64,000 bases of DNA from Branchiostoma lanceolatum (lineage: Eukaryota > Chordata > Leptocardii > Amphioxiformes > Branchiostomatidae): contig NC_089729.1 in NCBI RefSeq assembly GCF_035083965.1, forward strand, positions 17,100,964 to 17,164,963, read 5' to 3'. This document shows, one piece after another, positions 1-64,000 of the stretch. Both the position numbers and the translations under genes were made by a program. Under the pieces are notes generated by a model. It was not told where the DNA came from. It did no database searches and saw only the letters and a program-made list of their open reading frames with translations. Within the stretch, counting starts at the first letter, position 1; each line of letters starts with the position of its first letter.

Positions 1-172
1 CAGCTTCCAAAAGATGTTTTCAGATTGACAATTTTGCCACTTTGGAAGTGATTGAATCCGCCCGCGATTTAACGTTTAGCGAAAAGTAGTAGAAACTGTT
101 TTTTTTGAAACGTTAAATCACGGGCGGGTCAAAGTGGCAAAATTGTCAATCTGAAAACATCTTTTGGAAGCT
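1..172. repeat. Near-perfect palindrome (foldback repeat) at window edge
   Basis: Bases 1-42 are the reverse complement of about 131-172. The inner arms 59-78 and 108-127 also pair with a single mismatch, leaving a loop of about 30 bases. This resembles a short foldback transposon. Its left end may be cut by the window. It lies in the presumed intron after the last ITIH exon. Confidence 0.8.
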
Positions 173-289
173 GAAACCTTTCACCATCTCACTGGCGAGT
201 TTGTTTGGTCAGATGTAGTCGTTAACGCAAGTTAGAAAGCGATTTGTCGGGTCATGGCTGATAGGAATCTGAGTTTCAATGCGTTTCAC

Positions 290-1168
290 TAGCCTCCGTT
301 GCAGTCCTTTTCCCCGCAGCGTTTTTTTTTTCAATTTTTTTTTTGGGGGGGGGGGGCGCCGCGTATCTGCTTGGGATCCCGTATCCGCCGTGCCCCTGTG
401 TCCGCTATAGACCCTGTGTCTGCTGCTGGGGAAGGACTGCGCTTTTTCGGCTTCAGCAAAGGGCCATCAAAAAACACTTATCACCATTGCCATGGATGTG
501 CGAACTTCCCGTAATAAACACGGCCAGCACAGGGAAATCTTCACGCCCCTTTGAGCGCGACAAAATTCTAACGGTTGCCGGGATGTCTTTTCAAAACACG
601 ACGGGCGGACACCTAAATGAACGAACCTTTCGCATTCTTTTCCTTTGTACATCCATCGAAGTTGCTATAATGATTTTGTTCTTTTCGTGCTAGGAAACGT
701 GGCTCAAACATGTCTCACAAAGCGTGAGAAAGCTGCAATACTTTCTCCGCGCACGCTACGCTACACAATGGCCGATCATAATCTAACCCCTGACCCTTTG
801 TTGTCTTCTTTGTCGTAAAAGAAACACTCTAATTATAAGATCTCTTAGCTACATCGGCTGAATCCACAGAAGATATCAGCAATAGAAAGAAACATCAGGC
901 CACATTTGAGACAATTTGTAACTCGACTTTGAAGACAACATGATAATCATTTGCAAGGAAGCATGCGTCACTTCACGTGGGCTTTGTGCAACGTAACATT
1001 TGAATTGCTTCTCGCGGTAGTGTGACAGCAGCAGACACAGGGTCTATAGCGGACACAGGGGCACGGTGGATACGGGATCCCAAGCAGATACGCGGCGCCC
1101 CCCCCCCCCCCAAAAAAAAAAAATTGAAAAAAAAAACGCTGCGGGGAAAAGGACTGCAACGGAGGCTA
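290..1168. mobile_element. hAT-like foldback element with 140-bp inverted arms
   Basis: The arms 290-428 and 1026-1168 are inverted copies. They begin TAGCCTCC and end GGAGGCTA, and each contains a homopolymer run of G/T or C/A. The nine-base direct repeat gcgtttcac flanks the element (281-289 and 1169-1177), fitting a target-site duplication. No transposase is visible, so it is non-autonomous. Confidence 0.75.
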
Positions 1169-1292
1169 GCGTTTCACGTGGTTTGATTGGTGAGCCTTGC
1201 TGGCAACCGTGCGACATAGAAATCACGCGACATATGCATGACTGCGCCACAGAAGGCACGTGACCATCACGTGACCAATAGTCGGTTTTTAC

Positions 1293-1415
1293 CTGATGAC
1301 GTGCTCGTAGATGCCGAGTCTGCGCACAAGGAACTCCTGGTAGGTCAGCTGGAACGTGACCTTCTCCTCCGCACCGACGTTAATGGCGATCTGGAACACT
1401 TCCCGGCCTCTCGGA
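1293..1415 (-). CDS. VIT-domain exon c, ITIH-like gene
   Basis: The acceptor is TTTTTTCCAG|TCC and the donor ATCAG|GTAAAA, phase 2 at both ends. The translation INVGAEEKVTFQLTYQEFLV then RRLGIYEHV is the end of the VIT domain. This is the last exon visible before the left window edge. Confidence 0.85.
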
Positions 1416-4358
1416 CTGGAAAAAATGTTTCATTAGATTCTTCATCGGTGGAAGCTTTTTTATCAAACTTTAGTTGACTGCCAAATGAGCCTTTATCCAC
1501 TCAATTCTTCATTCGCACATTTCTTAGCGTATCGTTAGATTGGTCAGGTAAATAGCAAATCAAGCCCTTTGTAGTATTGAATGGTTCACAGATAAATGTA
1601 TATATACATATATTGGTGCTTCACAGAAAACCATGTAGTAGATAGCTATACTTTTAGCTCTTAGGTTTCTGGATAAATCTACATTGATGAGTATGCAAAC
1701 AGGACTTGATGAACCTCCAACCGTTTTCTTCTGAACGGCAGAAAAAACGAGTAAGGACTAAAGTATAGAACTTTTCGAAAGTTTGATACGTTATATTAGA
1801 ACCAGCTTTGGTATCATACATTACTAGAGTAAAAGCAATCAACCGTGTGCGTGCTTCTCACAACATATTCTAAGTTGAGAAAGAAATTATTTCATTCTTA
1901 TATAGAATGTTATCTATGTACCAGTGAATGCCATACTTTGTACCCTGTACAATTGTTGTTCAATAAAGTTATTATCATTATAATCAACGCGTTTGCACAG
2001 CGCGATTACGAGCGTGATCCAGACCTTTCCTGTGAGACGTGCCCGGCGCTCTCTCCTGCCTCGACGGCGGCGTCATACGCTTCTCTCGCCGCCCCCCTCT
2101 CCATCACACTCCCCACGTACAGGGTGTCATTGATCACCCTGAAAACACGAGGGACGAGTAAGAAGCGTGGCTATTAGGATGTGACTGTGATGTAGCTGAA
2201 ATCAATTGTTTTCTGATGGACCGCTTGCCGACCTGGATCTATACGTACTGTCCGTTAACATGGCTGCTTATACCTATGTAAAGATGTGACTGCGTGGAAA
2301 CGCATTACAGCTATCTTTGTCTGTATTGTATTGTAGTATACATGTATAAAACATGTAAGTGACGTAACACACCAACTTAGCAGTCATGCGGTAGCTGGCC
2401 TTTAAAAAAAGTACAATGATAGATCTATCCAAAGACGAGACGAAACTAGATATGATTCATCTCTATAAGATGAAATGTGCATGTCAGAACTAGTGACCTC
2501 TGCTTATGCTACGGTCACATTTCTAAACCGGGGCCCGGCCGGGCTGTTTGCCGGAACGAAAAATAAACATGCATGTGAAGAAACATACACAAATTATGCT
2601 CATGATTAATGTTTTTGACGTTCGTGTGTTTACGTGTCTTTTATACCATACTTTTCGTTCCCGCAAACTGACCGGCCGGGCCCCGGTTTGGAAATGTGAC
2701 CGTAGCATTTACATAGAAAAGTTGGAGATGAAGGCTGCCTCCGGTAGCTGCATGGTGAAGACGGCCTCTCGGCCTCGGTCCGCACGATTGGCCAGCTTAC
2801 TCTCCACCGTTACAGTGGCGAATCGTGACGTCACGCGGGAGTCGACGTGCAGCCAGTAGACGTCGGCAGTGTCGGGCACGACGCCTTGTCGTCTGACTCG
2901 GTGTGGAGCGGCCTGCCACAAAGTAGAACGGTCAATCTTAGTACAAAATGTACTTTAGAAATTGTGTAACACTGGCTGTAAAGTGTTAGTAGTAAAATGT
3001 CATTGCCAAGCACTGTACACGCATTTTTTGTACCTCACCGTTACCCCACCCTTGCCTGTCATGCTACCTTGGGTACCATCGCCCTCCGGACAACCGCCCG
3101 CCTCCTTTACGACCCAGCCCACCGCCAACATCTTGCTTAGCTCCAATGTGTACGACAATACCTTTTCAGCAACGGTAGCCGGATTCTGAGGATATCTTTG
3201 AGGAATGCTGGGTGTTGGGGGGGGGGGGGGGGGTGCTGTCCCCGGTACTTAACGTACGGTCACGTAATTCCAGTGGGTCTGTATGCCCTTTCACGTAGAG
3301 CGTAATCAGTCATTTGTGCGTAGCCGTGCCGGGGCTACTATCATTTAGCGTAGAGCGTAATAGGTACATTTTACATCAAGTGTAATTGGCCATTTCTACG
3401 TAGCCTCTACCAGGCTCCACAGGTGGCTGGAGAAATAGTAGAAATTCGGCAAATAGACAGATAACATGCCAGAGGAGTTAGCTGGCCAGGGAGTACAGTT
3501 TGCGACCTAGGGCCCGGCTAATTTCTACGTACTGTAGGTTCATTTATGTTGGTGGGGATAAAACTTCGCGGTAGGGGTGGATAGGATGGTTTCGCGGTGT
3601 TTCAAGGACAAGTCAAAAAACCAAGATGACACACAGCTTCGCACAGGTTTATCGCGTCTCGCGAGAATAGATGTATGAACCAAGCGGTCGTTTTCAACAG
3701 AAGAGGACCAACTGTCGCTGAAATTTGGCTCCCTGGAAAATGGTACCGTATAATGGTGACTAAAAAAACAAATTGTCGAGGCTTTCGCTAACATACGCTG
3801 TGCCAGATACGCTAGCTATTAGTACACTTGCAGCTATACTAGTACTGTCTTTAGTAGTACGTGTAGTATGTTACATACGACTGTTCTTGTAAGCATTTGC
3901 AATGTCATGCATGGGACAAAATAGTCAACAAACTTGGCCGGCATACCACTATTGGAGCATATCTCCCACTCAGGTTTCCTTTTGTGTATTTTTTATCTCT
4001 ACATCACAGCAAGGCATGGACCGAGGTAAAACAAAGCACATATTCGCGGTGTGATGATTTCGAGGTGAAAAGATCAACGTGAACTGAACCGCGAACATAA
4101 AACCACCACGAACATTTTAAGATCAACAGTAATACGCAGTAGCTTCCCGGGGTTTAACATATGTGCGTAGATTAAATTTTTAGACTAAACTATTCGTCAA
4201 ATATTGTCTAAGCGCTAGGAAGCTTCAGAATTTAGTACGGAGTGTAGAGAGGCTTACTGAATTAACCCGTAATATTTAAGCAGTCTTCTGAATTTACGGT
4301 ACCTGATCGTTGTTTGACGCAGAGCCTTACTAGTTTGCCTGGCCCCTCGGCTTTACAC

Positions 4359-4408
<50 letters not shown>

Positions 4409-4604
4409 CATCGTCACGATTAAAGGTACATTTGTATATCAACAGCTGCCCTCTAAATCTCACCTGGCCCCGCGAACCTTGTCTTGCAGCGATCAGCACA
4501 TTGAATCCCGCGATCTTGTCTTCTCCTTTATCGTATCCTTCACTTCCGCATGCAGCCGATACAAGTAGACATAGCGCTGCCAACGCCCACCCCTCTCTCA
4601 CCAT
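1293..4604 (-). CDS. Inter-alpha-trypsin inhibitor heavy chain-like gene, 5' part (partial)
   Basis: Four exons are read on the minus strand. Exon 4604-4478 starts at ATG with a hydrophobic signal peptide (WALAALCLLVSAACG) and ends at a GT in phase 1. Exon 2912-2713 encodes a VIT-domain start (VDSRVTSRFATVTVESKLAN, then FISNFSM). Exon 2138-2025 continues it (DTLYVGSV, AYDAAVEAGESAGHVSQ), and exon 1415-1293 ends it (VFQIAINVGAEEKVTFQLTY, FLVRRLGIYEHVI). The last three join in frame at phase 2 with good splice sites. The VIT domain is the N-terminal domain of secreted ITI heavy chains, which are transferred to hyaluronan. An exon is probably missing between 4478 and 2912, because the phases do not meet (1 against 0). 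An alternative in-frame ATG lies at 4631. The von Willebrand A domain and C-terminus would lie left of base 1. The VIT identification is strong; the signal exon is less certain. Confidence 0.8.
1870..1985 (+). repeat. 3' tail of a non-LTR retrotransposon
   Basis: The segment gccatactttgtacc then tgtacaat and caataaagtt resembles the 3' end of the retrotransposon copy at 55593-56230. The alignment was made by eye, so borders are approximate. It lies in an ITIH intron. Confidence 0.4.
2025..2138 (-). CDS. VIT-domain exon b, ITIH-like gene
   Basis: The acceptor is TTTTCAG|GGTGATC and the donor GAAAG|GTCTGG, phase 2 at both ends. The translation DTLYVGSVMERGAAREAYDA and AGESAGHVSQ matches the central VIT signature (YVG...A...YD.A...G..AG.V). 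Confidence 0.85.
2506..2708. mobile_element. Inverted-repeat MITE beside an ITIH splice donor
   Basis: The terminal inverted repeats run from atgctacggtcacattt to aaatgtgaccgtagcat and extend into a GC-rich ccggggcccggccgg arm of about 35 bases. The interior is AT-rich with no coding potential. The right end lies four bases from the coding border at 2713. Confidence 0.75.
2713..2912 (-). CDS. VIT-domain exon a, ITIH-like gene
   Basis: The exon encodes VYWLHVDSRVTSRFATV and then EAVFTMQLPEAAFISNFSM, the classic start of a VIT domain. The 3' end is AT|GTAAAT (phase 2). The 5' border at TGGCAG|GCC is tentative. An inverted-repeat element (2506-2708) begins only four bases after the exon end. 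Confidence 0.78.
3230..3540. repeat. Degenerate acgtagagcgtaat repeats and a truncated hAT-like element
   Basis: Bases 3290-3410 carry spaced copies of acgtagagcgtaat, also seen at 5220-5410. From about 3403 the sequence tagcctctaccaggctcc onward matches the left half of the complete element at 36355-36575. No coding potential is seen. Confidence 0.5.
4363..4407. repeat. (GT)n microsatellite
   Basis: About 22 uninterrupted GT units lie in the presumed first intron of the ITIH-like gene. Confidence 0.98.
4478..4604 (-). CDS. Candidate signal-peptide exon of the ITIH-like gene
   Basis: The exon reads MVREGWALAALCLLVSAACG and then an acidic/basic stretch, ending at CAAG|GTTCGC. It is the only signal-peptide ORF upstream of the VIT exons on this strand. 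A (CA)n microsatellite lies about 70 bases into the following intron. The link to the VIT exons is inferred from position and needs at least one more small exon. Confidence 0.45.
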
Positions 4605-4631
4605 ACTGTCACGTTCTGTAAACACTGCCAC

Positions 4632-6191
4632 TGTGTGCGCTATGAAATCCCACTTCCCACGGAGGTCTAGCTACAAGCAAACGAACAGAAACTTGCCTCT
4701 GTGGACCGAGAAACGCGATGTTTCGTCTTTAAGTGCGAACTGCGCCATCCTTGTTGCACGAGGAGACAAGCTTCGTGACCTCTCACCTTTCAAATATAGC
4801 CCCTCGGTCTGACGTCATTCTTGGCGCTTTTCCAATCTCTAGTATCATTTACACCATGAATAAGGTGCTGTCGATGTGATGATTCCTGACTGAAACCTCC
4901 TTGGTCGAACGAAGTTGAACAAATTTGGACAATTTTCTTAAGGAGAAGTGCAACATCACCTAACGATTTATGTCGGAAGTGCAGTCCTTCGCATGGTTTC
5001 CGCATATGGTCGTCTGGAAAATTTCCCTTCCCAATTAGCGTATATCAACGAACCAAGAATTGGTATCACCTAACGCAAGAAGTGAATGAGGAATTTAGTT
5101 AGAAAGTGTGCGACTTCAAACATCTAGCGCTTTAAATCAGAACTGCAATAGAAACGATCCATGACCGCTCATCATGTCAGCTACAAAACTTCCGCGCCCT
5201 CTTCATGTAATGGGGCCCTGCATGCCCTTTTACGTAGAGAGTAATGAGCCGTTTTGATGTTACGTAGAGCGTTGCCGACCACTCCAATTCAATGTAGAGC
5301 GTAATCTGCGTATTTTGCGTTGAAATTTATTGACCACTTCAATTCTATGTAATGCGTAGTAGCTACCCGGAATTTAGCGTAAAACGTACTTGATGAATTG
5401 TGCGTAAAGCGTTGTAAAACTTTTCTAACTTTGCTCTAAGTCACAAACGAGTGCACAGTCTGTTTTGTTTTGCTATCCCCCCTTTTATACAATGGAACAA
5501 TCCACCGAACTCGCTCCCAAAGTCTTGTTTTTTGGAGTTTTACACTTTTGCTAGTGCGCGGAAGAGTCGCTTTGCTAAAAATGGAGACCGGCCTGGGGGG
5601 CCTCCTTAAGAGCAAGGGATTTAAGCCTGATGATGATGATAATGGTAGTAGATAGCTAGCTGCAGACCAACATGTAGTAAGGGTGTTCAGTCAATGTATG
5701 AATTGAACCTTCTTCTACAATAAAGTTGTTGATAGAAGTTATCATACAACATATATATACAACATGTTATCGGTAGTGATTCGCACAAAGCCATTCATCC
5801 AAAAAAAACAAAGGGATAAATAAAAACACAAAGTCGCTTACAAAATAATTTCGCTGGAATGAAAATTCAGCTCAGAAATTTCTCAAATTCCTCAGCCAAC
5901 CTCATATAAAGGACAGACTACGCTCTCTCTCTCTCTGTGTAAAAGGAAGTGAAAACACCGGTCTGGCCCGGAGCCAATGGGCCATAAATGTAGTTGTCTT
6001 ACTAGAAGGACCGCATTCTTTCCCCTCCGCTATTAATCCTCATCAAAGACTAGAACGCTGCTGAAACATCCGCCCGTGTCGACAACTGCTGTTCCTCTTC
6101 AACTGGAAAGAAGTAGGTTCTGAGATTTTTTGTTGTTCTTTCATTAATCGACGATGGACAGGATTAAAAGTTTTTCAAAGGTTTGATGCGG
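4632..6191. other. Intergenic region, no gene recognised
   Basis: This lies between the divergent ITIH-like and HNMT-like genes. It holds degenerate acgtagagcgtaat-type repeats (5220-5410) and AT-rich unique-looking sequence. No convincing exon was found. Confidence 0.5.
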
Positions 6192-6364
6192 ATGACAAAT
6201 CTGTCCAACCCTTGTCAAATTATTCAACCTTTTTAGCAACTTACGGAATCGAGAATAGACAACAATTCTAGAATAGACAACAATTCTAGAATTGTTGTCT
6301 ATTCTCGATTCCGTAAGCTGCTAAAAGGTTGAATAATTTGACAAGGGTTGGACAGATTTGTCAT
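6192..6364. repeat. 173-bp near-perfect hairpin
   Basis: The arms atgacaaatctgtcc... and ...ggacagatttgtcat pair almost perfectly across the whole segment. The centre has a doubled tctagaat/agacaacaa unit. It is probably a short foldback element and carries no ORF of note. Confidence 0.8.
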
Positions 6365-6820
6365 GTGTAACCAAAGCTGTACTACAATGGCTCTCCACAT
6401 GCTCTGATGAAATATTCCCCATTTTTTGCGTTTCGGCGCCTTCGCCTGTCCTGGCTTTTACCTTGCAGGCAGGAACCAGGGAAGCTTGGTTCAACACTGT
6501 GTCGCACACAATAAGACCTTATATGGCAATACGTTCCCAAATCCTTGTATAGCCGTTGCCTTATATGGCAAGAGAGCACGAAAAGGCAGGCAGGCTACAT
6601 TTGCATGACACACAGGAGGGCGACCGCATGTAACTGCTACAACTGTTCGGAAATATCATTGCATTGTGGTTTCGGACTTTGATATCCTGAAAAATGACCA
6701 TATTACATCTATTCCACAAGATTGCAGAAGAAAAAAAAATGATTTCGTCAAGAAAACGACCAAAAATCGGCATAAATGATACCATATAGTGAGGTTATAG
6801 CATTACGTACAGGGTGATGG

Positions 6821-6905
6821 GTCACGTACCGCAGCTTGGCCGATCTGGCAACGCGAAGCACTTCGGACCCAGAAGATCCGGGTTCGTGTCCGTGCATGGA
6901 TTTTT
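6821..6905 (+). pseudogene. tRNA-Arg(TCG)-like relic
   Basis: An A-box-like ttggccgatctggc, an anticodon arm around acttcgga, the segment cagaagatcc and a B-box gggttcgtgtcc lie in tRNA order, followed by a T run. The acceptor stem does not pair well. A decayed tRNA-Arg copy or the head of a SINE is more likely than a working gene. Confidence 0.5.
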
Positions 6906-6967
6906 TTTTCTTTTTAGATATTGAATATCAAAAATATATATTGATATTATATTAATCTATACTGCAA

Positions 6968-7220
6968 TAATGGGCGAAATGTGATCTTCACTGTGGACTG
7001 ACTCTACTGGCTAATTATTCCTTTTTCTGCCGAATTCTGCGATTCATACGCCCGTAAGAGGGCCTGGTGGAGGCTATTACAAAGCAAGGTTAGGCCACCG
7101 GTGGTTATAACTAGCCTCCACCAGGCCCTCTTACGGGCGTATGAATCGCAGAATTCGGCAGAAAAAGGAATAATTAGCCAGTAGAGTCAGTCCACAGTGA
7201 AGATCACATTTCGCCCATTA
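6968..7220. mobile_element. Inverted pair of hAT-like MITE halves
   Basis: The arms of about 110 bases are mirror copies (taatgggcgaaatgtgatc ... gatcacatttcgcccatta). The inner ends read tagcctccaccaggccc. A single copy of the same unit is at 13915-14058. The structure looks like two elements head to head. Confidence 0.75.
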
Positions 7221-7575
7221 ACGGAGCCTTCAAGTGAAACCCTTGCGTAGCTAGTCTGGTAGAGACTAGGTTATAACAACACCAAGTCTGCGTCTTTTAT
7301 GCTGGACTGAAAACCTTTCTGGATGGCATAAAAAGGCCATTTAGTCCACCTTAAGAGGACCACTCAAAGGGTTCACCCCGGTACGGTCAATGCATTGTCT
7401 TTTTTCGTCGAAGGATGTCAAACAAGGGAGTACATTTCAACAAGTGCGTCCCTAGCAACGGCAGCGTTGCTAGGGACGACGGAGCACGGTTGGTCACGCT
7501 CTGTTAAGAGACATAAAACGTGGTGTTTTGGCAGGCTACATACGCCGTAAATGCCATTCAAGAGCCCCACACTTT

Positions 7576-7631
7576 ATTCTGTGTGAAACGTTTGGCAGGT
7601 GTGCGTGTGTTGGGGATAGGCACTGCACCAG
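7576..7631 (+). pseudogene. Ghost of an HNMT-like first coding exon
   Basis: The reading VRVLGIGTAPG followed by a donor-like AG|GTGAG closely parallels the end of the HNMT exon at 8238-8427 (VRVLGIGSGSG then AG|GTAAGG). Matching bases extend back to attctgtgtga. Upstream similarity fades. It is probably a decayed duplicate of the exon encoding the SAM-binding glycine loop. Confidence 0.5.
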
Positions 7632-8237
7632 GTGAGATCTTAGATACTTTGTCATTAAAATGCACAAATTGCTGTCTCCAACATTTACGACTTGATAACA
7701 ATCGTGCGACAGGTGTCATTGTTGTTTCCTATATTCATATATTGTACGGGAAATACTTCACAATACATGTAGTAACTTTATTGCAAAATCATGCCCGAAG
7801 CCTATTGCAAACAAAGCAAAGCAAAACACCTGTATGCAACGCGTGCATACTTAACGAAGGAGGGCGATGAGTTATAGGAATGTATTAGTAAACCTGTTTC
7901 TACTTCTACTCTCTATTTCTATTTTCTATTTCTAATGATGCCAATTAAGTAGACCCATTTTCGCCATGCAGAGGAAAATGAATTGCCCTGCGTCTTGATA
8001 CCAGTTAGACGACTTAGACAACAACATAGCTTTTTGCTGCTCGAGCGGTAAGGTGTGGAAAGCTTGGGAAAATTTGTGTGATTTCTAAGAATAAATTGCA
8101 TCTTTCAGAATAGTATCAGCATAGATTGCAATTGACGACGTCACAGAAGAAAGTGACGTCACATGTCGTGGAGTCTCTTTTGACTGGACTATCGAACCAT
8201 CAACGTTTTCTAACGAGTGAATTGTATCCCCAGGGAA

Positions 8238-11174
8238 ATGATGAACTTCGGAAAGTTGGTCAAGCTGTCTCCCGAGCGGTATTCGGCATGCTTCAGAGCC
8301 TATCAAACCGTGATTGAGAAGAAAAACAAAGAGGACTACCACCCTTTCTACAGGTCAAATGTGCCGGATTCCATTCTGTGTGAGTCGGGAGCCGAGGTGC
8401 GTGTGCTGGGTATAGGGAGCGGATCAGGTAAGGACGCCATGATGCCCGTTTGGCGTCAAAAATATAAGAAGGGTGTTGAAGGATCGTGGCAGCCGCGTAC
8501 CATTACCCATATAATCTCTGTCCTACTCATGGTTCAACATATAAAGCACAGAATCAAGGCTTGCTAGTAGTAGCATCGAGGCTTGCTAGTAGTGCGAACT
8601 TTGTCTAACGTTTGAATACTGAAAACTTGTCGGAAGGTTTACCTCAGACAACGTTCTATATGTATCTATGCCCTGAGGTTACGTGAAGTTGTCTACGTAC
8701 GTTTAAGACACGAGAAAACTTTCTACGCTTTTGCAAGTCATCACTTAAAAGTACCTAGTTTTCCATGGCTATATTTGTGCACTACTATACAACGAGTAAG
8801 TACTGTTCTAGAGACAACGGTCAACAGGTTGAAAAAGACACTAGTATTGATGATAACAAATTGACAATGAGCTTTATTGCATATTCATGCCCAACTTGGG
8901 CTAAATGCATTAGGTAACATGAAGTAAAAGAAAAGGAACATTGTGCATTATTCCATCTAAATCTACAGAGTCCCTTCTCTCTTCTTGAAGCATTTGTACA
9001 CAATGTCACATAGTTTTTCAATCATATCGTAGTTTCTAGAAGACATCAAACATGTGAATAACTCGTTATTTGTAAGATGTGCATATTCCTTGTCTAGTTG
9101 TATGGAACTTACAAGGGGTCTGCGCTTGCCTGAGTACTGTTCCTCCTTGAAATCTCTCAGTTGGAAATATCTAATCAAATCTCGATCTTTCTTCCTTTTT
9201 TCTTATTCTTTCACAGGAGAGATTGATAGCATCATTCTGAACAGGCTTCTACAGCACCACGACAGCGTGTACAATAGAGTGGTGGAGCCTTCGGAAGAAC
9301 TGATCGAGCGATACAAGGTATTGATGATACAAAGTCTATATTTTATAGTCTACCGTAGGTTGCTGGAAATACATAGTTGTTTGAACCTTGAACCTTGGAC
9401 GAGGACATCGGTGATGTCATCTCGGGAGACAATGGGTTCTTCTGCACCATTCAGTCCGGTCGTCCATTAGCGATCGAAGCTCTGTTGTAGATATGTCACT
9501 GAGCCCAGCATCCCTTTTTAAAAGATTGTCAATGAGGGTTGTTTCGCTTGCATTTTAGTTGATTTTGCCGTAGCAAGTTAAAATTACGGTTACAAATCCT
9601 GCATACAAACCGAGTGTTATAAATATCACTAAATCGCGCTCCTAGCGGCCGGCCCGACGGTTACGGTAATACCACCCCCTAGAAGGATGAGGTCATTAAC
9701 CCCAGCCAGCTAGAGATTGTGTAAACACAGGCTACCTACCTCCTATATAGATACGGGCAAGAGAAGACACAAGCCTCGGCGATGTGACGTTTGACTGGCG
9801 TCAGCAGACAGCAGAAGAGTACTTCCTGGATAAAGATCGCACAACGTTCAATCTAGCCCACGCAGTCCACGTTCTGTATCATGTGAAAGACCTGCACGCC
9901 ACCTTGCGGAACATGTGGGAACAGCTGGCCGACGGTGGGCGCATGTTGGTCCAGATTAAGTCAGGTAAACGTGCAGTTTGAGTGCCTGTACTTCCTTAAT
10001 TGCCTTTTTACAGGCTTGCGTATTAAAAGCTTTGTTGGATCCGTTGGCATGTGTGGTGACCGCCACCTTGAATTGTGACGTCACAGGGTCGCCATACCAT
10101 TTTATTGGGAGGGGTGTTTTTTGGGGTCGCAAGCGTTCTCTCTATTCTTAACAAATCGGCACACAACTATCACAAATTCGACTCAAATAAAGAGAAAAAT
10201 TCAATACCAATTCATATCTATAAAAACAACCCGTAATCACTAAACTAACATAGCAAGCCTGAAGTATATATGTAGCACAAATACTCTAGTATCACTTGTA
10301 TTCACCAATCCAGTCGTTATGTTTTGCTACCGGCGCCATCTCTTTATGTGTCGGAACGTAAAATCCCATCTCGGACACATGCTTCAAATACCTACCAACA
10401 AAGAGTGACTCAGTTTTCTAAGATGAAAAAATACAAACAGTTAATACAAAAGTTACTCAAGCAACTGGATACCTTATGTCAGACGCTTCAGAAAGCACCC
10501 GCAATCTCTCGCCACTGAATGGGAAGTCGTTGTCAAAAGCTACCGTCTGCAACGTCTGACCGTTTACAAAACTGATAATTGTCCATTTGCTTGATTAACT
10601 TTTGCATTGTATACCATATTGCCTGTATGTCTAATTAGTTCTTAACTGGGGTATAACAATCAAAAAGAAGAAAGACCAGACAAGACAGACAAGTGCTTAT
10701 TTAAATATTTTGATTTTTTGTGTGTAACTTTTCGACGTACGTAACTGTATGTGTTACATTCACCGACGAAAACATGGCATTCTTAAGTTTTATCAATATC
10801 TATTTCTCTCTCACACAGATGCTGGTGTTGGCGGAAGGCTGTTTCACAAGATGTGGGAAAAGTTCGGCGAAGGCGACCGTTTGCAGTCGGTGTTTCGTAT
10901 GTCGTGTGACGTCAAACAGTGGCTTGACGAAATGGGCATAAGCTACGTCACTTCTGAAGACGAAACCAACATCGATGTCACCGAATGTTTTAAGGAGAAC
11001 TCGAAGAAGGGAATGCTACTTCTCGAATTCTTCACGCTAACACCTTACATAGCTAATGAGCCAGAATTAAGGTCCATGGTGTTGGAGTACATCCGAAATA
11101 ATTCGTCGGTAGTGGGTGATAAGGTTTTCTTCAAATCAATCTCGGAAGTTATCGTCGCCCATAAAAGGCAGTAA
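8238..11174 (+). CDS. HNMT: Histamine N-methyltransferase-like gene, complete
   Basis: The coding exons are 8238-8427, 9217-9317, 9751-9964 and 10819-11174, all with GT/AG borders. Their phases (1, 0, 1) join to one frame of 286 codons plus stop, close to the 292 aa of human HNMT. Exon 1 ends with the SAM-binding loop VRVLGIGSGSG. Exon 2 gives GEIDSIILNRLLQHHDSVYN and VVEPSEELIERYK, matching the HNMT VEPS.EQI..YK segment. Exon 3 has HAVHVLYHVKDLHATLRNM, and exon 4 has KMWEKFG and a C-terminus ending in SEVIVAHKRQ. The family methylates the imidazole ring of histamine with S-adenosylmethionine in the cytosol. A splice acceptor at 8232-8233 suggests a 5' UTR exon upstream. Substrate identity is inferred; related SAM methyltransferases cannot be excluded. 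Confidence 0.85.
10009..10286 (-). repeat. Dispersed ~260-bp repeat, copy 1 (inverted)
   Basis: This is the reverse of copies at 20764-21008, 33043-33293 and 35668-35931. The shared core includes ttgttggatccgttggc, gccgccatcttg-like segments and gattacggggtcttttta. The ends carry short inverted ggtttgc/gcaaacc motifs. It lies in HNMT intron 3 and has no coding potential. Confidence 0.75.
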
Positions 11175-11681
11175 GCAGCGCTAGCGATAGGTGGATGCCA
11201 TGATCTGAAACGTCTGACTTATCAGAGACGTTATCCAGCTGATACCTTCGGCAATGATAAGATTATGTTTTTGATAACGTTTGTAGTGGTATGACGGTGT
11301 TTGTGACGGTGTTTTGTAATGGTGTTTGTAACAGTGTTTTGAACAGTGTTTGTAACAGTGTTTGTAACGGTGTTTGTGTTTAAGAAGAAAGCATAACCCA
11401 GAGGCTATGGATGGATGGATTGATATGAAATTGGGTATGTTCTTAGGTCTTGATAAATCGAAGAAATGATTACATTTTTATCCCCCTGATGGTTTTCCTT
11501 GGTACTGTAGCAGAGATTTCGTATGTTTTTTTTTCAATCTCCGGTCCTGAACAAACTGTGGTCACGATTGTTGGGTGCTAGGTGTAACGTCGCAAAAATC
11601 TTATAACTGTAAGGGCAACACACTTTCAAACGATACATAAACCGAGATTATATTAGACCTCCTATACTTTACAATTGATGA

Positions 11682-11687
11682 AATAAA
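11682..11687 (+). terminator. Candidate polyadenylation signal of HNMT-like gene
   Basis: AATAAA lies about 510 bases after the stop codon, with no closer copy noticed. The cleavage site itself is not visible. Confidence 0.45.
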
Positions 11688-11711
11688 GCAGGGCATATAC
11701 TATCTATCTCG

Positions 11712-11814
11712 TGCATTTCTACAGCTCATTGTATACAAAGGTCCTGAGTTTCATAAAAAGAAAATGATTGTGGCATTTTTCTAGCCCAAAATGGGATACT
11801 ATCTACCTCTTGAT
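11712..11814. repeat. ~100-bp direct repeat, copy 1
   Basis: The stretch gcatttctacagctcattg through gggatactatctacctc recurs at 12938-13030 with few changes. The two copies bracket 1.1 kb of otherwise unassigned DNA. Confidence 0.8.
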
Positions 11815-12362
11815 ATTTCAGATTGAAATTGCACCATCTTCTTGTATGTATTGTAACTACTCTTATGGTAAGGGTAGCCGGTGTAGCTGATGTTGTGACC
11901 TTGGCCTCGATGGAGTGTCCCTTACGAAGTTCGTTAGTATAGCTGCGATGTTAGTGGTACGCACAACCCAAGGAAACACAAGAAGTCGCTACATGTTGAA
12001 GACGTTGATCTGTATTCTCTCTCTCTGCCCTCTCTACATCGCGGGTGTCCGCTCCAGACCAACTCCAGTCCAGACTTCGACTGACTCTAGTACATGGTAC
12101 CTCATTTATATATCTGCTACGCCTTCATATCGATTTCTGAGAAAAGGGACCTTCTTCCACTGTATCTGAATCATCATGCGTCATTTCCTCTCAAGGGCAC
12201 TGGACAGTCCCAAATAAGGCGATGTCCACCAAGAAGCATGCTCTGCCCTCCTGGAGAGAAGGTCATTATTTCTTACCGGGTCATTTACTCTAGCCCCCAT
12301 TCTAAGGAAATAGTGGCCGCCTACACTCTTTCTCGGAACAGATCATCAGAACAGACGTCATC
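11815..12362. other. Intergenic, no gene recognised
   Basis: The open frames here are short and lack recognisable domains. The region lies between the two copies of the 100-bp direct repeat. Confidence 0.4.
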
Positions 12363-12722
12363 CTAAAGCCGGCGTCACAATTCATGCGAGCGTCGGCCGA
12401 ATTTGTAGATCGCCCGAAGCTCGACGAATTTCAAAATCGCCCGAGCGTCGGCCGTATTTTCCAATGAAAATCTCGGGTGACGTCCGTGGAACACTAAAAG
12501 CTAAAAATCCCCTATGAGATGGTACCATCTCTTGGACATGGACGAAGTCAGAATCCACTAACGTAGTAAAAGGCCAATATTTGGATCAATTTTGATTTCT
12601 AAAAATCGTCCGAAGCCCGCGTAATCGACAGGACGTCGGCCGTACTTCGGCCGAAAATACCATTTTGGAGCTCGCCGACACATCGGCCGAGCTGAATTCT
12701 TGATTTGTGACGGGGGCTTAAG
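12363..12722. mobile_element. MITE with imperfect inverted ends
   Basis: The left end taaagccggcgtcacaa mirrors the right end ttgtgacgggggctta. The interior has repeated cgtcggccga-type motifs in both orientations. There is no coding potential. Exact borders and target duplication are unclear. Confidence 0.6.
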
Positions 12723-12937
12723 GACATCTTAGAAAGTACAAGAACTCAACTAATACTACAATACAATGCTAGCGCACCTTATTACATTATGTAGGAACGA
12801 CAATCCACTCATGTACAACAAAAGTACTGTGACATTCCACCTTATTGTTTTTTATGCACATAGCTGATTGTATGTATGACAAAGCTCAGTTGATTTTTGC
12901 CAATCCCAAGAAGGGATTCAGTAGCAGACGACTACTT

Positions 12938-13030
12938 GCATTTCTACAGCTCATTGTATACAAAATACCTGAGTTTCATAAAAAGAAAATGATTGTGGCA
13001 TTTTTCTAGCCCGGGATACTATCTACCTCA
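12938..13030. repeat. ~100-bp direct repeat, copy 2
   Basis: This is the second copy of the segment at 11712-11814, immediately downstream (gene sense) of the P2X7-tail-like gene. Confidence 0.8.
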
Positions 13031-13162
13031 TCTATATCTACCTCATGATACATATAGATGTCTACTTCACAAAAGTACAAGGAGGCCTACCATACAGATT
13101 TTTTCTCATTATCAAAGGTGAAAGGTAAAAAAGGTAGGCTTATAAACAGTCCTAAAACATCA

Positions 13163-14812
13163 CTAGTCATTAGCTTCCTGGAAGCCTGTGTAGTCTGGAG
13201 AAGGAAAGTGCCTCCGTATACGGTCCACAGTGCAAGAGGGCAGAGGAACTCGGACATGCTTTCCAAGGTGCTGGTAGCACCAGCCTACAAATTGTCTGTA
13301 CGCTGTGTACATCTTCCAGCTGAAAGATTGAAAGAAACCTTGTTGGTAAGGAGATAAATCTACATTTTTCACATCATATGACTAGTCAACAAACAATACA
13401 AGTGGTCAAGATAGATCATTATTATGTTACAAAACAGAAAAGTATGTATTCATGTATTGTTATGTCTGCAACATACAATACATGAGGCAGCCAAGGTAAG
13501 CTGTTATTGCTATTTTTGTCAAGGGCTAACCAACCTTTTTCATGATTATATTTTTCTGTAATTTTTTGCATACTTACTCGTTTCCAAAGTTAACCCCGTG
13601 GTCCTCACGAAGGGCTGCGTATGCCGTTTCGAGCACATCCTCACTCAAGCAGACTGCTGGAAACCCGGGGTGCTGTGTGATGCACTCAATGTCAGGATGT
13701 CTCTCCCTCCGCTCGCACACACGCATCTGCTCCCGGCAGCATACACTTTCACGTACTGTATCCATGTTTACGCACCTCCCACAAGAGCACCTAAAAGACC
13801 AAGCCCCCCAAAAATATTAAAAAACCATCCTGAAATCGTCATAAAATTTGTAAAACGCCACTAGAGCACGCTGTAAACACCACGTTCTGAATCAAAACAA
13901 ATCGGCAGCAGTGAAGGTCGTACCAGAGACTAACTACGCCAGGGTTTCACTTGCAGGCGGAATGTGATCTTAACTGTGGACTGACTCTACTGGCTAAGTA
14001 TTCCCTTTTCTGCCGAATTCTACGATTTACGCCCGTAAGAGGGCCTGGTGGAGGCTATGAAGGTCGGGGGTCACGCTAATCACCGGCGTGGATGACCTAG
14101 CCTGGAATCCATCCTATTTAGCTTCCGGCCGCTACCCTAGCTCCGCTGCGCTACCTGCCGCGGAGCTTGGGTAGCGCAGCGGAGCTAGGGTAGCGGCCGG
14201 AAGCTAAATAGGATGGATTCAAGGCTATGGGTGACCATGTGCACTGTGGTTTTGGCGATCATTTTTTGACATTTTGTGCTCTACATAATTTCTTATTCTT
14301 TCATATTCCAAAAAAAAACCCGGACTGAAGGTAATTACAGACACCGGTGACAAAAAACAGAGATTGATGACGGCGATCAACCAATAGTATTGCGAGGCTA
14401 GAAAAAGATAACACGGGCCGCGTGGTAAAGACACGTTCAATAAATCATACAATTCAATGCTAAATGTACATTTCCCCAAAACGTGTACTCTCTATCCTAT
14501 TATAAAAACTTAACAGCAAAATCATGTAAGCCTCACATACCATTCCGTATTCTGTAGCCTTTCGATATCCACCGGGATTTCTCTCTCGATTTCAACTTCG
14601 CCGCCATTAGCTATGGCGTCACCAGCGGCCTCACTATCATTGTCGCTGTCAGAACTCGGCTCGTCTGACTGCTCGTCAGAGAGATACGGCTCAAATCTGT
14701 AGGGCATAAGACCCCTCACGACATCCTCATTATCCGAGTCCGATTCGACTTCCTCACAGTAGCAAACTACGCTGGATGAGGAGTCGGAAAAGTTCTCTAC
14801 TTCGTCGTCCAT
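13163..14812 (-). CDS. P2X7 cytoplasmic-tail-domain protein, complete three-exon gene
   Basis: The exons are 14812-14541, 13790-13578 and 13319-13163. Phase 2 at both junctions gives 213 codons plus stop. Residues 1-85 are acidic, Ser/Asp-rich, with MPYRFEPYLSDE. The junction of exons 1 and 2 recreates TEWCSCGRCVNMDTVRESVC, then CITQHPGFPAVCLSEDVLET. Exon 3 adds WKMYTAYRQFVGWCYQHLG, LPSCTVDRIRRHFP and YTGF. These are the hallmarks of the cysteine-rich ballast domain of vertebrate P2X7 (zinc- and guanine-nucleotide-binding in structures). No P2X channel segment is encoded, so the product is a free-standing soluble domain. Such tail-only proteins are known in invertebrates, and their role is unknown. 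Intron 1 holds two inverted-repeat elements. Confidence 0.85.
13915..14058 (-). mobile_element. Single hAT-like MITE unit
   Basis: The segment aatgtgatctt...gtggactgactctactggc through ggcctggtggaggcta matches each arm of the inverted pair at 6968-7220, including flanking gggtttcacttg sequence. It lies in intron 1 of the P2X7-tail gene. Confidence 0.7.
14095..14226. repeat. Long hairpin, GC-rich foldback element
   Basis: The arms pair over about 55 bases each (gaatccatcctatttagctt ... aagctaaataggatggattc), with a GC-rich gctaccctagctccgctgcg core repeated in both orientations. It lies within intron 1 of the P2X7-tail gene. Confidence 0.8.
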
Positions 14813-14889
14813 CTTCAGGCGGCTATCTGTTTCTATTGTTGATCATTGATTACCAACGCGCGGATAGCGGACCTCTCCGGGGACTCCCC

Positions 14890-15429
14890 TGTGCTACGTC
14901 ACGGCATCACGTGACGGCTGGTGGAATGTTTCTCTCGCGTCCGGGTCGCGCTTTGCAAAAACGACACTTTGAGGGACTGTATAAACTTTATTCCGCAGAA
15001 CTAGCGATTGCAAACACTTTCAACTTACTACACTCCAAGTATATTTTTGATATCTATATCTATTTTACCTACATTTCTACGTAGCTTTTTCCCTTTAAGA
15101 CTTACCGCTTGTCTGATTTCATTACATATTTTACGATATTCTATGAATTTCAAAAAGAAAACATTTATATTTGAAACATATTGATATGTAAAACACTTCA
15201 CGCTTTACACATTCAAATAAAAATAACCACTTTACAGGTACCAATAAAAAATCAAAAGATTCACATAAACATCACATCGAACAATTACATTAAAAAAAGA
15301 TGTGAGAACAAATGAATATAAACAAGCATCAGAACATGTACAAACATATACATGCATCAGTACAAATACACAAATATCATTATTCAATCACAAGCATCAG
15401 AGAACATTTACAAAATCAAAACAAAGAGA
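14890..15429. other. Upstream region of P2X7-tail gene and AT-rich DNA
   Basis: Bases 14813-14900 would hold the promoter of the minus-strand P2X7-tail gene. The rest is AT-rich. No exon or RNA gene was recognised. Confidence 0.4.
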
Positions 15430-15655
15430 ACTCTACAAATTCACAAGTACAGAAAAAGCAGGCTACAATAGTAAGTTTAGACATGCAAGTGTAGGCAGGC
15501 CTCGCACAACCTACATACATCAGCTGTGTGAGGATGCAGGCTGCAATTCAGAAGAACTACCGAGAGCAATGGAGGACAGGGAGGACTGGAGGAGGAGGGT
15601 GATGTTCATCCGTGACACTCTCACGACAAGATGATGATGATGATGAACCTCAAGT
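15430..15655 (+). pseudogene. 3' end of a non-LTR retrotransposon reverse transcriptase ORF
   Basis: The frame reads GRPRTTYIHQLCEDAGCNSE then ELPRAMEDREDWRRRVMFIR and stops. This tail is typical of LINE ORF2 products in marine animals. The stop is followed by a (GAT)n-like 3' tail, typical of several LINE clades. It is a 5'-truncated copy with no intact ORF. Confidence 0.75.
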
Positions 15656-16695
15656 TTCCAAAAGTTAAATGTTAGATTTATAAACGGCGCGCAGTCGTTC
15701 AAAAAGTTGGTGACCTCACTAGGAAACAGAGGACATAACTCAAATATTGGAGCATACTAAGTAGCTAAAAACAGATTCACTGCTGATCCATCGATCGATC
15801 GATTGATTGATTTGTGAAGTCGCAAACTTTTGGTACGTCCCTCGCACACTTGTCAGGACTTGGAACCCTAGCGACTTAGATCAGAACTGCAAAAGAGACA
15901 CTCTGCCCTCCGGAACGTAGACCTTTCTTGTCATGTTAACAAGGCAAGGTTAGGTCACAGGGGCTTTCGGAAAGGATCAATTCAATGTCTTTTCTGCTGT
16001 TCAAAACTATGTGTGGGTGGCAACCAACGATCCTGAACCACACTTAAGAAGAAGACCGCTTATCTAAAGGGTACACGTGGCCAATGCCATATTACATTGT
16101 GGTTGCTCGTTAGCGGACATTTAGTAATGTAATGTATTGCCATTTTGCTTGAAACAAGGAGGTTTAATATATATTGGGCTGACTGAAGATTCTCCGGCTG
16201 ACATTACAATTTTGCCCCCGTGCCGGTATATATGCTTGGAGATCATAGTGAAACCTCCTTGCTAGCTATTATACCTCCTTGTTTGCATACAATGACGATA
16301 GAAAATGTGTTCAAAAATTCGTATTTTCCGAGAACCTATTAGTAGAATGGAAGTCGTTGTCATCAAGTACTGTAGGAGCATCTTCACGGTTGCAGTCAGA
16401 TATGCAAATACTATGTGTAACAGGCCGTTCGGTGTAATATAACCAGCCGCTGCCGCGCCGCGTGCCTGCGAAGCTGGTGTGTTACGCCTCATGGTGGTTG
16501 TTAACAGATACAGAAAAAAGACGCAGATATAATTACATCGACGGGTCTGAGGAGATTATGCATTTTGTCAACTTTTGAAGCTTCAGCAACTAGTTCTGCC
16601 TATTATGAAACAGATGTATGAGAGCAAAAAATCGTAATATCTTCTTGACGTGGCTCATTTCCTAACACTCAACCCTCCAAAGCCGCGTCTAACAA

Positions 16696-16922
16696 TGGGC
16701 CGTTCCAAAAAAAATACAGGGGGGGGGTTGACGACACTCCAATCAGCATATTCTTCAATCCCCTTAATCCTGCATCCTGACGACTTCAACCCCCTATATC
16801 CTAGCATCCGAACGATTTCGACCCCCTAAATCCCGGAATCCCGACTACTTCAAACCCCCTAAATCCTTGAATTCCGTCCTATTTCGTCAACCGGGGGTAC
16901 ATCTTTTTTTTGGAACGGCCCA
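16696..16922. mobile_element. MITE with internal 32-33-bp tandem repeats
   Basis: The ends tgggccgttccaaaaaaaa and ttttttttggaacggccca are inverted. Inside are about four diverged tandem units built on aaccccctaaatcc...gaatcccgac...ttc. There is no ORF of note. Confidence 0.75.
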
Positions 16923-17531
16923 ATACAACGCATATCAGTTTTACGACTCTGCACAGAAACGTGCCCGACACTCATCTTTTTTGCATATATGGTAATTCTG
17001 TTGTTGTATTTCTGCTTTCTTTCACTTCCCATGAGTTTCGGCAGTCGTTTCCGCCATACATTCAATAATAGCTACATTGACGCCACGGTACTTCCCGTAA
17101 ATATACGTCAACATCATAACCCTGCCACCGTTTCTGCAAAATGCTCCACAAAAGAATGAAGACGTTTGTGACTGTCCTGTGTCACTGTCGTCTCTTGGGA
17201 GACCTGGCGATCTGACCTCACATCCAGAGGTCAAACGACCGCAAACATCCCTACAATGGGCTCTTGCAAATTTTCTTTATGTTTCCTGTCACTCCAGTTA
17301 CGCTAAAGCTCGTTTCCTAGAGCTCTGTGCCTTTTCGTAAACAGTAGCGTAAAAGTATTCAAATAAAGCGTCTTAACCACAAGTTTTGGTTGAAAATGCA
17401 GGTTTGACTTTTAGCTGTGGTAAATGATCTTGATTGCTTGTATTGAAATGTAAAGCAGATTATTGAAGTCCGATTATCACGCTCCTGATAGAAAGAGAAA
17501 CAAAGAATTTCATTTTGCCGGGGCGCTGTGA

Positions 17532-17684
17532 GTGAAACGCGGGAGGGGGCGATCCTCATTGGTGTGTGGTTGTAACAACGGGCGGTTCGGGAGGCATTGT
17601 GTCGCACCTATTCACATGTTGATCTCGGCGCCACGACGGATCGAGCCATCGCGCACGGCGTTATTTGTAACCGGGCTGACCAAG
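17532..17684 (+). promoter_or_regulatory. Likely 5' UTR / proximal promoter of the mosaic gene
   Basis: The region just upstream of the ATG at 17685 is GC-richer than its surroundings. It carries an inverted CCAAT-like box (cattggtg) and gggaggggg. The transcription start cannot be fixed from sequence. Confidence 0.35.
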
Positions 17685-17769
17685 ATGGAGGTCGCTAAAA
17701 CTCCTTTCTCTCGTCTGGCACTGGCTCTACTGGTGTTCTGCCTTCTCGTGAGGAAAGCACAAGCGCAAG
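17685..17769 (+). CDS. Signal-peptide exon 1 (distal start)
   Basis: The exon encodes [20 protein letters not shown] followed by LVRKAQAQ, a standard signal peptide. It ends CAAG|GTGAGT in phase 1. The frame is open upstream, but this is the first Met giving a proper signal sequence. Confidence 0.8.
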
Positions 17770-20700
17770 GTGAGTGAACGAAGGTTGTAGGCGAGCGCCG
17801 CTGGTATTACTTCGTTTTTGACGTCTCTTTCAGGCTAATTTTTCTTCGTCCTAACTTTTCTGACATTCACAAATTAGTCGACATATTTGCGAGCCCGCCG
17901 TCGCGAGGGGCTAGTGGACAGGACTGACCACGCTTCTTTACTCCGTCCTGTCCGTTCTACCACCCGTGAGGGGTCAGTGATAGGATAACTGCCGCTTTTC
18001 TGTCATATTTTAGACTGAAACTTAAACTCCACACAAGGCTGACACAGCGTTTCTTTGTCGTAACAGATGCTCGCTACAAGAGGTCTTTCAAAGCCAATTT
18101 CGCGCCCCGTATTTTGTGTAAAGCCCGGGGTCGTCTGCGTACAGGACCTTGTTAGCGCTCACTAAAGAACACCGCTTTTTCTCGTCCGTACAACAAGAAC
18201 GCTTCAAGGTTGCGCCCAAATTATTGTCATGTGTCATTAGGGTCGTTCTTTCTTTGTGTGACACCGGGGCAAACTTCATTGTTGTTCGCTAGGTAATCTC
18301 AGGGGAACGTGGCTACAATTTTGTAACGCATCAACTTGGGAATTCTTACATTTTTCCACTTGAATAATGATTTGCTGAACGTATCCAGGCTCCAAAATCC
18401 TTTATAAGCGGTTTAACTTTAAGGGCCGCGTCTGATCAAAGTTTCGAACAGTTGAAGGAAATGATTATAGACGTGAAGGCTTGTAGCTTGAAGAAAGATG
18501 AGCGAAGTGCTAACCCTTGCCTGAGGGCGAGACTTCTACTTAAGCCCGCTTCCACGTGCAGTTGGTTACGGATTCACTCAGTCTCGATAACGTTTGAACG
18601 TCTCGCGAAAAAAAGGACAAAGGAAGGGAGCATCTGTATTTTGCGCTGCATTTGTTAGAAATTGTCTCGTTTCCTCCCTTCTTCTTCCTTCAAACACCAA
18701 GCTTGCAAGTTTACCAGGTCCCATGGCCACACAGAGAAGAAAACGGGAAGTCACGTTTGCTATAAATGTCTTACTCATGGGAAGTTAGACGGACTCTGGG
18801 TTCCATGCAACAAACTAGAACAAACTTTTCACATGTTTTGTCTGTAATTTGTCACTCTTCTCTGGAGAAAAATGCCAAGAATCGTAAACAAATCATAGTT
18901 TTGCTTCACCAAGGAGCTTTTACATGTGGTTAGACTCTACAAGTGCTGGTCAGCTCTTTGAGTTGTGGTTATGCTCAATACAAAGTTATTGTAAGCAACG
19001 TCTGTCCCTGATTTTTCGAGGCCGGAAGGAAAGTGCCCCTAAGTTTGACCCCAATCTGCTTCTGTATCTACAGTGAGGTTCTAACCTCTTTGGTTTCTTT
19101 GGTTCCTAATGATAGACATACAAAAAATCCCAACTTTTCTTGGAAATAATTATTTTTGATGCTCGCACATATTTTCTAAACCCTTAGGCCCCGAGCATCA
19201 TCTACAAACGATTTTTGACAGTGCGGTCTTTTTTCTTCCTTTAACAGTTAACAGCTGAATTCAGAGCGTGGGCATTTTCTGCGTAACTGATCACTTCTTG
19301 TGTGGGGAAAGACTTTCCTAATTATGTCTTTCCTAATTATGTCACGATGTGTTGTTTTTGTCTAATTAGTTCTTGGTCTGTAGACGCGTTTCTTTCAATA
19401 ACATGGTTTAGATTTTTAGATTTGTATTTATAATCCTCCGGTGTTTTGTTTTAATAAAGGTTTGTGACAACTCAGCGCACTCTAACAAGTCACAGATATA
19501 AGAACGCGATGTAATACTAAGTACGTTCTTTGAAGAACGGTTAGAGTTTGCCTTCGGCATTCATAGCCTCCTTTGATGTTAGTTGGGTTTGATCAGTCGT
19601 GCATTCTTGCGTTCCCGTCTTATCGTACAAAAACAACTCAGTATTACAAATTGATACCGTAAAAACACACAATCAAGAAGAATTAATCAACTGTGATAAT
19701 CTACTTAGCAATTTTGCTACCGACAGTAGAATGTTTATCTAGGTATCAAAATATAAACTACTGTCGTGACAAGTTTGCATTGGAAATTAAGCCAGTGTAC
19801 AAAAAGAATTTTCTACTGTGGAACAAACAATAGCGATTGTTATTGGAGGTAGATACATTTGCATATGCAAGAAAACAAAAGTTTTTTTTTTTACACCGTT
19901 CATGGGAACAAGTAATTGATTAAGCGTTTCAAAAACGCAAAATGTTTCTGTGAAAGGAGAAGAAATCCGATGGGTAATCAAAATTTCCTTAATTAAGTAT
20001 GGAAATACGTCATTCCATTGACATTGGTCATTCTGACAATAATTTCCAAGCAGATGTTTAGGGCGAAGGAAAAATTGCCCAGACCAAACATCTAGTAGTG
20101 ATTCAAACTATAGGCTACATCTGTCCTTACATCTGCAGCTGTCTGAAAAAGCGGGAAGAAGTTGAATCTGTACATACTAGCAAGGAGTTTTTTTTTGGTT
20201 TTATTTTAAACCTCCTAAATTGTAACTAATATACATAGTTATTACAGATGTAGTAAGATACCACATTCAATATCACCATGGCCGGTACTTGGCTTATAAG
20301 ATATTTCATGCACCATCCGTATATAAGTGTCTCGAGACCACTGTGGTGTTGGTATGTAACTAAGTCCCCAGTTTTGTGGTAATTTGACGTTTGAACTTCC
20401 GAATGTCTACGACAGAACCCGAAGCCTGCACCGAAGACGAGTTCCAGTGCGGAAATGGCCGATGTATTCCGGACAGCTTCGAGTGCGACGGCGAGGACGA
20501 CTGTCGGGACAACTCGGACGAGGTCAACTGCACCGGGTGTAGGAGGGGCAAGTTCATGTGCGAAGATGGAGGGTAAGGGTCAAGGGTCAAGTATGACGCG
20601 ATGATGACGTAGAGGTTGTTTGTTAATGTAAACTCTGGCCGCTAGTTTTCACCAATTGCAATAGAAATTCTAACCCAATGTCATCTATTGAACTCAATTG

Positions 20701-23700
20701 CAAAGTTAGTTTATGGTAAAGGAGGAGGTAAACTAGAGTTAAGTATTTTTGCTACATATACTTCAGGCTTGCTATGTTAGTTTAGCGATTACGGGGTCTT
20801 TTTATGGATATGAATTGGTATTGAATTTTTCTTTTTATTTGAGTTGAATGTATGATAGTTGTGTGCCGATTTGTTAAAAATAGAGAGAACTCTAGCGACC
20901 CCAAAAAACACCCCTCCCAATAACATGGTATCGCGACGTCACAAAATCAAGATGGCGGCCACCAAACACGCCAACGGATCCAACAAAGGTTTGCTATGCA
21001 AACCTGTAAAAAATGTTTTCCGGGATTTCAGCTGTTTGCCGAGCATCTTCCGTTGCGACGGTATCGGCGACTGTGACGACGATTCCGACGAAACCAACTG
21101 CCGGTTAGGCTTCTTGGATACGATAGGCGGCGCTTCTGACGAGCTGACCACCACGCAGACCGTGCCCAGGCCTTCTTACCCCGTCACGCCCATCCCTCCG
21201 AGCTCAGTACTGGCGCCGGGGGTGATGATGGCGATCTGTACGGACCAGGAGTTCACCTGTGCCGACGGGAGCAGGTGTGTGCCCCGTCTGTTCGTCTGCG
21301 ATGGCGAGTGGGACTGTACCGACAACAGCGACGAGAAAGACTGCCGTAAGAAACCTCCCTTGACTTTATTATCTCCATGAAAAATGGAGATATTGTTTTG
21401 GGTGTGTTTGTCTGTTTGTTTGTTTGTTTGTTTGTTTGTTTGTTTGTTTGTCTGTTTGTTTGTCTGTCTGTTTGTGTTTCCGCACCACTCCAGTCAGCAC
21501 AACTCAAGTGCCTCTTGATGGATTACGACGATATTTGGTATGTGGGGAGGTGTTGTGAAGCCGAAATTCAAGGTCGATTTTGGGCCCCCTGGTATGTGAC
21601 CTTGGTACTGCAGCAGAACTTCAATTTTTGTATCTTTTGACCTGGACGTGCTGTGGTCTTGATTTTTGGTGGCAGATAGCTTGTGATGTAATAAAGAAGT
21701 TTTTGACAGTTGACTGATGATTTCTCACTCAATCTAGCCCCAAAGACGTGTAGCCAGGACAAGTTCACGTGCGGTAGCGGAGACTGTATCCCTGAGGCCT
21801 GGGCTTGTGACCGGGATGTTGACTGTGCTGACGGTTCGGACGAGTCCGAGGATATGTGTCAAGGTAACGCTGTGATAACAGCTATCGGCATAAACCACCA
21901 AATACGAGGAGCATTCTTTCCTACTCAGTCTGGTAATTTCTTTGGCGTTTTTCACCTTGTTATCTCTATGAAAATTGAGATATTCTTTCGGTCTGTGTGT
22001 CTGTGTTTCCGGATTTTTGCAGTCAGCATAAGAACCTCCGAATGGATTGTGATGATATTTGATATGTGATTAGGTGTTGGGAAGGTAAATTTTGCCCCCC
22101 CCCCCCCTGGTTTGTGGCCTCGACACTGCAGCAGAACTTCCGTTTGTATGTTTTGACCTGAGCGTTCCATGGTCTTGTTTTTTTTGCCAGAAGATAACTT
22201 GTGATGTAAACAAGAAATGGTGTAGGTTTGGCCCCCTAGCCACTTCTCTGGAACTGCAGGGATGGTTTTTCGTCAAGTTTTGCCTTTCTTTCAAACTGCT
22301 CCGGAGGGGGGTTCTTTTACGGACGGTGTTAGACTAAAGAGAAAATACCAAATGGTACTCTCCAAGTAGAGGTCAGAGAAGACTTATCATATGTCCCGTA
22401 TCCTGTTGATGGAGGTGCCAACAGAAAAAGGGGCATATGATAAAAAATTCACAGTCTTCTCCACCTCTGCTTGGAGAGTAACCAAATGGCACATCCTTTT
22501 TCCATTATTTCTGTACTCAAGTTTGTTCCTCCATGAATCTCCATAGTCTCTACCAGACTAACCGCGCCGGCTATAGGGAGAACATTTGCCGGGGGACTTT
22601 GGCCATGGAGGATAACATTCGCAACCGCAGTGTTGCAATATTGGACCCTATCTCCATAGCCGACCCTCTTTATACAGTTGACTCTATTTGGCCAATTTCT
22701 ACTATTTTCCCAGCGACCCGCAGAGGCTGGTAGAGTCCAGAATCTCCAGACGACTGTCTGCTTTAACCGACTCCGTGGCCTAGACAACCGGCCTGACCGC
22801 CTAAGAGTTTCTTTAGTGTATTCAATGCACTGCTCGTTGGCTATATATAGATACACGTATTAAGATGTATTGTCTAGCGTACTGTGTGCCTAAATACCGT
22901 GCCTCGTAATGATTGGCTGTAAATTGTAATGTAATCAATGTTATTTACCATGTTAATGAATGAGGATATAAAATAATGCTTTGCACAGAGGCAGGGACTA
23001 GAAGACACAACACGGCTATTGTTACTCGCAGAAAACACAGAAGTGTTTTCGTTAAGTCAATGGAATGTACGCCAAAAATAGTTACTCAAGCAACTGGATA
23101 AAATTTCGAAACAGTCAGACGTTTCAGACAGCATCCGCTGTCTTTCGTCAGTGTCTGAAACGTCAGACTGTTTCAAAATTGTATCCAGTTGCTTGAGTGA
23201 CTATTTTGGCGTATCTTAATACCTGGATGTCCAACCTTCATCAACGTATCAACGAATGTATTTTGAATGTATACTAGCTATTGCTGTTGTATGATATACA
23301 TATACTAGTACAGTCAAGGTTGATACGGTAATACATTTTTTGCTCATTGTTTCCTTTATTTTCTATCACCACAGAGGGAAACTGTACCATGAAGGAATAC
23401 CAATGTCAGAACTCCACGAAGTGTGTCCACCTAACCTGGTTCTGCGATGGCGACAAAGACTGTCCTGAGGGAGAGGACGAGGAGGATTGTGGTAAGTTTG
23501 AACGTCTTTGTTTTGCTTCCCACATTGTTAGCTGACCCCAAGCTTACCCTGGGTTACGGATTGCAAAAGAGTCAGCAGACAATTCTATCTAGAAAAAAAT
23601 CATGACCACCCATCAAGCCCTTCTTGAGTTATTCCTTTTCAGAGTTTGAAGCAAAACCTGCTCCTGTAGTTCCGCTAGGGGGGCCAAAACCTATACCACT

Positions 23701-26700
23701 TACTCTTTGTCCAACGAGCTATCTACCACTCAAAAATCAGGACCATAGCATGCCCAGAACACGAGATATCAAAACAGGAAGTTCCTCTGCAGTACCGTAA
23801 CAAGCCGCTAGGGGACCCAAAATCTAATCATTTCCATGTCTCATCAAGACCTGCCTACCTACCAAATATCAAGACAATCCATCGAAGCCTTCTCGAGTTA
23901 TGCTGTTCGGTACACACACACAAACGCAAACGCTACCCTATGCATAACCTTCTCGGCGAAGGTAATTAGAATACAAACAATGGGCCCCGATTCGGCACCG
24001 TAGTGGTCCTCAAGATGGGAAGGAACAACGTCTTTAAAGCATTTTAATCATGCCACTTTCCTCTGTTACTAAGATCTTATTTTACTTTTTGATATAGACC
24101 AACAAGAGTCCGCGCCATGCTCAGACGGAGACTGGCGCTGTGATGCAGGAAAGTGCATTTCCGCTGGGTGGCGCTGTGACGGCGAACAGGACTGTATGGA
24201 TGGAACCGACGAGGAATTCTGTCACGTCCGACTCCGTGCGCAGAACACAACATCACTGGACCTCCCGACACCGGGCAATATAACGCTTGGAGTCAATGAC
24301 ACTGGTAGGACACATTTTTTTGTGTTTCTAAAGTTTAAACAAATGTTTAATCAATTGTCAAGATACACTTTATTCACTGTCCATGGTCTTTCGCGTTCAG
24401 ACCACAGCCCATAAACGATCTACGTTTTCCTTTGAGATACAAGACTAGTGCACGGCATTCCACATATTCTGCGAAGCAACTTTAAGCAAGTGTTATTCCT
24501 TCTTTTTAGAAATACAGCACCGCCCCCCCCCCCCAAACGCACGAGAGACCGTAACAGCTGTAACGTGTGCAGTCTAAACAGTCACAAGTGTGCTGCATGT
24601 GGTTGAGACGCGTTCAACCTAAGATATGTTTTCTTCTGTCAATGTCGATGATAGAGTCTTATTTCTCCTAATGCCTGCTTTGATACCATTTACCGGTCTC
24701 TTGACCGGGGACGGTTGCTGGGATTCTAAATAGCTACGCACACTGTAGTTCGTTCCATCTATGTGTCTCCGAAAGTTTTCTGGGTCCGTTGAAATATAGC
24801 CGACCATTTCTTATCTCGAATCCTTGAAGCGACAAGATCATTTGTCATGATCGAGTCAGGTCAGATGTCCAAGGTCAGGTCACCCTGCAATGTTAGACGT
24901 GTGAGATTCTTCTGTCCAATAATGCTCTCCGTACTCTTTAAAGCATGGAGCAGTTTGTAAGAAGTCGTTAGCAAAACGTCGTTAGTTCAAACATCATGGT
25001 ACGAGTATCGTAGTCAAGGATATAGTCTCGACTTCTTGTAGGAATGTAGGATTGCATGGGCTAAGCTATAGTCAGGTTTATCAGAACGCTAAAGGAATGT
25101 ACATCTTTAGTGCTGAAGTGATGGAATTTACTTTCTGTATAACTAAATATGGTATTTCTATTGTTAGTATACAAAGTACAATCTGCGATTAAGTGCACTC
25201 CATCTTCTACCGTATTTGAGGTCCAAAATTGACAGATTCTTTCGTCTATATAATTATATGCGAGGTTCAAATTACAACTATAGTAAACGCGATTGCCAAG
25301 TGGCAATCAAGTTGGGAATGCGTCAACAAAAATCGCAGTAGCATTGGTTTAGCTTACAGAATAGCTTCTCCCAACGGCCATATTTTGTCCAACATAAAAC
25401 ACTGTGCCAAGCAGATATTGGGATGGGAATCGTAACATTTCTGACTGCCGTATTTCTGAGACACAACCCCATAAGGCTTGACCCATGTACATGTACATGC
25501 CAGTCATAGAACACTTTTTTTTACCATCAGAAACACATCTTAGTGTATTCGCTCCTGTAACGTGGCATGTAGCGAGGTTTTGTTTCTTTTCTTTCCACCT
25601 GTTGTCGAACGAAAATCCTCCCCTGATCCTTCCAAGGAAGCGATGCAGGACGAGTCTAATTATGGAAAGATAAACATCGTCAAGGGGAGTACACAACAAG
25701 TCAGGTATGCCACGAAGTAAGGGGCCGCCGGCGAGAATAGCAGTCCTTTTCCTGTAGGTTATCTACTAGACTTAGGGCCCTCCACATACCTGAAAGTTCG
25801 CAAAGTTTTCGTCCAAAGTTTGGACTAGTTTGAGCCTTGTTTTGATGGTTGTTATCTTTGATGCGACTTTCAAGAACGTTTAGCTGGAAGACTGACGGAT
25901 TTAAGTCATTTTTGTCAGCAGTTCGGACAGATAAAACAGGGTTAATCTACTAATAACAGGTTTAGTCGAAGGCACGTTTAGATGACATCGTAAAGCCTGC
26001 ACAGTGTTTCATCATGTAGCGAGATGTATCGTTGACTCTGATTGGCTGATCTCTAGTTCGTGAAATCACCACTAGGCGTGACCTTTCCCTCCAGCATGTT
26101 CTATTTGTGAAGTAGAACTGGCAATTTCTCAAGGTCACTCGTCACCTGTTTACGAAAGAACGCCCCCAGCGAGTAGTAAACAGAGCGCGGTACGACAGGA
26201 TTTCTCCACCCGGCTATCACGCAATCTCGTCACTTCCTGCACGGTTTCCTGGCGCGATTTCCCCGCGAAACGGCGGAAACCGACCTGTCTGCGTCGTCCG
26301 GTTTTATCAGATGTATGTCTGAAAACATTGAGATAACAACAACTAAACAAAGATGGAGAATTTCATCAGGGCTTGACGTGAAAATTCTCTGAGAGTTCTG
26401 GGATAAAGACAATGGCGTACATAGTTGACGCCCTTGGAAGTAAATGTGCTAGACGCAATATTACTGTTAAGAATAACTATCTACGGAAAGAGACGCCGCC
26501 TTATCGCACAACACAAGCATCTATATGACTATCAGCTACTTAGTACAAGCAGACAGTTAGCATATTTGCTCCACGCTTTGTCGCTCGGTCGGGGCAAATA
26601 TGACTAAGCCTCCATTTCTTTACTGTTAAAGAAACATCCCCACAAGTCTTCTCGCATTTGATTTAACCCCACTAACATGTGCGGTATTTTGTAGTAATCA

Positions 26701-29700
26701 ATTTGGCTATAAATCTTGCAGAGCAGAAACCTTGGCCTCAAGTATTACATTTCTGTTTCAATGTATGCAGAGTGGAGTCCGGAATAGGGATTGTTAAAAT
26801 TTGCTTATGCAGCAATGTATGCGAAGATAGGATCAACTTTTATCAATGGTGTTGTTTCGCACGGCTATTCATGATAAGCCCTTATTACACACTTCAGGTA
26901 GTAAGAAAGAGCGGGAAGAGATTTTGATTAGGTTATTCAATAGGTGTACTGTCACACCTGTATTTAGGTATCTGATGCATATCGTCATTTTCTGAGAACA
27001 ATGGAAGGTGAATCCCTAAGGAATCTTGGTATGGAATTACGTCACATGTCAGTTCCTTTGCTTCCTGATCGCACGGAATTCCTTGTATTTTTTCCCAGCT
27101 CGCGCCGTTACTCAAACGTCACATCACACAACTTCACACAGAGCCGCCTCAGCCAAGGCCCCACAGGTGGCACTTTGTACGCGCGGAATGTGCCTCCTTT
27201 TAATCTCGTTCCCATTTATTGAAAACGCTGCGTATTGTCCGTACAGTGAGCCGCATAAAGACTACGATTTAACAATTACACGGTCCTGGTGATCTTTTGA
27301 GTGGGACAATGGTAAATGTCGCAGATTTCTCCATCCCTTAAAGCCACAATTCTTAAAACATTCTGAGTGATGATAAGTTAGAAGGAGCCGAAAGAGCATA
27401 AAACGGTGGTTTTGATTGGTGGAGAGGCGAGCCGTTGGTATGACCGAGCGTAAGAAGGGCGGTGAATGGGCTGTGTGTGAGGGCCCGTAGAGAAGCATGC
27501 ATATATTACACGGGGCTCATCAGACAATAAAAACTAGCACTTCCGACGGGGCCTTTGTCCGGGTTGCATTCTCATGGTGATTGCCTGTGCGTCGGACCGA
27601 CATACGCGTGGTACACGCCAAGAACTCAGCCATGGCGCCGGAAAACACCCTGGTTTTGGTCGTCTGGGCGCTTCTGATGCGTCATGGGGCGTCGCAAGGT
27701 GAGTTTCAAGTCACCTGGTTGTGCTATCAACACCGTTCAGCTTAGCGCGGTCCATGTTTACTGAGCAAAGCATACCTAATTGTTGAACCCGCATTGTTAA
27801 GTTGGTGACCTTGCGGTTGTGGTACTAACCCCCCCAAATGGAAGAACAAGTCTTGTAATACAAATCAGATCGCCTCTCTGTGAAACGATTTACCGGTAGC
27901 AAGTCAAATGTCATGGAAACTTTAGTTCCACGTTTGGTGGGTGCTTGGCCCTGTGAACTCTATGCACACGGAGCGCATCTTAACAGTCTTTTCAGAGGAA
28001 AGCTTTATAGATAGATCCTTAGAGAACCGTATAACGTCGGGAATGTAATTATAGGGTTACTGAGTCCAGCATGGTGGTAGTACGGGTATAATTGTACGCT
28101 ACACAGCAGTGTTGTGGTTCTTGAGACGACGTTTATCATTATGCACAGAAAGGATTCATGGCACATCACTCCAACACGACCTAGACAAACCGACCCCTGT
28201 CGGCACTTTGCAACAATTTGTTCCTGACTTTTAAATCGCTTTGCATACATCGTGGCGGCATTGTAATCCCACCTCCCCCACGAGAGACCACAGACTTTCA
28301 AAGACTGAAAGGGGGATGGCTAGGGCGCTACTTATTAGGATAATTCCGTGGTAATTAGGGGATGATAATGGGCATAAATTGATTTTTATGGACACCATTT
28401 GCAATTAGCGACGAATTAGCAAAAGAAAGGTAGGCGCTGTCGGTGGTGTATTGTTGTTATAAACGTCTGTTTATTGAACCACTAGGGCCCTACTACCAGT
28501 GTATTAGGAATGTGTAGTATGTGATCCTCGCACAGAATGTCGGAAACTATTCGTCTTGTGCTAGAAGCAGCCACAGTTAACGAAGTTTACTGTTTACAGA
28601 AGGAGATATAATGTTGTTTAGGTGGTAAACACCAAAAGAACACTAGAGGTAAGGCAATACGTCTGTAGAACTATTTCCCGCGGCCTCTCAGTCGCAACCA
28701 TGCGTTTACAACCACAGGAAAACGGCTTAAACTCAAAATGATACACTAGGGATAAAAAGGGACAGATTTGGAAAGGCGCTACCGGCAAGGTTATCCTATA
28801 ACGAACAGTTGTTCTCTCAGAGAAAAAAATCCATGTACCATAGCGTATTGTATGACAGCCAAGTATCCACACATGCACCTCAAAATATTTGCGTGTGGGG
28901 GAAATCGAAAAATCACATGGGAAAAGAAAATCAGACGATCTTTTGATGTTTAGGGGAACATTCTTATTACGTACTAATCACAACGGCTTGTTCCCGCCAA
29001 AACCTTGGGGTTATCCGTTCCGGCATCTCTGCCCCGGATAAGGTGAGTACAGTGAGCGGGAACATCTGGTGAAAAAGTCGTCCAATTATTGAGCGTTTTC
29101 CCCCTGCGGGAGTTAGTGAGTACGAGCGCCTGTGCCTTTACAACGGTATTGCAGGTATAAGAAATCTCAGATGGCAGCCATGATACACAACAGAGGTGAC
29201 CTTTTAGGTCAGGTTTGTCAAGATCTGTCATCAGACGACAATATCGTGGTGACAAGGCTTCAGCTGGACTCCCGCGCTTTTGCACAACACCAGAATTCCG
29301 TAAAATAACGACAGCAACGATATATCGGTTCGACGTTCCCTCCGCAGCTGCTACTTGTATTCCAAACACGTTTCTTCCTTCATCTTGATTGATTGATAGA
29401 TTGCATTGACAGGTCAATGATATACTAGTAAATCTAATCAAGCTTGGACGTTTCTTGACCAGATTATCTTTTCTCTTGCCTTTTTCTTTCCTTGTATTTT
29501 TTTCCTACACGAGTTTTAAGTGACTTCTGAAAGCAGACGTTGAGGAAAAAAGTTCACAAAACAGTTGCAGATAGGTGATCGTCATGTCCTTATGCATAAT
29601 CATGAGCTGCGAAAGAATGTGGCTAATTAAGCGGAATGAATGAGACCCTTTTTCCAACGCGATGTTGATTCTCGCATGAGCCCATGTCTGTGCATTAACA

Positions 29701-32700
29701 ACAGGGGTTAGTCCACATAGCCTCCTGTGCAGGCTTCCTATAACGGCGGCATATATATTGGGGGGGGGGGGGTCTCTAATGCCGGCAAGGGAGTTGTGTA
29801 GCCGAGGGAGTTGTGTAGCCGAGGGATAACGGCGCGCCCCTCGGCTACACAACTCCCTCGGCTACACAACTCCCTTGCCGCCGTTATAGGAAGCCTGCAC
29901 AGGAGGCTAAGTCCACACACAATGCCGGCAATCAGGCGACATGCTTGTCGTCAGTAATCTGTCTCAGTCCCACATCCCCAAAGCAAAACGCTTGTTTGCA
30001 GACGGAACCACCAAACCCTTTGATCCGATAGAATGTAAACTTCCCCAGCAATGATTCTAATCTGAGGGGGATGTTTTTAACTCGGGTGGTTTTCTGAGGT
30101 TTGTGGTAAGGTGAGAGTCTTGGTGGGTATATATCTCTCGGCAGTGTGTTTACCCATGTGTGTTGCGAACCGCACACCTGTCGGTACTTATAACGTGGAT
30201 GGTGGCGGTCTAGTCTGGAAATGGGCGGGAAGGATGAGAAAAATGACAAGGCGTACCACTGGCCCCGTGGACAAGATCGGCAGATATCATTCTAAAAGTC
30301 CAATTCCGTGGTACTTACTGCAGCTGACTGTTGATCACGTCATGCCTTCTGTTCTACATCAATAGTCTCAGCGGACCACTTTACACCTCAGTTTTCAGCG
30401 GGTTTCAATCGCAAATGTCCAAAAATCCCCAGAAAGGTTTGCGGTACCGTACGCAATGGCAATCGCAGGCTAGGCAAGCTCGGCACAAGTCTTGCAAGTG
30501 CAGAACTGGCCTCCTTTGTCTTATGCCATTCAGAGTCAGATTTTGAAACGATTTAAGACAAGCCAATAATCATATTTTGTCTGTGCAAAGCTAAGCATAT
30601 CCCTTTCTTTTACAAATGTCAGTCAATATGAACGACGAGGCAGCTTGTCACAACATCCCCGCCCCTGTAGTCATTTCCCATTACGGTGGATCTGGAGTTG
30701 AGGTCTAGGTTATGTACACACACGTGCAGGTTACAGGCAGGGTTTAGCGCGGACAACTCTCTTATCTAGGCCCTGCCAACTGACAATGTACATAACACAC
30801 GTCTAGACAAGGTTTTCAACACTTTTTCCACGTCTTGATCAGTACAGGGATGGAGTCTATGTTCTCGGTGTGTGTAATTGTTTGGACGGTGTGTGCGTAG
30901 TCTTTTTAGTAATAGGAGGTGAAGGGGAATATGGTCATGAAGATCAAAGTTCCCGGAAAGGCAGGAAGTATAGGGCTGAGGTGGTAGAAGTAGTTGTTGT
31001 ACTGTGAAGATCAACACGTGATAGTGTCAACTCGGATATGATGTGCCCAGTACATGTAAGGTCTTCTAAAGTGAGGTTTTTATTTTCCCTGTGCCTTTGC
31101 CAAGTAACCGAAAGGATACATTTAAGGGCATCATATTTCATTTCATAATCGGTTTGGATTTGAATCGTGTTTTAGTGTTTTATGGCTCTTAAATACATAT
31201 GTTTGTTGTACAGCTACAATATACTACATTTCAGAAAAGCCAGGAAAGGCTCTTTTGGTATTGATATTTCTATGTAACGTCCGACTTATTTTGATTATGA
31301 GGTAGATATTAACCAATGCATCTAGGTAAACATGTCACAACGACATTGCACAATGTAGCCTTGTTCTTCTACACGTCGATAGGATATTAGAAAAGCATCC
31401 TAGACAAAGATGTAAAGCCCGCTTATTACTTTAAATCCACGGTATAATGCAACCAGATGTCTTCTATTAGAAACGCCCCCACGAACAAGACAAAATCCCG
31501 ACGGCTAACGGCTCTTTATTAACACCTAATAGAGGGGCCGCGATGTCAATGTAGGTCACCTGGAAAGACATTTGATCCTCTGATTCTGGACTACAGCAAC
31601 ATAGGGGCGTAGATAAACCGACAATCGACAACGGTCTACGACAATCTGTTCCGTTTCAAGACAGCTGAATCAAGTTGTACGAGATATCCACGACTGTCTT
31701 AGGATGCCCCCAATGTACTGTTGTAAACCAGGGCTTTGACAAAGAACGCTGTTACATGTAACATGTTATACAGTAGACCGTGCCCGGGCACACGAAGTAA
31801 AACGAGGGTTGTTCCTACAGTGTATACTACTTGTATATCATAGTCAAAGCATAGGCGCTCGTATGACGTTGTTTAGAACTGATACTACTATATACATAAC
31901 ACTTGTGAAGTTGTGGCGTTATATATATATGGGGCGAGAGAGAGGAAGAGAGAGGGAGAGAGAGAGAGCGTATATTTACACATATATAGTTTACTAGGTG
32001 CATTGAACGCAGGCGAAAGTAGAAAGACTGGAACGTTTTTCACGATCAGGTACGGTGACCATCATGGTAAGGGCTGTTGAGCTTTAAGCCACTTTTACAC
32101 GCGGGCTTACTCACCAAAGATGTTACCATACTTCCGCCAAACATGGGATCAAACCACGCTGTAACACTGTAACTGTTCTACGTCTCGGGATCTACCTTTC
32201 TTCCATTACCAGGCTTATCACAAAGCTTGTCAAACCCCCGTCCACACGGCCCGCTAGTTCGAGTATTCAGACTATTCAGCGGGGGTCAGTAGGGTTCACG
32301 GTCAAAGCGATCTGTTAGAAGCCAATAAGATCAAGGTCGGCTTGAAATAGAACATTTGTCGCTTCTTAATCTCTATATGATCCGTGACTTTCTGTAACAA
32401 CAGTTTGCGTTTCTCATGTTTAAGCTGCTTTGACGCACGGCTTTTGATAGTCCGTGCGTGCTGGTGGTAACGAGCGGAAATTGCTAGATTGTAATTGCGC
32501 GCTTCCCCTAAATATCGCTAGATGGCGCAACTGTAGCATGCATTTGCTTCTGAGACCACCTGTGTGATGAAGGATGCACAGTCTTAAATATTTGAAGAAG
32601 AGGATGATCTAGGCATCCGCACTTTCGGAATTCTACATAATTTCAAGTCTTTGCAAGGAAATCTAAGAGATTTGCAGCTGAACATTAAGTCTGTGACACC

Positions 32701-35700
32701 AGAAAGTGGTATGGCCTTTAGTTTACCCCATTGGTCTAATTCTAAATCGGTAGTCTAAATCGGTAATCCTATCTTCTATCCCTTCTAGCCATCCCGGAGG
32801 TTGGACAGTTTGACAAACCCGGGGTGTGTCCTCAGCTGGGATTCCCTCTCCACCAATCAAGTCCCTCCTGTTCACGTGACGCATGCGTGTCAGACTTCCA
32901 CTGCCCGGGCGATCTGAAGTGCTGTGTGAACGGCTGTGGAGGCACCATGTGTGTGGACCCCAGTCCGCAACCTACCACACTGTTTGAACAAGGTAAGAAC
33001 TAATTCACATTATAACTAGAGTTAAGTAGAGTTACATATTCTTCAGGTTTGCTATGTTAGTCTAGCGATTACGGGGTCTTTTTATAGATATGAATTGGTA
33101 TTGATTTCTTTTTGTTTGAGTTGAATGTGTGATGGTTGTGTGCCGATTTATTAAAAATAGAGAGAACGCTAACGACCCCCAAAACACCACTCCCAATGAA
33201 ATGGTATGATTACCCTGCAACGTCACAAAATCAAGATGGCGGCCACCACACATGCCAACGGATCCAACAAAGGTTTTGCTACGCAAACCTGTAACTATTC
33301 TGTAGCCTGCGATTTTTCTATATCTAATGCAGTCACATGCGTCACTGGTCAATGTAGCCTCAATCATATAATATTAACCCTAATTTCTGTAGACTCTGAA
33401 GTCACTGTTGCACGTTTAAAAGAAGTATACCAAGTCCTCGCAGTGGCGCCCTATTTGATTTAAAAGGTTGTATACGACAACTAGCGCCTCTCATGGGCCC
33501 CAATAATAATTTCACAGCACTTTCGTGAAGGTTTTCAACCACAATATCATTGTCTTTTTCTTACATGATTTCTTGTTTTTGTTTGTTTGCATTGTAACAG
33601 AGGCCGGTTGCGCCAACTACGACTGTGGCATGCAGGGCGCGTACTGCTCCGGGATTGTCGCCGGGTCGGCGCAGTGTTACTGTCGGCCACGGTCGGAATG
33701 TGAGGCTAAAGATGTGAGTAAAAAAGCCTTGCGAACTGTTCAAATGTGCGAAAGTACTAGATCAGGACTCCGACTGGTTTTCAAGGGGTGTTAGGAAGGC
33801 AATCCAAATCCGCAGACAACGCAGTACCTTATAAAGGGACAGGGGGCGTCACTATCTCAAGCCTGTATATAACTGTCTCTTGTCATGTGATGATCAACAT
33901 CAAGTCACGTGACAAGAGAACTCCAAGACGAGATCTGACTGTATTAGGGTTGAAGAAGAGACAGAGCGTTCGTCTCGAAAGCTTCCCAGAGCAAACTATT
34001 TATGTTGTGTGTAAGTTTTAAATATTTGTCAAAAGTATGTTCAAATGTTATCAAGTGTATGTTGTGCACCTTTAAATAAATCAGCTTTTTGAAAGTACGA
34101 CTGCCAGTTATATTACGACCAGTGTGGCAACCGCGCCACCTAGAGACTCATTAGAATGATGCAGGTTGCACGTTGATATCATGTGATGAATATTACGTTT
34201 TGTTGCTAACGCCTCCCGCTTTTCCAGACTGTTTGCGACAAGTACGGCACGATGTACCCCAGCATGTGTCACTTTGAGGCCTTCGCCTGTGAGTGGGGCT
34301 TTCCCATGGAACCGGCACCCTGTCAGGACTACAATGTGCAAGGTATACTCATTACATAACCCAAGCAGTATTATATTAATATGCCCCTGCAGTTACAAAA
34401 ATGCCACTAGGCGGGCAAATCTACACGCCTTAATCTCCACCCAAAGAACTATCTACCACAAAAACCGTGACTATAGCTTGTCCAGAACACGAAGACATAA
34501 CCTTCTTGGCGAAGGTATTTAAATTAAGAATGTAGTACTCGCTACACTGAAGATATGTGGTAGATATAGAGACATGGTTCGTATGTCAAATTTATCGTCA
34601 TTCAATGTTTGCCTTTGCAGATATCTTCAAGTGTAAGAACGGGATCCGTTACGTCCTGAAGCCCTACATCTGCGATGGGAAAGCGGACTGTTTCGACGAC
34701 TCGGACGAAATCGGCTGCCGTAAGACTAAGTTTTTACTTTCTGTATTTCCATATCTTTTATCATTGTGTCTTCGCTATACCTGTACTTGCAATGGTCGCA
34801 AACTTAACCTTGTATTGTTTATGTTGTTCCTATAGCGTTCAAGGAACCCCCACCACCATCTCCCACCTCCACCGTGTGCAACCTTCCTCTGTACCGAGGC
34901 ACACCGTGCGCGAACGCCACCCCGCGGCTGAGATGGTATTTCAACTCCAAGAAGCGCACCTGCCTGACGTACATGCACGAGGCCTGCGGGCAGAATGCTA
35001 ATTCCTTCGGCACTCGGGACGAGTGTTTGGAGAACGTTAACGCCAAGAGATGTGTTGGTAAGTGTTGACGAATTACTGTCGTTATTTTAAATTCAGTAAA
35101 ACACTTTCATTATCCGGCAACGTGCTATAATTAACGTTGTAGTTTTTTTAGCGAAGCCTCTGGGGCGGGGCAAAAACACTCTCTGATACGTTTATAATTT
35201 TCAGTGAAGCAAACATACAGCCAGCGGATACCGGACCTGTCACAAACCACAGCATCGCCCGCTAAGGATCCCGAGGTCGTTTGTAACCTGCTGAAGGACC
35301 GAGGTCCGTGCCGAGGGCGACAAAAGAAGTACTACTACCTGTCCACACAGAACAGATGTGTGCGCTTTACGTACGGAGGCTGCGGCGGCAACGACAACAG
35401 ATTCCACACCTACATGGAGTGTATGGACTTCTGCAATGGTAAAGCAATCACTTACCCATACAGAATTACCATATGACATTCTGTATGATTTCTCTAGTAA
35501 TTCCATTCCAGGTGTTTTGAATATATTAGTTTTAAGGCAACGCCATATAGATCAGTATTGAAATAGAATTACGTGAGAACCTGAGTGAGTTTTAGATTCA
35601 GACCAAAAATGGGTGAATTTTTGCCATTCCTTGTCCAGTGATTGGAAGGAATATTAGAGATTTTTTGTGCTACAAATACTTCACGTTTGCAATGTTAGTT

Positions 35701-38700
35701 TTGCGATTACGGGGTCTTTTTATAAATATGAATTGGTATTGAATTTTTCTTCTTATTTGAGTTGAATGTGTGATAGTTGTGTGCCGATTTGTTAAAAATA
35801 GAGAGAACGCTAGCGACCCCCCAAAACGACCATCCCAAGAAAATGGTATGGCGACCCTGTGACGTCACAATTCAAGATGGTGGCCACCACTCCAACGGAT
35901 CCAACAAAGGTTTTGCTACGCAAACCTGTAATTAATAGCCCTTTCAACTCAAACGTAGTAACTACCGAAATTCGTCTGCTTCGCCTCTGAGGCGTTGCAA
36001 ATGATAAAACCGGCGTGTTGAAAAAGCATACTAGAAGTAACGCCATCTTTGATATGGGAAACTTTCCCCCTAGACCCCCGGACGAAGTGTCAGCGCCAGC
36101 GCACCAAGGCCGCTAACGCCGGGCTGCAGGTCGGCATGTTCATCCCGGAGTGCCGGCCTGACGGGGCGTTTGAGGAGGTCCAGTGTCACGGCAATACCGG
36201 ACACTGCTGGTGTGTGGACCGGGAGGGGGAGGAGCTCCCCGGGACACGGGTGGACAGGGGCTTCACCCCCACCTGTTCAGGTCAGGCACACGGTGATTAG
36301 ACTTGTTGTGCCGAGAAAGGATTGACGTTGTTCTACCAAACATGTCGATCAGCATAGCCTCTACCAGGCTCCAGAGGCGACTGGAAAGAGTAGAAACTGG
36401 CCAAATAGACAGAAAAACATGAAAGAGGAGTTAGTCTGCTATAGGGGTACAGTTTGCCGCCGTGGATGGCATATTGGACCCTACCTCCGTAGCCAACTCC
36501 CTTGGCATACTATTCACTCTATTTGGCCAATTTCTACTATTTTTCCAGCCATCCTGCGGGGCCTGGTAGAGGCTAGATCAGCAGACACGTCTTGCTCAAT
36601 GTCACTGACGAAAAGCAGTCAATGCTACTTGAAACGTCTGACCTTTTCCGAAATCATATCCAGTTGCTTGAGTAACCTTATGTCTAACCTTTGACGAATA
36701 TGTTGCTCTGATTATTGCATGAAGCGCCATTCACGTTCATTCATTTATCATGGGTGAAAGATATCGAGCCATATCATATTTGGGCAGGTAGAAGTCCTAA
36801 AGCCTATATGACTGAAAATGTAAGAAAGAATACAGGGTAAAACGTTTCTCTTTCATCTTCAGAGATTCTATAGAGAATGAAACATTGCTAATTTACGAAA
36901 AATGGTAGAACCGTGACTGTATATGTGTTGGTATCTATCAAAGCGAACCAAACTAATGGAGAAACATTTCTTATCTATACCAAATACAGCCGAGAAGGGC
37001 AAGTGTCACGTCGACAGAGGACTGGCCATCGATGTCGGGCTAGGCCCCGGGGCGTACGTGCCGCAGTGCCGGGAGGACGGGACCTACGACCCGCTGCAGT
37101 GTCACGGCAGCACCGGCGAGTGTTGGTGCGTCTCCGAGCAAGGGGACGAGATCTCAGGAAGCAGGGTGTCGCCGGGACAACTCGTTCCCAACTGCGGCGA
37201 TCTATCAGGTAAGTGAACAAACACGCACGTTTCATATCTTCTTATAAAGACTTCATATCATCTTTTATGTCTTCGTAGATACTCTGCGTATTTCTCCCCA
37301 GAGATGATAGAAATTATAAAATCTGAAGGAAATTTACGACGATTGAACTTGAACTCTTAGTTCGGACAAAGCGCCCGCAGTCGCAATGTGAGCAGGAACA
37401 GCAGGCGGTCCTAGCGTTCGCCCAACCGGGAGCGTACGTACCTCAGTGCCGGGACGACGGCTCCTTCTCCCCCGTACAGTGTCACGGCAGTTCCGGTCAC
37501 TGCTGGTGCGCCGACCAGTTCGGGAACGAGGTGGCGGGAACGAGAGTCCGCCCGGGAGAGAACCCCAGATGTTCAGGTATCAGCCGCTAGAGGACGCCCC
37601 TGTACGCTAACCCGCCCATCTCACCAACTTGCTGCCGCTTCTCATGGATATTAACAGCCAGCATAACTATACCCTACAACTCGCCGTCCAACCCCAACCC
37701 CATCCGTTGCCCGATTATAACGGCTACTCACCGCCATAACACCAGCTTAGCTTAGAATCTGCCCCCAAAGCTCTGCAATGTTTGTGAATGCACACTGGCT
37801 AACACCATGATAAACCAAATTTTTCTTTCGTAGATTGAAGCATATATCTAGATATTATCAGCTAATTCTAACGCATCTGCTTTGCTTCACTCTTGCTTAG
37901 CCGTATTCCACATTCGTCTATCTGCTTCAAAGTCTGGTCTTTTTAACAGCCTTTATTGGGATTTTAGCAATAAAAGAAACAACATTACACCGTTATGTTA
38001 CGACGCGGTCACATTCGTCGTAAGTCGTCGTACGAATTTGAAGTCGTAGAATTTTCAAACAGGCTGTGAAATAAACAACAGCGACAAGGATGTAAGACAA
38101 CATCTTCCTTAATTTTGTAGGACAAACGTACAACTATCCCAAGAATGCCTTCAGTTTGCTATCGTACGACGATCGTACAACAAATGTGACCGGACCCGTA
38201 GCCTAGCTTTTTGTTTTTGTTTTTGTTTTTGTTTGTTTGTTTGTATGTATTGCATACCCGGTAAACCGCATCAAGGCGTAACGCACCAGGTTTGTACTGA
38301 AGAGTACAAGCTGCATATCCGGACAGATTTATATCACACACACACCGGGAAGGACCCTTACTCTTTTCGATAAGTGTGTTGGGCTCTTTAACGTGCTTGA
38401 GGCATGGCTCTCCTCAAATACGGGACCTCCATTTAACGTCCTATCCGAGGGACGTCCCTAACCTAAGCTAGGTACTCATTTTCACCTGAGTAAAGTGGGG
38501 AAAGTCGTGTAAAGTGCCTTTCCCAAGGGCACAACGTCAACGGGACAAATCAGGGAACCCCGGATTCGAACCCGGGTTCTGAGGCCAAACACCCTGCCAC
38601 TACGCCACCGCGACCCCACTAGCTATATAGTAAAGACAATGATCTGTGATTTGTTTTCCTTCAATCACAGCCGAGGCTCCAGTAACGGAAGCTTCGCCCC

Positions 38701-41700
38701 AGACCAAGTGTCAGGAAGAGCGGGAGGACGCCAACAGCCGCGGTCTGCTGGCGGGCGTGTACGTGCCGCAGTGTACGGAGGAGGGGCTGTACAACCCCAT
38801 CCAGTGTCACGGCAGTACCGGGCAGTGTTGGTGCGTCAACGAAGCTGGGGAGGAGATCATGGGAACGAGAGTCAAAGCAGGGGAGTCACCGAACTGCTCA
38901 GGTCTGTCGATACCGTAAAGAATTCTTTACACAATAAAAATACACAGGCCAAATACATAAACCAAAACTGAGAAAAATTAATATATTTAGAATTGACATG
39001 ACTATCAGTAGAAAAAAAGAATCTCCGTATATCTGTCAATCAAAATGTATAGTATTACATGCAAAAACTTCGACCAACAAAATGGCGGACGCACGTGACC
39101 AGTCACGTGTCTATTGTCACTCTTGAGTTTGAAAATCAAGAGAGATAAAGGACATTTCAATGTTTTTCTCAGGAACCCCGGAAAGCAAGTGTCAGCTAGA
39201 ACGAGAAGAAATGTTGAGTGAGGGACCACTCCTGGGCGCCTACATCCCGACATGCGCAGAGGACGGCAGTTATGACGTCATCCAATGTCACGACAGCACC
39301 GGCCACTGTTGGTGTGTGGACCGAGAGGGCGAGGAGATCCTGGGAACGAGAGTAGGGCCTCGGGAGGATGTCGTCTGCGAAGGTGGGGCCAGTATAGATT
39401 ATGCTAATTAATGTAAAAAAATAGTTCCTGTAATATGAAAGACCAACAGTTTTCTCAGACTTCCAAGGTCACTGTCCTAATTATAAATGTGTTTCTCTTT
39501 TCAAATTCCCAGATGACGTAACAACACCTAAACCGGATGTCAAAGAGGGCAACATGCCGCTGGGAAGCGAAACGGAAGGTATGGGAACAGCTTCACGCCA
39601 CTGTTTCACGCCTTCGTGTTTGTTATCGGCGTTTTCTTGCATTGTTGTGTGAAGCAGTCATACCCTCATTTAAGGCACTTCGATTTAGTCCATTATTAGG
39701 TGGTGTAGAAAGTCACATGCTCGTTCCTCAGAAGTTAACGGTTAAAGCGTTATATTTTCGTTCGTCCAGACGTGACAGAAGCGCCCGAACCGGCCGTGAC
39801 AGTCAGATCATCAGTGACGGTGAAAGCAGAGACACCAAAGAACGAGACAGAGAAGTTTCTGCCCCCCGAGAAGGGACTGCAGGACTTCCTGAACCTGACA
39901 TGTCGTGACGCTAGGCGGCGCGCATTACGACTCTTCTGGTACAACTTCACTACAGCTGACGAAGGTGGGTCAGAAATAATCTCCAAGCAGATCTACACGG
40001 GGCGCTGAAAATCGTATACTAGTATGCTAGCCAGAGAAGCTCCAGTCAGCCAGATAAGCTCCAGTCCACCCCGTTTCCTACGGGGCTGACTGGAGCTTAT
40101 CTGGCTGACTGGAGCTTCTCTGGCTAGCATATACGATTTTCGGCGCCCCGTGTAGATCTGGCTGACTGGAGCCTCTCTGGCTAGCATATACGATTTTCGG
40201 CGCCCCGTGTAGATCTGCTTGGAGAGTAGGTCAGAAATAATAGCAAATCACTTGATACGACATTTTGAGATAATGAATGTTTGATTGAGAGAACTTGCAC
40301 GAACTGACAATGACAGTCAACTGACTAAATTGGTGTCAGATTTACATAAGTATCAACATCAATCAACTGGGTAAACTCTGGTAGCATATTTAAAGTCATC
40401 AAAAGTTTATAAAAAGGAGCGTATTCAAAAAACGGAATGCAAGAAGACAACAGGGAACAGTGCGACATTCAGACAGAATTTTTGTGGCGGAAGGCTTGTG
40501 TGAAAACGTCGGTGGACTTTATGTAACATTTTGGCCTTTTTTTTCCTATTACGTTTTTTTTTTGGGGGGGGGGGGGGTCAACCTTCCCGGCGTGACGATT
40601 GTCACCTTCCTCAAGGTTCCGATGAATTTTTTTTCCATTTTTCCATTTCCTTACGATTATTCCTATCTTTTAACACTTCGCAGTGAGCTACATCCCCACA
40701 TGTACGGCAGATGGGAAGTTCTTCCCCATGCAGTGTTACGGCGCGTCCGGCTACTGCTTCTGCGTGGACGAGTCGGGAAAAGAGATCCCGGGCACCGTGA
40801 GCGAGCCTGGCGCCAGACCGGTCTGTTCAGGTAGAGTGCGACTAAACAATCCATACCCTATATATAGTAGACAAGTGCAATTTTCGAAATATTTTCAATT
40901 CGATCATATTATCAATTAAGGGCTCGTTCCTAAGGCGTCACAAAAACAAACAATATCTTTGATTATTACAGAGTATCTTCTACGCTTTAAATTTGAAGAG
41001 CTCGGGAACGAAAATCAACTGTAACGTCAAATAGATCTTAGTGATACTTACAGACGTTTCGCTATGCCATATTCGGGGACGTGTGGATGTGTATCTATGT
41101 ATATTATATGTATTAGTATATGTATATGTATATTTATATATACAGTCAAACCTGCCTATAGCGGTCACTCAAGGGACTGGCCAAAATCGACCGCTATGGA
41201 CAGGTGGCCGCTCTATAGAAACGGTTGTTTGATTACGAGCAATAAGTGGCACATGTTTTCTGTACCCACTGAGAAACATGTATTCACATACATATACATG
41301 TACAGTCAAACTTGGTCTACCGACCACTTCCACAAGACGACCATCGGCTCAAGATGACTGCTTTCGGTAGGTCCGGATTTTTCCACAAGCAAATTTAAGT
41401 CCAAGTCGATCCATCGATCCGCCCCTAATCCGGAGCACATGCGACCAAAATGTTGCAAAAGACAACCGTGTCATTTTCAATTGCGCGGCGACATCATTTA
41501 TCAGCAAATAATTGCGGTATTTCACGGTAAAATCAGCCTGTTAGGGTCGGATTCCTTGCCGGGAGAAAAAACAACAGCTGCAAGATGGCGCCTGTGAGGT
41601 CATAGGAATAGTCTACTGTAATGTGGGTGCAGCTACATGTGTGAGTTATGATTTCACTCTACATTAAATAATACAAAATGTAAAATTATTTCGTCAAAGA

Positions 41701-44700
41701 AGTTCTTTGAAAAAAGATAACAGAATATTCAAAGAATGGATGACTTTATAACCTTTTTTTAAAGGATAAAAGGCGTCTGTCTCTTTTTGATAAACTGCTC
41801 CCCCATGGTACTACTAGTGAAGTAACCCGAGTAAGCAAAGCGTCCCGCTAGGACCTCGCACAAATAGGCTCTTTTTGTCTAGAAATATCTGGCGTCTTAG
41901 CGGTTTTGGAAATTCAAAACCAACACCAGGAGCAAAATAAAACCATGTACAACATTTTCATGGGTAACACTGCAGCTATAATGACATTTTTTCTGCGGGG
42001 ATTTGAAAGAAGGCTCCCGAATCTTGCGGCGACCATGCGCCGTGGCCGTTATCGGCAGTGTTTCCAGACCCGCGGGACCGAAAATCGAGTGGCCGCGACC
42101 GCGTTGGACAGGTGACCGCTATAGCCTAATTCTTAATGCTTATGTCAATGGGAAAAATCCAAGGGACCGACAAAAAGTGACCACTATGGGCAGGTGGCCG
42201 CTATGCAAAGGTGACCGCTAATACAGGTTTGACTGTATGTGTATGTGTAGGTATATAATTTTTGTTCTTGTTCCACAGGTGTAGATGACGCTAAAGTAGA
42301 CGTATGGGAGACCGGAAGCGGGGATGAAGGTATTTAGAAATTTATTGACTGCTCATTAGAAAAGTGAGCCTTTGAAACAAGACTTTTTTTTCTACAGAAC
42401 ACAATAGATTTTTTCGTCCCAAGCCTTACAACGTTTTTTTCTTTGTGTCATTTTTTCAGGGCCCACAGAAGAGATGGAGTTATTTACTCCGGCACCAACT
42501 CCAGACATGGCTGTCCTCCCCACCGAACCGCCGGTTGTAGACACAACCATAACCGTCACAATCTCCACTTCCAAACATGGCCTGGTAACCACTGCCAAAC
42601 CGGGCCTGGTAACCACTGCCAAACCGGGCCCGGTCCTCAACACAACGGCCGAGCCGGGGCCTGACGTTTCCACCAGGATGCGTAAGTGGTGTTCTACTTT
42701 GTTGTTGTTTTACCCATATTCTAAACACATTTCTACTTTTTGTTAAGTACGCAAGATGATCTAACAATTAAACGATATCAGCAACGTTTTGTGTTCAAGT
42801 TGACAAACTGCTATACCTTTTAAGACAGAACTGGGGAAACAAAATACACAGTAAACGCAGTTGATGGAAGAAAAAAAAAAGGATTATGGTAACACGCTAA
42901 TTTTGTGATTTTTATATTCCAGCTACACTGTGTGAGCGTGCACGTGCGGAAGCCCTGACCGCCATCAAGGCCTCGTCCCATCACGCTAACGGCTCGCGGT
43001 CGTCCTTCGTGCCCACCTGTACCGAGGAAGGCAGGTATACACCCCGGCAGTGTTACCTGGACGGGGTCAACTGTTTCTGTGTCAACAAGCACGGCAACGC
43101 CCTGAGCGCCGTCACTCGGGTGACAGAAGGGGAGGAGCTAGAGTGTGAAGGTGGGCGTGGCTTAACGTTTCCTCATCCAATCAGGAGGGGTGTATTAGAA
43201 CGTTGAGAGATTAGCGTGTGGCCCTGAGCGCTGTCACTCGGGTGACAGAAGGGGAGGAGCTAGAGTGTGAAGGTGGGCGTGGCTAAACATTTCCTCATCC
43301 AATCAGGAGGGGTGTATTAGAACGTTGAGAGATTAGCGTGTGGCCCTGAGCGCTGTCACTCGGGTGACAGAAGGGGAGGAGCTAGAGTGTGAAGGTGGGC
43401 GTGGCTTAACGTTTCCTCATCCAATCAGGAGGGGTGTATTAGAACGTTGAGAGATTAGCGTGTGGGAACTCTCCTTAGTGCTGAAACGTTGTTCCTTCGG
43501 AAGTTTCAAGCTTACTTGGTGGGAAATCATGTATGACGAGTTAGATTAACATCTATTCTTAGTAATCTAATCATATATTCCTCACAAAAGTTAGCATTTC
43601 TAATGAGGAAACCCAAACTGTTCGTTTCAGAGCATGATTACCAAACAGCAGCGCCTCCCATAGCGGAACCACGCACTGAGCCACCGTCTACGTCTAGACC
43701 AGGTAGGTAATGTCTTTCTTTTATCCGAATTCTTCGAGAGGTAGCCCTACATCGAGTTGTCCTGTTGTTAGCCTTAGCAAATTGCGATCATAGCGGCCTG
43801 TCCGACCAATAAGCCCCTGGCAGTGGGAGATTGTGTAACAGAGGCTACCCTATTGTCAGTTTTGACACAATTTTCTTGTTCTAGTCGGTTGCTGTCCCCG
43901 CGGCAGCTCCCTGGTTCTGAGCCCTCCCGTGGTCGTGAAGGACGTGGGGCGAGGCGGATGGTACAGTTCTTGGGCACGAGACCCCCTCGATCCCACCCCC
44001 ATCTACATCTTCGACGGACCCCGGACGATCCAGAAGTACGACAACGATTACGCCATAGTGAACGACCAGGTGTCCCGTACATGGGAGCTCCCTAGCGACA
44101 TCGCCGGGAACGGCCAGGTGGTGTACGGTGGCTCGGCGTACTACAACCGGGCGGGAACTCAGGATCTCATCAAGTTTGACTTAGAGAACGAACGGGTGGC
44201 AGCCAGGCAGCAGTTGCCTTTTGCAGGTACATATAATGAATTCAACATAATTCAATGGCGTACGTTCCTTATAAGATAAGATTTTCCATCTATGAAAAAC
44301 GATGCCGACACCGTGTGTATGCATTCACCAGATACAATAGCATACATTTTTCACAGCATACAAATCACACAGAAAAACAAGTTGCGTTGTTGTGGTTACA
44401 CTGGTATAGAATACCTTGAAAACCATATTGCAATGTAATTCTTTAATCTTCTGACCATGGTTGTATCTAGTAGCAACGTTCTAGAGAAGGAAAATGCTAT
44501 TTTATATAACTGTGGAAACATATCTTCAGGTATCCAAAATTCTTACTCGTACTCTTGGGGAGGCAGTACGGATATCGACTTCGCTGTGGACGAGTACGGA
44601 CTGTACGTCATCTATGGAACACTACAGAACAGGGGCAACATAGTGGTCAGTCAGATCAACCCGCAGGACCTGTCAATCATCAACACATGGAATGCTGGGT

Positions 44701-47700
44701 AAGTCAAAGGTCGAGCCTCGCTTCTGAAAAGATATCCAAAGAACCAAAATTATCCTAAATGCAGCGGTATTGCAGATGAATGGATATTTCAATAGCCTTA
44801 AATATCATTTCTTCCCCTTTCTATGTCGAATACCCTGTAGCATTTGACCCATGAAACGTCCCATCCTCGCCCCTGAGAAAGAAAAGTCCACGGCCTACTC
44901 AATAGTACTCATAGTCACTTTTGGTGAAATGAAATGTAGTTTCCAAAATAAAGATGAAAGAGTGTTTTGTCTGCAAAGTTTGTATTGTAGCTGACACTGT
45001 TCACATGAAGGCGAGAAGAATTAAGATCATATTTCCATAATTGTTCACTCAGAAAGTTCTGGTATATTACATGGACAGTCACCAGTGTCCATGCTACAAC
45101 TGAATCCTTTCTTCTACAACAAAGTACGAAAGAGTTTATATTACTGATATCTAGCTGTCAGTAGCTCTCTCAGCTAGTAAATTTTGTCAGATTATGTTTA
45201 TCTAGTAGTTTTCCCGCCTTTAGTATCTTGCACCTGCGCACTAGGTACCAAGGGCCAAGACCCCGGATGTAGTTTTCTTCTCTGTACAGAAAGTTCTGAG
45301 TTTTGTCAATACAACACGTGAGTCCTTATGTTACTTGTGTGAGTCGTGATCTTTACCCAGTTTTAACAGCTTACTCATAACACTTCGACGTCCTCAGATA
45401 CTTCAAGCGCGCTGCGGGTAACGCCTTCATGAGATGCGGTGTTCTCTACGCTACGGACGCGCACGACTTCACGGCGAAGATTAGCTACAGTTTCGACACC
45501 CGTACCGAGCAGGAGCACGGCGGCTTGGTGCAGCTGCGCGACCCGTACCGTTACAACACCATGTTGGACTACAACCCCGCTGACAAGAAGCTGTACCTGT
45601 GGGACGAGACCTACCTTATCACGTATGACGTCATGTGTGGTGAGTTAGCTCGTTGTTTAAGTTTATCCTACATCTATTTGTTTTTATCTTGCCTTCTTTG
45701 TCCATGTACTAAATGTACATGTATGTATTGTGCATGGATTTGTTGGAAAACTCCTGTAAGTTGCTACTTTGGTACTGTTTAGTACTGGCTAGTGTACTTA
45801 AGATTAATGTTTAGTATTTATTCATGTCTACCTGCAGAAAAGGACGACCCAGCTCCGGAAGTGACGCAGGCAGCAACAACGACACCTCCTCCCACTACTA
45901 CCGTGGCCCCTCCAGCACCCACCCCACCCCCAGCCCCCCGCCCGACCACGACCCCCTCGCCCCGGGAGACCATCTGCCGCCTGAGGAAGCGGCGGGGCCC
46001 GTGCAGAGCTAAGATCAGCCGGTACTACTACCTGCCCAGCCGGGACACCTGCGTCAAGTTCCGGTTCGGAGGGTGTGGGGGGAACGCTAACAACTTCCAC
46101 AGCTGGGCAGAGTGCATGGGAACGTGCACAGGTAAAACAGGCTGAGTTCAATGTTTTGGATTAAAATTGTTGGATTAAAATTGTTGTCGAAGAACACAGT
46201 GACTGTACAACTTTCTAATGTTGTGCCTTGTGAGGGCTACTGTAAATACTACTCTCAGTTGCGACACTCTCCTTAGTTTACAACAGAATGTATTGTGTGT
46301 ACATTAAGTATAGAGGTCTTTATCTGTTGAATGACGCCAAGGGTCGTTGGAGTGGTCTTAAGCACTGTTATTCCATCTCAGCAAAAAAAAACCTACCAGT
46401 ACAAGATGCATGTCCTTGGAGCATTGTTTAAAGCCCCACTATGTAAAATTTGCAGCTTGTTTTTGTGCAGTTTACAAACATCAGACATGCCAGAAATAGA
46501 CGAATTAATGACGAAAGTACGCTAAAAAGCGGTTGTGCATGTCATTTGCATTAAGATTCGTTCAAAAGAATATTTGCAATTTTAGCGCCAAAAAGTTAGT
46601 AACATAGTGGGGCTTTAAGATGTCTAGTTAAGGACAATGGACTGAATGAGATGGAACACAGCAACCATAAAATCTGTACAAACACTTGTAATAAGAAAGT
46701 CTTCATACGATTCTGACACATCGTCACCCTGTTATATCTCCAGAGCGTGGCGGCGCGCCCAAATCTCCCCAGCCCGGCCCAGCCGTGGACCCTGCCCGTA
46801 AGACACCCCGCCCAGAGGTGCCCAGCTACATGGGTGACTCCTGTATCCTGCCCGCGGAGCCGGGGCCGTGTCAGGAGGCTCACAGCCGCTGGCACTTCGA
46901 CCCCGTCAGCAGGGTGTGTCAGGAGTTCCAGTACGGCGGCTGCGGGGGGAACACCAACCGGTTCGGGTCCTGGCGGGAGTGCACCATCAAGTGTCTAGGT
47001 GGGTAGTCATCATGACTTTTACTTAAGGTCTCATTCATGAGTTTTTTTCGCCCCATAGGCTTACATGTTATAATACGTGTTTTAGAAGGTCGCGTTTGTA
47101 ATGAAGCTACAGAAAATGCACCAATATTATTCATGTTATGTTGAGAACATTTGCCCTAGATCATGTAAAAAAATTGCCAACAGTTTCACTACATAGAATC
47201 TCTTTTCATAGGCAATTACAAACTGCACTTAGCTACAACCCCAAGAATGCAATTTCCAGCTGTAAGCGCATGACCGCATCACCTACAATGGCCGGCTGTG
47301 TACGTGCGACCTCGCGCGCGGTTGCCGAACTTTGCCTGCTAATTTCTTCAGATACAAACAGGCTTTCATCAGTTTGACGCTTGAGATCGGCTGGGCTGGC
47401 TAAAAGAGAATTTCCCATCGATATAAACACACGTTCATGCAGCCGTTCATTTTTTGGCCACGGATTCTTTTAGGTACCCACTCTTTAATACCCACTCGGA
47501 GTAATACGTGAATGAGACCTTAAATTAGATACACAATAAGCTTGGCATTTCAGGTATTCTTCCGCTGTGGTCCACACATTCGATACATGAATACATCACA
47601 TAAGAAAATATTGACGGAACAGAACAATCATATATAAGATACCAAAGACGCATAACTAGAATACGGAATTAAAAGAAATTAAAGTTCATTCAATCGCTGC

Positions 47701-50700
47701 CCCGCCATGTCATGTAGCATTTCAGTGATGAGTCATGCGGTAAAACGAAGCATTCGATAATAATCATCCACATAGAAACGTCTTTTATGATTGCATATGC
47801 ATGTTTTCCCAACTTGCATTTGATCGCTGTAGATATGAAATACTGTGAACTAGTGCTGCGTACATAAACGTAACATCAGGTACAGGTACCGGGACAGAGG
47901 TTTAGGTACAGGTCCGGCCTGTACCTGTACCTGAACAATTTGAAAAATTAACATGTGTTCCTCTGAACTACTTCAATCATGACAGAAACACAAATAAACT
48001 GTTTTCAACGTGTCAGTATCTTTATTCAAAGAACACAACTAGGTTTCCTCCCGCCAAACTCCCTTGGCCTTGCAATCAAAACTCCCGGCCTGCCTGAATG
48101 ATCTGTTACATATTACGTATGCTGTTCCAAGGTGTCGCTGTGGTCATGTTTGGTGTTGCATGAGGCCATGAGGTCAGGAGATCAGCACAAAATAAGCACA
48201 TACTTGATGTGAATTTATATCGGTACAGTACCGGTACTTCATGATCCGGCATTTTGGACCTGTACCTAATCAATTTTTACGGTACAGTACCGGCACACAG
48301 CACCGGTACGCAGCACTACTGTGAACGTGTTTGACGAGTTTGACTCTATGACATATCGTACCTACAGGTCAACAGGCGGTCCACTGTGGGGGCTGTCAGC
48401 ACGAGAGGCACGGGCTCCACAGGGGTTACTGCAACAACCAGTTCGGTGAGAATCTTTTCAGTTCCTCGTTGAAAATATATCTTTCATATATGTTATAACT
48501 CTTTTTAAGTTTGTGAAGGTTAGACATCCAGGTAAACAATATATAAAGAGTATTCAAACTCTACAACTGGATAAGAATTCGGAGATTTATTTCCGGACGT
48601 TTCGAGTGACATCATCACTCTTCTTCAGCGTCACTAAAATGAACTAGCAGAACTAACCAGTACTTATTTATTATAACTAGAAAAACCGGTTTTACATGGC
48701 AAATCACACAGTCATGCATAAGAGGTATTGAAATGTAAAACAAGATGGGAACTCTTTTTATTCACTGAAGAATATGTGACTTAGAGATTTGGGGTGATTT
48801 AAAGGTCTCTACTACATTAGATATGAGCATGATTAGGGAAATACAGAACTCGATAATTTGTTTGTTTGTTAATTTGTTTGTGCCTTTGTTTATTCTCGAA
48901 AAAAGCTCTAATCGGCCATCTTGGCCACTTTTCATAGAGGTCGAGATGAGGGCATGTCAAGGGGTCAACATAACAATAAATAACTAAAGCTTGGTCAACC
49001 AAGGTGACTCAAAATTATATCAATAATACAAAGAATAGATTAATAAATAATTGACACGTTTTTCTGACAACAAGCTTTTTAATTTTTCATCTCCATGATA
49101 TCCCCTCCTCAGTCATGACCGGCAGGGTGTCCAAGTTGGAACTGACGCCATCTTGGCGCGTCGTTACCATGGTGACGAACAGTGACATGATCAGTAAGCG
49201 AGGCGGGCTGAGGTCTATCGAGTACCAGGGGCGGGACCTGGCGGTACAGGTGCTCCTGCCGAGGAACTACAGGAACCAACACGGGTGCCCATGCTACGAT
49301 GTGGCCAGAGGTTTGTGTTGTGCATATTCTCTCATTATTAAACCTTATAACAACCGATTGACCTTTCACCTTAATATACGATCAATCACCATGACAACGC
49401 GTATGTGAAAAGTCTAACAACTTCACGTCCCAGGTTCATGAAATTTACATTTGAAAAATATGATTTAGAAAAAAAGTGGCGAATTTGGGGCCCCCTCCGT
49501 TACTCTGTTATCATCTCTTTCCAATATAGTAGACCTACAGCAACTCAGTAACAGTACATTATGCTCTTCTTCACTACTACGAGGGTCCATGTCACTTTCT
49601 CATTAGCAAAACTGTAATATCTTCGATATAGTCCACACTTTCATTCAATATAGGTAGATAACATTCACTTTTCTTTTATCCATTTTGTGTTTAAGTATGT
49701 ATATGGACATTTTATACTTGTTTAATATTTATATCTTTTAGTAGAAGGCGTTACATAAGTAACTGTGCTTTTTGCCTGATACTCGTAAAATATATGTGAA
49801 TAAGGTTGTTTAACCTTGGATTTACAAAGTTTGAATTTGGTTTGCTTTGGAGAGCCTTTTTTTCTAAAAATGGGCGTGGCCTTATTTATCTTGATGACGT
49901 AATCATGACGTCATGCTAATTTGCATAAATTATTACCTTGCTATAAGGTACTACCTGAAAAAAATTAGGTTGAGGAAGGTTTATAAAGCTTAAGAAAGGT
50001 TTTTTTCAATAACATCCCCAAACTCCTCAGCCACCCTTCAACGGTGCCATAAGCTTTCTTTCAATATTTTTGGTACGAGGATGTTTCAGTACTTTTCTTT
50101 GTTGTTATCTGTAAGATGTAAGGTGAAATCTACATCTAAATCTACATTGGGTTGCCCCCAAATAACCCCTTCAGAGGCAAAGTAGAGGGGGTAGTTGAGG
50201 TCCCGGGCTAAGGCGGGCAGGCCTCCAGCCTGGCACGGAACGACTCAACGGTGGGAGCCGTCGCAACCGTGCCAGACAGGGTGTTCCACTGTGGGATGGT
50301 ACGGGGAAAGAAAGAGTGTTTATATGTGTCGGAAATGCAAGCTAACATAAGTCTGTTTTTCCTCCAGGAGCGGAGTACGTGATGATGGGCCGTGTTGACG
50401 GGAACGGGTACGGGATGGTGGACGAGAAGGGATACATGGCGGAGCTCAACAACAAGTACGCCCGGCGACTGCAACAACTCAAGGCCAACCCCTTCAGCTG
50501 TTCCTACTCCTACCAAGATACCTCACGCCAAGGTTCCAACCCATATTCGCGGAACCCCGGATCTAACCCCCGGAATCGCCGACCTAACCCTCAGAGCCCC
50601 CGATCATACCCTCAAAATCCTCAACCGAATCCGTACCCTGCGAATCCTCGTTCTTACCCGCAGAACCCCCAACCCTACCCACAGAACCCCCAACCCTACC

Positions 50701-51143
50701 CACAGAACCCCCAACCTTACCCTCAGAACCCCCAACCCTACCCACAGAATCCTCAACCGCAGAACCCTCAACCCTACCCACAGAATCCCCGGTCAAACCC
50801 TCAAAATCCCCAACCCTACCCACAGAACCCCCAACCCTACCCACAGAATCCTCAACCTCAGAACCCCCAACCCTACCCACAGAATCCTCAACCTCAGAAC
50901 CCACAACCCTACCCACAAGATCCCCGGTCAAATCCTCAAAATCCCCAACCATACCCTCAGAACTCTGGATATAACCCATACAGTCCTGGGTCTAACCCAC
51001 AATACCCAGGATCATATCCCCAGGACCCCAGGTCCCACTCTCAGTACCCCGGCTATAACCCAGGCCCCAGACACCAGTCAGCACCTAACACCGGCGCTAG
51101 AGGGCGCTCCTCTTACACATATAAAAGTGCTCAAAAGAGATAA
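17685..51143 (+). CDS. Giant secreted mosaic protein (LDLa, WAP, Kazal, Kunitz, Tg1, OLF, NTR), WFIKKN-like
   Basis: The gene has 33 coding exons with two signal-peptide exons (17685 and 27632). From the second start the frame is 1823 aa. Its order is signal peptide, WAP, follistatin/Kazal, LDLa, Kunitz x2, thyroglobulin type-1 x5, linker, Tg1, Thr/Pro linker, Tg1, olfactomedin, Kunitz x2, NTR and a Pro/Gln/Asn tail. From the first start six more LDLa repeats precede WAP (2136 aa). Most exons are symmetrical phase 1-1, and every junction keeps frame. WAP, Kazal, paired Kunitz and a terminal NTR is the vertebrate WFIKKN plan; those proteins bind GDF8/GDF11 and inhibit proteases. Here LDLa stands where WFIKKN has Ig, and a Tg1/OLF block is inserted. 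The product should be extracellular. It is unproven whether the 5' LDLa block is the same gene or a separate one. Confidence 0.75.
17770..20415. other. Intron 1 of the mosaic gene
   Basis: The intron is 2.6 kb and AT-rich. No exon, RNA gene or clear inverted-repeat element was recognised in it. Confidence 0.5.
20416..20572 (+). CDS. LDLa-1 and first half of LDLa-2
   Basis: After ACGACAG the exon reads [20 protein letters not shown] then [16 protein letters not shown], a complete six-cysteine LDL-receptor class A repeat with the calcium-binding D..SDE. The start of a second follows (GKFMCEDG). It ends GGAGG|GTAAGG in phase 2, so LDLa-2 is split by the intron. Confidence 0.88.
20764..21008 (+). 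repeat. Dispersed ~260-bp repeat, copy 2
   Basis: It is homologous to the copies at 10009, 33043 and 35668. It ends with ggtttgctatgcaaacctgt, only about 23 bases before the next exon. Confidence 0.75.
21032..21345 (+). CDS. Second half of LDLa-2, linker, LDLa-3
   Basis: The phase-2 acceptor TTTCAG|C completes LDLa-2 ([23 protein letters not shown]). A Thr/Pro-rich linker of about 45 residues follows, then LDLa-3 ([36 protein letters not shown]). The donor is TGCC|GTAAGA, phase 1. Confidence 0.88.
21366..21700 (+). repeat. Dispersed repeat headed by ttatctccatgaaaaatgga
   Basis: It starts with the small palindrome tctccatgaaaaatggaga and a (TTTG)n run (about 21405-21475). A body with gatttggtatgtgg-type and gggccccctggtatgtgacc sequence follows. 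Similar copies lie at 21956-22320, 56449-56910 and 60446-60810. It is non-coding. Confidence 0.7.
21738..21863 (+). CDS. LDLa-4
   Basis: The phase 1-1 exon encodes [20 protein letters not shown] then [17 protein letters not shown], a full LDLa repeat. The donor is CAAG|GTAACG. Confidence 0.88.
21956..22320 (+). repeat. Dispersed ttatctccatgaaaa-type repeat, second copy
   Basis: It is diverged but collinear with the copy at 21366 (ttatctctatgaaaattgagata, then gatgatatttgatatgtg, a C run, gcagcagaacttc). It lies in the intron after LDLa-4. Confidence 0.6.
22356..22480. mobile_element. MITE with TACTCTCCAAG ends
   Basis: The inverted ends are tactctccaagtagaggt and acctctgcttggagagta. The nine-base duplication accaaatgg flanks it (22347-22355 and 22481-22489). 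A catatg-containing interior is also partly symmetrical. It is non-autonomous. Confidence 0.75.
22544..22739. mobile_element. hAT-like MITE, TAGTCTCTACCAG family
   Basis: The ends tagtctctaccag and ctggtagagtcca are near-inverted. The duplication gaatctcca is at 22535-22543 and 22740-22748. The interior (ctatttggccaatttctact) matches the complete relative at 36355-36575. Confidence 0.7.
23077..23213. repeat. Hairpin repeat around actcaagcaactggat
   Basis: The arms ttactcaagcaactggata... and ...tatccagttgcttgagtgac pair with the inner motif cagtcagacgtttcagac. Related fragments occur near 10430-10510, 36604-36680 and 48540-48630. Confidence 0.7.
23375..23491 (+). CDS. LDLa-5
   Basis: The phase 1-1 exon encodes [20 protein letters not shown] then [16 protein letters not shown]. 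The acceptor is CACCACAG|AG and the donor TGTG|GTAAGT. Confidence 0.88.
24098..24304 (+). CDS. LDLa-6 and linker
   Basis: The phase 1-1 exon encodes [20 protein letters not shown] then [15 protein letters not shown] and a Thr-rich linker with possible N-glycosylation sites (QNTTS, GNITL). The donor ACTG|GTAGGA can join the WAP exon at 32789 in frame. A possible short terminal exon after a strong acceptor at 24508-24509 (stop at 24575-24577) is an alternative ending. Confidence 0.85.
24578..27490. other. Long intron or intergenic gap between the LDLa block and second start
   Basis: No further exon with a recognisable domain was found, and no clear AATAAA occurs between 24578 and 27490. The sequence is AT-rich and mostly unique-looking. 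Confidence 0.4.
27498..27631 (+). promoter_or_regulatory. Candidate internal promoter and 5' UTR
   Basis: A TATA-like catatatta lies at about 27499-27508, roughly 125 bases upstream of the ATG at 27632. The next exon is a signal-peptide exon, so a transcription start is expected here. No further core-promoter evidence can be seen. Confidence 0.4.
27632..27698 (+). CDS. Signal-peptide exon 2 (proximal start)
   Basis: The exon reads [20 protein letters not shown] then SQ, ending CAAG|GTGAGT in phase 1. This mirrors exon 17685-17769, including the ..Q|G junction. It can be the first exon of a 1823-aa product. Confidence 0.75.
27699..32788. other. Long intron before the WAP exon
   Basis: The 5.1-kb intron holds the hAT-like element at 29718-29909 and a GA-rich simple repeat near 31930-31970. 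No other exon was recognised. Confidence 0.5.
29718..29909. mobile_element. hAT-like foldback MITE with perfect 8-bp duplication
   Basis: The ends tagcctcctgtgcaggcttc and gaagcctgcacaggaggcta are perfect inverted repeats. The flanks agtccaca (29710-29717 and 29910-29917) are identical 8-bp target duplications. The interior has repeated gagggagttgtgtagcc in both orientations. Confidence 0.85.
32789..32992 (+). CDS. WAP (whey acidic protein) domain exon
   Basis: The acceptor is CTTCTAG|CC. The exon encodes [14 protein letters not shown], then [20 protein letters not shown] and NGCGGTMCV. The eight cysteines in the spacing of the four-disulphide core identify WAP. This is the first domain of WFIKKN proteins. 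Phase 1-1. Confidence 0.9.
33043..33293 (+). repeat. Dispersed ~260-bp repeat, copy 3
   Basis: It is homologous to the copies at 10009, 20764 and 35668. It runs from ttcaggtttgctatgttag to acgcaaacctgta, in the intron after WAP. Confidence 0.75.
33601..34342 (+). CDS. Follistatin-like/Kazal domain (two exons)
   Basis: Exon 33601-33713 (phase 1-0) encodes [20 protein letters not shown] then [15 protein letters not shown]. Exon 34228-34342 (phase 0-1) encodes [20 protein letters not shown] then [12 protein letters not shown]. Together they form a follistatin/Kazal module with the VC...G..Y...C core, as follows WAP in WFIKKN proteins. The inner phase-0 intron is the only one of that class in the gene. 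Confidence 0.85.
34621..34719 (+). CDS. LDLa-7 (short)
   Basis: The exon encodes [20 protein letters not shown] then [11 protein letters not shown]. It is a compact LDLa repeat with the D.SDE calcium motif. The first cysteine of the usual six appears absent or displaced. It occupies the position of Ig in vertebrate WFIKKN. Phase 1-1. Confidence 0.85.
34836..35057 (+). CDS. Kunitz domain 1 (atypical)
   Basis: A Pro-rich linker is followed by [30 protein letters not shown], then AC, EC and RC. The six Kunitz cysteines are present, but the last spacing is longer than usual. The P1 residue after Cys2 is Ala, so trypsin inhibition is unlikely. Phase 1-1. Confidence 0.85.
35205..35438 (+). CDS. 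Kunitz domain 2
   Basis: After a linker the exon encodes [20 protein letters not shown], then [17 protein letters not shown] and ECMDFC. The spacing is canonical and P1 is Arg (GPCR), fitting a trypsin-like protease inhibitor. Phase 1-1. Confidence 0.92.
35668..35931 (+). repeat. Dispersed ~260-bp repeat, copy 4
   Basis: It is homologous to the copies at 10009, 20764 and 33043, and ends acgcaaacctgta. It lies in the intron before the first thyroglobulin exon. Confidence 0.75.
36074..36280 (+). CDS. Thyroglobulin type-1 domain 1
   Basis: The exon encodes [28 protein letters not shown] and [17 protein letters not shown], then C. The CWCV and QC motifs define Tg1 modules, many of which inhibit cysteine or aspartic proteases. 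Phase 1-1. Confidence 0.93.
36355..36575. mobile_element. Complete hAT-like MITE, TAGCCTCTACCAG family
   Basis: The ends tagcctctaccaggc and gcctggtagaggcta are perfect inverted repeats. The duplication gatcagca flanks them (36347-36354, 36576-36583). The inner arms gtagaaactggccaaatag / ctatttggccaatttctact also pair. Relatives lie at 22544 and, truncated, at 3403. Confidence 0.85.
36990..37208 (+). CDS. Thyroglobulin type-1 domain 2
   Basis: The exon encodes [33 protein letters not shown] and [17 protein letters not shown]. The acceptor is ATACAG|CC and the donor TCAG|GTAAGT. Phase 1-1. Confidence 0.93.
37361..37576 (+). CDS. Thyroglobulin type-1 domain 3
   Basis: The frame has no Met and is easily overlooked. 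It encodes [40 protein letters not shown] and [18 protein letters not shown] replaces the usual CWCV. The acceptor is ACTCTTAG|TT and the donor TCAG|GTATCA. Phase 1-1. Confidence 0.9.
38003..38195. mobile_element. MITE with cggtcacatt ends
   Basis: The end gcggtcacattcgtcgta and the far end tacaacaaatgtgaccgg are imperfect inverted repeats, with internal cgtcgtacga motifs. The ggtcacat end recalls the element at 2506-2708. Borders are approximate. Confidence 0.55.
38207..38617 (-). mobile_element. tRNA-derived SINE
   Basis: Read on the minus strand, the head has an A box (ggtggcgtagtggcag) and a B box (gggttcgaatccgg) at tRNA spacing. A body of about 300 bases follows and the element ends in a (CAAAA/CAAA)n tail near 38207-38245. 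A short ctagct repeat at both ends may be the target duplication. RNA polymerase III would transcribe such an element. Confidence 0.8.
38671..38901 (+). CDS. Thyroglobulin type-1 domain 4
   Basis: The exon encodes [40 protein letters not shown] and [15 protein letters not shown]. The acceptor is ATCACAG|CC and the donor TCAG|GTCTGT. Phase 1-1. Confidence 0.92.
39173..39382 (+). CDS. Thyroglobulin type-1 domain 5
   Basis: The exon encodes [29 protein letters not shown] and [17 protein letters not shown]. The acceptor is TTCTCAG|GA and the donor GAAG|GTGGGG. Phase 1-1. Confidence 0.92.
39513..39578 (+). CDS. Short linker exon
   Basis: The 66-base phase 1-1 exon encodes [20 protein letters not shown], with no domain. 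The acceptor ATTCCCAG|AT and donor GAAG|GTATGG are good, and the exon keeps the frame. It can be skipped without a frameshift. Confidence 0.65.
39770..40830 (+). CDS. Linker and thyroglobulin type-1 domain 6 (two exons)
   Basis: Exon 39770-39964 is a Thr/Glu/Pro linker followed by [20 protein letters not shown], the first Tg1 cysteine segment. Exon 40684-40830 gives [20 protein letters not shown] and [19 protein letters not shown] replaces CWCV. Unlike the other Tg1 units this one is split by a phase-1 intron, which holds the foldback element at 39981-40224. Confidence 0.85.
39981..40224. mobile_element. Foldback MITE starting at a splice donor
   Basis: The ends ctccaagcagatctacacgg and ccgtgtagatctgcttggag are inverted repeats. 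The right arm contains a doubled ggctgactggagc...gccccgtgtagatctg unit. A 16-base near-identical repeat flanks it: gtgggtcagaaataat (39965-39980) and gtaggtcagaaataat (40226-40241). The left flank begins exactly at the GT donor of the preceding exon. Confidence 0.8.
41143..42235. mobile_element. pogo-like non-autonomous DNA element, TA-flanked
   Basis: The outer ends read CAGTCAAACCTGCCTATAGC and, inverted, gaccgctaatacaggtttgactg. TA lies on each side. A second copy of the end (acagtcaaacttgg) is at 41303, suggesting a nested or duplicated insertion. Repeated gaccgctatgg-type motifs lie near both ends. No transposase frame is visible. Assignment to pogo rests on the end sequence and the TA target. 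Confidence 0.6.
42279..42329 (+). CDS. Micro-linker exon
   Basis: The 51-base phase 1-1 exon encodes [17 protein letters not shown]. The acceptor is TTCCACAG|GT and the donor GAAG|GTATTT. The SGD-type acidic stretch could be a glycosaminoglycan site; this is speculative. Confidence 0.6.
42460..42681 (+). CDS. Thr/Pro-rich mucin-like linker exon
   Basis: The exon encodes a linker rich in Thr, Pro and Val, with a doubled GLVTTAKPG unit, no cysteines and likely O-glycosylation. The acceptor is TTTTCAG|GG and the donor ATGC|GTAAGT. Phase 1-1. Confidence 0.75.
42923..43150 (+). CDS. Thyroglobulin type-1 domain 7
   Basis: The exon encodes [40 protein letters not shown] and [10 protein letters not shown]. 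It is a diverged Tg1 with CFCV. The donor GAAG|GTGGGC is copied twice more by a 122-bp tandem repeat just downstream. Phase 1-1. Confidence 0.88.
43100..43465. repeat. 122-bp tandem triplication spanning an exon end and splice donor
   Basis: Three near-identical 122-base units start at 43100, 43222 and 43344. Each includes the last 51 coding bases of the Tg1-7 exon, the donor AAG|GTGGGC and about 70 intron bases. Only the first copy continues an open frame from the exon. Confidence 0.95.
43631..43702 (+). CDS. Pro-rich linker exon
   Basis: The 72-base phase 1-1 exon encodes [20 protein letters not shown] then TSRP. The acceptor is TTTCAG|AG and the donor CCAG|GTAGGT. Confidence 0.65.
43885..45639 (+). 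CDS. Olfactomedin domain (three exons)
   Basis: The exons are 43885-44226, 44530-44698 and 45398-45639 (junctions phase 1 and 2). Exon 1 has [31 protein letters not shown] and DLIKFDLE. Exon 2 has [15 protein letters not shown] and INTWNAG. Exon 3 has [13 protein letters not shown] and [20 protein letters not shown]. These are the standard blocks of the five-bladed olfactomedin propeller, including the paired cysteines. The domain mediates extracellular protein contacts and is not part of vertebrate WFIKKN. Confidence 0.92.
45838..46131 (+). CDS. Thr/Pro linker and Kunitz domain 3
   Basis: A mucin-like linker of about 45 residues precedes [36 protein letters not shown] and ECMGTC. P1 is Arg (GPCR), so inhibitory activity is plausible. 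The acceptor is CTGCAG|AA and the donor ACAG|GTAAAA. Phase 1-1. Confidence 0.92.
46428..46618. mobile_element. TTAA-flanked MITE
   Basis: The ends agccccactatgt and acatagtggggct are perfect inverted repeats, each next to TTAA (46428-46431, 46615-46618). TTAA duplication is typical of piggyBac and Kolobok families. Non-coding. Confidence 0.75.
46744..46998 (+). CDS. Kunitz domain 4
   Basis: After a Pro-rich linker the exon encodes [36 protein letters not shown] and ECTIKC. The P1 position is Gln (GPCQ), unusual for a trypsin inhibitor. The donor is CTAG|GTGGGT. Phase 1-1. Confidence 0.92.
   Translation, partial: SVAARPNLPSPAQPWTLPVRHPAQRCPATWVTPVSCPRSRGRVRRLTAAGTSTPSAGCVRSSSTAAAGGTPTGSGPGGSAPSSV
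47023..47523. mobile_element. TTAA-flanked MITE, 0.5 kb
   Basis: The ends ggtctcattca and tgaatgagacc are inverted and bordered by TTAA on both sides. The interior has no convincing ORF. The element begins 25 bases after the end of the Kunitz-4 exon. Confidence 0.75.
47851..48318. mobile_element. hAT-like element, TAGTGCTGCG ends, 8-bp duplication
   Basis: The ends tagtgctgcgtac and gtacgcagcacta are inverted. The flanks ctgtgaac (47843-47850 and 48319-48326) are identical. The interior is rich in ggtacaggtacc motifs. A partial second copy lies near 52763-52865. Confidence 0.82.
48368..51143 (+). CDS. NTR (netrin-like) domain and Pro/Gln/Asn-rich tail (three exons)
   Basis: Exon 48368-48445 gives [16 protein letters not shown], exon 49113-49310 gives [14 protein letters not shown] and GCPCYDV, and exon 50368-51143 gives [20 protein letters not shown] and [14 protein letters not shown]. 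The pattern C..C...YC...F...GRV...CPC...MG.VDG...C is the WFIKKN-type NTR domain, the WFIKKN C-terminus. Here a tail of about 200 residues follows (from about 50520). It is built of repeats such as PQNPQPYP and ends in ..YTYKSAQKR. The tail has almost no charge, cysteine or hydrophobic anchor. Confidence 0.88.
50130..50350 (-). pseudogene. Antisense LINE reverse-transcriptase C-terminus
   Basis: On the minus strand the frame reads [20 protein letters not shown] then [20 protein letters not shown] and stops. This is the typical last segment of LINE ORF2. It lies in the last intron, immediately before the acceptor of the NTR/tail exon at 50368. Confidence 0.8.
50520..51090 (+). repeat. Coding minisatellite: ([10 protein letters not shown])n
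   Basis: Degenerate 12-30-base units of cagaacccccaaccctaccca code for the Pro/Gln/Asn/Tyr tail. The imperfection of the units suggests an old but still length-variable array. Confidence 0.9.
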
Positions 51144-51428
51144 AGGGTTATAATGCGATGTTATATTAGCATCAGACCGTATCTTTATATTATGTTTATC
51201 TACGGGACGTATCTAGTATAGTTAAGAAAACACAGATTTACATTCTCGTGTGCAAAAATATTATTTGACAGGTTAATTTTTTGTGTGTGTCTGATACTAG
51301 AAACGTATGTCACTGAATTGAAGTGTTGTATTTTATACTAACTCGTGCACATTGTATTTGTCTGTGTATAGAATTAGAAGCTTAAGCATGGCACAGAATA
51401 TAGGTCATATGAGGGGGCACGCCATGGT

Positions 51429-51434
51429 ATTAAA
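51429..51434 (+). terminator. Possible variant polyadenylation signal
   Basis: ATTAAA lies about 285 bases past the stop of the mosaic gene. No closer AATAAA was found. This is weak evidence. Confidence 0.25.
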
Positions 51435-52011
51435 TCTTCATGTATTTGCATTACTGCGCCAATGATATACCTCAGATTCTTTTAATGTAGTCAAAAAAAT
51501 GGTAGAATAAGACATTTTATGCCCGGCTACATGTGGCCTTTTAGAGAAGCTTTGACTTATTTTTTAACTGTTTTAATAAGCTGTAACTATGTTTGGAAAC
51601 AACACATCGGAGTAGCTATAGATGCACACGAGAATGTATGATTTTTTTGTATCGTGCACTAACTCATCGTTCATTATGGGCAGACATTTCCGTAACAACA
51701 TTTTTTAACTGACCTTCATACCCCCTTGTACTGAATACTTCTAACATGAACAATCTGTATTTCAATATGAATTTGAAATGAATTTCCAATCTTCCGTTTT
51801 TCAGAGTTGTAACATCTTTTCATCAATGTTGTGTTTTCAAACGTCCGTCCTGGGAGAGAAACTTGAACAATCAAAATCGCTGTTTCCTTTTGTGAAGAAG
51901 GCTTTTTGTGAACGTGTGATAAACGTCTTCTTCCTTCTGTACCTTCAAGTGTGGTGTGCTTTCTTTACAGAATGCAGTTCCTGACATAATGTATATGCTT
52001 CTGTAAGACTA

Positions 52012-52013
<2 letters not shown>

Positions 52014-52088
<75 letters not shown>
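52014..52088. repeat. (GT)n microsatellite
   Basis: About 37 GT units lie in the gap between the mosaic gene and the small membrane-protein gene. Confidence 0.98.
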
Positions 52089-52095
<7 letters not shown>

Positions 52096-54086
52096 GAATA
52101 CGTAACTGAGTTATCGCCTTAAATTTCGAAAGAACAAAGTACCGTCCCTTACCCATTACAAGTAGATGGATATTTGCCAAGGACAAACAGATGGTGCCCA
52201 CGAGACAGAGTTATACGGACAGTTGTTTAGTAAACTGGATATGACATAGCTGTACATGTACACGATATAACCATTTATACATAATGTAGCTCTACAAGGT
52301 AGTGGGTGTTAATTGATATCGAGTCAATTGTAGTATCGAAACGAAGTCCTGTGTATATGTTTTGGCAACTTCACTAACACTAAAGATGTGTTGCAACAGC
52401 AATATGTACAAATATTGCACCCATAGATACATGAACCTCTACATTGGTTGAGAGCTTGTAATGCTTGAAATAGATGTGGGATATTAATATACTTTAAACT
52501 TTTCTGCAACTCTAAAAATTACACTTACCGTGATTTTCGACTGAGCTGCTCGGTTTTCTTTAGTTCTCTGACTTATTCGCTCTCACGTGACTTGTCGCAA
52601 GTGTATCGTCAGCAATTCGTCAAACATTTCTAAGAGCAAAGGGTTCGATTCACATAAGGGAGCACCAACCTTCTCTAAATCAACCTTTAGCAACCTTTGA
52701 ACCATTGCTGATGCCACGCGTGTGTCCCTGGTGACTACATTAGAGAACTGAAGATGATTGAGTAGTGCTGCGTATCTAAACGTAACGTCAGGTACAGGTA
52801 CAGGTACCGGTACAGAGGGTTAGGTGCAGGTCCGGACCTGTACCTGGACCTGAACAATTTTGAAAATGTACATAGGCGACGTATGCTACATAATCTATGA
52901 GCTGAATTTATGTATGATGACATAACTTCAACCTTAATGTCAAAAGTATATTTCCACACACACACACACACACACACACACGAACGCTGACAAAAACATA
53001 ACCTTCTTGGCGAAGGTAACAAGCAAAACTTAAAGTTAAAATTAAAATGCAAAGAATGAACAGATGCTTCCACATGAACAATGTATAAGATTTTATAAGT
53101 GTATATAATTAAACTGCTAATTTGGATAGATCTATTATCAATTTGTGAGCGGACGAAACAGGAGTTTAGCCAGATGAGATGACCTCTGCCCTGTGACGTC
53201 ATACTGCATCAGACAAGTGGGCATGTGACAAGTTAGAAATTCGTACATGTCAATATATATACGAATTTTTAACTTGTCGTATGTATGCAGAAATGGTGAT
53301 AAGTTGCAAGAAATGTCAGCAAGATGCACATGTCCATTCGCTCCGACAGGCACACACTGTTTTTACCTTCGCCAAAGAGGCTTTGTTTTGGTAGCGTTGT
53401 TGTGTAACTATGCTTTTTGTTTTCAATTCGACGCTGAAAAGTATAACACAAGAAGCTATGATTGGATGGTCATGAAATTTAGCATGTGTTTAGGTCTAGA
53501 TCTTCTCTTGTCTTGTCGTGTCTTATGGAAGAAATTGTTAGATTGGGGCCCCCCGGCGACTTTCTTTATTCTTCTTCCCAATTGAGGAGGGAGAAATTTT
53601 GAAGCAGGGTTTCCAAGAAGTACCAGCAGTAGAGTTTGTTTAGTCACGAAAGTACCTGTTACTTGCTCGAGGCTAAACAAGGAGCCCACCCATCATCATT
53701 AAATTACTCGAAACAAAGAAAACTTTTAAGACAATTAACGTTATGTGTATAAAGACAGGAAAAAAGAGAGCAGAATGAGGATAAGTGTATGGAATACCTA
53801 GGTACCCGTTCATATGTTTGTTGCCCTCTATAACACAGGAGACACTAAAGACAACTAAGTATGTAGGTAATGATGGTATTTTGATATGACAACTGCGGTG
53901 GCCATGCATATATCCAATTATAACCCGCCAACCGGTCCGACCGGCGTAGTAACAAAGGATGTATGGCAGTCCCTGCGGCGAGACAAACAAGGCACGAGAT
54001 TTGATCTTTTGTGTGTACAGAAATATATCCCTCCTTTTATAAAGCGTCAGCATACCTGGATTAGACTCAAAGAAACGAACTTTATA
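52089..54086. other. Intergenic, repeat fragments only
   Basis: It holds a partial TAGTGCTGCG-type hAT element (about 52763-52865), a (CA)n run near 52958-52980 and a diverged dispersed repeat near 53360-53660. No exon was recognised. Confidence 0.5.
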
Positions 54087-55046
54087 ATGGCGGACGATCT
54101 GGTCAACTGGCGGTTACTTCTTGGCCTCTTCCTGTTCGGACTAAACCAGTTCTTGGTGATTTTTTTCATCAAAACGGCTGGACTGGTCGACAGTGTGCCC
54201 TGTAGAGCGGGAGAGAAGTCGGCGCCGATTCGCAGAGAAGTAAGAGCTCGAGCCGACATGCAGGACTTCCCAACGTCAGAGTAAGTCTAAAACCAAACTA
54301 TTTTGGATCAAACTTACTATTATGGACGTATTTCATGTGATTATGGGGTTGAAAGGTTTTAGAGGGTGGAGTGATTCATAGCATGTCGACAGGTGTTTGG
54401 GGGTACAATTATTCTGTTGTCAAATGTCACGAATTGTGATTGACTGCATGAAACTGATGGTATGTCAGGAGTAGAGGTTTTCTCATTTGAAAATGAAATT
54501 TAATTCCTTTTCATGTAATACAGCCACCACAAGAACTAAAAGTGATATATTCAAAGACGAAACAAAGTACTGACATACTCGAAGTACAAACTTATCTGAC
54601 TAAAGAAAGTAAGCGAATAGTGGCGCTAGAATGCCTTTCCTAAAATCGGAATTACCGAGCTATCATGTTGTTATTGCCGTTGTTATTTTGCTGTTGTGAA
54701 TGTTGGATACCATGTACTAGAATAACAAACAAATTTTTTCATTATTCCCAGGGGCACCTATTCTAACCCATTGGATGACAAACAAGACATATTGAAGAGA
54801 GCAGACAAAACGTGGAACAGGCTTCAAAGCGACTTGCACGAGAAAGGCCTGGAAAAGTTTTTCAGGAACAAGAAAACGTACAAACATGATGCAGCAAGAC
54901 AAAACTTCGAACACTCACCAGACGACCGTGTGGCGGACATTGCTGGAAGGACAGGCTTCAATCATGCAAAGATTGGAATTTCCAGGCATAAAAAAGAAGC
55001 CCTGAGGAAACATCCTTCACTTCAGAAAATCATATCTAAAATATAG
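54087..55046 (+). CDS. Small type II membrane protein, unknown function
   Basis: Exons 54087-54280 and 54752-55046 join at phase 2 (GA|GTAAGT ... CCCAG|G) into 162 codons plus stop. Residues 8-28 are a single membrane segment (LLLGLFLFGLNQFLVIFFI) near the N-terminus with a short cytosolic lead, as in Golgi type II enzymes. The rest is basic and helical-looking, with KTWNRLQSDLHEKGLEKFF and RVADIAGRTGFNHAKIGISR. No known domain was recognised. The first exon resembles the first exon of the downstream ST8Sia gene in position of the membrane segment, FNQ/LNQ motif and phase. It may therefore be a duplicated or alternative 5' exon of that gene. Confidence 0.6.
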
Positions 55047-55328
55047 TACATGTAAATCATAAGACGACATCCTGACCAAAAGTTCACTGGATGTAATATT
55101 AACTATGGGCAGTGGATGATAAATGTAGCTTAGGTTCGTTTTATGTACAAGCAAATAAGATTACGGCCACTTGTTTACTCGGCATAATATTCATAATTAA
55201 CACGTATAAGGTCGTGTTCGTGTATAATATTCAGTATACAGTTTTCACGTAACTGTGCATCGGAAAAGAATTGTATGTAATGGACAGGATTTGGATACAA
55301 CGTTGACCAAACATCCATCAGATAAAGG

Positions 55329-55334
55329 AATAAA
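55329..55334 (+). terminator. Candidate polyadenylation signal
   Basis: AATAAA lies about 285 bases after the stop codon at 55046, supporting a separate transcript ending here. Confidence 0.5.
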
Positions 55335-55592
55335 TTATCCATTTATTATACATTATTATACATGTAAATACAGGGCAACAACCCCTCCATATGTCCAACA
55401 ACGCTGAAGCTGATCATGAGGCACCAGGTCGGCCAAGGTTTTCAGTTTTTGGTGCCAGTTTTTGTCTAGTTGTTGTTGACACTATTTTTGACAGTTGACT
55501 ACTCTATCACTGCTTGATACAAAATGTACAGGTAATTCAACAGCCAGATCGCCGGTAGTCTTGTTTATGTACATTTATTACGGGTACGTGCT

Positions 55593-56230
55593 GTGAAACG
55601 CACACATGTCAGCCAACATCAACTATTACAAGAGTGGTTTAGTTGTGTCAGCAATAATTCAAAAGTGTCCCTTCTTCACAAATCCAAAAATCATTATCTA
55701 CAAGAAAACTATCTTCATGATGTGAAGAATGTTGAAATCCGTAAAGCGATAACACAGTTAAGAATTAGTAGCCATAGATTGAATATAGAGACAGGTAGAT
55801 ACATGTTCTTTAATGTAGCTCCCGACCAAAGGTTTTGCACATTCTGCCAAATCGAATTGAAGATGAGTTTCACTTCATTATGGAATGCACTAAATATGAT
55901 GCTCTACGCGATGAGTTATTCACCTCTCTCAATTCAAGTACTTCAGATGTTAAGACACTCAATGCCACAGATAGATTTGACTATATATTTAGATGCAACA
56001 GCTCGTACAGTGTTAAGATAGGCAAATATATAAAAGATTGTTTTGTTATTAGAAAAAATAATGATAATCAAAATTAGCCCAACTTGAATCATGTAAAACC
56101 TAAGATAGTCATTTTGTTGTAGTGAATAGTTTTATCCCATGCTTATGTCTTGTTCTATGTTTACTGTTGTTGCCATACTTTGTACCTGCTACAATAGTCG
56201 CGCAATGAAGTTCTTCTATAATGAATAAAA
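55593..56230 (+). pseudogene. Frameshifted 3' fragment of a non-LTR retrotransposon
   Basis: The frame carries ITQLRISSHRLNIETGRYMF then RFCTFCQIE. A one-base frame change near 55850 is needed to reach EDEFHFIMECTKYDALRDEL and a stop at about 56077. The CxxC...H..C-like knuckle after the reverse-transcriptase region is typical of LINE ORF2 C-termini. The copy is 5'-truncated and inactive. Confidence 0.75.
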
Positions 56231-56448
56231 CATGATGTAAGTGTAACGCCAATCCTCAGTGAGTCATGTCTCCTTTTCATTCAAAACACTGAAATGGGTG
56301 TTTAGCAATACAAAGGCTGAATGATTTCTGGAATGAAATGGGAGAGAAAAATATAAGAAAGTGTTTTCAGCCCCTAAAAATTGATTTCTTCTGGACCAAT
56401 CATCTACACTCTCCCTTTCAGACAACTCGGAGATGTGGGCTTGGTAAA

Positions 56449-56910
56449 TCATTATCTCCATGAAAAATGGAGATATAGTTTTGGGTGTGTCTGTCTGTTT
56501 GTCTGTCTGTTTGTTTGTTTGCTACTCTAGTCAGCATAACTCCAGAACCTCTTGATTGATTACAATGATATTTGGTATGTGGGCAGGTGTTGTGAAGCCG
56601 AAGTTCAAGGTTGATTTGGGGCCCCCTAGTATGTGACCTTGGTACTGCAGCAGAACTTCTATTTTTGTATCTTTTGACTTGGACGTGCTATGGTCTTGAT
56701 TTTTGGGTGGCAGATAGCTTGTGATGTAATTAAGAAGTGATTTAGATCTGGGCCCCCTAGCAGCTTGCTCTGGAACGGCAGGGGTGTTATTGTGAAAATT
56801 TTCTAAGGAGAATAACTGAACAAAGGAACGACGGATTTCCATGATATTTAGTATACAGGTAGCTTAGACAGAGATGTACACAATAAAGTGCAAAGTATGC
56901 TCATTGGGAC
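56449..56910 (+). repeat. Dispersed ttatctccatgaaaa-type repeat, third copy
   Basis: It is collinear with the copy at 21366: palindrome head, tgtctgtttg run, gatatttggtatgtggg, gggccccctagtatgtgacc, cagcagaacttc. Confidence 0.7.
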
Positions 56911-57794
56911 TTAATTTTTTTATTCTGTGGAGAACAGAAACATCCACGGGAGGGGGGGGGGGGTGGATAAACAAGTGTGACTCCCGGTAAAGCCTGAAGT
57001 GACTGGCTTCCCCGAGGGCTTAGGGTTCGCGGCTAATTAACATTTTTAACCCGTCGGCGCCCAAATCACCTTTTATTCCGCCATCTACAAAATGCTACAC
57101 GGGAGACTTGGTCAAACGGATTGAAGGAAAAAAGTTGATTCCATTTGATTACTTCTGCGGGAAATTCGTTAAGTCTAGAGTATCAGTCGTTATGTCGGCG
57201 TAAGAAGTCAATTACGACTGACCTATTAAGCCAAGGGGGCAGAACCTTTTTGACACAGTTCTGTGTCAAATATTTCACACATGACAACACATACATCTCG
57301 GTCACAACAACAATTTTTTTGCGACGCCTCATGAGTGAAGCCTGTTGTATGGCATTATGCTCGCTTTCAAAATACTGTACGTCTGTGCAAAAGTACACAT
57401 AGGGAATTGATTTTGGCTACTCCTCATGGGAATACTAGTATTGCTGACACATAGCAAATACAGCAGCTTGTGCATACGACTTTGGGCATAAGAAATCATT
57501 CTGAGCACTTTATAGTTATCTTTTCTTTCTTGTACTCAAGAAAAAATTTAGCTGTTATTTCTTACAGAATTGTCGGTTGCATTACAGGTCTGATACAACA
57601 TACTTACAAAGACAGTCTTTTCTGTTTATTGTCATAGGAAAGCGTTTTTAACATACTTGTAACATGATTGATACTGACAATCATTTCTTTTTAATTGATG
57701 ACTGTTGAAAAAGAAAAGGTCTACTTATAGAAAATTGAATTAGGCATTACAGCTGGTTCCTACGATAAGCATATTAAAATGGCCATGCGAAATC

Positions 57795-58164
57795 TTAAAG
57801 GAACCCCAAGCAATTTTAGAGCCCGAAAATCGGATTTTGAAAGTCAATCTATTTAGTCATTTCTATACAATGATTAGTTCAGACAACACTATTACAATGT
57901 ATAGCAACGTCCATAATGCAAAAATATGACGTTTTTTTGTGATGTGAGAACCCGCTGTTACAATCGTTGCCGGAGTTTTTGTAGGCTCGCGAAACTACGG
58001 GAATCATTGTATGGGAATCATTTCTGCGCAGTTTTAAAATGCTCAAAGTGTTACGTTATTACGCAAATTAGCTAAACAGTGTTAGTAAGTGTCACTACCA
58101 TAAAGATCTCAGCATTTCTTTATTTCCATTTTTTGGGCCCTGATATTGCTTTGGTTTCCTTTAA
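57795..58164. mobile_element. TTAA-flanked MITE
   Basis: The ends aggaaccccaagcaatttta and, inverted, tattgctttggtttcct, with the inner agagcccgaaaa / ttttttgggccct match, lie between TTAA at 57795-57798 and 58161-58164. Non-coding. It lies just upstream of the ST8Sia-like gene. Confidence 0.7.
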
Positions 58165-58377
58165 CTGAACAGCCCTTGTACAGACGACAAAGCATGGAGA
58201 CAACATGCCACACCTAAATGAGCTGTCACCTAATCACGCGTGAAGTGACAACTGGATTAACAGGTTTGGCCAATGATGGCCCTCGGCCTAAATATACTCA
58301 CGACAGAGACAACGTATAGGTGGCCATTGTGGAGGACTCCTGGGAACTGGTGTAATAGTTTCTGAACAGGTTCTGCG

Positions 58378-61300
58378 ATGAAGGCAAGTCGCGATTTCAA
58401 ATCTAGGTTCTTTGTAGCCATAATTATATTGGCTTTCAACCAGTTGTTACTAATTTCCATTATCATGTCGAAGCCTGGTTCGGATTCCTGTGAGGAATTG
58501 GACAACATTCGCGCTGCAGTGGAGAGGAAGGATCCTGTGGTCCGGGAGGCGGGCCCTATCGAGAAGGAACGCATGGTGCGAGAAGCGGGTCCTATCGACA
58601 TCTTAGGGTATGTCCCGATCTATATCAGCATTGCTATTCGAGGGTGTCTATAAGTTTCCCCGCCATGCACTTTCCTGGCCCCGTCAGATCATTTTCCCGT
58701 CAGTGCGCAAGTTTCCCCGTCAAGTGTGTGGCGTAGAAAATGTGCATAAACAGTGTATTTTTTTCTCGTTCTAAACTGGTACCTACATGAGCAGTATTTA
58801 GTAAGAAAAGTCAGAAGGAAAGATACACTTTTAAGAGAGTTTGAAGGGGACGTAACGTTAGATGAAGTTTTGTTGGCATTTTTGTCGGCGGAATGGACCG
58901 TCATTCGCGACAAGTCGGCACCAAACCTACCGTACAAGTCACCGTACTTGCTCAGCACATAAGTGTGTTTGGGGCTCGATGATAATTTTATCGATCCTAC
59001 GTACAGCATGAAATAAGAATTTCAGAAACAAAACTCAGTCCATGCGTTATTCTATTCCCGCAAGTATTCGTGAGTATTTACCAGAGATTTGAATCTATTC
59101 GGTGATAATTTAAACAGAAAAATGGTAAAAGGACAAGTAACATTACACGAGGAATGTATAGCCTAGAGCCACAAGACGATAAGTTTTAGAAATATTATTA
59201 TGACAAAAAGTGTTTATCACGTTAAAAGAAGTGAGGAAACTTGGAGTATTGACTTCTGTCACAACACTAATGAAGTAATGTTAAATCGTTTTCAATTTGT
59301 TTACTACTAAGACAGATCAAATGACTGTTGAGTTGTCTTCGTAACTTTCAATGCAGTTACGTATACAGTGATCAGCAAGACAATGAATGCTGAGTGTTTG
59401 TGAGTGGTAGTCTTTTGTCTGATGAGGATTTGTGGTATACGTACTTCATATAGGCTTTTGGCAGTAATTCTAGGTTTTGAAAGAAAGTATTTTTCAGAGT
59501 TGAATATTCATGTACATACTGTACTCACTCCTTGAGTCGAGTTTCTGTTGCGTTGGTAACTCAAAACTAAAATTGTTGTTGCCTCTATTGTTGTTTGAAA
59601 ACGGCAAAGCCTCGGGGGTTAATACCTACCGTTTCATAACAACAACTTTGGAATCTGTATATACTAATCTCCAAGCAGATCTATAGGTTGCATAAAGACC
59701 GTATCAAACTGGCAGAGGAAGTACGTTTCGCAACCCTTGGATTGCATTACAAGCTCCTTCTTCCAGTTGGATACGGTCTTTGCAATCCATTGGGTCTGGT
59801 TGGAGACTATATATAGGGTCAGAAAGTAATGTGGCTGTTTGACAGACTTTGGGTAACCATGAAATGTTTCACAGAACGCTTAGAACTGTTATGTCGGTTG
59901 CTGTTTGTCAGTCACACAAATATTGTACGCTTATAGGTTTGATGACACAGCATTTGAAGATAACCCTAACAAGAAAGACCAGCAGGCACAAAAGAAGGCA
60001 AACTACCCACGGATAGACGACGATATTCCTGACGCACAAAAAGATAGGAATATCGAAGTGCCACAACAAAATCCACAGAACTTACCCGGCGAACTACCGC
60101 AAGGTTCTGTGGACTGGAATGGCTTCAACAGGACGGAGATAAAAAACTTCAGGTAACATACCAGGAGAAGTGATTTTCTCAGACCTGTGATAGAAACAGT
60201 GGTAAGATAGAAGCTACTTAAACTAGAGGCAAGATCTTTCATGACGTATGCAATATTGCTATTAAGACTTTTTGGCTGACACTGTGATATTTAGTAATAT
60301 GTCTCTACAATTTTTCTACCAAAACACAGTTTTTAGCTAATACACCCTCTTCCAATTGTCAACATTACATAACACAGAAGTCATGAAAATAAAGCACTGT
60401 ATTGTAGTTTGACATGGAAACTTTTTGAAGTATGGAAATGTAATACAGATTATTATCTCCATGAAAAAAAGACCTTTTCATGAGGATATTGTTTTGCGTG
60501 CGTTTGCGTGTGTGTTATCCTGTGTGAATGTTTGTGTCACCAGACGCTTAAAATCAGCATAACTGAATAACGTGTAGATGGATTGTAATGATATTTGGTA
60601 TGTGGGTAGGTGCTGGGAAGAGAAAGGTCAAGTTTAATTTTGGGCCCCCTGGTATGTGTCACTGGAACTGCAATGGCGTATTTGTAAAAATTTTCCAAGG
60701 AGAATAACGGAAGAAAGGAAAGACAGATTTTTATGTCATTTGGTACGCAGGTGGGTTGAACAGAGATGTACAAACTGACGTGCTAATTATGCAAATTGGG
60801 ACTGAATTTGCATAATTAATGAGGCATATCTACTCCTCCATTGTAGGTATATGCTTTGAGGTCGCACCTGTCAAATCTGTTGGTCTCTTATCTAGGTCAA
60901 GCATTCCCCAGGTCCCAACAGCTGGTGGTCAAACAACAAATGGGTACACTACCAAACCTGTGTACTTGTTTCTATTATGTGGATACCCTCTGACACATAA
61001 AACAAAACAACCAGCAGCAACAAAATATAACTAGGGCAAATAAAATGCATCATATATAAAAAAAATTTCATGGAGATTTTGGGTCTTCGGACTCTTGTTA
61101 CTAAAGCATTGGTTTTCCAATATGCAGGAAAATGGTGCTTAACCAGACCAGAGTGTCGACGCACCTCTACACCTCCCAGAAGAACGTGCCTCTGCACTCC
61201 GGACTGACGTTTTTCCAGTCCAATCTGACGGTCAAGATCATGCGAGGGACATTCCAGTATTTACCCCGTGTAAGGATACGGGCAATTTTTTGGGGACAAG

Positions 61301-64000
61301 TATCCATACATTGACGGCAAAGATTTTCTCTACTTGTCCCAATAATGCTGCGTTGTCATAGATCAAGAAATTCTATATAACGTTACTGTTGTACTAGTAA
61401 TGCCCTTCCGCAGATCCTAAGCGCTGCTATTTTTGTCTGTGGGGCAGCAAAGCAGTTTGGGTAAAGGGATGAAGTCTTTCATCTCTGACTGACTTGTTCT
61501 TTTCTCCTTTTTTCCTTTTTTTTCTTTGCAGCATGTCTATTTTCCCAGAAAACCGTACCAGACGTGCAGTGTGGTTGGGAACGGGGGGATTCTGACGGGA
61601 AGTGGATGTGGGAACGAGATTAACTCTGCAGATCACGTGTTTAGGTGAGATACACCGAATCTTTTGAAATTCCACACCCTTTCCATAGTGTCCTGGACAT
61701 ACTAGAAAACAGCATTCATGGACTGCAAATTTAGCCATAGCTCCTCGTGCAGATCATCACAATTCATAATATTGGGTGTAATTTTGTCTGAAAAACATAA
61801 AATATTGTTGGGATGGTCTTCTGTCCTTGATCTAAATGATAAATTGATGAAATGTCACTTCAGCAATCCTAGACAAACTGACCTTATTTCTGTCATACCT
61901 AGATATCAAACTATGTCCTGTTCATAACTGTCCAACTTCAATGAACACACGACTCATTTCTAAAAATCATCCACTTCATGTCAACATTCTCCCTTATTTG
62001 CATACAGACTGAACCTGCCACCAATGCAAGGAAGGTTTACTGAAGATGTAGGGAATAAGACCAACTTTGTCACACTGAATCCCTCTGTACTGCAAAATGG
62101 GTAAGTGAATAGTTGTTTTGGTCTGGGGTGTATTGAAACAAGGCAAATAATGATTCTTCCAATAAATCACGTTGCCTTTAAGACAATAGATTGTCACATG
62201 TACATGTAGTACTGATTTATAACCAATTTCTCATACACCACATACATTAACTGTAACGTTATATATGGTAGATTTATATCAACTATATACATGCTGCCCT
62301 GTGTGTCCTGTATATATATTTAGCAACCAAGTAGTGTTGGTATCAGAAAAAAGCTGCATTCCTCATGATACGATATCAAATATACACCAAAAGATGACTA
62401 AATCATTTTTCCTTTTTCTGGTTACAGATATGGTCTGCTTTTGGAGCAGGAAAACGTGAGTGCTTTCGTGCAAGCAGTGGCGATGTATCCCGCCAACGCT
62501 GTCATCTATACTCACCCGTTTGACCACAGACGGTACAGAAAGCCGGTGTACCGGGCACACAAGGCGATGAGAGACTCTGAACAGGTGGTGCGGTGGTCGC
62601 ATCCGGACTTCTTACGTGCAGCGGACAGTTTCTGGAAGAAAGTGTTCCACCTGACAGAGCCGCGCATTACCTCAGGTGAGAAAGCTGGAAATCAAAAACC
62701 AGTCTAACAGACCAGAATATATGACCGACCTTTAAGTTATGGCTGCCCAAAGAAAAGCATGTTAAGATACACTGAAACAAGGCTTCATAAAAGTACTAAC
62801 CCAAACTTCAATCTCAAAATTTTTTCTACACTGAAAAGTCACAAGGGTTTAGTTAATAACCATGCAAAGAAAACAGAGGGTTGTACAGCTCAAACTCCGA
62901 AGAAAGCTGTCAGTTTCAAGGAAACCCTACCTTTTGACCACAGATCTCTGATGTATCCCTCCGCATGACCCAACAACTCACATCTATCCTTACGCCAACT
63001 GAAATGGCAAACTAAACAAATTTCAAACAAAATGGGAAAGCTAAGACCCTACCTGTTCCCTCTAACCAAAAAGTCTCCAGATTGGACAAAAAATTTCAAG
63101 GAAAAGAAAGGTCTTAAAGATTTCAAGTATGGACTAAAAAGGTATTCAAATGTTTTGCACTCTACTGAGCAATGCAACTTTTGGGTCACCCCTATACCCC
63201 GGGTGTAACACTGGTGCAGGAAAGGTTCATAAATTGGACAGCAGAATAAAATCCTTCTATTTGCTAAATCATGCTTTGTCTGGATCATAATTTGTTTGGA
63301 TCATGTTGGAAGACTGTACTCCATATTCCTTTGTAAAACTGAAGACACATAACCTCTATTAATATCAATCCGCCGTATTACATAAACCTGAAAAACAGTG
63401 GGTTTGAGAGATCGCTAGTGCAGCACGCCAAAGGTATGTGCAGTTTAGATATACAGGAGTGCATTGTACTGGGATATGTTGGGTCGGAGATCTGCTTGGA
63501 CGCATCTTTTCAGGGTGGCAGAATTATGTACCCTAGTGGAATTACTAAAAATGCAGAAATGTTCGCGGTGGTTATATGTTTGCGGTTTTCGCGGCGACCG
63601 TTTCACAGCGAACATAAAACCACCGCGAACATTTTTGTCCAATACTGTAGGAGCATGTGACTATAGCGCTGCGGCAAACTAAAAACCACCGCGAACACTC
63701 CATTTTCCACTTAGTGCGGAATAAAAACCACGCGAACTTAAATGCATTTACAGTATGTTAGTATATACCTAATGGAATCGAAACTAAAACTGATATTGTT
63801 TCACTTTCTTTCCAGGTCTCCTTGTGACGACCATCGCTCTCGCCATGTGTGAGGAGACCCATCTCTACGGCTTCTGGCCCTACAGAACAGCCCAAGATGG
63901 CAGGGTTCTAGCCTATCACTACTTCGAGCGACCCATCTCCAGTAAACACCAACTAGTCTGGGATGAGGCAGAGATGTTTAGACTGGGGGTTTTGAACAAC
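58378..64000 (+). CDS. Alpha-2,8-sialyltransferase-like gene (ST8Sia family), 3' end outside window
   Basis: Exons are 58378-58607, 59937-60152, 61128-61269, 61532-61644, 62008-62100, 62428-62675 and 63816 to the window edge. The phases match (2, 2, 0, 2, 2, 1), giving 409 codons so far. Residues about 10-30 form a type II signal anchor (FFVAIIILAFNQLLLISII), followed by a variable stem. Sialylmotif L is CSVVGNGGILTGSGCGNEIN through KTNFVTLNPS. Motif S is ITSGLLVTTIALAMCEETHL with YGFWPY, then AYHYFE (motif III region) and HQLVWDEAE (motif VS His/Glu). The enzyme would transfer sialic acid from CMP-Neu5Ac in an alpha-2,8 linkage in the Golgi lumen. The linkage is inferred from ST8-type motifs. 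Substrate (ganglioside, glycoprotein or polysialic acid) cannot be told. Confidence 0.9.
59650..59815. repeat. Imperfect inverted repeat, ctccaagcagatcta end
   Basis: The left part tatatactaatctccaagca and the right part ggttggagactatatata are roughly inverted, with inner gaccgtatcaaactgg / ccagttggatacggtc. It lies in ST8Sia intron 1. The end resembles that of the element at 39981. Confidence 0.55.
60446..60810 (+). repeat. Dispersed ttatctccatgaaaa-type repeat, fourth copy
   Basis: It is a diverged copy (ttatctccatgaaaaaaaga, gatatttggtatgtggg, gggccccctggtatgtg) in ST8Sia intron 2. Confidence 0.65.
62676..63815. other. ST8Sia intron 6
   Basis: It contains a repeat with cgcgaacataaaaccaccgc motifs near 63555-63735; a similar run is at about 4085-4110. 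The unrecognised frame at 62759-62968 has no known domain. Confidence 0.45.

What the first reader, a model, noticed from the sequence alone, without database searches (positions are those of the whole stretch)
27632..51143. WFIKKN-like protein rebuilt with LDLa, seven thyroglobulin domains and an olfactomedin propeller
WAP, follistatin/Kazal, paired Kunitz and a C-terminal NTR domain appear in WFIKKN order. The NTR carries the family pattern (GRV... CPC... MG.VDG). LDLa sits where vertebrates have Ig. A block of seven Tg1 plus OLF separates the first Kunitz pair from a second pair next to NTR. I know of no described protein with this combination. It packs modules tied to serine-protease (Kunitz, WAP, Kazal) and cysteine-protease (Tg1) inhibition into one chain that may also bind TGF-beta ligands.
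Basis: partly seen in the sequence, partly recalled or inferred. Interest (0 to 1): 0.8.

Follow-up and report, generated by a model that had tools for sequence, protein, structure and literature searches.

The report
WFIKKN-related mosaic extracellular protein gene
An animal gene, probably from a lancelet, seems to encode one large secreted protein that joins parts related to the muscle-growth regulator WFIKKN to a block of seven thyroglobulin-type repeats and an olfactomedin domain, so it is an unusual combination of familiar parts rather than a new kind of part.

Summary
Of 25 introns, 23 are phase 1. The follistatin module, missed by Pfam, matches WFIKKN2 best among solved structures (E 0.0053). 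WAP-follistatin and Kunitz-NTR align as pairs with recalled WFIKKN1/2. Kunitz 2 and 3, flanking the Tg1-OLF block, are sisters (97/94), so the block probably sits inside a WFIKKN-related gene. It is not filed as WFIKKN: no Ig, four Kunitz, about three times the length; lancelets are reported to have a canonical WFIKKN (PMC6071037). Open points: six upstream LDLa domains with their own signal peptide (17,685-24,304) join in frame and may be the true 5' part (2,119 aa); a weak second start lies at 45,633; and the B. floridae "thyroglobulin-like" XP_002607132 (PMC3464141) may be the same gene. Species and transcripts are untested.

The parts
27632..27698 (+). exon 1: start codon and signal peptide ([22 protein letters not shown]), phase-1 donor
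   Evidence: model; one of 4 signal-like start exons found on both strands of the window, one of the 2 strong ones
32789..32992 (+). exon 2: WAP domain
   Evidence: Pfam PF00095 E 1.3e-9
33601..34342 (+). exons 3-4 (33601-33713, 34228-34342): follistatin/Kazal module, split by the only phase-0 intron
   Evidence: best PDB match WFIKKN2 follistatin domain 6maa, E 0.0053; not reached by Pfam
34621..34719 (+). exon 5: LDL-receptor class A domain
   Evidence: PF00057 E 4.5e-5, 24.0 bits vs cut-off 24.1
34836..35057 (+). exon 6: Kunitz 1 (residue after the second Cys is Ala)
   Evidence: PF00014 E 6.3e-13
35205..35438 (+). exon 7: Kunitz 2 (Arg after the second Cys)
   Evidence: PF00014 E 3.3e-16
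36074..39382 (+). exons 8-12 (36074-36280, 36990-37208, 37361-37576, 38671-38901, 39173-39382): Tg1 repeats 1-5, one per exon
   Evidence: PF00086 E 9.9e-96, 5 stretches
39513..39578 (+). exon 13: linker
   Evidence: splice sites and phase only
39770..40830 (+). exons 14-15 (39770-39964, 40684-40830): linker and Tg1 repeat 6
   Evidence: PF00086 E 1.2e-17
42460..42681 (+). exon 16: Thr/Pro-rich linker
   Evidence: splice sites, phase and coding score
42923..43150 (+). exon 17: Tg1 repeat 7
   Evidence: PF00086 E 5.5e-15
43631..43702 (+). exon 18: linker
   Evidence: splice sites and phase only
43885..45639 (+). exons 19-21 (43885-44226, 44530-44698, 45398-45639): olfactomedin domain
   Evidence: PF02191 E 7.3e-72; best PDB match noelin 4xat E 8e-53
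45838..46131 (+). exon 22: Pro/Thr-rich linker and Kunitz 3 (Arg after the second Cys), sister of Kunitz 2
   Evidence: PF00014; tree support 97/94
46744..46998 (+). exon 23: Kunitz 4 (Gln after the second Cys)
   Evidence: PF00014, E 2.2e-37 together with Kunitz 3
48368..51143 (+). exons 24-26 (48368-48445, 49113-49310, 50368-51143): NTR domain, then a tail of about 200 residues with YPQNPQP-like repeats and the stop codon
   Evidence: PF01759 E 3.1e-8; tandem repeats
17685..24304 (+). uncertain: signal-peptide exon 17685-17769 and LDLa exons 20416-20572, 21032-21345, 21738-21863, 23375-23491, 24098-24304; a neighbouring gene or the 5' part of this one
   Evidence: PF00057 in 5 of 5 LDLa segments scanned, six stretches in all; in-frame joint model of 2,119 aa

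Best explanation
One gene on the + strand encodes a secreted, disulfide-rich mosaic protein built on a WFIKKN-related frame (WAP-follistatin at the N end, Kunitz-NTR at the C end). Its Ig position is filled by LDLa. A cassette of seven Tg1 repeats and an olfactomedin propeller has come to lie between two duplicate Kunitz exons, by exon shuffling through phase-1 introns. Shown by sequence: domain order, frame and phase continuity, the follistatin module's nearest solved relative, and the Kunitz 2-Kunitz 3 sister pair. Inferred: it works outside the cell as a scaffold. Kunitz 2 and 3, with Arg at P1, would inhibit trypsin-like proteases. Some Tg1 repeats may inhibit papain-like proteases or simply act as binding spacers. 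The follistatin and NTR modules may hold GDF/TGF-beta-family ligands, as in WFIKKN1. The olfactomedin propeller and the repeat tail would serve adhesion or matrix anchoring.
For: Domain matches. Frame-continuous 26-exon model, 25 of 25 introns GT-AG, 23 of 25 phase 1. Coding score over 23 of 26 exons, trained in-sample. A signal-like start codon and exon in 0 of 24 introns scanned, 13,001 bp. WFIKKN2 is the best PDB hit for the follistatin module. With recalled WFIKKN1, blastp joins Kunitz 3-Kunitz 4-NTR (E 1.6e-19) and WAP-FS (E 4.2e-13); phmmer gives up to 38.8 bits for WAP-FS and 69.5 for Kunitz4-NTR. Kunitz 2 and Kunitz 3 are sisters, 97/94, in a tree of 19 Kunitz domains. WFIKKN1: follistatin domain binds mature myostatin, NTR the propeptide (PMC3906830, passages).
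Against: No transcript or protein evidence. No exon encodes two different module types, so the linkage rests on phase and spacing, and phase-1 compatibility is common among extracellular modules (family knowledge). A weak signal-like start at 45,633 (donor 6.5 bits), whose ATG lies in exon 21 and so escaped the intron scan, would give a separate Kunitz-Kunitz-NTR gene. The upstream LDLa array may belong to the gene. Kunitz 4 scores higher against COL6A3 (58.9 bits) and several other Kunitz proteins than against WFIKKN1 (48.7) in PDB. In the tree Kunitz 4 and Kunitz 1 are unplaced, 13 of 16 inner branches are open, and Kunitz 2-3 fall near the second TFPI and first bikunin domains (90/74, open), not with WFIKKN Kunitz 2. 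The NTR alone finds no NTR relative in PDB at E up to 10. The NTR fold model was too poor to use (mean pLDDT 39.2).
Confidence: 0.6

Rival explanations
1. The gene is longer: transcription starts at 17,685 and the chain begins with six LDLa domains, giving 2,119 aa. Exon 1 at 27,632 would be an alternative first exon or not an exon.
For: In-frame join with one stop at the end. The last upstream LDLa exon ends in a phase-1 donor at 24,304 (7.5 bits). Of 16 acceptors scoring 6 or more in 24,305-32,780, read in phase 1, none opens a terminal exon with strong coding score (best 6.0 over 21 aa at 24,510). The length is nearer the roughly 2,400 aa of XP_002607132 (PMC3464141).
Against: Exon 27,632-27,698 is one of only two strong signal-peptide start exons in the window. 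The only AATAAA/ATTAAA in 24,305-32,788 (+) is at 27,526, just before it. A short terminal exon, as at 24,510, cannot be excluded. LDLa of exon 5 is 35-48% identical to the six upstream LDLas, which are 28-61% identical to each other, so no special closeness.
Confidence: 0.3
2. Two or more adjacent genes were strung together, for example WAP-FS-LDLa-Kunitz-Tg1-OLF and a separate Kunitz-Kunitz-NTR gene.
For: A weak signal-like ORF begins at 45,633 and ends in a phase-1 donor at 45,720. Lancelet gene models are known to suffer prediction errors that create false architectures (PMC4967905, passages).
Against: That start lies inside the last OLF exon, 205 bp before the Kunitz 3 exon, so its promoter would overlap coding exons. 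It is one of 2 weak hits over both strands of the window. The 24 introns scanned hold no such start. Kunitz 2 and 3 are sisters across the supposed boundary.
Confidence: 0.15
3. The architecture was assembled independently of WFIKKN: the resemblance reflects common pairing of WAP, Kazal, Kunitz and NTR modules.
For: Kunitz 4 is not specifically close to WFIKKN1 in PDB. NTR similarity is weak alone (10.5 bits to recalled WFIKKN1, 23.1 to WFIKKN2). Modules sit in their own exons, unlike vertebrate and Branchiostoma WFIKKN genes (PMC3427181, section 5).
Against: The follistatin module is nearest to WFIKKN2 among solved structures by sequence, and two linked pairs align over their junctions with recalled WFIKKN. 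Sea urchin and acorn-worm WFIKKN genes also have most modules separated by introns (PMC3427181, section 5 read).
Confidence: 0.2

Closest known systems
WFIKKN1/WFIKKN2 (GASP-2/GASP-1) and the lancelet WFIKKN (XP_002607180)
   Same: WAP, follistatin/Kazal, Kunitz pair and NTR in the same order; Kunitz directly before NTR; WFIKKN2 holds the closest solved relative of the follistatin module
   Different: No Ig; LDLa instead; four Kunitz; seven Tg1 plus OLF between the Kunitz pairs; 1,806 aa against 482-657 aa for deuterostome GASPs (PMC3427181); 26 exons; repeat tail
B. floridae thyroglobulin-like protein XP_002607132 (PMC3464141)
   Same: Large protein with several Tg1 repeats and no Tg2, Tg3 or ChEL; a locus of about 39.5 kb; may be the same gene (not tested: sequence not available here)
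   Different: Published as about 2,400 aa with six Tg1; other domains not mentioned in the section and passages I read
Thyroglobulin
   Same: Tandem Tg1 repeats; highest-scoring PDB hit for Tg1 1-5 (E 8.5e-81), summed over many repeats, and PDB holds few other Tg1 families
   Different: No Tg2, Tg3 or ChEL match in the segments scanned; 0 of 24 tail tyrosines follow an acidic residue
Noelin / latrophilin / myocilin olfactomedin proteins
   Same: OLF domain, best PDB match noelin 4xat E 8e-53
   Different: OLF is internal here, between Tg1 and Kunitz modules
Papilin
   Same: Large matrix protein with several Kunitz domains; proposed relative of GASP (PMC3427181)
   Different: No Ig or thrombospondin match in the segments scanned; papilin's thrombospondin repeats are recalled

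Membership tests
WFIKKN/GASP | WAP domain first after the signal peptide | tested here: inconclusive
   WAP present; first under the 27,632-start model, but preceded by six LDLa under the 17,685-start model
WFIKKN/GASP | follistatin/Kazal module of WFIKKN type | tested here: met
   best of 4 PDB matches is WFIKKN2 6maa, E 0.0053
WFIKKN/GASP | Ig (IGc2) domain between follistatin and Kunitz | tested here: not met
   LDLa there; the introns on either side are 278 and 116 bp
WFIKKN/GASP | two Kunitz domains | tested here: not met
   four Kunitz in two pairs
WFIKKN/GASP | C-terminal NTR after Kunitz, related to WFIKKN NTR | tested here: inconclusive
   NTR present; linked Kunitz4-NTR 68.6 and 69.5 bits to recalled WFIKKN1 and 2, but no tree was built and no PDB NTR hit for the domain alone
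WFIKKN/GASP | binds GDF8/GDF11 | not testable with these tools
   needs protein
thyroglobulin | Tg1 repeats | tested here: met
   seven
thyroglobulin | Tg2, Tg3 and ChEL regions | tested here: not met
   no such Pfam match in the 8 segments scanned; model residues 713-758, 850-918, 1001-1022 and 1601-1806 were not scanned
thyroglobulin | Glu/Asp-Tyr hormone acceptor site | tested here: inconclusive
   0 of 24 in the tail, 7 acid-Tyr pairs elsewhere in 1,806 aa; rule from PMC11730217 (passages)
olfactomedin-domain family | complete OLF domain | tested here: met
   PF02191 profile 5-245 of 246, E 7.3e-72

The most novel reading that the evidence does not exclude
This gene is the lancelet thyroglobulin-like protein locus (ortholog of XP_002607132), and its product, a WFIKKN-derived mosaic and not a thyroglobulin, is an iodinated endostyle protein: the Tg1 block handles trafficking or protease resistance and the tyrosine-rich YPQNPQP tail takes up iodine. 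That would answer which protein carries iodine in a chordate without a thyroglobulin gene.
Probability: 0.06. Interest if true: 0.85.

Novelty: new variant of a known kind. Interest (0 to 1): 0.5.

Why it matters
It would show a growth-factor/protease regulator family being rebuilt by placing a Tg1-olfactomedin cassette between duplicated Kunitz exons, with phase-1 introns still marking the joins. It may also correct the reading of a published lancelet 'thyroglobulin homolog' as a WFIKKN-related mosaic, which bears on the open question of the iodinated substrate in the amphioxus endostyle.

Tried and rejected
NTR structure prediction from a single sequence gave mean pLDDT 39.2; it was not used for a fold search. 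PDB search with the NTR alone gave 3 matches at E up to 10, none an NTR protein; a profile with recalled WFIKKN1/2 NTRs reached PCOLCE 1uap (E 4.1e-4), meteorin-like (0.032) and meteorin (0.079), but that profile contains recalled sequences and gives no tree. Kunitz 4 as a WFIKKN marker was rejected: COL6A3 and others score higher (best 60 of 110 shown). Kunitz 1 and 4 are unplaced in the tree, which warns of long branches. Rfam found nothing at its gathering thresholds. Five ORFs outside the gene and the LDLa array (four +, one -) were scanned by Pfam: none reached a curated cut-off, two had sub-threshold matches; the other ORFs outside the gene were not scanned. Origin of LDLa exon 5 from the upstream array: no special closeness. 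Transglutaminase targeting of the tail (15 QNP motifs) is a recalled idea, not tested. Paper searches: at least four of thyroglobulin, olfactomedin, Kunitz, domain architecture, amphioxus: 0 papers; 'thyroglobulin type' + olfactomedin + Kunitz: 0 papers; this only says that the held open library has no such text. Listings were seen, their papers not opened. No public eukaryote sequence collection was available, and the viral and prokaryote collections were not searched.

Full report
What is there. The stretch 27,632-51,143 (+) holds 26 exons that splice in frame into 1,806 aa with one stop at the end; all 25 introns are GT-AG, 23 are phase 1, one is phase 0 (inside the follistatin module) and one phase 2 (inside OLF). 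I chose the splice sites by hand for frame and site quality, so this is a model, not a transcript; the splice-site scores were trained on the same introns. Pfam confirms WAP, LDLa (0.1 bit under its cut-off), Kunitz x4, Tg1 x7, OLF and NTR (8 segments; linkers and tail not scanned). All seven Tg1 units have six cysteines.

Is it more than chance? OLF at E 7e-72 and Tg1 at E 1e-95 leave no doubt about those modules. A codon score trained on the model itself marks segments above 12 over 23 of 26 exons; exons 1, 13 and 18, all short, did not stand out. Between the last upstream LDLa exon (24.3 kb) and 32.8 kb the highest segment scores 14.8, against about 16-87 in frame for most of the model exons covered, so weak exons there cannot be excluded.

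One gene or several. No exon carries two module types, so continuity rests on phase, spacing and absence of other starts. Introns 2-25 range from 116 to 1,629 bp and 0 of these 24 holds a signal-peptide-like start exon. A scan of both strands of the window found four such exons: 17,685 and 27,632 (+), both strong, and two weak ones, 45,633 (+) and 13,842 (-). The one at 45,633 starts inside the last OLF exon, so the intron scan missed it, and would precede Kunitz 3; I count it against the one-gene model, weakly. Kunitz 2 and Kunitz 3 are 54% identical and sisters in a tree of 19 Kunitz domains (97/94, the only starred branch; 13 of 16 inner branches are open). They lie on opposite sides of the Tg1-OLF block, which ties the two halves together.

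Upstream. Six LDLa modules (five exons, 20,416-24,304) follow a signal-peptide exon at 17,685-17,769. The last has a phase-1 donor, and joining it to the WAP exon gives an open 2,119-aa chain. I found no convincing terminal exon for a separate LDLa gene; the best candidate is 21 aa at 24,510. Against the join, exon 1 at 27,632 looks like a real start. I lean to two genes, about two to one.

Relation to WFIKKN. In the PDB sequence search the follistatin module matched four sequences at E 10 or better: WFIKKN2 first (0.0053), FSTL1 second (0.16), then 7kbu (2.1) and BM-40 (2.9). Single modules are weak: WAP 17.3 and 16.5 bits, FS 23.2 and 17.5, NTR 10.5 and 23.1, and the NTR has no NTR relative in PDB at E up to 10. 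Kunitz 4 prefers COL6A3 and others to WFIKKN1. An Ig domain is absent between follistatin and Kunitz 1, and the introns there (278 and 116 bp) are too short for a usual Ig exon (length recalled).

Literature. PMC3427181 (section 5 read, other passages): deuterostome GASPs are 482-657 aa; B. floridae has the canonical order, with two introns beyond the vertebrate one; [quoted passage not shown] PMC6071037 and PMC4967905 (passages): canonical WFIKKN is conserved in lancelets (no transcript was found in B. lanceolatum), and lancelet architecture differences are put down largely to prediction errors. PMC3906830 (passages): in WFIKKN1 the follistatin domain binds mature myostatin and the NTR the propeptide. 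PMC3464141 (section 9 and passages): B. floridae XP_002607132, about 2,400 aa, six Tg1, no Tg2/Tg3/ChEL, at a 39.5-kb locus. Its size and Tg1 count suggest it may be this gene, perhaps with the LDLa array; its accession number is close to that of the lancelet WFIKKN, which is only a hint. PMC13078365 (section 11 and passages): amphioxus makes thyroxine without expressing a TG gene, and no amphioxus Tg1 protein has been shown to be a TG ortholog. PMC11730217 (passages): hormone acceptor tyrosines follow Glu or Asp; none of 24 tail tyrosines do, which speaks against hormone synthesis there though not against iodine uptake.

Mechanism. From anatomy, this is a secreted scaffold. The residues after the second Kunitz cysteine, read from the sequence, are Ala, Arg, Arg, Gln for Kunitz 1-4; that this is P1 is recalled BPTI numbering. 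So 2 and 3 are the likely trypsin-type inhibitors. Ligand binding by follistatin/NTR, cathepsin inhibition by Tg1, and adhesion through OLF and tail are inferences from family knowledge.

Species. No genome is held for the window.

Noticed in passing
17685-24304 (+): Array of six LDLa domains with its own signal-peptide exon; separate gene or 5' part of the reported one.
   Followed up: partly
43099-43465: A 122-bp unit in three copies repeats the 3' end and donor region of the Tg1-7 exon; could offer alternative donors, and 122 is not a multiple of three.
   Followed up: no
50655-50963: Tandem coding repeat YPQNPQP; the last 216 residues hold 63 Pro, 39 Gln, 29 Asn, 24 Tyr and 15 QNP motifs.
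   Followed up: partly
45633-45720 (+): Weak signal-like start ORF overlapping the end of the OLF exon, phase-1 donor.
   Followed up: partly
8214-8564 (+): ORF with a GIGSGSGK stretch, recalled as resembling histamine N-methyltransferase; Pfam found nothing at E 0.1.
   Followed up: partly
62402-62704 (+): ORF with a sub-threshold sialyltransferase match (Glyco_transf_29, E 0.085).
   Followed up: no
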